Source: Agelas oroides
Taxonomy: Eukaryota; Porifera; Demospongiae; Agelasida; Agelasidae
Assembly: GCA_949130485.1 (NCBI GenBank)
Contig: OX422203.1
Span: 5,353,429 to 5,417,428, forward strand
DNA length: 64,000 nt
Reading direction: 5' to 3'
The notes beneath the pieces are model-generated. The model searched no databases, was not told where the DNA came from, and saw nothing but the letters and a program-made list of their open reading frames with translations. Position 1 is the first letter of the stretch. Each line of letters begins with the position of its first letter. The position numbers were made by a program, and so were the translations under genes. Of the stretch, positions 1 to 64,000 are shown one piece after another.

Positions 1-1962
1 CTCTACCACATTCCACCGGGGTTCTCATTCGCTCTACTTCGCTCTACTCCACTCTACCATGGCTCAACTACATTCTACCATGGCTTTACTATACATTTTA
101 CAATGGCCCTACTTCACTCTACATGACCTACTACATTCTACCGGGGTTCTAATTTGCTCTACTTCGCTCTACTACACTCTACCATGGCTCTACTACATTC
201 TTCCAAGCCTCTACTGAACTCTACATGACTCTACTACACTCTACCATACCTCTACTTGCCTCTACTGCATTCTACCATGGCTCTAGTTTGCTCTACTTGG
301 ATCTATTACACCCTACCATGGCTCTACTACACTCTCCCAAGGCTCTAGTTGACTCTACGTCAGTCTACTACATTCAAACATGGCTCTACTTGATTCACCT
401 ACATTCTACCGTCGCTCTACTTAGAGCTAATTGATTCTACTTCTCTCCACCATGGCTCTACTTGGCTCTACTTTGCTCACCTACTCTATACCATGACTCT
501 ACTATATTCTACGATGGCTCTCCTTGGCTATACATGACTCTACTACATTCTACCAGGGTTCAAATTGGCTCTACTTGGCTCTACTACACTCTACCATGGC
601 TCTACTACATTCTACCATGGCTCTACTTGACTCTACATGACTCTAATACATTCTACAGGGGTTCTAATTCGCTCTACTTGGCTCAACTACACTCTACCAT
701 GGCTCTACTACATTCTACCGTGGCTCTACTTGACTCTAATTGACTCTACTACATTCTACCATGGCTCTACTTGGCTCTACTTGGCTCTACTACACTCAAC
801 CATGGCTCTACTACATTCTACCATGTCTCTACTTGCCTCTACATGACTCTTCGACACTCTTCTACTGCTCTATTTGACTCTACTTGACTCTACTACATTC
901 TAGCATGGCTTTACTTAGCGCTAATTGACTCTACTACTCTCCACCATGGGTCTACTTGGCTCTACTTGGCTCAACATAACTATACCATGCCTCTACTACA
1001 TTCTACCATGCCTCTGCTTGGCCCTACATGACTCTACTATATTCTACCGGGGTTCTAATTTGCTCTACTTGGCTCTACTACACTCTACCATGGCTCTACT
1101 ACATTCTACCATGGCGCTTCACTCTACATGACTCTACTACATTCTACCGGGGTTCTAATTCGCTCTACTTAGCTCTACTACACTCTACCATGGCTCTACT
1201 TGGCTCTACTTTGCTCTACTACACTCTACCATGGCTCTACTACATTCTACCATTGCTCTACTTGGCTCTACTTGACTCTACTACACTCTACCAGGCTCTA
1301 CTTGGCTCTCCTTGCATCTACTACACCCTACCATGGCGCTACTACATTCTACAATGGCTCTACTTGACTCTACTTGACTCTACTACAGTCTACCATGGCT
1401 CTACTTGGCTCTACTTGGCTCTACTACACTCTACCATGGCTCTACTACACTCCGCCATGGCTCTACTACATTCTACCTTGGCTCTACTTGCCTCTACATG
1501 AGTCTACCACACTCTTCTACGGCTATACTTGACTCTACTTCACTCTACTACATTGTACCCTGGCTCTACTTAGCGCTAATTGACTCTACTTCTCTCCACC
1601 ATGGCTCTACATGGCTCTACTTGGCTCAACTACACTATACCATGCCTCTACTACATTCTACGATGGTTCTGCCTGGCACTCCTACATTCTACCGGGGTTC
1701 TAATTCGCTCTACTTGGCTCTACTACACTCTACCATGGCTCTACTACATTCTACCATGGCTCTACTTGATTGTGCTTGGCTCTACTACACTCTACCATGG
1801 CTCTACTACATTCTACCATGGCTCTACTTGACTCTACATCACTCTACTATATTCTACCATGGCTCCACATGACTCTACTTGACTCTACTACATTCTACCA
1901 TGGCTCTACTTAGCACTAATTGACTCTACTACTCTCCACCATGGCTCTACTTGGCTCTACTT

Positions 1963-2148
1963 GGCTCAACTACACTGTACCATGCCTCTACTACATTCTA
2001 CCATGGCTCTCCTTGACTCTCCTTGGCTCTACTACACTCTACCATGGCTCTACTTGGCTCAACTACACTGTACCATGCCTCTACTACATTCTACCATGGC
2101 TCTACTTGACTCTCCTTGGCTCTACTACACTCTACCATGGCTCTACCT
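1963..2148. repeat. Local 93-bp tandem duplication
   Basis: Two adjacent 93-bp copies begin at 1,963 and 2,056. Both carry the uncommon variant CACTGTACCATG where most copies read CACTATACCATG, and both carry CTCCTTGACTC or its close relative. Shared private variants show a recent local duplication rather than the background periodicity. The length equals nine monomers. Confidence 0.8.
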
Positions 2149-4657
2149 GGTTCTACTTGGCTCTACTAGACTCTACCATGGCTCTACTACATTCTACCAT
2201 GTCTCTACTTGCCTCTACATGATTCTACAACACTCGTCTACGGCTCTACTTGACTCTACTACACTCTGCCATGGCCCTACTTGATTTTACTTGACTCTCC
2301 TACACTGAACTAGGCTCTACTAGGCTCTCCTTGCTCTACTACACCCTACCATGGCTCTACTACATTTTACGATAGCTGTACATGACTCTACATGACTCTA
2401 CTACATTCTACCGGCGTTCTAATTCGCTCTACTTCACTCTACTACACTCTACCAAGGCTCTACTACATTCTACCATGACTCTACTATACATTTTACAATT
2501 GCCCTACTTCACTCTACAAGACTCTACTACATTCTACCAGGGTTCTAATTTGCTGTAATTCGCCCTACTACACTCTACCATGGCTCTACTACATTCTACC
2601 ATAGCTGTACTTGACTCTACATGACTCTACTACATTCTACCATAGCTCTACTTGACTCTACTTGACTCTAGTACACTCTACGAATGCTCTACTTGGCTCT
2701 ACTTGACTCTACTACACACTACAATGCCTCTACTTCGCTCTATTACACGTTACCATGACTCTACTACATTCCACCATGGCTATAATTGACTCTACATCAC
2801 TCTACTACACTCTACCCTAGCTCTACTTGACTCTACTTGTCTCTACTGCACACTTCCATGGCTCTACAACATTCTTCCAAGGCTCTACTGAACTCTACAT
2901 GACTCTACTACACTCTACCATACTTCTACTTGCCTCTACTACATTCTACCATGGCTCTAGTTTGCTCTACTTGGATCTATTACACCCTACCATGGCTCTA
3001 CTACACTCTCCCAAGGCTCTACTTGATTCTACATCACTCTACTACATTCTACCATGGCTCTACTTGACTCTACTTGATTCTACTACACTCTACCATGGCT
3101 CTACTTGGCTCTACTTGGCTCTACTACACTCTACCATGGCTCTACTACATTCTACCGTGTCTCTACTTGCCTCTACATGACTCTACCACACTCGTCTACG
3201 GCTCTACTTACCTCTACTACACTCTGCCATGGCTCTACTTGATTTTACTTGACTCTCCTACACTCTACCAGGCTCTACTTGGCTCTCCTTTGGTCTACTA
3301 CACCATACCATGACTCTACTACGTACATTTTACGATAGCTCTATACGACTCTACATGACTCTACTACATTCTACTGGCGTTCTAATTCGCTCTACTTGAC
3401 TCTACTACACTCTACCATGGATCTACTTGACTGTACTTGACTCTACTACACTCTACCATGGCTCTACTTGGCTCTACTTGTCTCTACTACACAGTACCAT
3501 GGCTCTACTACATTCTACCAATTCTCTACTTGACTCTACCTGACTCTACTACACTCTACCATGGCTCTACTTGGCTCTACTTGGCTGTACTACACTCTAC
3601 CATGGCTCTACTACACTCTACCATGTCTCTACTTGCCTCTACATGACTCTACCACACTCTTCTATGACTCTACTTGGCTCTACTACACTCTGCCATGGCT
3701 CTACTTGATTGTACTTGACTCTACTACACTCTACCATGCCCCTACTTCACTCTATTACACGGTACCATGACTCTACTACATTCAACCATGGCTATACTTG
3801 ACTCTACATCACTCTACTACACTCTACTATAGCTCTCCTTGACTCCTTGGCTCTACTACACTCTACCATCGCTATACAACATTCTTCCAAGGCTCTACTG
3901 AACTCTACATGACTCTACTACACTCTACCATACTTCTACTTGCCTCTACTACACCCTACCATGGCTCTACTACACTCTCCCAAGGCTCTACTTGACTCTA
4001 CATCACTCTACTACATTCTACCATGGCTCTACTTGACTCTACATGACTTTACTACATTCTACCATGGCTCTACTTAGTGCTAATTGACACAACTACTCTC
4101 CACCATGACTCTACTTGGCTCTACTTGACTTAACTACACTATACCATGCCTCTACTACATTCTACGATGGCTCTACTTGACTCTACATGACTCCACTACA
4201 ATCTAGAGGGGTTCTAATTCACTCTACTTGGCTATACTACACTCTACCATGGCTCTACTACATTCTACCATGGCTCTACTTGTCTCTACATGACTCTAAT
4301 ACATTCTACCAGTGTTCTAATTCGCTCTACTTGTCTCTACTACACTCTACCATGGCTAAACTACATTCTACCATGGCTCTACTTGTCTCAATGACTCTAA
4401 TACATTCTACTGGGGTTCTAATTCGCTCTACTTGACTCTACTACATTCTACCATGGCTCTACTTGACTCTACTTGACTCTACTACACTCTACCATGGCTC
4501 TACTTGGCTCTACTTGGCTCTACTACACTCTATAATGGCTCAACTACATTCTACCATGGCTCTACTTGAATCAACATCACTCTACTACATTCTACGATGG
4601 CTCTACTTCACTCTACTTGACTCTACTACATTCTACCATGGCTGTACTTAGCACTAA

Positions 4658-5612
4658 TTGCATCTACTACTCTCCACCATGGCTCTACTTGGCTCTACTT
4701 TTCTCTACTACACTACACCATGCTTCTACTACATTCTACCATGGCTCTACTTGACTCTACTTGACTCTACTACCCTCTACCACGGCTCTACTTGGCTCTA
4801 CTTTTCTCTACTACACTCTACCATGGCTCTACTGCATTCTACCATGGCTCTACTTCTCTCTATGCCTCTAATACATTCTACCGTGCTTCTCATTCGCTCT
4901 ACTTGGCTCTACTACACTCTACCATGGCTCTACTACATTCTACCATGTCTCGAGCTACTTCCCTCTACATGACCCTACCACACTCTTCTACGGCTCTACT
5001 TGAATCTACTTGACTCTACTACAATCTACCATGGCTCTCCTTAGCGCTAATTGATTTTACTACTCTCCACCATGTCTCTACTTCGCTCTACTTCGCTCAA
5101 CTACACTATACCTTACCTCTACTACATTCTACGATGGCTCTACTTGGCTATACATGACTCTACTGCATTCTACCATGGTTCTTAATCACTCTACTTTGCT
5201 CTACTACACTGTGCAATGGCTCTACTACATTCTACCATGGCTCTACTTGACTCTACATGACTTTAATACATTCTACCAGGGTTCTAATTCGCTCTACTTG
5301 GCTCTACTACACTCTACCATGGCTCTACTACATTCTACCACGGCTCTACTTGACTCTACTTGACTCTACTACCCTCTACCACGGCTCTACTTGGCTCTAC
5401 TTTTCTCTACTACACTCTACCATGGCTCTACTACATTCTACCATGGCTCTACTTCTCTCTATGATTCTAATACATTCTACCGTGCTTCTAATTCGCTCTA
5501 CTTGGCTCTACTACACTCTACCATGGCTCTACTACATTCTACCATGTCTCGAGCTACTTGCCTCTACATGACTCTATCACACTCTTCTATGGCTCTACTT
5601 GAATCTACTTGA
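4658..5612. repeat. Pair of related segments at 599-bp offset
   Basis: The segment from about 4,750 to 5,013 recurs at 5,350-5,612, shifted by 599 bp. Both contain the rare motifs CTACTTTTCTCTACTACAC, CCATGTCTCGAGCTACTT (with an XhoI-type CTCGAG) and CCGTGCTTCT. The same module appears again near 10,150-10,411 (offset 4,799 from the second copy) and, in part, near 27,110-27,300. It is a good marker of shared descent because CTCGAG is otherwise absent from the monomer consensus. Confidence 0.82.
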
Positions 5613-6705
5613 CTCTACTACATTCTACCATGGCTCTCCTTAGCGCTATTTGATTCTACTACTCTCCACCATGTCTCTACTTGGCTCCACTTGGCTCAAC
5701 TACACTATACCATACCTATACTACATTCTACGATGGCTCTACTTGGCTATACATGACTCTACTGCATTCTACCATGGTTCTTAATCGCTCTACTTGGCTC
5801 TACTACACTGTACAATGGCTCAACTACATTCTACCATGGCTCTACTTGACTCTACATGACTTTAATACATTCTACCGGGGTTCTAATTCGCTCTACTTGG
5901 CTCTACTACACTCTACCATGGCTCTACTACATTCTACCATGGCTCTACTTGACTCTACTTGACTCTCCTTGACTCTACTACACTCTACCATGGCTCTACT
6001 TGGCTCTACTTGGCTCTACTACACTCTACCATGGCTCTACTACATTCTACCATGTCTCTACTTGCCTCTACATGACTCTACCACACTCTTCTACGGCGCT
6101 ACTTGACTCTACTTGACTCTACTACATTCTACCATGGCTCTACTTAGCGGTAATTGACTCTACTACTCTCCACCATGGCTCTACTCGGCTCTACTTGGCT
6201 CAACTACACTATACCATGCCTGTACTACGTTCTTCCATTGCTCTACTTGCCTCTACTTGACTCTACTACACTCTACCATGTCTCTACTTGGCTCTACTTG
6301 GCTCTAGTACACTCTACCATGGCTCTACTACATTCTACCATGTCTCTACTTGCCTCTACATGACTCTACCACACTCTTCTACGGCTCTACTTGACTCTAC
6401 TTGACTCTACTACATTCTACCATGGCTCTACTTAGCGGTAATTGACTCTACTACTCTCCACCATGGCTCTACTTGGCTCTACTTGACTCCCCTACACTAT
6501 ACAATGCCTCTACTACGTTCTACCATTGCTCTACTTGCCTCTACTTCACTCTACTACACTCTACCATGGCTCTACTTGGCTCTACTTGGCTCTACTACAC
6601 TCATGGCTCTACTGCATTCTACCATGTCTCTACTTGCGTCTATATGACTTTACCACACTCGTCTATGGCTCTACTTGACTCTACTACACTCTGCCATGCC
6701 TCTAC

Positions 6706-9700
6706 TTGACTCTACTTGACTCTACTACACTCTACCATGGCTCTACTTGGCTCTCCTTGGCTCTACTACACTCTACCATGGCTCTACTACATTCCATCAT
6801 GGCTCTACTTGTCTCTATGACTGTAATACATTCTACCGGGGTTCTAATTCGCTCTACTTGGCTCTACTACACTCTCCCATGGCTCTACTACATTCTACCA
6901 TGTCTCTACTTGCCTCTACATGACTCTACCACATTCTTCTACGGCTCTAGTTGAATCTACTTGACTCTACTACATTCTACCATGGCTCTACTTAGCGCTA
7001 ATTGACTGTACTACACTCTACCATGGCTCTACTTGGCTCTACTTGGCTCTACTACACTCTACCATGGCTCTACTACATTCCATCATGGCTCTACTTGTCT
7101 CTATGACTGTAATACATTCTACCGGGGTTCTAATTCGCTCTACTTGGCTCTACTACACTCTGCCATGGCTCTACTACATTCTACCATGTCTCTACTTGCC
7201 TCTACATGACTCTACCACATTCTTCTACGGCTCTAGTTGAATCTACTTGACTCTACTACATTCTACCATGGCTCTACTTAGCGCTAATTGACTGTACTAC
7301 ACTCTACCATGGCTCTACTTGGCTCTACTTGGCTCTACTACACTCTACCATGGCTCTACTACATTCCATCATGGCTCTACTTGTCTCTATGACTGTAATA
7401 CATTCTACCGGGGTTCTAATTCGCTCTACTTGGCTCTACTACACTCTACCATGGCTCTACTACATTCTACCATGTCTCTACTTGCCTTTACATGACTCTA
7501 CCACACTCGTCTACGGCTCTACTTGACTCTACTACACTCTGCCATAGACCTACTTGATTTTACTTGACTCTCCTACACTCTACTAAGCTCTACTTGGCTC
7601 TCCTTGGCTCTACTACACCCTACCATGGCTCTACTACATTTTACGATAGCTCTACATGACTCTTCATAACTCTTCTACATTCTATCGGCGTTCTAATTCG
7701 CTCTACTTCACTCTACTACACTCTACCATGGCTCTACTACATTCTACCATGACTCTACTATACATTTTACAATTGCCCTACTTCACTCTACATGACTCTA
7801 CTACATTCTACCGGGGTTCTAATTTGCTGTAATTCGCTCTACTACAACCTACCATGGCTCTACTACATTCTACCATGGCTCTACTTGACTCTACACGCCT
7901 CTACTACATTCTACCATAGCTCTACTTGATTCTACTTGACTCTAGTACACTCTACGAATGCTCTACTTGGCTCTACTTGACTCTCCTACACACTACAATG
8001 CCTCTACTTCGTTCTATTACATGTTACCATGATTCTACTACATTCCACCATGGCTATAATTGACTCTACATCACTCTACTACACTCTACCATAGCTCTAC
8101 TTGACTCTACTTGGCTCTATTGCACTCTTCCATGGCTCTACTACATTCTTCCAAGGCTCTACTGAACTCTACATACCTCTACTTGCCTCTACTACATTCT
8201 ACCATGGCTCTAGCTTGCTCTACTTGGATCTATTACACCATACCATTGCTCTACTACACTCTCCCAATGCTCTACTTGACTCTACATCACTCCACTACAT
8301 TCCACCATGGCTCTACTTGACTCTACTTGACTCTACTGCATTCTACCATGGCTCTACTTGTCTCTACTTGGCTCTGCTTGGCTCTACTACACTCTAACAT
8401 AGATCTACTACATTCTACCATGTCTCTACTTGCCTCTACATGACTCTACCACACTCTTCTACGGCTCTACTTGACTCTACTTCACTCTACTACATTGTAC
8501 CCTGGCTCTACTTAGCGCTAATTGACTCCACTACTCTCCACCATGGCTCTACTTGGCTCTAATTGGCTCAACTACAATATACCATGCCTCTACTACATTC
8601 TACGATGGCTCTACCTGGCTCTACATGACTCTACTACATTCTACCGGGATTCTAATTCGCTCCACTTGCCTCTACTACCCTCTACCACGGCTCTACTACA
8701 TTCTACCATGGCTCTACTTGACTCTACTTGACTCTACTGCACTCTACCATGACTCTATTTGGCTCTACATGGCTCTACTACACTCTACCATGGCTCTACT
8801 ACATTGTACCATATCTCTACTTGCCTCTACATGACTCTACCACACTCTTCTATGGCTCTACTCGACTCAACTTGACTCTACTACATTCTTCCATGGCTCT
8901 ACTTAGCGCTAATTGACTCTACTACTCTCCGCCTTGACTCTACTTGGCTCTACTTGGCTCAACTACACTATACCATGCCTCTACTACATTCTACGATGGC
9001 TCTACTTGGCTATACATGACTCTACTACATTCTACCGGGGATCTAATTCGCTCTACTACACTCTACCTTGCCTCTACTACATTCTATCATCGCTCTACTT
9101 GACTCTACATCACTCTAATACATTCTACCAGGGTTCTAATTCGCTCTACTTGACTCTACTACACTTTACCATGGCTCTACTACATTCTACCATGGCTCTA
9201 CTTGACTCTACTTGACTCTACTACACTCTGCCATGGCTCTACTTGGTTTTGCTTGACTCTACTACACTCTACCAGGCTCTACTTAGCTCTCCTTGGCTCT
9301 ACTACACCTTACCATGGCTCTACTACATTTTACTATGGCTCTCCGTGACTCTACATGACTCTACTACATTCTACCGGGTTCTAATTCGCTCTACTTCGCT
9401 CTACTACACTCTACCATGGCTCAACTACTTTCTACCATGGCTTTACTATACATTTTACAATGGCCCTACTTCAGTCTACATGACTCTACTACATTCTGCC
9501 GGGGTTCTAATTTGCTCTACTTCACTCTACTACACTCTACCGTGGCTCTACTACATTCTACCATGTCTCTACTTGACTCTACATGACTCTACTACATTCT
9601 ACCATGGCTCTACTTGACTGTACTTGACTCTAGTACACTCTACGATAGCTCTACTTGGCTCTACTTGACTCTACTACATTCTACCATGGCTCTACCTACC

Positions 9701-11206
9701 GCTAATTGACTCTACTACTCTCCACCATGGCTCTACTTGGCTCAACTTGGCTAAACTACACTATACCATGCCTCTACTACATTCTACGATGGCTCTACTT
9801 GGCTCTACATGACTCTACTATATTCTACCGGGGTTCTAATTTGCTCTACTTGGCTCTACTACACTCTACCATGGCTCTACTACATTCTACCATGGCGCTA
9901 CTTCACTCTACATGACTCTACTACATTCTACCGGTGTTCTAAATCACTCTACTTGGCTCTACTACACACTACCATGGCTCTACTTGGCTCTTCTTCACTC
10001 TACTACCCCCTACCATGGATTTACTACATTCTACCATTGCTCTACTTGACTCTACATGACTCTAATACATTCTACCGGGGTTTTCATTCGCTCTACTTGG
10101 CTCTACTACACTCTACCATGGCTCTACTACATTCTACCACGGCTCTACTTGACTCTACTTGACTCTACTACCCTCTACCACGGCTCTACTTGGCTCTACT
10201 TTTCTCTACTACACTCTACCATGGCTCTACTACATTCTACCATGGCTCTACTTCTCTCTATGATTCTAATACATTCTACCGTGCTTCTAATTCGCTCTAC
10301 TTGGCTCTACTACACTCTACCATGGCTCTACTACATTCTACCATGTCTCGAGCTACTTGCCTCTACATGACTCTATCACACTCTTCTATGGCTCTACTTG
10401 AATCTACTTGACTCTACTACATTCTACCATGGCTCTCCTTAGCGCTATTTGATTCTACTACTCTCCACCATGTCTCTACTTGGCTCCACTTGGCTCAACT
10501 ACACTATACCATACCTATACTACATTCTACGATGGCTCTACTTGGCTATACATGACTCTACTGCATTCTACCATGGTTCTTAATCGCTCTACTTGGCTCT
10601 ACTACACTGTACAATGGCTCAACTACATTCTACCATGGCTCTACTTGACTCTACATGACTTTAATACATTCTACCGGGGTTCTAATTCGCTCTACTTGGC
10701 TCTACTACACTCTACCATGGCTCTACTACATTCTACCATGGCTCTACTTGACTCTACTTGACTCTCCTTGACTCTACTACACTCTACCATGGCTCTACTT
10801 GGCTCTACTTGGCTCTACTACACTCTACCATGGCTCTACTACATTCTACCATGTCTCTACTTGCCTCTACATGACTCTACCACACTCTTCTACGGCTCTA
10901 CTTGACTCTACTTGACTCTACTTCATTCTACCATGGCTCTACTTAGCGGTAATTGACTCTACTACTCTCCACCATGGCTCTACTTGGCTATACTTGGCTC
11001 AACTACACTATACCATGCCTCTACTACGTTCTACGATTGCTCTACTTGCCTCTACTTGACTCTACTACACTCTACCATGGCTCTACTTGGCTCTACTTGG
11101 CTCTACTACACTCATGGCTCTACTGCATTCTACCATGTCTCTACTTGCGTCTATATGACTTTACCACACTCATCTATGGCTGTACTACACTCTGCCATGC
11201 CTCTAC
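6706..11206. repeat. Higher-order repeat copy Z (4,501 bp)
   Basis: Shortest version of the left-half higher-order repeat, measured from the anchor at 6,706 to its counterpart at 11,207. Module order is: ATTCCATCATGG module (6.76-7.5 kb), the 8.10-kb module, the 8.52-kb and 8.73-kb modules, the CCGCC-marker module at 8.91 kb, then 9.24, 9.71, 9.81, 10.06, 10.48 and 10.95 kb. Bases 8,101-8,912 match 12,275-13,080 at offsets of 4,174 then 4,164. Bases 8,913-9,915 match 25,259-26,262 at offset 16,346-16,347. Copy Z holds one CCGCC-marked module where copies B and C hold three and copy A holds four. It therefore looks like the simpler form from which the longer copies expanded, although deletion from a long form is also possible. 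Confidence 0.8.
6757..7507. repeat. Tandem triplication of a 286-bp unit
   Basis: Copies start at 6,757, 7,043 and 7,329, exactly 286 bp apart. Each contains the marker ATTCCATCATGG, then TCTATGACTGTAATACATTC, then CTCTAGTTGAATC and AGCGCTAATTGACTG in the first two. The three copies differ at one visible position: CTCCCATGG, CTGCCATGG and CTACCATGG in order. The third copy departs from the others near 7,485, where TTGCCTTTACATG and CACTCGTCTACGG appear. Higher-order copies A, B and C carry two of these units, so the third is specific to copy Z. Confidence 0.9.
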
Positions 11207-14200
11207 TTGACTCTACTTGACTCTACTACACTCTGCCATGGCTCTACTTGGCTCTACTTGGCTCTACTACGCTCTACCATGGCTCTACTACATTCCATCA
11301 CGGCTCTACTTGTCTCTATGACTGTAATACATTCTACCGGGGTTCTAATTCGCTCTACTTGGCTCTACTTCACTCTCCCATGGCTCTACTACATTCTACC
11401 ATGTCTCTACTTCCCCCTACATGACTCTACCACATTCTTCTACGGCTCTAGTTGAATCTACTTGACTCTACTACATTCTACCATGGCTCTACTTAGCGCT
11501 AATTGACTGTACTACACTCTACCATGGCTCTACTTGGCTCTACTTGGCTCTACTACACTCTACCATGGCTCTACTACATTCCATCATGGCTCTACTTGTC
11601 TCTATGACTGTAATACATTCTACCGGGGTTCTAATTCGCTCTACTTGGCTCTACTACACTCTACCATGGCTCTACTACATTCTACCATGTCTCTACTTGC
11701 CTCTACATGACTCTACCACACTTGTCTACGGCTCTACTTGACTCTACTACACTCTATTAAGCTCTACTTGGCTCTGCTTGGCTCTACTACTCCCTACCAT
11801 GGCTCTACTACATTTTACGATAGCTCTACATGACTCTTCATGACTCTTCTACATTCTACCGGAGTTCTAATTCGCTCTACTTCACTCTACTACACTCTAC
11901 CATGGCTCTACTACATTCTACCATGACTCTACTATACATTTTACAATCGCCCTACTTCACTCTACATGACTCTACTACATTCTACTGGGGTTCTAATTTG
12001 CTGTAATTCGCTCTACTACACTCTACCATGGCTCTACTACATTCTACCATGGCTCTACTTGACTCTACATGACTCTACTACATTCTACTATAGCTCTACT
12101 TGACTCTACTTGACTCTAGTACACTCTACGAATGCTCTACTTGGCTCTACTTGAGTCTACTACACACTACAATGCCTCTACTTCGTTCTATTACACGTTA
12201 CCATGATTCTACTACATTCCACCATGGCTATAATTGACTCTACATCACTCTACTACACTCTACCATAGCTCTACTTGACTCTACTTGGCTCTACTGCACT
12301 CTTCCATGGCTCTACTACATTCTTCCAAGGCTCTACTGAACTCTACATACCTCTACTTGCCTCTACTACATTCTACCATGGCTCTAGTTTGCTCTACTTG
12401 GATCTATTACACCATACCATGGCTCTACTACACTCTCCCAAGGCTCTACTTGACTCTACATCACTCTACTACATTCTACCATGGCTCTACTTGACTCTAC
12501 TTGACTCTACTGCATTCAACCATGGCTCTACTTGGCTCTACTTGGCTCTACTACACTCTAACATAGATCTACTACATTCTACCATGTCTCTACTTGCCTC
12601 TACATGACTCTACCACACTCTTCTACGGCTCTACTTGACTCTACTTCACTCTACTTCATTGTACCTTGGCTCTACTTAGCGCTAATTGACTCCACTACTC
12701 TCCACCATGGCTCTACTTGGCTCTAATTGGCTCAACTACAATATACCATCCGTCTACTACATTCTACGATGGCTCTACCTGGCTCTACATGAATCTACTA
12801 CATTCTACCGGGGTTCTATTTCGCTCCACTTGCCTCTACTACCCTCTACTACGGCTCTAGTACATTCTACCATAGCTCTACTTGACTCTACTTGACTCTA
12901 CTGCACTCTACCATGGCTCTATTTGGCTCTACATGGCTCTACTACACTCTACCATGGCTCTACTACATTGTACCATATCTCTACTTGCCTCTACATGACT
13001 CTACCACACTCTTCTACGGCTCTACTAGACTCAACTTGACTCTACTACATTCTTCCATGGCTCTACTTAGCGCTAATTGACTCTACTACTCTCCGCCATG
13101 ACTCTACTTGGCTCTACTTGGCTCTACTTGGCTCAACTACACTATACCATGCCTCTACTACATTCTACGATGGCTCTACTTGGCTATACATGACTCTACT
13201 ACATTCTACCGGGGATCTAATTTGCTCTACTACACTCTACCTTGGCTCTACTACATTCTACCATCGCTCTACTTGACTCTACATCACTCTAATACATTCT
13301 ACCAGGGTTCTAATTCGCTCTACTTGACTCTACTACACTTTACCATGGCTCTACTGCATTCTACCATGGCTCCACTTGACTCTACTTGACTCTACTACAC
13401 TCTGCCATGGCTCTACTTGGTTTAACTTGACTCTACTACACTCTACCAGGCTCTACTTGGCTCTCCTTGGCTCTACTACACCTTACCATGGCTCTACTAC
13501 ATTTTACTATGGCTCTCCGTGACTCTACATGACTCTACTACATTCTACCGGGGTTCTAATTCGCTCTACTTCGCTCTACTACACTCTACCATGGCTCAAC
13601 TACTTTCTACCATGGCTTTACTATACATTTTACAATGGCCCTTCAGTCTACATGACTCTACTACATTCTACAGGGGTTCTAATTTCCTCTACTTCCCTCT
13701 ACTACACTCTACCATGGCTCTACTACATTCTACCATGGCTCTACTTGACTCTACATGACTCTATTACATTCTACCATGGCTCTACTTGACTGTACTTGAC
13801 TCTAGTACACTCTACGATAGCTCTACTTGGCTCTACTTGACTCTACTACATTCTTCCATGGCTCTACCTACCGCAAATTGACTCTACTACTCTCCACCAT
13901 GGCTCTACTTGGCTCAACTTGGCTAAACTACACTATACCATGCCTCTACTACATTCTACGATGGCTCTACTTCGCTCTACATTACTCTACTATATTCTAC
14001 CGGGGTTCTAATTTGTTCTACTTGGCTCTACTGCACTCTACCATGGCTATACTACATTCTACCATGGCTCTGCTACATTCTACCATGGCGCTACTTCACT
14101 CTACATGACTCTACTACATTCTACCGGGGTTCTAAATCACTCTACTTGGCTCTACTACACTCTACCATGGCTCAACTTGGCTCTTCTTCACTCTTCTACA

Positions 14201-17200
14201 CTCTACCATGGCTCTACTACATTCTACCATTGCTCTACTTGACTCTACATGACTCTAATACATTCTACCGTGGTTTTCATTCGCTCTACTTGCCTCTACT
14301 ACACTCTACCATGGCTCTACTACATTCTACCATGGCTCTACTTGACTCTACTTGACTCTACTACACTCTACCATGGCTCTACTTGGCTCTACTTGGCTCT
14401 AGGACACTCTACCATGGCTCTACTACATTCTACCATGTCTCTACTTGCCTCTACATGACTCTACCACACTCTTCTACGGCTCTACTTGACTCTACTTGAC
14501 TCTACTACATTCTACCATGGCTCTACGTAGCGCTAATTGACTCTACTACTCTCCACCATGGTTCTACTTGGCTCTACTTGGCTCAACTACACTATACCAT
14601 GCGTCTACTACGTTCTACCATTCCTCTACTTGCCTCTAGTTGACTCTACTACACTCATGGCTCTACTACATTCCACCATGTCTTTACTTGCGTCTACATG
14701 ACTTTACCACACTTGTCTATGGCTACACTTGACTCTACTACACTCTGCCATGCCTCTACTTGACTCTACTTGACTCTACTACACCCTACCATGGCTCTAC
14801 TTGGCTGTACTTGCCTCTACTTCCCTCTACCACGGCTCTACTGCATTCTACCATGGCTCTACTTGACTCTACTTGACTCTACTGCACTCTACCATGGCTC
14901 TACTACATTGTACCATATCTCTACTTGCCTCTACATGACTCTACCACACTCTACTGGACTCTACTTCACTCTACTTCATTGTACCTTGGCTCTACTTAGC
15001 GCTAATTGACTCCACTACTCTCCACCATGGCTCTACTTGGCTCTAATTGGCTCAACTACAATATACCATCCGTCTACTACATTCTACGATGGCTCTACCT
15101 GGCTCTACATGAATCTACTACATTCTACCGGGGTTCTATTTCGCTCCACTTGCCTCTACTACCCTCTACTACGGCTCTAGTACATTCTACCATAGCTCTA
15201 CTTGACTCTACTTGACTCTACTGCACTCTACCATGGCTCTATTTGGCTCTACATGGCTCTACTACACTCTACCATGGCTCTACTACATTGTACCATATCT
15301 CTACTTGCCTCTACATGACTCTACCACACTCTTCTACGGCTCTACTAGACTCAACTTGACTCTACTACATTCTTCCATGGCTCTACTTAGCGCTAATTGA
15401 CTCTACTACTCTCCGCCATGACTCTACTTGGCTCTACTTGGCTCTACTTGGCTCAACTACACTATACCATGCCTCTACTACATTCTACGATGGCTCTACT
15501 TGGCTATACATGACTCTACTACATTCTACCGGGGATCTAATTTGCTCTACTACACTCTACCTTGGCTCTACTACATTCTACCATCGCTCTACTTGACTCT
15601 ACATCACTCTAATACATTCTACCAGGGTTCTAATTCGCTCTACTTGACTCTACTACACTTTACCATGGCTCTACTGCATTCTACCATGGCTCCACTTGAC
15701 TCTACTTGACTCTACTACACTCTGCCATGGCTCTACTTGGTTTAACTTGACTCTACTACACTCTACCAGGCTCTACTTGGCTCTCCTTGGCTCTACTACA
15801 CCTTACCATGGCTCTACTACATTTTACTATGGCTCTCCGTGACTCTACATGACTCTACTACATTCTACCGGGGTTCTAATTCGCTCTACTTCGCTCTACT
15901 ACACTCTACCATGGCTCAACTACTTTCTACCATGGCTTTACTATACATTTTACAATGGCCCTTCAGTCTACATGACTCTACTACATTCTACAGGGGTTCT
16001 AATTTCCTCTACTTCCCTCTACTACACTCTACCATGGCTCTACTACATTCTACCATGGCTCTACTTGACTCTACATGACTCTATTACATTCTACCATGGC
16101 TCTACTTGACTGTACTTGACTCTAGTACACTCTACGATAGCTCTACTTGGCTCTACTTGACTCTACTACATTCTTCCATGGCTCTACCTACCGCAAATTG
16201 ACTCTACTACTCTCCACCATGGCTCTACTTGGCTCAACTTGGCTAAACTACACTATACCATGCCTCTACTACATTCTACGATGGCTCTACTTCGCTCTAC
16301 ATTACTCTACTATATTCTACCGGGGTTCTAATTTGTTCTACTTGGCTCTACTGCACTCTACCATGGCTATACTACATTCTACCATGGCTCTGCTACATTC
16401 TACCATGGCGCTACTTCACTCTACATGACTCTACTACATTCTACCGGGGTTCTAAATCACTCTACTTGGCTCTACTACACTCTACCATGGCTCAACTTGG
16501 CTCTTCTTCACTCTTCTACACTCTACCATGGCTCTACTACATTCTACCATTGCTCTACTTGACTCTACATGACTCTAATACATTCTACCGTGGTTTTCAT
16601 TCGCTCTACTTGCCTCTACTACACTCTACCATGGCTCTACTACATTCTACCATGGCTCTACTTGACTCTACTTGACTCTACTACACTCTACCATGGCTCT
16701 ACTTGGCTCTACTTGGCTCTAGGACACTCTACCATGGCTCTACTACATTCTACCATGTCTCTACTTGCCTCTACATGACTCTACCACACTCTTCTACGGC
16801 TCTACTTGACTCTACTTGACTCTACTACATTCTACCATGGCTCTACGTAGCGCTAATTGACTCTACTACTCTCCACCATGGTTCTACTTGGCTCTACTTG
16901 GCTCAACTACACTATACCATGCGTCTACTACGTTCTACCATTCCTCTACTTGCCTCTAGTTGACTCTACTACACTCATGGCTCTACTACATTCCACCATG
17001 TCTTTACTTGCGTCTACATGACTTTACCACACTTGTCTATGGCTACACTTGACTCTACTACACTCTGCCATGCCTCTACTTGACTCTACTTGACTCTACT
17101 ACACCCTACCATGGCTCTACTTGGCTGTACTTGCCTCTACTTCCCTCTACCACGGCTCTACTGCATTCTACCATGGCTCTACTTGACTCTACTTGACTCT

Positions 17201-19734
17201 ACTGCACTCTACCATGGCTCTACTACATTGTACCATATCTCTACTTGCCTCTACATGACTCTACCACACTCTTCTACGGCTCTACTAGACTCAACTTGAC
17301 TCTACTACATTCTTCCATGGCTCTACTTAGCTCTAATTGACTCTACTACTCTCCGCCATGACTCTACTTGGCTCTACTTGGCTCAACTACACTATACCAT
17401 GCCTCTACTACATTCTACGATGGCTGTACTTGGCTATACATGACTCTACTACATTCTACCGGGGTTCTAATTCGCTCTACTACAATCTACCTTGGGTCTA
17501 CTACATTCTACCATCGCTCTACTTGACTCTACATCACTCTAATACATTCTACCAGGGTTCTAATTTGCTCTACTTGACTCTACTACACTTTACCATGGCT
17601 CTACTACATTCTACCATGGCTCTACTTGACTCTACTTGACTCTACTACACTCTACCATGGCTCTACTTGGTTTTACTTGACTCTACTACACTCTACCAGG
17701 CTCTACTTGGCTCTCCTTGGCTCTACTACACCTTACCATGGCTCTACTACATTTTACTATGGCTCTCCGTGACTCTACATGACTCTACTACATTCTACCG
17801 GGGTTCTAATTCGCTCTACTTTGCTCTACTACACTCTACCATGGCTCAACTACTTTCTACCATGGCTTTACTATACATTTAACAATGGCCCTACTTCAGT
17901 CTACATGACTCTACTACATTCTACCGGGGTTCTAATTTGCTCTACTTCACTCTACTACACTCTACCATGGCTCTACTTCATTCTACCATGGCTCTACTTG
18001 ACTCTACATGACTCTACTACATTCTACCATGGCTCTACTTGACTGTACTTGACTCTAGTACACTCTACGATAGCTCTACTTGGCTCTACTTGACTCTACT
18101 ACATTCTACCATGGCTCTACTTACCGCTAATTGACTCTACTACTCTCCACCATGGCTCTACTTGGCTCAACTTGGCTAAACTACACTATACCATGCCTCT
18201 ACTACATTCTACGATGGCTCTACTTGGCTCTACATGACTCTACTATATTCTACCGGGGTTCTAATTTGCTCTACTTGGCTCTACTACACTCTACCATGCC
18301 TCTACTACATTCTACCATGGCGCTGCTTCACTCTACATGACTCTACTACATTCTACCGGGGTTCTAAATCACTCTACTTGGCTCTACTACACTCTACCAT
18401 GGCTCTACTTGGCTCTTCTTCACTCTACTACACTATACCATCGCTCTACTACATTCTACCATGGCTCTACTTGACTCTACTTGACTCTACTACACTCTAC
18501 CATGGCTCTACTTGGCTCTACTTGGCTCTACTACACTCTACCATGGCTCTACTACATTCTACCATGTCTCTACTTGCCTCTACATGACTCTACCACACTC
18601 TTTTACGGCTCTACTTGACTCTACTTGACTCTACTACATTCTACCATGGCTCTACGTAGCGCTAATTGACTCTACAACTCTCCACCATGGCTCTCCTTGG
18701 CTCTACTTGGCTCAACTACACTATACCATGCCTCTACTACGTTCTACCATTGCTCTACTTGCCTCTATTTGACTCTACTACACTCTACCATGGCTCTACG
18801 TGACTCTACTTGGCTCTACTACACTCATGGCTCTACTACATTCTACCATGTCTCTACTTGCGTCTACATGACTTTACCACACTCGTCTATGGCTCTACTT
18901 GACTCTACTACACTCTGCCATCCCTCTACTTGACTCTACTTGACTCTACTACACCCTACCATGGCTCTACTTGGCTCTACTTGCCTCTACTACCCTCTGC
19001 CACGGCTCTACTACATTCTACCATGGCTCTACTTGACTCTACTTGACTCTACTGCACTCTACCATGGCTCTATTTGGCTCTACATGGCTCTACTACACTC
19101 TACCATGGCTCTACTACATTGTACCATATCTCTACTTTCCTCTACATGACTCTACCGCACTCTTCTACGGCTCTACTAGACTCAACTTGACTCTAGTACA
19201 TTCTTCCATGGCACTACTTAGCGCTAATTGACTCTACTACTCTCCGCCATGACTCTACTTGGCTCTACTTGGCTCAACTACACTATATCATGCCTCTACT
19301 ACATTCTACGATGGCTCTACTTGGCTATACAGACTCTACTACATTCTACCGGGAATCTAATTCGCTCTACTACACTCTACCTTGGGTCTACTACATTCTA
19401 CCATCGCTCTACTTGACTCTACATCACTCTAATACATTCTACCAGGGTTCTAATTCGCTCTACTTGACTCTACTACACTTTACCATGGCTCTACTACATT
19501 CTACCATGGCTCTACTTGACTCTACTTGACTCTACTACACTTTGCCATGGCTCTACTTGGTATTACTTGACTCTACTACACTCTACCAGGCTCTACTTGG
19601 CTCTCCTTGGCTCTACTACACCTTACCATGGCTCTACTACATTTTACTATGGCTCTCCGTGACTCTACATGACTCTACTACATTCTACCGGGGTTCTAAT
19701 TCGCTCTACTTCGCTCTACTACACTCTACCATGG
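11207..19734. repeat. Higher-order repeat copy A (about 8.5 kb)
   Basis: Bases 11,207-14,950 align with copy C at offset 16,933 (16,936 after a 3-bp indel near 13.64 kb), and 17,337-19,700 align with copy C at 14,616. Two things set copy A apart. It contains a 2,320-bp tandem duplication (about 12.63-17.28 kb), and it lacks the roughly 2.3 kb that copy B carries between about 25.75 and 28.0 kb. At about 19.72-19.74 kb it jumps from one module directly into the module that begins the next copy. Confidence 0.85.
12635..17275. repeat. Two adjacent 2,320-bp copies with no difference seen
   Basis: Bases from about 12,635 recur at +2,320 (12,661 to 14,981; 12,892 to 15,212; 13,519 to 15,839; 14,770 to 17,090). 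In every line I compared, the two copies were identical, including private variants such as CCCTTCAGTC (lacking ACT) and CTACCGCAAATTG. The join between them is at about 14,951-14,957, where CACACTCTACTGGACTC replaces CACACTCTTCTACGGCTC. Copies B and C carry this module once. The duplication is therefore either very young or an assembly duplication. Confidence 0.92.
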
Positions 19735-19740
19735 CTCTAC
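19722..19740. other. Chimeric junction between two higher-order modules
   Basis: Upstream sequence follows the module found at 25,701 and 34,286 up to CTCTACCATGGCT. In those copies it continues CAACTACTTTC. Here it instead enters the sequence found at 11,085 and 28,007 (TACTTGGCTCTACTTGG then CACTCATGG). The two partners share CTCTACCATGGCTC at the breakpoint, so the join is an in-register unequal exchange inside a conserved block. Confidence 0.82.
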
Positions 19741-22700
19741 TTGGCTCTACTTGGCTCTACTACACTCATGGCTCTACTGCGTTCTACCATGTCTCTACTT
19801 GCGTCTATATGACTTTACCACACTCATCTATGGCTGTACTACACTCTGCCATGCCTCTACTTGACTCTACTTGACTCTACTACACTCTGCCATGGCTCTA
19901 CTTGGCTCTACTTGGCTCTACTACGCTCTACCATGGCTCTACTACATTCCATCACGGCTCTACTTGTCTCTATGACTGTAATACATTCTACCGGGGTTGT
20001 AATTCGCTCTACTTGGCTCTACTTCACTCTCCCATGGCTCTACTACATTCTACCATGTCTCTACTTCCCCCTACATGACTCTACCACATTCTTCTACGGC
20101 TCTAGTTGAATCTACTTGACTCTACTACATTCTACCATGGCTCTACTTAGCGCTAATTGACTGTACTACACTCTACCATGGCTCTACTCGGCTCTACTTG
20201 GCTCTACTACACTCTACCATGGCTCTACTACATTCCATCATGGCTCTACTTGTCTCTATGACTGTAATACATTCTACCGGGGTTCTAATTCGCTCTACTT
20301 GGCTCTACTACACTCTACCATGGCTCTACTACATTCTACCATGTCTCTACTTGCCTCTACATGACTCTACCACACTTGTCTACGGCTCTACTTGACTCTA
20401 CTACACTCTATTAAGCTCTACTTGGCTCTGCTTGGCTCTACTACTCCCTACCATGGCTCTACTACATTTTACGATAGCTCTACATGACTCTTCATGACTC
20501 TTCTACATTCTACCGGAGTTCTAATTCGCTCTACTTCACTCTACTACACTCTACCATGGCTCTACTACATTCTACCATGACTCTACTATACATTTTACAA
20601 TCGCCCTACTTCACTCTACATGACTCTACTACATTCTACTGGGGTTCTAATTTGCTGTAATTCGCTCTACTACACTCTACCATGGCTCTACTACATTCTA
20701 CCATGGCTCTACTTGACTCTACATGACTCTACTACATTCTACTATAGCTCTACTTGACTCTACTTGACTCTAGTACACTCTACGAATGCTCTACTTGGCT
20801 CTACTTGAGTCTACTACACACTACAATGCCTCTACTTCGTTCTATTACACGTTACCATGATTCTACTACATTCCACCATGGCTATAATTGACTCTACATC
20901 ACTCTACTACACTCTACCATAGCTCTACTTGACTCTACTTGGCTCTACTGCACTCTTCCATGGCTCTACTACATTCTTCCAAGGCTCTACTGAACTCTAC
21001 ATACCTCTACTTGCCTCTACTACATTCTACCATAGCTCTAGTTTGCTCTACTTGGATCTATTACACCATACCATGGCTCTACTTGACTCTACTTGACTCT
21101 ACTGCATTCAACCATGGCTCTACTTGGCTCTACTTGGCTCTACTACACTCTAACATAGATCTACTACATTCTACCATGTCTCTACTTGCCTCTACATGAC
21201 TCTACCACACTCTTCTACGGCTCTACTTGACTCTACTTCACTCTACTTCATTGTACCTTGGCTCTACTTAGCGCCAATTGACTCCACTACTCTCCACCAT
21301 GGCTCTACTTGGCTCTAATTGGCTCAACTACAATATACCATCCGTCTACTACATTCTACGATGGCTCTACCTGGCTCTACATGAATCTACTACATTCTAC
21401 CGGGGTTCTATTTCGCTCCACTTGCCTCTACTACCCTCTACTACGGCTCTACTACATTCTACCATAGCTCTACTTGACTCTACTTGACTCTACTGCACTC
21501 TACCATGGCTCTATTTGGCTCTACATGGCTCTACTACACTCTACCATGGCTCTACTACATTGTACCATATCTCTACTTGCCTCTACATGACTCTACCACA
21601 CTCTTCTACGGCTCTACTAGACTCAACTTGACTCTACTACATTCTTCCATGGCTCTACTTAGCGCTAATTGACTCTACTACTCTCCGCCATGACTCTACT
21701 TGGCTCTACTTGGCTCTACTTGGCTCAACTACACTATACCATGCCTCTACTACATTCTACGATGGCTCTACTTGGCTATACATGACTCTACTACATTCTA
21801 CCGGGGATCTAATTCGCTCTACTACACTCTACCTTGGCTCTACTACATTCTACCATCGCTCTACTTGACTCTACATCACTCTAATACATTCTACCAGGGT
21901 TCTAATTCGCTCTACTTGACTCTACTACACTTTACCATGGCTCTACTGCATTCTACCATGGCTCCACTTGACTCTACTTGACTCTACTACACTCTGCCAT
22001 GGCTCTACTTGGTTTAACTTGACTCTACTACACTCTACCAGGCTCTACTTGGCTCTCCTTGGCTCTACTACACCTTACCATGGCTCTACTACATTTTACT
22101 ATGGCTCTCCGTGACTCTACATGACTCTACTACATTCTACCGGGGTTCTAATTCGCTCTACTTCGCTCTACTACACTCTACCATGGCTCAACTACTTTCT
22201 ACCATGGCTTTACTATACATTTTACAATGGCCCTATACTTCAGTCTACATGACTCTACTACATTCTACAGGGGTTCTAATTTCCTCTACTTCCCTCTACT
22301 ACACTCTACCATGGCTCTACTACATTCTACCATGGCTCTACTTGACTCTACATGACTCTATTACATTCTACCATGGCTCTACTTGACTGTACTTGACTCT
22401 AGTACACTCTACGATAGCTCTACTTGGCTCTACTTGACTCTACTACATTCTTCCATGGCTCTACCTACCGCAAATTGACTCTACTACTCTCCACCATGGC
22501 TCTACTTGGCTCAACTTGGCTAAACTACACTATACCATGCCTCTACTACATTCTACGATGGCTCTACTTCGCTCTACATTACTCTACTATATTCTACCGG
22601 GGTTCTAATTTGTTCTACTTGGCTCTACTGCACTCTACCATGGCTATACTACATTCTACCATGGCTCTGCTACATTCTACCATGGCGCTACTTCACTCTA

Positions 22701-25700
22701 CATGACTCTACTACATTCTACCGGGGTTCTAAATCACTCTACTTGGCTCTACTACACTCTACCATGGCTCAACTTGGCTCTTCTTCACTCTTCTACACTC
22801 TACCATGGCTCTACTACATTCTACCATTGCTCTACTTGACTCTACATGACTCTAATACATTCTACCGTGGTTTTCATTCGCTCTACTTGCCTCTACTACA
22901 CTCTACCATGGCTCTACTACATTCTACCATGGCTCTACTTGACTCTACTTGACTCTACTACACTCTACCATGGCTCTACTTGGCTCTACTTGGCTCTAGG
23001 ACACTCTACCATGGCTCTACTACATTCTACCATGTCTCTACTTGCCTCTACATGACTCTACCACACTCTTCTACGGCTCTACTTGACTCTACTTGACTCT
23101 ACTACATTCTACCATGGCTCTACGTAGCGCTAATTGACTCTACTACTCTCCACCATGGTTCTACTTGGCTCTACTTGGCTCAACTACACTATACCATGCG
23201 TCTACTACGTTCTACCATTCCTCTACTTGCCTCTAGTTGACTCTACTACACTCATGGCTCTACTACATTCCACCATGTCTTTACTTGCGTCTACATGACT
23301 TTACCACACTTGTCTATGGCTACACTTGACTCTACTACACTCTGCCATGCCTCTACTTGACTCTACTTGACTCTACTACACCCTACCATGGCTCTACTTG
23401 GCTGTACTTGCCTCTACTTCCCTCTACCACGGCTCTACTGCATTCTACCATGGCTCTACTTGACTCTACTTGACTCTACTGCACTCTACCATGGCTCTAC
23501 TACATTGTACCATATCTCTACTTGCCTCTACATGACTCTACCACACTCTTCTACGGCTCTACTAGACTCAACTTGACTCTACTACATTCTTCCATGGCTC
23601 TACTTAGCTCTAATTGACTCTACTACTCTCCGCCATGACTCTACTTGGCTCTACTTGGCTCAACTACACTATACCATGCCTCTACTACATTCTACGATGG
23701 CTGTACTTGGCTATACATGACTCTACTACATTCTACCGGGGTTCTAATTCGCTCTACTACAATCTACCTTGGGTCTACTACATTCTACCATCGCTCTACT
23801 TGACTCTACATCACTCTAATACATTCTACCAGGGTTCTAATTTGCTCTACTTGACTCTACTACACTTTACCATGGCTCTACTACATTCTACCATGGCTTT
23901 ACTATACATTTAACAATGGCCCTACTTCAGTCTACATGACTCTACTACATTCTACCGGGGTTCTAATTTGCTCTACTTCACTCTACTACACTCTACCATG
24001 GCTCTACTTCATTCTACCATGGCTCTACTTGACTCTACATGACTCTACTACATTCTACCATGGCTCTACTTGACTGTACTTGACTCTAGTACACTCTACG
24101 ATAGCTCTACTTGGCTCTACTTGACTCTACTACATTCTACCATGGCTCTACTTACCGCTAATTGACTCTACTACTCTCCACCATGGCTCTACTTGGCTCA
24201 ACTTGGCTAAACTACACTATACCATGCCTCTACTACATTCTACGATGGCTCTACTTGGCTCTACATGACTCTACTATATTCTACCGGGGTTCTAATTTGC
24301 TCTACTTGGCTCTACTACACTCTACCATGCCTCTACTACATTCTACCATGGCGCTGCTTCACTCTACATGACTCTACTACATTCTACCGGGGTTCTAAAT
24401 CACTCTACTTGGCTCTACTACACTCTACCATGGCTCTACTTGGCTCTTCTTCACTCTACTACACTATACCATCGCTCTACTACATTCTACCATGGCTCTA
24501 CTTGACTCTACTTGACTCTACTACACTCTACCATGGCTCTACTTGGCTCTACTTGGCTCTACTACACTCTACCATGGCTCTACTACATTCTACCATGTCT
24601 CTACTTGCCTCTACATGACTCTACCACACTCTTTTACGGCTCTACTTGACTCTACTTGTCTCTACTACATTCTACCATGGCTCTACGTAGCGCTAATTGA
24701 CTCTACAACTCTCCACCATGGCTCTCCTTGGCTCTACTTGGCTCAACTACACTATACCATGCCTCTACTACGTTCTACCATTGCTCTACTTGCCTCTATT
24801 TGACTCTACTACACTCTACCATGGCTCTACGTGACTCTACTTGGCTCTACTACACTCATGGCTCTACTACATTCTACCATGTCTCTACTTGCGTCTACAT
24901 GACTTTACCACACTCGTCTATGGCTCTACTTGACTCTACTACACTCTGCCATCCCTCTACTTGACTCTACTTGACTCTACTACACCCTACCATGGCTCTA
25001 CTTGGCTCTACTTGCCTCTACTACCCTCTGCCACGGCTCTACTACATTCTACCATGGCTCTACTTGACTCTACTTGACTCTACTGCACTCTACCATGGCT
25101 CTATTTGGCTCTACATGGCTCTACTACACTCTACCATGGCTCTACTACATTGTACCATATCTCTACTTTCCTCTACATGACTCTACCGCACTCTTCTACG
25201 GCTCTACTAGACTCAACTTGACTCTAGTACATTCTTCCATGGCACTACTTAGCGCTAATTGACTCTACTACTCTCCGCCATGACTCTACTTGGCTCTACT
25301 TGGCTCAACTACACTATACCATACCTCTACTACATTCTACGATGGCTCTACTTGGCTATACATGACTCTACTACATTCTACCGGGAATCTAATTCGCTCT
25401 ACTACACTCTACCTTGGGTCTACTACATTCTACCATCGCTCTACTTGACTCTACATCACTCTAATACATTCTACCAGGGTTCTAATTCGCTCTACTTGAC
25501 TCTACTACACTTTACCATGGCTCTACTACATTCTACCATGGCTCTACTTGACTCTACTTGACTCTACTACACTCTGCCATGGCTCTACTTGGTATTACTT
25601 GACTCTACTACACTCTACCAGGCTCTACTTGGCTCTCCTTGGCTCTACTACACCTTACCATGGCTCTACTACATTTTACTATGGCTCTCCGTGACTCTAC

Positions 25701-28139
25701 ATGACTCTACTACATTCTACCGGGGTTCTAATTCGCTCTACTTCGCTCTACTACACTCTACCATGGCTCAACCACTTTCTACCATGGCTTTACTATACAT
25801 TTTACAATGGCCCTACTTCAGTCTACATGACTCTACTACATTCTACAGGGGTTCTAATTTGCTCTACTTCCCTCTACTACACTCTACCATGGCTCTACTA
25901 CATTCTACCATGGCTCTACTTGACTCTACATGACTCTACTACATTCTACCATGGCTCTACTTGACTGTACTTGACTCTAGTACACTCTACGATAGCTCTA
26001 CTTGGCTCTACTTGACTCTACTACATTCTACCATGGCTCTCCTTACCGCTAATTAACTCTACTACTCTCCACCATGGCTCTACTTGGCTCAACTTGGCTA
26101 AACTACACTATACCATGCCTCTACTACATTCTACGATGGCTCTACTTGGCTCTACATGACTCTACTATATTCTACCGGGGTTCTAATTTGCTCTACTTGG
26201 CTCTACTACACTCTACCATGGCTCTACTACATTCTACCATGGCGCTACTTCACTCTACATGACTCTACTACATTCTACCGGGGTTCTAAATCACTCTACT
26301 TGGCTCTACTACACTCTACCATGGCTCTACTTGGCTCTTCTTCACTCTACTACACTCTACCATGGCTCTACTACATTCTACCATTGCTCTACTTGACTCT
26401 TCATGACTCTAATACATTCTACCGGGGTTTTCATTCGCTCTACTTGGCTCTACAACACTCTACCATGGCTCTACTACATTCTACCATAGCTCTACTTGAC
26501 TGTACTTGACTCTACTACACTCTACCATGGCTCTACTTGGCTCTACTTGGCTCTACTACACTCTGCCATGGCGCTACTACATTCTACCATGTCTCTACTT
26601 GCCTCTACATGAGTCTACCACACACTGCTACGGCTCTACTTGACTCTACTAGACTCTGCCATGGCTCTACTTGGCTCTCTTTGGCTCCACTACACCCTAC
26701 CATGGCTCTACTACATTTTTCGATGGCTCTACATGACTCTACATGACTCTACCACATTCCACCGGGGTTCTAATTCGCTCTACTTCGCTCTACTACACTC
26801 TACCATGGCTCTACTACATTCTACCATGGCGCTACTTCACTCTACATGACTCTACTACATTCTACCGGGGTTCTAAATCACTCTACTTGGCTCTACTACA
26901 CTCTACCATGGCTCTACTTGGCTCTTCTTCACTCTACTACCCCCTACCATGGATTTACTACATTCTACCATTGCTCTACTTGACTCTACATGACTCTAAT
27001 ACATTCTACCGGGGTTTTCATTCGCTCTACTTGCCTCTACTACACTCTACCATGGCTCTACTACATTCTACCACGGCTCTACTTGACTCTACTTGACTCT
27101 ACTACCCTCTACCACGGCTCTACTTGGCTCTACTTTTCTCTACTACACTCTACCATGCTCTACTACATTCTAGCATGGCTCTACTTCTCTCTATGATTCT
27201 AATACATTCTACCGTGCTTCTAATTCGCTCTACTTGGCTCTACTACACTCTACCATGGCTCTACTACATTCTACCATGTCTCGAGCTACTTGCCTCTACA
27301 TGACTCTATCAAACTCTTCTATGGCTCTACTTGAATCTACTTGACTCTACTACATTCTACCATGGCTCTCCTTAGCGCTATTTGATTCTACTACTCTCCA
27401 CCATGTCTCTACTTGGCTCCACTTGGCTCAACTACACTATACCATACCTCTACTACATTCTACGATGGCTCTACTTGGCTATACATGACTCTACTGCATT
27501 CTACCATGGTTCTTAATCGCTCTACTTGGCTCTACTACACTGTACAATGGCTCAACTACATTCTACCATGGCTCTACTTGACTCTACATGACTTTAATAC
27601 ATTCTACCGGGGTTCTAATTCGCTCTACTTGGCTCTACTACACTCTACCATGGCTCTACTACATTCTACCATGGCTCTACTTGACTCTACTTGACTCTCC
27701 TTGACTCTACTACACTCTACCATGGCTCTACTTGGCTCTACTTGGCTCTACTACACTCTACCATGGCTCTACTACATTCTACCATGTCTCTACTTGCCTC
27801 TACATGACTCTACCACACTCTTCTACGGCTCTACTTGACTCTACTTGACTCTACTTCATTCTACCATGGCTCTACTTAGCGGTAATTGACTCTACTACTC
27901 TCCACCATGGCTCTACTTGGCTATACTTGGCTCAACTACACTATACCATGCCTCTACTACGTTCTACGATTGCTCTACTTGCCTCTACTTGACTCTACTA
28001 CACTCTACCATGGCTCTACTTGGCTCTACTTGGCTCTACTACACTCATGGCTCTACTGCATTCTACCATGTCTCTACTTGCGTCTATATGACTTTACCAC
28101 ACTCATCTATGGCTGTACTACACTCTGCCATGCCTCTAC
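19735..28139. repeat. Higher-order repeat copy B (about 8.3-8.4 kb)
   Basis: Anchor at 19,861 to the next anchor at 28,140 is 8,279 bp. It aligns with copy A at offsets 8,654, 8,592, 6,277 and 6,031 as successive indels accumulate. Copy-specific changes are a loss of about 62 bp near 21.07 kb, a loss of 246 bp near 23.89 kb, and the variant CCCTATACTTCAG near 22.23 kb. Its last part (26,990-28,139) matches 10,056-11,206 at offset 16,933-16,934, which makes this copy the most complete statement of module order on the left side. Confidence 0.85.
23885..23900. other. 246-bp deletion junction in copy B
   Basis: Relative to copies A (17,615-17,861) and C, 246 bp are missing. The offset to copy A changes from 6,277 to 6,031 here. 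Both deletion ends lie in a TTCTACCATGGCT block, so the join occurs at shared sequence, as expected from slippage or unequal exchange within one block type. Confidence 0.8.
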
Positions 28140-31100
28140 TTGACTCTACTTGACTCTACTACACTCTGCCATGGCTCTACTTGGCTCTACTTGGCTCTAC
28201 TACGCTCTACCATGGCTCTACTACATTCCATCACGGCTCTACTTGTCTCTATGACTGTAATACATTCTACCGGGGTTCTAATTCGCTCTACTTGGCTCTA
28301 CTTCACTCTCCCATGGCTCTACTACATTCTACCATGTCTCTACTTCCCCCTACATGACTCTACCACATTCTTCTACGGCTCTAGTTGAATCTACTTGACT
28401 CTACTACATTCTACCATGGCTCTACTTAGCGCTAATTGACTGTACTACACTCTACCATGGCTCTACTTGGCTCTACTTGGCTCTACTACACTCTACCATG
28501 GCTCTACTACATTCCATCATGGCTCTACTTGTCTCTATGACTGTAATACATTCTACCGGGGTTCTAATTCGCTCTACTTGGCTCTACTACACTCTACCAT
28601 GGCTCTACTACATTCTACCATGTCTCTACTTGCCTCTACATGACTCTACCACACTTGTCTACGGCTCTACTTGACTCTACTACACTCTATTAAGCTCTAC
28701 TTGGCTCTGCTTGGCTCTACTACTCCCTACCATGGCTCTACTACATTTTACGATAGCTCTACATGACTCTTCATGACTCTTCTACATTCTACCGGAGTTC
28801 TAATTCGCTCTACTTCACTCTACTACACTCTACCATGGCTCTACTACATTCTACCATGACTCTACTATACATTTTACAATCGCCCTACTTCACTCTACAT
28901 GACTCTACTACATTCTACTGGGGTTCTAATTTGCTGTAATTCGCTCTACTACACTCTACCATGGCTCTACTACATTCTACCATGGCTCTACTTGACTCTA
29001 CATGACTCTACTACATTCTACTATAGCTCTACTTGACTCTACTTGACTCTAGTACACTCTACGAATGCTCTACTTGGCTCTACTTGAGTCTACTACACAC
29101 TACAATGCCTCTACTTCGTTCTATTACACGTTACCATGATTCTACTACATTCCACCATGGCTATAATTGACTCTACATCACTCTACTACACTCTACCATA
29201 GCTCTACTTGACTCTACTTGGCTCTACTGCACTCTTCCATGGCTCTACTACATTCTTCCAAGGCTCTACTGAACTCTACATACCTCTACTTGCCTCTACT
29301 ACATTCTACCATGGCTCTAGTTTGCTCTACTTGGATCTATTACACCATACCATGGCTCTACTACACTCTCCCAAGGCTCTACTTGACTCTACATCACTCT
29401 ACTACATTCTACCATGGCTCTACTTGACTCTACTTGACTCTACTGCATTCAACCATGGCTCTACTTGGCTCTACTTGGCTCTACTACACTCTAACATAGA
29501 TCTACTACATTCTACCATGTCTCTACTTGCCTCTACATGACTCTACCACACTCTTCTACGGCTCTACTTGACTCTACTTCACTCTACTTCATTGTACCTT
29601 GGCTCTACTTAGCGCCAATTGACTCCACTACTCTCCACCATGGCTCTACTTGGCTCTAATTGGCTCAACTACAATATACCATCCGTCTACTACATTCTAC
29701 GATGGCTCTACCTGGCTCTACATGAATCTACTACATTCTACCGGGGTTCTATTTCGCTCCACTTGCCTCTACTACCCTCTACCACGGCTCTACTACATTC
29801 TACCATGGCTCTACTTGACTCTACTTGACTCTACTGCACTCTACCATGGCTCTATTTGGCTCTACATGGCTCTACTACACTCTACCATGGCTCTACTACA
29901 TTGTACCATATCTCTACTTGCCTCTACATGACTCTACCACACTCTTCTACGGCTCTACTAGACTCAACTTGACTCTACTACATTCTTCCATGGCTCTACT
30001 TAGCGCTAATTGACTCTACTACTCTCCGCCATGACTCTACTTGGCTCTACTTGGCTCTACTTGGCTCAACTACACTATACCATGCCTCTACTACATTCTA
30101 CGATGGCTCTACTTGGCTATACATGACTCTACTACATTCTACCGGGGATCTAATTCGCTCTACTACACTCTACCTTGGCTCTACTACATTCTACCATCGC
30201 TCTACTTGACTCTACATCACTCTAATACATTCTACCAGGGTTCTAATTCGCTCTACTTGACTCTACTACACTTTACCATGGCTCTACTGCATTCTACCAT
30301 GGCTCCACTTGACTCTACTTGACTCTACTACACTCTGCCATGGCTCTACTTGGTTTAACTTGACTCTACTACACTCTACCAGGCTCTACTTGGCTCTCCT
30401 TGGCTCTACTACACCTTACCATGGCTCTACTACATTTTACTATGGCTCTCCGTGACTCTACATGACTCTACTACATTCTACCGGGGTTCTAATTCGCTCT
30501 ACTTCGCTCTACTACACTCTACCATGGCTCAACTACTTTCTACCATGGCTTTACTATACATTTTACAATGGCCCTACTTCAGTCTACATGACTCTACTAC
30601 ATTCTACAGGGGTTCTAATTTCCTCTTCTTCCCTCTACTACACTCTACCATGGCTCTACTACATTCTACCATGGCTCTACTTGACTCTACATGACTCTAT
30701 TACATTCTACCATGGCTCTACTTGACTGTACTTGACTCTAGTACACTCTACGATAGCTCTACTTGGCTCTACTTGACTCTACTACATTCTTCCATGGCTC
30801 TACCTACCGCAAATTGACTCTACTACTCTCCACCATGGCTCTACTTGGCTCAACTTGGCTAAACTACACTATACCATGCCTCTACTACATTCTACGATGG
30901 CTCTACTTGGCTCTACATTACTCTACTATATTCTACCGGGGTTCTAATTTGTTCTACTTGGCTCTACTGCACTCTACCATGGCTATACTACATTCTACCA
31001 TGGCTCTGCTACATTCTACCATGGCGCTACTTCACTCTACATGACTCTACTACATTCTACCGGGGTTCTAAATCACTCTACTTGGCTCTACTACACTCTA

Positions 31101-34100
31101 CCATGGCTCAACTTGGCTCTTCTTCACTCTTCTACACTCTACCATGGCTCTACTACATTCTACCATTGCTCTACTTGACTCTACATGACTCTAATACATT
31201 CTACCGTGGTTTTCATTCGCTCTACTTGCCTCTACTACACTCTACCATGGCTCTACTACATTCTACCATGGCTCTACTTGACTCTACTTGACTCTACTAC
31301 ACTCTACCATGGCTCTACTTGGCTCTACTTGGCTCTAGGACACTCTACCATGGCTCTACTACATTCTACCATGTCTCTACTTGCCTCTACATGACTCTAC
31401 CACACTCTTCTACGGCTCTACTTGACTCTACTTGACTCTACTACATTCTACCATGGCTCTACGTAGCGCTAATTGACTCTACTACTCTCCACCATGGTTC
31501 TACTTGGCTCTACTTGGCTCAACTACACTATACCATGCGTCTACTACGTTCTACCATTCCTCTACTTGCCTCTAGTTGACTCTACTACACTCATGGCTCT
31601 ACTACATTCTACCATGTCTTTACTTTCGTCTACATGACTTTACCACACTTGTCTATGGCTACACTTGACTCTACTACACTCTGCCATGCCTCTACTTGAC
31701 TCTACTTGACTCTACTACACCCTACCATGGCTCTACTTGGCTGTACTTGCCTCTACTTCCCTCTACCACGGCTCTACTGCATTCTACCATGGCTCTACTT
31801 GACTCTACTTGACTCTACTGCACTCTACCATGGCTCTACTACATTGTACCATATCTCTACTTGCCTCTACATGACTCTACCACACTCTTCTACGGCTCTA
31901 CTAGACTCAACTTGACTCTACTACATTCTTCCATGGCTCTACTTAGCTCTAATTGACTCTACTACTCTCCGCCATGACTCTACTTGGCTCTACTTGGCTC
32001 AACTACACTATACCATGCCTCTACTACATTCTACGATGGCTGTACTTGGCTATACATGACTCTACTACATTCTACCGGGGTTCTAATTCGCTCTACTACA
32101 ATCTACCTTGGGTCTACTACATTCTACCATCGCTCTACTTGACTCTACATCACTCTAATACATTCTACCAGGGTTCTAATTTGCTCTACTTGACTCTACT
32201 ACACTTTACCATGGCTCTACTACATTCTACCATGGCTCTACTTGACTCTACTTGACTCTACTACACTCTACCATGGCTCTACTTGGTTTTACTTGACTCT
32301 ACTACACTCTACCAGGCTCTACTTGGCTCTCCTTGGCTCTACTACACCTTACCATGGCTCTACTACATTTTACTATGGCTCTCCGTGACTCTACATGACT
32401 CTACTACATTCTACCGGGGTTCTAATTCGCTCTACTTTGCTCTACTACACTCTACCATGGCTCAACTACTTTCTACCATGGCTTTACTATACATTTAACA
32501 ATGGCCCTACTTCAGTCTACATGACTCTACTACATTCTACCGGGGTTCTAATTTGCTCTACTTCACTCTACTACACTCTACCATGGCTCTACTTCATTCT
32601 ACCATGGCTCTACTTGACTCTACATGACTCTACTACATTCTACCATGGCTCTACTTGACTGTACTTGACTCTAGTACACTCTACGATAGCTCTACTTGGC
32701 TCTACTTGACTCTACTACATTCTACCATGGCTCTACTTACCGCTAATTGACTCTACTACTCTCCACCATGGCTCTACTTGGCTCAACTTGGCTAAACTAC
32801 ACTATACCATGCCTCTACTACATTCTACGATGGCTCTACTTGGCTCTACATGACTCTACTATATTCTACCGGGGTTCTAATTTGCTCTACTTGGCTCTAC
32901 TACACTCTACCATGCCTCTACTACATTCTACCATGGCGCAGCTTCACTCTACATGACTCTACTACATTCTACCGGGGTTCTAAATCACTCTACTTGGCTC
33001 TACTACACTCTACCATGGCTCTACTTGGCTCTTCTTCACTCTACTACACTATACCATCGCTCTACTACATTCTACCATGGCTCTACTTGACTCTACTTGA
33101 CTCTACTACACTCTACCATGGCTCTACTTGGCTCTACTTGGCTCTACTACACTCTACCATGGCTCTACTACATTCTACCATGTCTCTACTTGCCTCTACA
33201 TGACTCTACCACACTCTTTTACGGCTCTACTTGACTCTACTTGACTCTACTACATTCTACCATGGCTCTACGTAGCGCTAATTGATTCTACAACTCTCCA
33301 CCATGGCTCTCCTTGGCTCTACTTGGCTCAACTACACTATACCATGCCTCTACTACGTTCCACCATTGCTCTACTTGCCTCTATTTGACTCTACTACACT
33401 CTACCATGGCTCTACGTGGCTCTACTTGGCTCTACTACACTCATGGCTCTACTACATTCTACCATGTCTCTACTTGCGTCTACATGACTTTACCACACTC
33501 GTCTATGGCTCTACTTGACTCTACTACACTCTGCCATCCCTCTACTTGACTCTACTTGACTCTACTACACCCTACCATGGCTCTACTTGGCTCTACTTGC
33601 CTCTACTACCCTCTGCCACGGCTCAACTACATTCTACCATGGCTCTACTTGACTCTACTTGTCTCTACTGCACTCTACCATGGCTCTATTTGGCTCTACA
33701 TGGCTCTACTACACTCTACCATGGCTCTACTACATTGTACCATATCTCTACTTTCCTCTACATGACTCTACTGCACTCTTCTACGGCTCTACTAGACTCA
33801 ACTTGACTCTAGTACATTCTTCCATGGCACTACTTAGCGCTAATTGACTCTACTACTCTCCGCCGTGACTCTACTTGGCTCTACTTGGCTCAACTACACT
33901 ATACCATGCCTCTACTACATTCTACGATGGCTCTACTTGGCTATACATGACTCTACTACATTCTACCGGGAATCTAATTCGCTCTACTACACTCTACCTT
34001 GGGTCTACTACATTCTACCATCGCTCTACTTGACTCTACATCACTCTAATACATTCTACCAGGGTTCTAATTCGCTCTACTTGACTCTACTACACTTTAC

Positions 34101-34900
34101 CATGGCTCTACTACATTCTACCATGGCTCTACTTGACTCTACTTGACTCTACTACACTCTGCCATGGCTCTACTTGGTTTTACTTGACTCTACTACACTC
34201 TACCAGGCTCTACTTGGCTCTCCTTGGCTCTACTACACCTTACCATGGCTCTACTACATTTTACTATGGCTCTCCGTGACTCTACATGACTCTACTACAT
34301 TCTACCGGGGTTCTAATTCGCTCTACTTCGCTCTACTACACTCTACCATGGCTCAACTACTTTCTACCATGGCTTTACTATACATTTTACAATGGCCCTA
34401 CTTCAGTCTACATGACTCTACTACATTCTACAGGGGTTCTAATTTGCTCTACTTCCCTCTACTACACTCTACCATGGCTCTACTACATTCTACCATGGCT
34501 CTACTTGACTCTACATGACTCTACTACATTCTACCATGGCTCTACTTGACTGTACTTGACTCTAGTACACTCTACGATAGCTCTACTTGGCTCTACTTGA
34601 CTCTACTACATTCTACCATGGCTCTCCTTAACGCTAATTAACTCTACTACTCTCCACCATGGCTCTACTTGGCTCAACTTGGCTAAACTACACTATACCA
34701 TGCCTCTACTACATTCTACGATGGCTCTACTTGGCTCTACATGACTCTACTATATTCTACCGGGGTTCTAATTTGCTCTACTTGGCTCTACTACACTCTA
34801 CCATGGCTCTACTACATTCTACCATGGCGCTACTTCACTCTACATGACTCTACTACATTCTACCGTGGTTCTAAATCACTCTACTTGGCTCTACTACACT
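28140..34900. repeat. Higher-order repeat copy C (about 6.8 kb, right side diverges)
   Basis: Aligns with copy A at offset 16,933-16,936 for 11.2-14.95 kb and at 14,616 for 17.3-19.7 kb, and with copy B at 8,585 for about 25.59-26.3 kb. It has one copy of the 2,320-bp module. CCGCC-marked modules start at about 30,010, 31,953 and 33,844 (here CCGCCGTGAC). After about 34.9 kb the order departs from copy B and passes into the block seen at the window start. Confidence 0.85.
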
Positions 34901-37900
34901 CTACCATGGCTCTACTTGGCTCTTCTTCACTCTACTACACTCTACCATGGCTCTACTACATTCTACCATTGCTCTACTTCACTCTTCATGACTCTAATAC
35001 ATTCTACCGGGGTTTTCATTCGCTCTACTTGGCTCTACAATACTCTACCATGGCTCTACTACATTCTACCATGGCTCTACTTGACTCTACTTGACTCTAC
35101 TACACTCTACCATCGCTCTACTTGGCTCTACTTGGCTCTACTTGGCTCTACTACACTCTACCATGGCGCTACTACATTCTACCATGTCTCTACTTGCCTC
35201 TACATGAGTCTACCACACACTGCTACGGCTCTACTTGACTCTACTAGACTCTGCCATGGCTCTACTTGGCTCTCTTTGGCTCCACTACACCCTACCATGG
35301 CTCTACTACATTTTTCGATGGCTCTACATGACTCTACATGACTCTACCACATTCCACCGGGGTTCTAATTCGCTCTACTTCGCTCTACTCCACTCTACCA
35401 TGGCTCAACTATATTCTACCATGGCTTTACTATACATTTTACAATGGCCCTACTTCACTCTATATGACCTACTACATTCTACCGGGGTTCTAATTTGCTC
35501 TACTTCGCTTTACTACACTCTACCATTGCTCTACTATTTTCTTCCAAGCCTCTACTGCACTCTACATGACTCTACTACACTCTACCATACCTCTACTTGC
35601 CTCTACTGCATTCTACCATGGCTCTAGTTTGCTCTACTTGGATCTATTACACCCTACCATGGCTCTACTACACTCTCCAAAGGCTCTAGTTGACTCTACT
35701 TCACTCTACTACATTCAAACATGGCTCTACTTGATTCTCCTACATTCTACCATGGCTCTGCTTAGCGCTAATTGATTCCACTTCTCTCTACCATGGCTCT
35801 ACTTGGCTCTACTTGGCTCAACTACACTATACCATGACTCTACTATATTCTACGATGGCTCTCCTTGGCTATACATGACTCTACTACATTCTACCAGGGT
35901 TCAAATTCGCTCTACTTGGCTCTACTACACTCTACCATGGCTCTACTTGACTCTACATGACTCTAATACATTCTACCGGGGTTTTAATTCGCTCTACTTG
36001 CCTTAACTACACTCTACCATGGCTCTACTACATTCTACCGTGGCTCTACTTGACTCTACTTGACTCTACTTCATTCTACCATGGCTCTACTTGGCTCTAC
36101 TTGGCTCTACTACACTCAACCATGGCTCTACTACATTCTACCATGTCTCTACTTTCCTCTACATGACTCTTCCACACTCTTCTACGGCTCTACTTGACTC
36201 TACTTGGCTCTACTACATTCTAGCATCGCTTTACTTAGCGCTAATTGACTCTACTACTCTCCACCATGGGTCTACTTGGCTCTACTTGGCTCAACATAAC
36301 TATACCATGCCTCTACTACATTCTACCATGGCTCTGCTTGGCCCTACATGACTCTACTATATTCTTCCGGGGTTCTAATTTGCTCTACTTGGCTCTACTA
36401 CACTCTACCATGGCTCTACTACATTTTACCATGACGCTACTTCACTCTACATGACTCTACTACATTCTACCAGGGTTCTAAATCACTGTACTTGGCTCTA
36501 CTACACTCTACCATGGCTCTACTTGGCTCTTCTTCACGCTACTACACTCTACCATGGCTCAACTACACTCTACCATGGCTCTACTACATTCTACCGCGGC
36601 TCTACTTGACTCTACGTCACTCTACTACATTCTAACATGGCTCTACTTCATTCTCCTACATTCTACCATGGCTCTACTTAGCGCTAATTGATTCTACTTC
36701 TCTCCACCATGGCTCTACTTGGCTCTACTTGGCTCTACTACACTATACCATGACTCTACTATATTCTACGATGGCTCTCCTTGTTTATACATGACTCTAC
36801 TACATTCTACCAGGGTTCAAATTCGCTCTACTTGGCTCTACTATACTCTACCATGGCTGTACTACATTCTACCATGGATCTACTTGACTCTACATGACTC
36901 TAATACATTCTACAGGGGTTCTAATTCGCTCTACTTGGCTCAACTACACTCTACCATGGCTCTACTACATTCTACCGCGGCTCTACTTGACTCTACTTGA
37001 CTCTACTACATTCTACCATGGCTCTACTTGGCTCTACTTGGCTCTACTACACTCAACCATGGCTCTACTACATTCTACCATGTCTCTACTTGCCTCTACA
37101 TGACTCTTCCACACTCTTCTACGGCTCTACTTGACTCTACTTGACTCTACTACATTCTAGCATGGCTTTACTTAGCGCTAATTGACTCTACTACTCTCCA
37201 CCATGGGTCTACTTGGCTCTACTTGGCTGAACATAAATATACCATGCCTATACTACATTCTACCATGGCTCTGCTTGGCTCTACTTGGCTCTACTTTGCT
37301 CTACTACACTCTACCATGGCTCTACTACATTCTACCATTGCTCTACTTGAATCTACACGACTCTAATACATTCTACCGGGGTTTTAATTCGCTCTACTTG
37401 GCTCTACTACACTCTACTACATTCTACCATGGCTCTACTTGACTCTACTTGACTCTACTACACTCTCCCAGGCTCTACTTGGCTCTCCTTGGCTCTACTA
37501 CACCCTACCATGGCTCTACTACATTCTACAATGGCTCTACTTGACTCTACTTGACTCTACTACACTCTACCATGGCCCTACTTGGCTCTTCCTTGCTCTA
37601 CTACACTCTACCATGGCTCTACTACATTCTACCTTGGCTCTACTTGCCTCTACATGAGTCTACCACACTCTTCTACGGCTCTACTTGACTCTACTTGACT
37701 CTACTACATTGTACCCTGGCTCTACTTAGCGCTAATTGACTCTACTTCTCTCCACCATGCCTCTACTTGGCTCTACTTGGCTCAACTACACTATACCATG
37801 CCTCTACCACATTCTACCATTGCTCTACTTGACTCTACTTGACTCTACTACACTCTACCATGCCTCTACTTGGCTCTAATTTGCTCAACTACCCTATACC

Positions 37901-39425
37901 ATGCCTCTACTACATTCTACGATGGCTCTGCCTCGCACTACTACATTCTACCGGGGTTCTAATTCGCTCTACTTGGCTCTACTACACTCTACCATGGCTC
38001 TACTACATTCTATCATGGCTCTACTTGGCTCTACTTGACTCTACTGCACTCTACCATGGCTCTAATTGGCTCTACTTGGCTCTACTACACTCTACCATGG
38101 CTCTACTACATTGTACCATGTCTCTACTTGCCTCTACATGACTCTACCACACTCTTCTACGGCTCTACTAGACTCAACTTGCCTCTACTACATTCTACCA
38201 TGGCTCTACTTAGAGCTAATTGACTCTACTACTCTCCACCATGATTCTACTTGGCTCTACTTGGCTCAACTACACTATACCATGCCTCTACTACATTCTA
38301 CGATGGCTCTACTTGGCTATACATGACTCTACTACATTCTACCTGGGTTCTAATTCGCTCTACTTAGCTCTACTACACTCTACCTTGGCTCTACTACACT
38401 CTACCTTGGCTCTACTACATTCTACCATCGCTCTACTTGATTCTACATCACTCTAATACATTCTACCAGGGTTCTAATTCGCTCTACTTGGCTCTACTAC
38501 ACTTTACCATGGCTCTACTACACTCTCCCATGGCTCTACTACATTGTACCATGTCTCTACTTGCCTCTACATGACTCTACCACACTCTTCTACGGCTCTA
38601 CTAGACTCAACTTGCCTCTACTATCTTCTACCATGGCTCTACTTAGAGCTAATTGACTCTACTACTCTTCACCATGGTTCTACTTGGCTCTACTCGGCTC
38701 AACTACACTATACCATGCCTCTACTACATTCTACGATGGCTCTACTTGGCTATACATGACTCTACTACATTCTATCTGGGTTCTAATTCGCTCTACTTGG
38801 CTCTACTACACTCTATCTTGGCTCTACTACACCCTACCTTGGCTCTACTACATTCTACCATCGCTCTACTTGATTCTACATCACTCTAATACATTCTACC
38901 AGGGTTCTAATTCGCTCTACTTGGCTCTACTACACTCTACCATGGCTCTACTACATTCCATCATGGCTCTACTTGTCTCTATGACTGTAATACATTCTAC
39001 CGGGGTTCTAATTCGCTCTACTTGGCTCTACAACACTCTCCCACGGCTCTACTACATTCTACCATGTCTCTACTTGCCTCTACATGACTCTACCACACTC
39101 TTCTACGGCTCTAGTTGAATCTACTTGACTCTACTACATTCTACCATGGCTCTACTTAGCGCTAATTGACTGTACTACTCTCCACCATGGCTCTACTTGG
39201 CTCTACTTGGCTCAACTACACTATACCATGCCTCTACTACATTCTACGATGGCTCTAGTTGGCTATACATGACTCTACTACATTCTACCATGGTTCTAAT
39301 TCGCTCAACTTGGCTCTACTACACTGTAAAATGGCTCTACTACATTCTACCATGGCTCTACTTGACTCTACATGACTCTAATACATTCTACCAGGGTTCT
39401 CATTCGCTCTACTACACTCTACCTT
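34901..39425. repeat. Intervening satellite block resembling the window start and 60-61.5 kb
   Basis: Bases 35,345-36,460 match 1-1,130. Bases 36,719-37,100 match about 470-840. Bases 38,035-38,330 match 61,188-61,480 at offset 23,153. It also contains two closely related copies of a module with CTACCTGGGTTC / CTATCTGGGTTC and CTTAGAGCTAATTG, starting near 38,220 and 38,653 (433 bp apart). The block ends with the module whose relatives at 41,909, 48,227 and 56,072 are uninterrupted. Here that module is split by the transposon. Confidence 0.82.
39424..39425. other. Left target-site duplication (TT)
   Basis: TT directly before CACTG. The empty sites read CTCTACCTTGGGTC, and the filled site reads CTCTACCTT, element, TTGGGTC. 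Confidence 0.88.
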
Positions 39426-39479
39426 CACTGCAAAAAATAAAGGGTTACTTTAACCCAGCTAGGGTTATCTCAGTTGCAG
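39426..39479 (+). repeat. Left terminal inverted repeat (54 bp)
   Basis: Reverse complement of 39,812-39,865 with six mismatches. It contains short nested palindromes at 39,442-39,456 (GGGTTA and TAACCC around CTT) and 39,452-39,466 (AACCC and GGGTT around AGCTA), which are plausible transposase-binding features. Confidence 0.92.
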
Positions 39480-39582
39480 CTTCACTGCCAAGCAATGTGC
39501 ATACAAGCAGATCAATTAGTAATACTTTCCTTACGTAGTTGTGCTTCACTGCCAAGCAATGTGCATACAAGCAGATCAATTA
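39479..39582 (+). repeat. Exact 40-bp direct repeat inside the transposon
   Basis: Bases 39,479-39,518 and 39,543-39,582 are identical over 40 bp, 64 bp apart. Both start GCTTCACTGCC and end AGATCAATTA. A diverged inverted relative lies on the right side (about 39,788-39,808, TTGATCGGCC onward). The left arm therefore carries an extra duplicated piece that the right arm lacks. Confidence 0.92.
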
Positions 39583-39612
39583 CATTGTTAATAGACCTCT
39601 GAAATGCGGAAA

Positions 39613-39749
39613 ATGTTAGCTAGTAATGTTTCTTGGATAGTATTACCTATCTTAATTGTTTACTCCTCTGTCTGAAATTGGAGACTTAAGGCAGAAGAGT
39701 AAACAATTAAACTAGGTAATATTATCCAGGAAACATGACTAGCTAACAT
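39613..39749. repeat. Central long palindrome of the transposon
   Basis: Bases 39,613-39,665 are the reverse complement of 39,697-39,749 with five mismatches in 53. The pairing continues more loosely to about 39,601 and 39,762. The spacer is about 31 bp. A 14-bp motif TCTGAAATTGGAGA occurs in the spacer (39,671-39,684) and again just outside the right arm (39,765-39,778). Single-stranded DNA or RNA from this region would form a strong hairpin. Confidence 0.92.
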
Positions 39750-39811
39750 TCTTGCATATTTCACTCTGAAATTGGAGAGCTATAGTTGATCGGCCTGTGT
39801 GCGCATTTTTT

Positions 39812-39865
39812 CTGCAACTGAGGCAACCCAAGCTGGGTTAAAGCAACCATTTAGTTTTTGCAGTG
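39812..39865 (-). repeat. Right terminal inverted repeat (54 bp)
   Basis: Partner of 39,426-39,479, matching at 48 of 54 positions, ending TTTTTGCAGTG. It also holds an AACCC / GGGTT mini-palindrome around AAGCT. Confidence 0.92.
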
Positions 39866-39867
39866 TT
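39866..39867. other. Right target-site duplication (TT)
   Basis: TT directly after CAGTG, followed by GGGTCTACTAC, which is the same continuation as in the three empty sites. Confidence 0.88.
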
Positions 39868-42310
39868 GGGTCTACTACATTCTACCATCGCTCTACTTGA
39901 CTCTACATCACTCTAATACATTCTACCAGGGTTCTAATTCGCTCTACTTGACTCTACTACACTTTACCATGGCTCTACTACATTCTACCATGGCTCTACT
40001 TGACTCTACTTGACTCTACTACACTCTACCATGGCTCTACTTGGTTTTACTTGACTCTACTACACTCTACCAGGCTCTACTTGGCTCTCCTTGGCTCTAC
40101 TACACCTTACCATGGCTCTACTACATTTTACTATGGCTATCCGTGACTCTACATGACTCTACTACATTCTACCGGGGTTCTAATTCGCTCTACTTCGCTC
40201 TACTACACTCTACCATGGCTCAACTACTTTCTACCATGACTTTACTATACATTTTACAATGGCTCTACTTGACTCTACATGACTCTACTACATTCTACCA
40301 TCGCTCTACTTGACTGTACTTGACTCAAGTGCACTCTACGATAGCTCTACTTGGCTCTACTTGACTCTACTACATTCTACCATGGCTCTACTTACCACTA
40401 ATTGACTCTACTACTCTCCACCATGGCTCTACTTGGCTCAACTTGGCTAAACTACACTATACCATGCCTCTACTACATTCTACGATGGCTCTACTTGGCT
40501 CTACATGACTCTACTACATTCTACCGGGGTTCTAAATCACTCTACTTGGCTCTACTACACTCTACCATGGCTCTACTAGGCTCTTCTTCACTCTACTACA
40601 CTCTACCATGGCTCTACTACATTCTGCCATGGCTCTACTTGACTCTACTTGACTCTACTTGACTCTACTACACTCTAACATGGCTCTACTTGGCTCTACT
40701 TGGCTCTACTACACTCTACCATGGCTCTACTACATTCTACCATGTCTCTACTTGCCTCTACATGACTCTACCACACTCTTCTACGGCTCTACTTGACTCT
40801 ACTTGACTCTACTACATTCTACCATGGCTCTACGTAGTGCTAATTGACTCTACAACTCTCCACCATGGCTCTACTTGGCTCAACTACACTATACCATGCC
40901 TCTACTACGTTCTACCATTGCTCTACTTGCCTCTACTTGACTCTACTACACTCTACCATGGCTCTACGTGGCTCTACTTGGCTCTACTACACTCATGGCT
41001 CTACTACATTCTACCATGTCTCTACTTGCGTCTACATGACTTTACCACACTCGTCTATGGCTCTACTTGTCTCTACTACACTCTGCCATGCCTCTACTTG
41101 ACTCTACTTGACTCTACTACACCCTACCATGGCTCTACTTGGCTCTACTTGCCTCTACTACCCTCTGCCACGGCTCTACTACATTCTACCATGGCTCTAC
41201 TTGACTCTACTTGACTCTACTGCACTCTACCATGGCTCTATTTGGCTCTACATGGCTCTACTACACTCTACCATGGCTCTACTACATTGTACCATATCTC
41301 TACTTGCCTCTACATGACTCTACCACACTCTTCTACGGCTCTACTAGACTCAACTTGACTCTACTACATTCTTCCATGGCTCTACTTAGCTCTAATTGAC
41401 TCTACTACTCTCCGCCATGACTCTACTTGGCTCTACTTGGCTCAACTACATTATACCATGCCTCTACTACATTCTACGATGGCTCTACTTGGCTATACAT
41501 GACTCTACTACATTCTACCGGGGTTCTAATTCGCTCTACTACACTCTACCTTGGGTCTACTACATTCTACCATCGCTCTACTTGACTCTACATCACTCTA
41601 ATACATTCTACCAGGGTTCTAATTCGCTCTACTTGGCTCTACTACACTCTACCATGGCTCTACTACATTCCATCATGGCTCTACTTGTCTCTATGACTGT
41701 AATACATTGTACCGGGGTTCTAATTCGCTCTACTTGGCTCTACAACACTCTCCCACGGCTCTACTACATTCTACCATGTCTCTACTTGCCTCTACATGAC
41801 TCTACCACACTCTTCTACGGCTCTAGTTGAATCTACTTGACTCTACTACATTCTACCATGGCTCTACTTAGCGCTAATTGACTGTACTACTCTCCACCAT
41901 GGCTCTACTTGGCTCTACTTGGCTCAACTACACTATACCATGCCTCTACTACATTCTACGATGGCTCTAGTTGGCTATACATGACTCTACTACATTCTAC
42001 CATGGTTCTAATTCGCTCAACTTGGCTCTACTACACTGTAAAATGGCTCTACTACATTCTACCATGGCTCTACTTGACTCTACATGACTCTAATACATTC
42101 TACCAGGGTTCTCATTCGCTCTACTACACTCTACCTTGGGTCTACTACATTCTACCATCGCTCTACTTGACTCTACATCACTCTAATACATTCTACCAGG
42201 GTTCTAATTCGCTCTACTTGACTCTACTACACTTTACCATGGCTCTACTACATTCTACCATGGCTCTACTTGACTCTACTTGACTCTACTACACTCTACC
42301 ATGGCTCTAC
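39868..42310. repeat. Higher-order repeat copy P (short form; 2,270 bp from 40,041 to 42,311)
   Basis: Bases 39,880-40,835 align with 42,150-43,105 at offset 2,270 and share the private variant GACTCAAGTGCACTC (40,323 and 42,593). At about 41,630 the copy jumps from the CCGCC-marked module (41,396) into the ATTCCATCATGG module that in copies Q and R lies about 4 kb further on. It then reaches the module at 41,909 that holds the empty transposon site. This is the shortest repeat of the right-hand family, probably from a large internal deletion by unequal exchange. Confidence 0.83.
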
Positions 42311-45300
42311 TTGGTTTTACTTGACTCTACTACACTCTACCAGGCTCTACTTGGCTCTCCTTGGCTCTACTACACCTTACCATGGCTCTACTACATTTTA
42401 CTATGGCTATCCGTGACTCTACATGACTCTACTACATTCTACCGGGGTTCTAATTCGCTCTACTTCGCTCTACTACACTCTACCATGGCTCAACTACTTT
42501 CTACCATGACTTTACTATACATTTTACAATGGCTCTACTTGACTCTACATGACTCTACTACATTCTACCATCGCTCTACTTGACTGTACTTGACTCAAGT
42601 GCACTCTACGATAGCTCTACTTGGCTCTACTTGACTCTACTACATTCTACCATGGCTCTACTTACCACTAATTGACTCTACTACTCTCCACCATGGCTCT
42701 ACTTGGCTCAACTTGGCTAAACTACACTATACCATGCCTCTACTACATTCTACGATGGCTCTACTTGGCTCTACATGACTCTACTACATTCTACCGGGGT
42801 TCTAAATCACTCTACTTGGCTCTACTACACTCTACCATGGCTCTACTAGGCTCTTCTTCACTCTACTACACTCTACCATGGCTCTACTACATTCTGCCAT
42901 GGCTCTACTTGACTCTACTTGACTCTACTTGACTCTACTACACTCTAACATGGCTCTACTTGGCTCTACTTGGCTCTACTACACTCTACCATGGCTCTAC
43001 TACATTCTACCATGTCTCTACTTGCCTCTACATGACTCTACCACACTCTTCTACGGCTCTACTTGACTCTACTTGACTCTACTACATTCTACCATGGCTC
43101 TACGTAGTGCTAATAGACTCTACAACTCTCCACCATGGCTCTACTTGGCTCTACTTGGCTCAACTACACTATACCATGCCTCTACTACGTTCTACCATTG
43201 CTCTACTTGCCTCTACTTGACTCTACTACACTCTACCATGGCTCTACGTGGCTCTACTTGGCTCTACTACACTCATGGCTCTACTACATTCTACCATGTC
43301 TCTACTTGCGTCTACATGACTTTACCACACTCGTCTATGGCTCTACTTGTCTCTACTACACTCTGCCATGCCTCTACTTGACTCTACTTGACTCTACTAC
43401 ACCCTACCATGGCTCTACTTGGCTCTACTTGCCTCTACTACCCTCTGCCACGGCTCTACTACATTCTACCATGGCTCTACTTGACTCTACTTGACTCTAC
43501 TGCACTCTACCATGGCTCTATTTGGCTCTACATGGCTCTACTACACTCTACCATGGCTCTACTACATTGTACCATATCTCTACTTGCCTCTACATGACTC
43601 TACCACACTCTTCTACGGCTCTACTAGACTCAACTTGACTCTACTACATTCTTCCATGGCTCTACTTAGCTCTAATTGACTCTACTACTCTCTGCCATGA
43701 CTCTACTTGGCTCTACTTGGCTCAACTACACTATACCATGCCTCTACTACATTCTACGATGGCTCTACTTGGCTATACATGACTCTACTACATTCTACCG
43801 GGGTTCTAATTCGCTCTACTACACTCTACCTTGGGTCTACTACATTCTACCATCGCTCTACTTGACTCTACATCACTCTAATACATTCTACCAGGGTTCT
43901 AATTCGCTCTACTTGACTCTACTACACTTTACCATGGCTCTACTACATTCTACCATGGCTCTACTTGACTCTACTTGACTCTACTACACTCTGCCATGGC
44001 TCTACTTGGTTTTACTTGACTCTACTACACTCTACCAGGCTCTACTTGGCTCTCCTTGGCTATACTACACCTTATCTTGCCTCTACTACATTTTACTATG
44101 GCTCTCCGTGACTCTACATGACTCTACTACATTCTACCGGGGTTCTAATTCGCTCTACTTCGCTCTACTACACTCTACCATGGCTCAACTACTTTCTACC
44201 ATGGCTTTACTATACATTTTACAATGGCCCTACTTCAGTCTACATGACTCTACTACATTCTACCGGGGTTCTAATTTGCTCTACTTCCCTCTACTACACT
44301 CTACCATGGCTCTACTACATTCTACCATGGCTCTACTTGACTCTACATAACTCTACTACATTCTACCATGGCTCTACTTGACTGTACTTGACTCTAGTAC
44401 ACTCTACGATAGCTCTACTTGGCTCTACTTGACTCTACTACATTGTACCATGGCTATCCTTACCGCTAATTAACTCTACTACTCTCCACCATGGCTCTAC
44501 TTGGCTCAACTTGGCTCAACTTGGCTAAACTACACTATGCCATTCCTCTACTACATTCTACGATGGCTCTACTTGGCTCTACATGACTCTACTATATTCT
44601 ACCGGGGTTCTAATTTGCTGTACTTGGCTCTACTACACTCTACCATGGCTCTACTACATTCTACCATGGCGCTACTTCACTCTACATGACTCTACTACAT
44701 TCTACCGGGGTTCTAAATCACTCTACTTGGCTCTACTACACACTACCATGGCTCTACTTGGCTCTTCTTCACTCTACTACACTCTACCATGGCTCTACTA
44801 CATTCTTCCATTGCTCTACTTGACTCTTCATGACTCTAATACATTCTACCGGGGTTTTCATTCGCTATACTTGGCTTTACTATACTCTACCATGGCTCTA
44901 CTACATTCTACTATGGCTCTACTTGACTCTACTTGACTCTACTACACTCTACCATGGCTCTACTTGGCTCTACTTGGCTCTACTACACTCTACCATGGCA
45001 CTACTACATTCTACCATGTCTCTACTTGCCTCATACATGAGTCTACCACACACTTCTACGGCTCTACTTGACTCTACTAGACTCTGCCATGGCTCTACTT
45101 GGCTCTCTTTGGCTCTACTACACCCTACCATGGCTCTACTACATTTTTCGATGGCTCTACGTGACTCTACATGACTCTACCACATTCCACCGGGGTTCTA
45201 ATTCGCTCTACTTCGCTCTACTCCACTCTACCATGGCTCAACTATATTCTACCATGGCTTTACTATACATTTTACAATGGCCCTACTTCGCTCTACATGA

Positions 45301-45750
45301 CCTACTACATTCTACCGGGGTTCTAATTTGCTCTACTTCGCTCTACTACACTCTACCATGGCTCTACTACATTCTTCCAAGCCTCTACTGCACTCTACAT
45401 GACTCTACTACACTCTACCATACCTCTACTTGCCTCTACTGCATTCTACCATGCCTCTAGTTTGCTCTACTTGGATCTATTACACCCTACCATGGCTGTA
45501 CTACACTCTCCCAAGGCTCTAGTTGACTCTACGTCACTCTACTACATTCTAACATGGCTCTACTTGATTCTCCTACATTCTACCATGGCTCTACTTAGCG
45601 CTAATTGATTCTACATCTCTCTACCATGGCTCTACTTGGCTCTACTTGGCTCAACTACACTATACCATGACTCTACTATATTCTACGTTGGCTCTTCTTG
45701 GCTATACATGATTCTACTACATTCTACCAGGGTTCAAATACGCTCTACTT

Positions 45751-46318
45751 GGCTCTACTACACTCTACCATGGCTCTATTACATTCTACCATGGCTCTAC
45801 TTGACTCTACATGACTCTAATACATTCTACAGGGGTTCTAATTCGCTCTACTTGGCTCAACTACACTCTGGCTCTACTACATTCTACCGCGGCTCTACTT
45901 GACTCTACTTGACTCTACTACATTCTACCATGGCTCTACTTGGCTCTACTTGGCTCTACTACACTCAACCATGGCTCTACTACATTCTACCATGGCTCTA
46001 CTTGGCTCTACTTGGCTCTACTACACTCAACCATGGCTCTACTACACTCTACCATGGCTCTATTACATTCTACCATGGCTCTACTTGACTCTACATGACT
46101 CTAATACATTCTACAGGGGTTCTAATTCGCTCTACTTGGCTCAACTACACTCTGGCTCTACTACATTCTACCGCGGCTCTACTTGACTCTACTTGACTCT
46201 ACTACATTCTACCATGGCTCTACTTGGCTCTACTTGGCTCTACTACACTCAACCATGGCTCTACTACATTCTACCATGTCTCTACTTGCCTCTACATGAC
46301 TCTTCCACACTCATCTAC
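45751..46318. repeat. 284-bp tandem duplication unique to copy Q
   Basis: Units start at 45,751 and 46,035. Both carry the private deletion that leaves CACTCTGGCTC (usually CACTCTACCATGGCTC) and the CCGCGG variant. Copy R has this deletion once (53,997) and no duplication. Copy S (60,010-60,050) has neither the deletion nor the duplication. The inferred order of events is deletion, copying of the block, then duplication in Q. Confidence 0.88.
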
Positions 46319-46377
46319 GGCTCTACTTGACTCTACTTGACTCTACTACATTCTAGCGTAGCTTTACTTACCGCTAA

Positions 46378-46896
46378 TTGACTCTACTACTCTCCACCAT
46401 GGGTCTACTTGGCTCTACTTGGCTCAACATAACTATACCATGCCTCTACTACATTCTACCATGGCTCTGCTTGGCCCTACGTGACTCTACTATATTCTAC
46501 CGGGGTTCTAATTTGCTCTACTTGGCTCTACTACACTCTACCATGGCTCTACTACATTCTACCATGGCGCTACTTCACTCTACATGACTCTCCTACATTC
46601 TACCGGGGTTCTAAATCACTGTACTTGGCTCTACTACACTCTACCATGGCTCTACTACATTCTACCATTGCTCTACTTGACTCTTCATGACTCTAATACA
46701 TTCTACCGGGGTTTTCATTCGCTCTACTTGCCTCTACTACACTCTACCATGGCTCTACTACATTCTACCATGGCTCTACTTGACTCTACTTGACTCTACT
46801 ACACTCTACCATGGCTCTACTTGGCTCTACTTGGCTCTACTACACTCTACCATGGCGCTACTACATTCTACCATGTCTCAGCTTGTCTCTACATGA
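46378..46896. repeat. Run showing the 103-bp unit clearly
   Basis: Equivalent positions fall at 46,378, 46,481, 46,584 and 46,687, exactly 103 bp apart, and the same spacing is kept in the related run at 54,223, 54,326, 54,429 and 54,532. Each unit parses as ten monomers of 10 or 11 bp. Because 103 is one more than a multiple of three, each unit shifts the reading frame by one, which explains overlapping repetitive open frames. Confidence 0.9.
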
Positions 46897-48628
46897 GTCT
46901 ACCACACACTTCTACGGCTCTACTTGACTCTACTAGACTCTGCCATGGCTCTACTTGGCTCTCCTTGGCTCTACTACACCCTACCATGGCTCTACTACAT
47001 TTTTCGATGGCTCTACGTGACTCTACATGACTCTACCACATTCCACCGGGGTTCTAATTCGCTCTACTTCGCTCTACTCCACTCTATGATGGCTCAACTA
47101 CATTCTACCATGGCTTTACTATACATTTTACAATGGCCCTACTTCACTCTACATGACCTACTACATTCTACCGGGGTTCTAATTTGCTCTACTTCGCTCT
47201 ACTACACTCTACCATGGCTCTACTACATCCTTCCAAGCCTCTACTGAACTCTACATGACTCTACTACACTCTACCATACCTCTACTTGCCTCTACTGCAT
47301 TCTACCATGGCTCTAGTTTGCTCTACTTGGATCTATTACACCCTACCATGGCTCTACTACACTCTCCCAAGGCTCTAGTTGACTCTACGTCACTCTACTA
47401 CATTCTACCATGACTCTACTTGATTCTCCTACATTCTACCATGGCTCTACTTAGCCCTAATTGATTCTACTTCTCTCCACCATGGCTCTACTTGGCTCTA
47501 CTTGGCTCTACTTGGCTCAACTACACTATACCATGACTCTACTATATTCTACGATGGCTCTCCTTGGCTATACATGACTCTACTACATTCTAGCAGGGTG
47601 CAAATTCGCTCTACTTGGCTCTACTACACTCTACCATGGCTCTACTACATTCTAGCATGGCTCTACTTGACTCTACATGACTCTAATACATTCTACAGGG
47701 GTTCTAATTCGCTCTACTTGGCTCAACTACACTCTACCATGGCTCTACTACATTCTACCGCGGCTCTACTTGACTCTACTTGACTCTACTACACTCATGG
47801 CTCTACTACATTCTACCATGTCTCTACTTGCGTCTACATGACTTTACCACACTCGTCTATTGCTCTACTTGACTCTACTACACTCTGCCATGGCTCTACT
47901 TGACTCTACTTGACTCTACTACACTCTACCATGGCTCTACTTGGCTCTACTTGGCTCTACTACACTCTACCATGGCTCTACTACATTCCATCATGGCTCT
48001 ACTTGTCTCTATGACTGTAATACATTCTACCGGGGTTCTAATTCGCTCTACTTGGATCTACAACACTCTCCCACGGCTCTACTACATTCTACCATGTCTC
48101 TACTTGCCTCTACATGACTCTACCACACTCTTCTACGGCTCTAGTTGAATCTACTTGACTCTACTACATTCTACCATGGCTCTACTTAGCGCTAATTGAC
48201 TGTACTACTCTCCACCATGGCTCTACTTGGCTCTACTTGGCTCAACTACACTATACCATGCCTCTACTACATTCTACGATGGCTCTAGTTGGCTATACAT
48301 GACTCTACTACATTCTACCATGGTTCTAATTCGCTCAACTTGGCTCTACTACACTGTAAAATGGCTCTACTACATTCTACCATGGCTCTACTTGACTCTA
48401 CATGACTCTAATACATTCTACCAGGGTTCTCATTCGCTCTACTACACTCTACCTTGGGTCTACTACATTCTACCATCGCTCTACTTGACTCTACATCACT
48501 CTAATACATTCTACCAGGGTTCTAATTCGCTCTACTTGACTCTACTACACTTTACCATGGCTCTACTACATTCTACCATGGCTCTACTTGACTCTACTTG
48601 ACTCTACTACACTCTACCATGGCTCTAC

Positions 48629-51600
48629 TTGGTTTTACTTGACTCTACTACACTCTACCAGGCTCTACTTGGCTCTCCTTGGCTCTACTACACCTTACCA
48701 TGGCTCTACTACATTTTACTATGGCTATCCGTGACTCTACATGACTCTACTACATTCTACCGGGGTTCTAATTCGCTCTACTTCGCTCTACTACACTCTA
48801 CCATGGCTCAACTACTTTCTACCATGACTTTACTATACATTTTACAATGGCTCTACTTGACTCTACATGACTCTACTACATTCTACCATCGCTCTACTTG
48901 ACTGTACTTGACTCTAGTACACTCTACGATAGCTCTACTTGGCTCTACTTGACTCTACTACATTCTACCATGGCTCTACTTACCACTAATTGACTCTACT
49001 ACTCTCCACCATGGCTCTACTTGGCTCAACTTGGCTAAACTACACTATACCATGCCTCTACTACATTCTACGATGGCTCTACTTGGCTCTACATGACTCT
49101 ACTACATTCTACCGGGGTTCTAAATCACTCTACTTGGCTCTACTACACTATACCATGGCTCTACTAGGCTCTTCTTTACTCTACTACACTCTACCATGGC
49201 TCTACTACATTCTGCCATGGCTCTACTTGACTCTACTTGACTCAACTACACTCTAACATGGCTCTATTTGGCTCTACTTGGCTCTACTACACTCTACCAT
49301 GGCTCTACTACATTCTACCATGTCTCTACTTGCCTCTACATGACTCTACCACACTCTTCTACGGCTCTACTTGACTCTACTTGACTCTACTACATTCTAC
49401 CATGGCTCTACGTAGCGCTAATTGACTCTACAACTCTCCACCATGGCTCTACTTGGCTCTACTTGGCTCAACTACACTATACCATGCCTCTACTACGTTC
49501 TACCATTGCTCTACTTGCCTCTACTTGACTCTACTACACTCTACCATGGCTCTACGTGGCTCTACTTGGCTCTACTACACTCATGGCTCTACTACATTCT
49601 ACCATGTCTCTACTTGCGTCTACATGACTTTACCACACTCGTCTATGGCTCTACTTGTCTCTACTACACTCTGCCATGCCTCTACTTGACTCTACTTGAC
49701 TCTACTACACCCTACCATGGCTCTACTTGGCTCTACTTGCCTCTACTACCCTCTGCCACGGCTCTACTACATTCTACCATGGCTCTACTTGACTCTACTT
49801 GACCCTACTGCACTCTACCATGGCTCTATTTGGCTCTACATGGCTCTACTACACTCTACCATGGCTCTACTACATTGTACCATATCTCTACTTGCCTCTA
49901 CATGACTCTACCACACTCTTCTACGGCTCTACTAGACTCAACTTGACTCTACTACATTCTTCCATGACTCTACTTAGCTCTAATTGACTCTACTACTCTC
50001 CGCCATGACTCTACTTGGCTCTACTTGGCTCAACTACACTATACCATGCCTCTACTACATTCTACGATGGCTCTACTTGGCTATACATGACTCTACTACA
50101 TTCTACCGGGGTTCTAATTCGCTCTACTACACTCTACCTTGGGTCTACTACATTCTACCATCGCTCTACTTGACTCTACATCACTCTAATACATTCTACC
50201 AGGGTTCTAATTCGCTCTACTTGACTCTACTACACTTTACCATGGCTCTACTACATTCTACCATGGCTCTACTTGACTCTACTTGACTCTACTACACTCT
50301 GCCATGGCTCTACTTGGTTTTACTTGACTCTACTACACTCTACCAGGCTCTACTTGGCTCTCCTTGGCTATACTACACCTTATCTTGCCTCTACTACATT
50401 TTACTATGGCTCTCCGTGACTCTACATGACTCTACTACATTCTACCGGGGTTCTAATTCGCTCTACTTCGCTCTACTACACTCTACCATGGCTCAACTAC
50501 TTTCTACCATGGCTTTACTGTACATTTTACAATGGCCCTACTTCAGTCTACATGACTCTACTACATTCTACCGGGGTTCTAATTCGCTCTACTTCGCTCT
50601 ACTACACTCTACCATGGCTCAACTACTTTCTACCATGACTTTACTATACATTTTACAATGGCTCTACTTGACTCTACATGACTCTACTACATTCTACCAT
50701 CGCTCTACTTGACTGTACTTGACTCAAGTGCACTCTACGATAGCTCTACTTGGCTCTACTTGACTCTACTACATTCTACCATGGCTCTACTTACCACTAA
50801 TTGACTCTACTACTCTCCACCATGGCTCTACTTGGCTCAACTTGGCTAAACTACACTATACCATGCCTCTACTACATTCTACGATGGCTCTACTTGGCTC
50901 TACATGACTCTACTACATTCTACCGGGGTTCTAAATCACTCTACTTGGCTCTACTACACTCTACCATGGCTCTACTAGGCTCTTCTTCACTCTACTACAC
51001 TCTACCATGGCTCTACTACATTCTGCCATGGCTCTACTTGACTCTACTTGACTCTACTTGACTCTACTACACTCTAACATGGCTCTACTTGGCTCTACTT
51101 GGCTCTACTACACTCTACCATGGCTCTACTACATTCTACCATGTCTCTACTTGCCTCTACATGACTCTACCACACTCTTCTACGGCTCTACTTGACTCTA
51201 CTTGACTCTACTACATTCTACCATGGCTCTACGTAGTGCTAATAGACTCTACAACTCTCCACCATGGCTGTACTTGGCTCTACTTGGCTCAACTACACTA
51301 TACCATGCCTCTACTACGTTCTACCATTGCTCTACTTGCCTCTACTTGACTCTACTACACTCTACCATGGCTCTACGTGGCTCTACTTGGCTCTACTACA
51401 CTCATGGCTCTACTACATTCTACCATGTCTCTACTTGCGTCTACATGACTTTACCACACTCGTCTATGGCTCTACTTGTCTCTACTACACTCTGCCATGC
51501 CTCTACTTGACTCTACTTGACTCTACTACACCCTACCATGGCTCTACTTGGCTCTACTTGCCTCTACTACCCTCTGCCACGGCTCTACTACATTCTACCA

Positions 51601-54600
51601 TGGCTCTACTTGACTCTACTTGACTCTACTGCACTCTACCATGGCTCTATTTGGCTCTACATGGCTCTACTACACTCTACCATGGCTCTACTACATTGTA
51701 CCATATCTCTACTTGCCTCTACATGACTCTACCACACTCTTCTACGGCTCTACTAGACTCAACTTGACTCTACTACATTCTTCCATGGCTCTACTTAGCT
51801 CTAATTGACTCTACTACTCTCTGCCATGACTCTACTTGGCTCTACTTGGCTCAACTACACTATACCATGCCTCTACTACATTCTACGATGGCTCTACTTG
51901 GCTATACATGACTCTACTACATTCTACCGGGGTTCTAATTCGCTCTACTACACTCTACCTTGGGTCTACTACATTCTACCATCGCTCTACTTGACTCTAC
52001 ATCACTCTAATACATTCTACCAGGGTTCTAATTCGCTCTACTTGACTCTACTACACTTTACCATGGCTCTACTACATTCTACCATGGCTCTACTTGACTC
52101 TACTTGACTCTACTACACTCTGCCATGGCTCTACTTGGTTTTACTTGACTCTACTACACTCTACCAGGCTCTACTTGGCTCTCCTTGGCTATACTACACC
52201 TTATCTTGCCTCTACTACATTTTACTATGGCTCTCCGTGACTCTACATGACTCTACTACATTCTACCGGGGTTCTAATTCGCTCTACTTCGCTCTACTAC
52301 ACTCTACCATGGCTCAACTACTTTCTACCATGGCTTTACTATACATTTTACAATGGCCCTACTTCAGTCTACATGACTCTACTACATTCTACCGGGGTTC
52401 TAATTTGCTCTACTTCCCTCTACTACACTCTACCATGGCTCTACTACATTCTACCATGGCTCTACTTGACTCTACATAACTCTACTACATTCTACCATGG
52501 CTCTACTTGACTGTACTTGACTCTAGTACACTCTACGATAGCTCTACTTGGCTCTACTTGACTCTACTACATTGTACCATGGCTATCCTTACCGCTAATT
52601 AACTCTACTACTCTCCACCATGGCTCTACTTGGCTCAACTTGGCTCAACTTGGCTAAACTACACTATGCCATTCCTCTACTACATTCTACGATGGCTCTA
52701 CTTGGCTCTACATGACTCTACTATATTCTACCGGGGTTCTAATTTGCTGTACTTGGCTCTACTACACTCTACCATGGCTCTACTACATTCTACCATGGCG
52801 CTACTTCACTCTACATGACTCTACTACATTCTACCGGGGTTCTAAATCACTCTACTTGGCTCTACTACACACTACCATGGCTCTACTTGGCTCTTCTTCA
52901 CTCTACTACACTCTACCATGGCTCTACTACATTCTTCCATTGCTCTACTTGACTCTTCATGACTCTAATACATTCTACCGGGGTTTTCATTCGCTATACT
53001 TGGCTTTACTATACTCTACCATGGCTCTACTACATTCTACTATGGCTCTACTTGACTCTACTTGACTCTACTACACTCTACCATGGCTCTACTTGGCTCT
53101 ACTTGGCTCTACTACACTCTACCATGGCACTACTACATTCTACCATGTCTCTACTTGCCTCATACATGAGTCTACCACACACTTCTACGGCTCTACTTGA
53201 CTCTACTAGACTCTGCCATGGCTCTACTTGGCTCTCTTTGGCTCTACTACACCCTACCATGGCTCTACTACATTTTTCGATGGCTCTACGTGACTCTACA
53301 TGACTCTACCACATTCCACCGGGGTTCTAATTCGCTCTACTTCGCTCTACTCCACTCTACCATGGCTCAACTATATTCTACCATGGCTTTACTATACATT
53401 TTACAATGGCCCTACTTCGCTCTACATGACCTACTACATTCTACCGGGGTTCTAATTTGCTCTACTTCGCTCTACTACACTCTACCATGGCTCTACTACA
53501 TTCTTCCAAGCCTCTACTGCACTCTACATGACTCTACTACACTCTACCATACCTCTACTTGCCTCTACTGCATTCTACCATGCCTCTAGTTTGCTCTACT
53601 TGGATCTATTACACCCTACCATGGCTGTACTACACTCTCCCAAGGCTCTAGTTGACTCTACGTCACTCTACTACATTCTAACATGGCTCTACTTGATTCT
53701 CCTACATTCTACCATGGCTCTACTTAGCGCTAATTGATTCTACATCTCTCTACCATGGCTCTACTTGGCTCTACTTGGCTCAACTACACTATACCATGAC
53801 TCTACTATATTCTACGTTGGCTCTTCTTGGCTATACATGATTCTACTACATTCTACCAGGGTTCAAATACGCTCTACTTGGCTCTACTACACTCTACCAT
53901 GGCTCTATTACATTCTACCATGGCTCTACTTGACTCTACATGACTCTAATACATTCTACAGGGGTTCTAATTCGCTCTACTTGGCTCAACTACACTCTGG
54001 CTCTACTACATTCTACCGCGGCTCTACTTGACTCTACTTGACTCTACTACATTCTACCATGGCTCTACTTGGCTCTACTTGGCTCTACTACACTCAACCA
54101 TGGCTCTACTACATTCTACCATGTCTCTACTTGCCTCTACATGACTCTTCCACACTCATCTACGGCTCTACTTGACTCTACTTGACTCTACTACATTCTA
54201 GCGTAGCTTTACTTACCGCTAATTGACTCTACTACTCTCCACCATGGGTCTACTTGGCTCTACTTGGCTCAACATAACTATACCATGCCTCTACTACATT
54301 CTACCATGGCTCTGCTTGGCCCTACGTGACTCTACTATATTCTACCGGGGTTCTAATTTGCTCTACTTGGCTCTACTACACTCTACCATGGCTCTACTAC
54401 ATTCTACCATGGCGCTACTTCACTCTACATGACTCTCCTACATTCTACCGGGGTTCTAAATCACTGTACTTGGCTCTACTACACTCTACCATGGCTCTAC
54501 TACATTCTACCATTGCTCTACTTGACTCTTCATGACTCTAATACATTCTACCGGGGTTTTCATTCGCTCTACTTGCCTCTACTACACTCTACCATGGCTC

Positions 54601-56473
54601 TACTACATTCTACCATGGCTCTACTTGACTCTACTTGACTCTACTACACTCTACCATGGCTCTACTTGGCTCTACTTGGCTCTACTACACTCTACCATGG
54701 CGCTACTACATTCTACCATGTCTCAGCTTGTCTCTACATGAGTCTACCACACACTTCTACGGCTCTACTTGACTCTACTAGACTCTGCCATGGCTCTACT
54801 TGGCTCTCCTTGGCTCTACTACACCCTACCATGGCTCTACTACATTTTTCGATGGCTCTACGTGACTCTACATGACTCTACCACATTCCACCGGGGTTCT
54901 AATTCGCTCTACTTCGCTCTACTCCACTCTATGATGGCTCAACTACATTCTACCATGGCTTTACTATACATTTTACAATGGCCCTACTTCACTCTACATG
55001 ACCTACTACATTCTACCGGGGTTCTAATTTGCTCTACTTCGCTCTACTACACTCTACCATGGCTCTACTACATCCTTCCAAGCCTCTACTGAACTCTACA
55101 TGACTCTACTACACTCTACCATACCTCTACTTGCCTCTACTGCATTCTACCATGGCTCTAGTTTGCTCTACTTGGATCTATTACACCCTACCATGGCTCT
55201 ACTACACTCTCCCAAGGCTCTAGTTGACTCTACGTCACTCTACTACATTCTACCATGACTCTACTTGATTCTCCTACATTCTACCATGGCTCTACTTAGC
55301 CCTAATTGATTCTACTTCTCTCCACCATGGCTCTACTTGGCTCTACTTGGCTCTACTTGGCTCAACTACACTATACCATGACTCTACTATATTCTACGAT
55401 GGCTCTCCTTGGCTATACATGACTCTACTACATTCTAGCAGGGTGCAAATTCGCTCTACTTGGCTCTACTACACTCTACCATGGCTCTACTACATTCTAC
55501 CATGGCTCTACTTGACTCTACATGACTCTAATACATTCTACAGGGGTTCTAATTCGCTCTACTTGGCTCAACTACACTCTACCATGGCTCTACTACATTC
55601 TACCGCGGCTCTACTTGACTCTACTTGACTCTACTACACTCATGGCTCTACTACATTCTACCATGTCTCTACTTGCGTCTACATGACTTTACCACACTCG
55701 TCTATTGCTCTACTTGACTCTACTACACTCTGCCATGGCTCTACTTGACTCTACTTGACTCTACTACACTCTACCATGGCTCTACTTGGCTCTACTTGGC
55801 TCTACTACACTCTACCATGGCTCTACTACATTCCATCATGGCTCTACTTGTCTCTATGACTGTAATACATTCTACCGGGGTTCTAATTCGCTCTACTTGG
55901 ATCTACAACACTCTCCCACGGCTCTACTACATTCTACCATGTCTCTACTTGCCTCTACATGACTCTACCACACTCTTCTACGGCTCTAGTTGAATCTACT
56001 TGACTCTACTACATTCTACCATGGCTCTACTTAGCGCTAATTGACTGTACTACTCTCCACCATGGCTCTACTTGGCTCTACTTGGCTCAACTACACTATA
56101 CCATGCCTCTACTACATTCTACGATGGCTCTAGTTGGCTATACATGACTCTACTACATTCTACCATGGTTCTAATTCGCTCAACTTGGCTCTACTACACT
56201 GTAAAATGGCTCTACTACATTCTACCATGGCTCTACTTGACTCTACATGACTCTAATACATTCTACCAGGGTTCTCATTCGCTCTACTACACTCTACCTT
56301 GGGTCTACTACATTCTACCATCGCTCTACTTGACTCTACATCACTCTAATACATTCTACCAGGGTTCTAATTCGCTCTACTTGACTCTACTACACTTTAC
56401 CATGGCTCTACTACATTCTACCATGGCTCTACTTGACTCTACTTGACTCTACTACACTCTACCATGGCTCTAC
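48629..56473. repeat. Higher-order repeat copy R (7,845 bp, with internal partial duplication)
   Basis: Anchor at 48,629 to its counterpart at 56,474. It equals copy Q minus the 284-bp local duplication plus an extra 1,811 bp: the stretch starting at 48,990 is repeated starting at 50,801. The second pass (50.6-53.9 kb) matches copy Q at offset 8,129 and carries the P/Q-type variant GACTCAAGTGCACTC (50,722). The first pass (48,917) has GACTCTAGTACACTC instead. The two passes therefore come from different parental copies. Confidence 0.86.
50560..50660. other. Unequal-exchange junction inside copy R
   Basis: The module CCGGGGTTCTAATTCGCTC, CTCAACTACTTTC appears twice in a row (50,450-50,510 and 50,570-50,630). 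The first time it is followed by TTACTGTACATTTTAC and GGCCCTACTTCAG. The second time it is followed by TTACTATACATTTTAC and GGCTCTACTTGAC, as at 42,525. The array thus steps back to an earlier point in the repeat at this place. Confidence 0.85.
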
Positions 56474-59400
56474 TTGGTTTTACTTGACTCTACTACACTC
56501 TACCAGGCTCTACTTGGCTCTCCTTGGCTCTACTACACCTTACCATGGCTCTACTACATTTTACTATGGCTATCCGTGACTCTACATGACTCTACTACAT
56601 TCTACCGGGGTTCTAATTCGCTCTACTTCGCTCTACTACACTCTACCATGGCTCAACTACTTTCTACCATGACTTTACTATACATTTTACAATGGCTCTA
56701 CTTGACTCTACATGACTCTACTACATTCTACCATCGCTCTACTTGACTGTACTTGACTCTAGTACACTCTACGATAGCTCTACTTGGCTCTACTTGACTC
56801 TACTACATTCTACCATGGCTCTACTTACCACTAATTGACTCTACTACTCTCCACCATGGCTCTACTTGGCTCAACTTGGCTAAACTACACTATACCATGC
56901 CTCTACTACATTCTACGATGGCTCTACTTGGCTCTACATGACTCTACTACATTCTACCGGGGTTCTAAATCACTCTACTTGGCTCTACTACACTATACCA
57001 TGGCTCTACTAGGCTCTTCTTTACTCTACTACACTCTACCATGGCTCTACTACATTCTGCCATGGCTCTACTTGACTCTACTTGACTCAACTACACTCTA
57101 ACATGGCTCTATTTGGCTCTACTTGGCTCTACTACACTCTACCATGGCTCTACTACATTCTACCATGTCTCTACTTGCCTCTACATGACTCTACCACACT
57201 CTTCTACGGCTCTACTTGACTCTACTTGACTCTACTACATTCTACCATGGCTCTACGTAGCGCTAATTGACTCTACAACTCTCCACCATGGCTCTACTTG
57301 GCTCTACTTGGCTCAACTACACTATACCATGCCTCTACTACGTTCTACCATTGCTCTACTTGCCTCTACTTGACTCTACTACACTCTACCATGGCTCTAC
57401 GTGGCTCTACTTGGCTCTACTACACTCATGGCTCTACTACATTCTACCATGTCTCTACTTGCGTCTACATGACTTTACCACACTCGTCTATGGCTCTACT
57501 TGTCTCTACTACACTCTGCCATGCCTCTACTTGACTCTACTTGACTCTACTACACCCTACCATGGCTCTACTTGGCTCTACTTGCCTCTACTACCCTCTG
57601 CCACGGCTCTACTACATTCTACCATGGCTCTACTTGACTCTACTTGACCCTACTGCACTCTACCATGGCTCTATTTGGCTCTACATGGCTCTACTACACT
57701 CTACCATGGCTCTACTACATTGTACCATATCTCTACTTGCCTCTACATGACTCTACCACACTCTTCTACGGCTCTACTAGACTCAACTTGACTCTACTAC
57801 ATTCTTCCATGACTCTACTTAGCTCTAATTGACTCTACTACTCTCCGCCATGACTCTACTTGGCTCTACTTGGCTCAACTACACTATACCATGCCTCTAC
57901 TACATTCTACGATGGCTCTACTTGGCTATACATGACTCTACTACATTCTACCGGGGTTCTAATTCGCTCTACTACACTCTACCTTGGGTCTACTACATTC
58001 TACCATCGCTCTACTTGACTCTACATCACTCTAATACATTCTACCAGGGTTCTAATTCGCTCTACTTGACTCTACTACACTTTACCATGGCTCTACTACA
58101 TTCTACCATGGCTCTACTTGACTCTACTTGACTCTACTACACTCTGCCATGGCTCTACTTGGTTTTACTTGACTCTACTACACTCTACCAGGCTCTACTT
58201 GGCTCTCCTTGGCTATACTACACCTTATCTTGCCTCTACTACATTTTACTATGGCTCTCCGTGACTCTACATGACTCTACTACATTCTACCGGGGTTCTA
58301 ATTCGCTCTACTTCGCTCTACTACACTCTACCATGGCTCAACTACTTTCTACCATGGCTTTACTGTACATTTTACAATGGCCCTACTTCAGTCTACATGA
58401 CTCTACTACATTCTACCGGGGTTCTAATTTGCTCTACTTCCCTCTACTACACTCTACCATGGCTCTACTACATTCTACCATGGCTCTTCTTGACTCTACA
58501 TAACTCTACTACATTCTACCATGGCTCTACTTGACTGTACTTGACTCTAGTACACTCTAAGATAGCTCTACTTGGCTCTACTTGACTCTACTACATTGTA
58601 CCATGGCTATCCTTACCGCTAATTAACTCTACTACTCTCCACCATGGCTCTACTTGGCTCAACTTGGCTCAACTTGGCTAAACTACACTATGCCATTCCT
58701 CTACTACATTCTACGATGGCTCTACTTGGCTCTACATGACTCTACTATATTCTACCGGGGTTCTAATTTGCTGTACTTGGCTCTACTACACTCTACCATG
58801 GCTCTACTACATTCTACCATGGCGCTACTTCACTCTACATGACTCTACTACATTCTACTGGGGTTCTAAATCACTCTACCTGGCTCTACTACACACTACC
58901 ATGGCTCTACTTGGCTCTTCTTCACTCTACTACACTCTACCATGGCTCTACTACATTCTTCCATTGCTCTACTTGACTCTTCATGACTCTAATACATTCT
59001 ACCGGGGTTTTCATTCGCTATACTTGGCTTTACTATACTCTACCATGGCTCTACTACATTCTACTATGGCTCTACTTGACTCTACTTGACTCTACTACAC
59101 TCTACCATGGCTGTACTTGGCTCTACTTGGCTCTACTACACTCTACCATGGCGCTACTACATTCTACCATGTCTCTACTTGCCTCATACATGAGTCTACC
59201 ACACACTTCTACGGCTCTACTTGACTCTACTAGACTCTGCCATGGCTCTACTTGGCTCTCTTTGGCTCTACTACACCCTACCATGGCTCTACTACATTTT
59301 TCGATGGCTCTACGTGGCTCTACATGACTCTACCACATTCCACCGGGGTTCTAATTCGCTCTACTTCGCTCTACTCCACTCTACCATGGCTCAACTATAT

Positions 59401-60350
59401 TCTACCATCGCTTTACTATACATTTTACAATGGCCCTACTTCACTCTACATGACCTACTACATTCTACCGGGGTTCTAATTTGCTCTACTTCGCTCTACT
59501 ACACTCTACCATGGCTCTACTACATTCTTCCAAGCCTCTACTGCACTCTACATGACTCTACTACACTCTACCATACCTCTACTTGCCTCTACTGCATTCT
59601 ACCATGCCTCTAGTTTGCTCTACTTGGATCTATTACACCCTACCATGGCTGTACTACACTCTCCCAAGGCTCTAGTTGACTCTACGTCACTCTACTACAT
59701 TCTAACATGGCTCTACTTGATTCTCCTACATTCTACCATGGCTCTACTTAGCGCTAATTGATCCTACATCTCTCTACCATCGCTCTACTTGGCTCTACTT
59801 GGCTCAACTACACTATACCATGACTCTACTATATTCTACGTTGGCTCTCCTTGGCTATACATGACTCTACTACATTCTACCAGGGTTCAAATTCGCTCTA
59901 CTTGGCTCTACTACACTCTACCATGGCTCTATTACATTCTACCATGGCTCTACTTGACTCTACATGACTCTAATACATTCTACAGGGGTTCTAATTCGCT
60001 CTACTTGGCTCTACTACACTCTACCATGGCTCTACTACATTCTACCGCGGCTCTACTTGACTCTACTTGACTCTACTACATTCTGCCATGGCTCTACTTG
60101 GCTCTACTTGGCTCTACTACACTCAACCATGGCTCTACTACATTCTACCATGTCTCTACTTGCGTCTACATGACTCTTCCACACTCTTCTACGGCTCTAC
60201 TTGACTCTACTTGACTCTACTACATTCTAGCATGGCTTTACTTAGCGCTAATTGACTCTACTACTCTCCACCATGGGTCTACTTGGCTCTACTTGGCTCA
60301 ACATAACTATACCATGCCTATACTACATTCTACCATGGCTCTGCTTGGCC
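56474..60350. repeat. Higher-order repeat copy S (partial)
   Basis: Follows copy R and Q order from the 56,474 anchor: 56.84, 57.27, 57.54, 57.83, 58.16, 58.65, 58.98, 59.22, 59.55 and 59.79 kb. Bases 58,271-59,760 match 52,247-53,737 at offset 6,024. Shared variants with the first pass of copy R include TTACTGTACATTTTAC (58,362 and 50,517) and GACCCTACTGCAC (57,645 and 49,800). After about 60.3 kb it departs from Q and R and resembles the 36.2-38.3 kb block. Confidence 0.84.
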
Positions 60351-63300
60351 CTACATGACTCTACTATATTCTACCGAGGTTCTAATTTGCTCGACTTCGC
60401 TCTACTGCACTCTACCATGGCTCTACTACATTCTACCATGGCGCTACTTCACTCTACATGACTCTACTACATTCTACCGGGGTTCTAATTCGCTCTACTT
60501 GGCTCTACTACACTCTACCATGGCTCTACTTGGCTCTTCTTCACTCTACTACACTCTACCATGGCTCTACTACATTCTACCATTGCTCTACTTGAATCTA
60601 CACGACTCTAATACATTCTACCGGGGTTTTAATTCGCTCTACTTAGCTCTACTACACTCTACCATGGCTCTACTTGACTCTACTTGACTCTACTACACTC
60701 TACCAGGCTCTACTTGGATCTCATTGGCTCTACTACACCCTACCATGGCTCTACTACATTCTACAATGGCTCTACTTGACTCTACTTGACTCTACTACAC
60801 TCTACCATGGCTCTACTTGGCTCTACTTGGCTCTACTACACTCTACCATGGCTTTACTACACTCAACAATGGCTCTACTACATTCTACCTTGGCTCTACT
60901 TGCCTCTTCATGAGTCTACCACACTCTTCTACGGCTCTACTTGACTCTACTTGACTCTACTACATTGTACCCTGGCTCTACTTAGCGCTAATTGACTCTA
61001 CTTCTCTCCACCATGGCTCTACTTGGCTCTACTTCGCTCAACTACACTATACCATGCCTCTATTACATTTTACGATCGCTCTGTCTGGCACTACTACATT
61101 CTACCGGGGTTCTAATTCGCTCTACTTGGCTCTACTACACTCTACCATGGCTCTACTACATTCTATCATTGCTCTACTTGGCTCTACTTGACTCTACTGC
61201 ACTCTACCATGGCTCTAATTGGCTCTACTTGGCTATACTACACTCTACCATGGCTCTACTACATTGTACCATGTCTCTACTTGCCTCTACATGACTCTAC
61301 CACACTCTTCTACGGCTCTACTAGACTCAACTTGCCTCTACTACATTCTACCATGGCTCTACTTAGAGCTAATTGACTCTACTACTCTCTACCATGATTC
61401 TACTTGGCTCTACTTGGCTCAACTACACTATACCATGCTTCTACTACATTCTACCATGGCTCTACTTGGCTATACATGACTCTACTACATTCTACCTGGG
61501 TTCTAATTCGCTCTACTTGGCTCTACTACACTCTACCTTGGCTCTACTACATTCTACCATCGCTCTACTTGACTCTACATCACACTAATACATTCTACCA
61601 GGGTTCTAATTCGCTCTACTTGGCTCTACTACACTTTACCATGGCTCTACTACATTCTGCCATGGATCTACTTGACTCTACTTGACTCTACTACACTCTA
61701 CCATGGCTCTACTTGGCTCTACTACACTCTACCATGGCTCTACTTGACTCTACTACACTCTGACATGGCTCTACTTGGTTTTACTTGACTCTACTACACT
61801 CTACCAGGCTCTACTTGGATCTACTTGGCTCTACTACACCCTACCATGGCTCTACTACATTTTAGTATTGCTCTCCGTGACTCTACATCACTCTACTACA
61901 TTCTACCGGTGTTCTAATTCGCTCTACTTCGCTCTACTACACTCTACCATGGCTCTACTTGGCTCTACTTGGCTCTGCTACACTCTACCATGGCTTTACT
62001 ACATTCTACCATTGCTCTACTTGAATCTACACAACTCTAATACATTCTACCGGGATTTTAATTCGCTCCACTTGGCTCTACTACACTCTCCCATGGCTCT
62101 ACTACATTCTACCATGGCTCTACTTGACTCTACTTGACTCTACTACACTCTACCAGGCTCTACTTGGCTCTCCTTGGCTCTACTACACCCTACCATCGCT
62201 CTACTACATTCTACCGGGATTCTACTTTGCTCTACTTCGCTATACTACACTCTACCTTGGCTCAATTACATTCTACCAAGGATTTACTATACAATTTACA
62301 ATGGCCAAACTTCACTCTACATGACTCTACTACATTCTACTGGGGTTCTAATTTGCTCTACTTCGCTCTACTACACTCTACCATGGCTCTACTACATTCT
62401 ACCATGGCTCTGATTGCCTCTACATGACTCTACTACACTCTACCATGGCTCTACTTGGCTCTACTTGGCTCTACTGCACTCATGGCTCTACTACATTCTA
62501 CCATGTCTGTACTTGCATCTACATGACTTTACCACACTCGTCTATGGCTCTACTTGATTCTACTACACTCTGCCATGGCTCTACTTGACTCTACTTGACT
62601 CTACTACCCTCTACCATGGCTCTACTTGGCTCTATGACTGTAATACATTCTACCGGGGTTCTAATTCGCTCTACTTGGCTCTACTACACTCTCCCATGGC
62701 TATACTACATTCTACCATGTCTCTACTTGCCTCTACATGACTCTACAACACTCTTCTACGGCTCTAGTTGAATCTACTTGACTCTACTACATTCTACCAT
62801 GGCTCTACTTGGCTCTTCTTCACTCTACTACACTCTACCATGGCTCTACTACATTCTACCATTGCTCTACTTAGCGCTAATTGACTGTACTACTCTCCAC
62901 CATGGCTCTACTTGGCTCTACTTGGCTCAACTACACTATACGACGCCTCTACTACATTCTACGATGTCTCTAGTTGGCTATACATGACTCTACTACATTC
63001 TACCATGGTTCTAATTCGCTCTACTTGGCTCTACTACACTCTACCAGGCTCTACTTGGATCTACTTGGCTCTACTACACCCTACCATGGCTCTACTACAT
63101 TTTAGTATTGCTCTCCGTGACTCTACATCACTCTACTACATTCTACCGGTGTTCTAATTCGCTCTACTTGGCTCTACTACACTCTACCATGGCTCAACTA
63201 CACTCTACCATGGCTCTACTACATTCTACCGTAGCTCTACTTGACTCTACATGACTCTAATACATTCTACCGGGGTTCTAATTCGCTCTACTTGGCTCTA

Positions 63301-64000
63301 CTACACTCTACCATGGCTCAACTACATTCTACCATGGCTCTACTTGACTCTATTTGACTCTACTACACTCTACCATGGCTCTACTTGGCTCTCCTTGGCT
63401 CTACTACACTCTACCTTGGCTCTACTACATTCTACCATGTCTCTACTTGCCTCTACATGAGTCTACCACACTCTTCTACTGCTCTACTTGACTCTACTTG
63501 ACTCAACTACATTCTACCATAGCTCTACTTAGCGCTAATTGAATCTACTACTCTCCACCATGGCTCTACTTGGCTCTACTTGGCTCAACTACACTATACC
63601 ATGCCTCTACTACGTTCTACCATTGCTCTACTTGCCTCTACTTGACTCTACTACACTCTACCAAAGCTATACTTGGCTCTTCTTGGCTCTACTACACTCA
63701 TGGCTCTACTACATTCTGCCATGTGTCTACTTCCGTCTACATGACTTTACCACACTCGTCAATGGCTCTACTTGTCTCTACTACACTCTGCCATGGCTCT
63801 ACTTGAATCTACTTGACTCTACTACACTCTACCATGGCTCTACTTGGCTCTACTTGGCTCTACTACACTCTACCATGGCTCTAGTACATTCCATCATGGC
63901 TCTACTTGTCTCTATCACTGTAATAAATTCTACCGGGGTTCTAATTCGCTCTACTTGGCTCTACTACACTCTCCAAAGGCTCTACTACATTGTACCATGT
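60351..64000. repeat. Heterogeneous satellite tail
   Basis: Bases 60,355-61,500 resemble 1,028-1,800 and 37.2-38.4 kb. Bases 61,188-61,480 match 38,035-38,330 at offset 23,153. From about 62.4 kb, modules from several higher-order contexts are mixed: a CACTCATGG module (62.47 kb), a short TCTATGACTGTAATAC module (62.63 kb), a 62.9-kb relative of the empty-site module, and a 63.57-kb relative of 49.45 kb. The last bases carry ATTCCATCATGG as at 6.83 kb. No gene or array boundary was seen. Confidence 0.83.
61788..63168. repeat. Dispersed 140-bp duplicate at 1,240-bp offset
   Basis: Bases 61,788-61,928 recur at 63,028-63,168. Both carry variants I did not see elsewhere: TACATTTTAGTATTGCTC where other copies read TTTTACTATGGCTC, TACATCACTCTAC after CCGTGACTC, and ACCGGTGTTC. 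The sequence between them is different, so this was a short transfer (gene conversion or a small copy-paste exchange), not a simple tandem duplication. Confidence 0.82.

Follow-up and report, generated by a model that had tools for sequence, protein, structure and literature searches.

A satellite whose unit approaches one turn of the double helix raises the question whether it imposes an order on the nucleosomes wrapped in it. We addressed this in a stretch of 64,000 bp from the sponge Agelas oroides (contig OX422203.1, positions 5,353,429 to 5,417,428, hereafter the window), in which TA and GC steps had been reported to recur at 10.3 bp and which had been proposed to form a natural rotational-positioning array.

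Composition and growth of the array

All 64,000 bp of the window (1..64000, + strand) are satellite from end to end, an uninterrupted array of CTCTAC-anchored units of 10 and 11 bp with composite periods of 41 and 103 bp, as seen in self-identity (peaks at lag 41, 0.602, and lag 103, 0.583), segmentation and TA/GC steps. Segmentation of the whole window yields 6,219 units (4,334 of 10 bp, 1,785 of 11 bp and 100 others) with a mean length of 10.289 bp. This mean and the peak at lag 103 confirm the ten monomers in 103 bp of the original observation, while its 10.3-bp repeat stands as an average that comes from evenly mixed 10-mers and 11-mers and not from a single 10.3-bp monomer. The 1,784 steps between successive 11-mers span four units in 1,071 cases, two in 503, three in 101, five to eight in 99 and one in only 10, which gives 41+41+21 = 103 bp as the typical arrangement, and the 10/11 spacing is far more even than in shuffled order. 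The initial count of one TA per monomer is inexact, as the commonest unit, CTCTACTACA (1,024 of the 6,219), contains a pair of TA steps at a distance of 3 bp, the second of which is displaced from the common phase by roughly a quarter turn. AA makes up few of the steps (907 of 63,999).

Few stops are seen on the + strand when the common units are read by eye, and this gave rise to the idea that the array codes for a repetitive protein. Nothing else was found to support it and its probability is practically negligible, since no closed ORF of at least 250 aa exists in any frame of the 64 kb and the periods of 31, 41 and 103 bp are not multiples of 3.

Diagonal scans of the window returned 1,714 repeats, the longest 40 of which measure 0.96-4.6 kb and are 94-100% identical. 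Recent duplications, all on the + strand, comprise 46034-50584 with a copy 7,845 bp downstream (46034..58429 in total; 99.98% identity over 4,551 bp), 42418-45994 with a copy 8,129 bp downstream (42418..54123; 99.97% over 3,577 bp), 10241-13642 with a copy 16,933 bp downstream (10241..30575; 99.79% over 3,402 bp) and 16012-19248 with a copy 14,616 bp downstream (16012..33864; 99.69% over 3,237 bp). In sampled alignments (eight 2.5-kb window chunks against six genomic stretches, at most three alignments each), gaps of unit size, namely 10, 11, 20, 21, 31 and 41 bp, stand out; gaps of 1-2 bp are commoner. Elsewhere in the genome, a related satellite at C21:2.79 Mb has kept the 10/11 pattern with a mean of 10.27, and one 31-mer occurs on contigs C1, C2, C3, C6, C9, C19, C21 and C23 among the 100 of its 114 places that were listed, with several blocks each on C3 and C19.

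Helical phase and predicted nucleosome wrapping

The periodicity of about 10.3 bp is real. TA autocorrelation, the check initially suggested, peaks at 10, 21, 31 and 41 bp (3.67, 3.49, 3.71 and 4.78 times its mean), and all 16 dinucleotides have their top Fourier amplitude at 10.3 bp when ten periods are compared over the whole window. The phase is carried by TA (R 0.63) and GC (R 0.81). In 147-bp bins, TA coherence at 10.3 bp reaches 0.63, whereas five stretches of non-satellite DNA give 0.21-0.31; for WW the value is 0.29, and two of these five stretches give 0.14 and 0.12. Relative to TA, GC is enriched 5.76-fold at -4, 2.91-fold at +6 and 2.70-fold at +7, in agreement with the offsets of 4 bp before and 6 bp after that had been noted. 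The phase between TA and GC is -156 degrees at 10.3 bp (consistency 0.97), in line with the roughly opposite phase that had been claimed, and that between AA/TT/TA and GC is -169 degrees, near antiphase (consistency 0.95). Widom 601 and other SELEX-type positioning sequences likewise repeat TA at intervals of about 10 bp and place GC in the opposite phase; for this type, the antiphase is expected with a period of 10.1-10.3 bp across 147 bp, and the window shows it at 10.3 bp.

This phase is kept locally. It slips about every 645 bp, anchor coherence declines from 0.93 at 147 bp to 0.69 at 1.2 kb and 0.41 at 4.8 kb, and length variance over 200 units, slips included, reaches 75.9 vs. 54.2 for shuffled order. 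A single phase kept over kilobases is rejected.

Model scores depend on the parameter tables and the 601 sequence adopted here, and a high score is not equal to a measured affinity. In the dinucleotide nucleosome model, with non-satellite DNA of the same contig as background, 429 of 434 window bins exceed the 99th percentile and 400 the maximum, and the window mean is lower than that of 601 at a period of 10.1 and higher at 10.2 and 10.3. The signal is abolished by shuffling bases inside units and is lost in mononucleotide and dinucleotide controls too. In the C1 sample, a stretch only partly satellite, 28 of 67 bins exceed the same percentile. By the trinucleotide measure the window stands out only moderately: of its 435 bins, 245 exceed the 99th percentile of the background and 22 its maximum (8 of 68 bins exceed the percentile in the C2 array, 7 of 68 in the relative L019). 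Built arrays of 10.00-10.33 bp per unit score 6.7-12.3 at three model periods, compared with 1.4-6.1 at 10.5 bp, and fine-tuning of the unit to 10.3 bp is therefore unsupported.

The model predicts 5,766 local maxima in the window, spaced by 10 bp in 4,095 cases and by 11 bp in 1,601. These maxima differ in height by a median of 0.8 score units, against about 39 units for the rotational contrast. Such near-equal wells every 10-11 bp would leave the translational position free, and the single preferred translational position typical of 601 is not predicted for the window. For the first 20 kb of the window, a wedge table gives an intrinsic curvature of 66 degrees per 147 bp if its own twist is kept (shuffles 54, five non-satellite stretches 55-61) and of 128 degrees if a turn of 10.2 bp is imposed (shuffles 51-56, non-satellite stretches 50-64); since the excess appears only in the latter case, the effect needs the wrapped twist.

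Taken at the level of sequence, these results support a strong rotational-positioning character, which in the dinucleotide model is similar to that of 601 and far above composition-matched controls, and the satellite would probably fix which face of the DNA meets the histones. The proposed rotational-positioning array is upheld in its rotational character as modelled. For ordered nucleosomes over tens of kilobases there is no support, given the loss of coherence by 4.8 kb and the free translation in the model. It appears unlikely that the 10.3-bp length is a coincidence without chromatin effect, the nucleosomes of the array being no more ordered than elsewhere. Short tandem units do occur in many lengths, remodellers also set positioning in vivo, and a 192-bp satellite of the same contig is without signal (no bin beyond the background 99th percentile, out of 68 and 67), all of which would suit a coincidence. 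Against it, the TA and GC steps stand near antiphase in addition to being periodic, and DNA arranged in this way bends more readily around histones; moreover, the rotational contrast predicted for the window amounts to about 2.5-3 times the value in five stretches of non-satellite DNA.

Descent or selection as the source of the periodicity

We consider it fairly likely that the array is an ordinary, very abundant satellite with a local rotational setting and free sliding by 10-11 bp, whose periodicity is explained by descent and needs no selection. Its founder was probably a block of 41 bp in which three units of 10 bp and one of 11 bp carried CTCTAC as their common anchor, a pattern shared by the diverged relative. 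This block would have spread through kilobase-scale segmental duplication, as observed in the window, and through gains and losses of whole units, visible as unit-sized gaps and possibly caused by unequal exchange. With TA at nearly the same helical angle in each unit and GC about half a turn off, array DNA is expected to curve around histones so that the minor groove at TA faces inward, and according to the sequence models it would set nucleosome rotation locally and allow sliding in 10-11 bp steps. The periodicity itself would most likely be a property inherited from the founding repeat. The moderate trinucleotide result, the lower dinucleotide score of the C1 sample and the out-of-phase second TA of CTCTACTACA count against this explanation.

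That selection maintains the helical phase, with stably wrapped and uniformly oriented nucleosomes serving a role in centromere or heterochromatin, we regard as doubtful. It would account for the even spacing of 11-mers and for mean unit lengths of 10.27-10.34 in the C1, C2 and C21 samples and the diverged relative, a constancy that constraint would yield just as descent does. A 144-bp satellite of the same contig, apparently unrelated as judged by eye, is 10.3-bp periodic too (the background 99th percentile is exceeded by 40 of 68 bins in the trinucleotide measure and by 25 of 67 in the dinucleotide model, these bins being copies of one unit and not independent). Furthermore, considering 11-to-11 steps of two, three or four units with all inner units of 10 bp, 6 of 9 slots show stronger conservation of the core CTCTAC than of the flank, most clearly (4,1), 0.90 vs. 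0.76, (4,2), 0.93 vs. 0.79, and (3,0), 0.74 vs. 0.61, although the core, as the anchor of the segmentation, is favoured by it; in the other 3 slots, among them both of the two-unit spacing, core and flank are similar.

Other comparisons speak against such selection. In recent duplicates (10- and 11-bp units, homologous columns merged), variation is alike at the anchor TA (8 of 1,450 sites) and at its control, the second CTAC TA (3 of 482), and variable sites amount to 63 of 6,140 in the core vs. 56 of 4,381 in the flank (p = 0.26), both comparisons having low power. Small indels (≤6 bp) per 100 substitutions number 5.35-5.69 in the window family (two well-filled identity bands) and 4.3 in the relative L019 (80-90% identity, 31 of 41 alignments), vs. 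2.65 in the 144-bp satellite (80-90%, 41 of 65) and 0.55 in the 192-bp satellite (90-95%, 51 of 51), counts for which alignments outside the bands were dropped, alignments overlap and hence are not independent events, and controls differ in band. Purging of indels is unsupported, as those of the window family are no rarer than in the two other satellites of the contig. A 55-bp subtelomeric repeat, for which 32 of 51 alignments contained 64 substitutions and no gap, was too uniform as a control. The raised length variance over 200 units likewise argues against a maintained phase, and a pure decamer array reaches an equal or higher model score at 10.1-10.2 bp per turn, being lower at 10.3. Overall, the sequences give no clear sign of selection for helical phase. 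We give little credence to the broader idea that satellites of this genome (the window family, its relative and the 144-bp satellite) were repeatedly amplified for helical phase-lock, which would create rotational domains with all nucleosomes facing alike, 10-bp sliding and linkers quantised to one helical phase over a few nucleosomes.

If the rotational setting holds in cells, the array of several hundred kb, with rotation fixed and translation free, would offer a natural system in which to learn how DNA bending alone shapes chromatin and whether satellites expand through good wrapping; if not, it would illustrate clearly that a strong sequence signal can lack a chromatin effect.

Relation to known positioning sequences

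The window resembles 601 in TA/GC antiphase and in its score in the dinucleotide model. Whereas 601 is synthetic, a lone site of 147 bp with a single translational position, the window is a long natural array of near-equal sites.

The general idea is already in print, as 10-bp periodic centromeric satellites with a nucleosome rationale are described in two reports (PMC5844345, PMC6117089). Prodsat (AATAACATAG) and other 5- or 10-bp centromeric satellites of Drosophila melanogaster have a dinucleotide periodicity of about 10 bp that was proposed to favour nucleosome wrapping (PMC5844345); like the window, they consist of short tandem units of about one helical turn or half a turn. According to the same text they are AA-based and enriched in CENP-A ChIP, whereas in the window AA is rare, the period is borne by TA and GC instead of AA/TT, and a mix of 10 and 11 bp leads to 10.3. 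The putative centromere repeats of Drosophila miranda, of 21 bp (84 = 4 x 21) and 99 bp, share with the window units near whole helical turns and a nucleosome rationale, and a 10-bp AA/TT/AT periodicity is stated for the 99-bp motif (PMC6117089); however, they differ in sequence and are pericentromeric, while blocks of the window family occur several per contig on some contigs. Rice CentO is cited as a satellite reported to phase nucleosomes rotationally (PMC12321929, PMC8997354, PMC5844345) and is said to phase cenH3 nucleosomes translationally too, in contrast to the free translation predicted by the model for the window. Within the class of satellites with a helical dinucleotide periodicity of about 10 bp, the window is a long array with its period in WW and TA.

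Unit composition and helical periodicity

The satellite fills the whole window, which spans C21:5353429-5417428, from end to end. Anchor-based segmentation on the core CTCTAC delimited 6,219 units, of which 4,334 are 10 bp and 1,785 are 11 bp long while 100 have other lengths (mean 10.289 bp), so that the originally predicted 10.3-bp unit holds as an average of mixed 10- and 11-mers and not as a single length. The commonest units are CTCTACTACA (1,024 copies), CTCTACTTGG (505), CTCTACTTGA (467) and CTCTACCATGG (294). Successive 11-mers (n = 1,784 steps) lie four units apart in 1,071 cases, two in 503, three in 101, five to eight in 99 and one in 10, a pattern that gives mainly 21- and 41-bp blocks, plus a 103-bp period.

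At spacings of 10, 21, 31 and 41 bp, TA steps reach 3.5–4.8 times their mean density. GC is enriched around TA, 5.8-fold at 4 bp on its upstream side and 2.9- and 2.7-fold at 6 and 7 bp downstream. TA coherence at 10.3 bp (147-bp bins) reaches 0.63, vs. 0.21–0.31 in five non-satellite stretches of the contig. These measures uphold the original prediction of a 10.3-bp TA/GC periodicity, but not its description of a single TA per unit, since a further TA, out of phase with the first, is present in many units. AA/TT/TA steps are offset from GC by −169 degrees (consistency 0.95); for the Widom 601 positioning sequence the offset is −179 degrees (at 10.2) or 167 degrees (at 10.3).

Many centromeric satellites have a 10-bp dinucleotide periodicity, for which a wrapping advantage has been proposed (PMC12321929, PMC8997354, PMC5844345, PMC6117089). 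The window satellite belongs to this already-described class of satellites with helical periodicity. It differs from the Drosophila satellites in being TA/GC-based, AA-poor and a mixture of 10- and 11-bp units.

Predicted nucleosome positioning

In a dinucleotide model of the van der Heijden type, whose scores stand for a predicted bending preference rather than a measured affinity, the window obtained mean best scores per 147 bp of 8.5, 9.5 and 9.8 at periods of 10.1, 10.2 and 10.3, as compared to −2.8 to −4.8 for the five non-satellite stretches. Shuffling bases within units lowered the score to about −2.9, whereas shuffling whole units caused only a small loss (7.8–8.4); the model signal thus resides inside the unit and not in the order of units. 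The 601 sequence, placed in one random flank, peaked at 9.8, 5.6 and 3.7 at the same three periods. Compared with 335 background bins at a period of 10.2 bp, 429 of 434 bins of the window lay above the 99th percentile and 400 above the maximum. The window stands out less in a trinucleotide measure, likewise a predictor of bending preference: relative to 340 background bins, 245 of 435 exceed the 99th percentile and 22 the maximum. An array on contig C2 and a diverged relative of the satellite (L019) had 56/67 and 64/67 bins above the background 99th percentile in the dinucleotide model, and 8/68 and 7/68 in the trinucleotide measure.

The model predicts wells at intervals of 10 or 11 bp, nearly equal in height (median step-to-step difference 0.8, with a rotational contrast of about 39 at the same model period). 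According to the model, the array should set the rotation of nucleosomes while their translation stays free. The phase is broken by the 100 odd-length units, on average every 645 bp. Anchor coherence falls from 0.93 (147 bp) to 0.69 (1.2 kb) and 0.41 (4.8 kb), vs. 0.88, 0.47 and 0.25 with unit order shuffled, and the length variance of 200 units is 4.1 vs. 48.5 shuffled for 10- and 11-mers only and 75.9 vs. 54.2 for all units. Together, coherence decay and length variances indicate that local spacing is very even, yet that no single phase extends across tens of kilobases. A natural rotational-positioning array, as originally proposed, is plausible from the sequence models, but the order over tens of kilobases attached to it is not supported, given these slips and the low coherence at 4.8 kb, and neither is unusual stability.

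Array growth and possible selection on phase

The 40 longest diagonal repeats in the window (0.96–4.6 kb, 94–100% identity) show the mode of array growth. Among duplicates of at least 95% identity, where numbers are small, 8 of 1,450 anchor TA sites and 3 of 482 second CTAC TA sites were variable, as were 63/6,140 core and 56/4,381 flank sites (p = 0.26). Core conservation exceeded that of the flank in six of nine slots between 11-mers (most clearly 0.90 vs. 0.76, 0.93 vs. 0.79 and 0.74 vs. 0.61), the exceptions being the two slots of the two-unit spacing and a single three-unit-spacing slot; as the core itself served to delimit the units, this comparison is biased toward it. Small indels per 100 substitutions amounted to 5.35 in the 70–80% identity band of the window family (109 alignments), 5.69 at 80–90% (34 alignments) and 4.12 in a third band with one alignment only, to 4.3 in the diverged relative, and to 2.65 and 0.55 in a 144-bp and a 192-bp satellite of the same contig. 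Constructed arrays scored well at 10.00–10.33 bp per unit and dropped at 10.5. These results can be explained without selection for phase, although they are also compatible with it; in the window family and the comparison satellites, duplicate variation, slots, indels and constructed arrays gave no clear evidence of selection on phase.

Array extent, related satellites and other contigs

The array starts near C21:5,274,400 (C21 is contig OX422203.1), at a short strand switch marked by an inverted satellite block (positions 2327–3322 of L014, C21:5273429-5283428). On the right, satellite is still present at C21:5,657,428 and none is found at 5,727,429. Its length, estimated by sampling, is about 380–450 kb: the window, the edge stretch L014 and 10/10 other stretches sampled between these two ends are all satellite. 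The 27-mer CTCTACTACAYTCTACCATGGCTCTAC occurs 19,454 times in the 259-Mb genome (141 contigs) and 303 times in the window, and extrapolation from this density gives a rough 4 Mb for the family. A 31-mer variant was found at 114 places, with C1, C2, C3, C6, C9, C19, C21 and C23 among the 100 matches listed.

The diverged relative (L019 1-10000, C21:2793429-2803428, 2.79 Mb) is GC-richer, has a 41-bp unit and lies on the strand opposite to the window satellite; it shares the 10/11 unit pattern, with a TA coherence of 0.88 at 10.3 bp. Words taken from its consensus are spread over at least 13 contigs: a 73-mer at 204 places (C2, C4, C5, C7, C8, C10, C11, C12, C13 and C15 among the 100 matches listed) and a longer 91-mer at 17, adding C17, C19 and C21.

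The 144-bp satellite (72-bp half period; L018 1-10000, C21:4073429-4083428), by eye apparently unrelated to the window satellite, also has a 10.3-bp periodicity. Helical periodicity is absent from the 192-bp satellite (L028 1-10000, C21:6687429-6697428), whose alignments are 92–95% identical among the rows listed. The contig start (L020 1-10000, C21:1-10000) carries (CCCTAA)n telomere repeats of the TTAGGG type, followed by a 55-bp subtelomeric repeat.

The mitochondrial contig C141 requires TGA to be read as tryptophan, and its cox1 lies in two pieces 1.2 kb apart (L033 and L034, C141:12476-18050), a split probably caused by an intron. A second cox1-family match (L035, C107:14676-16816), on a 16.8-kb contig, differs from the mitochondrial cox1 in having no internal stop; it perhaps derives from an associated microbe.
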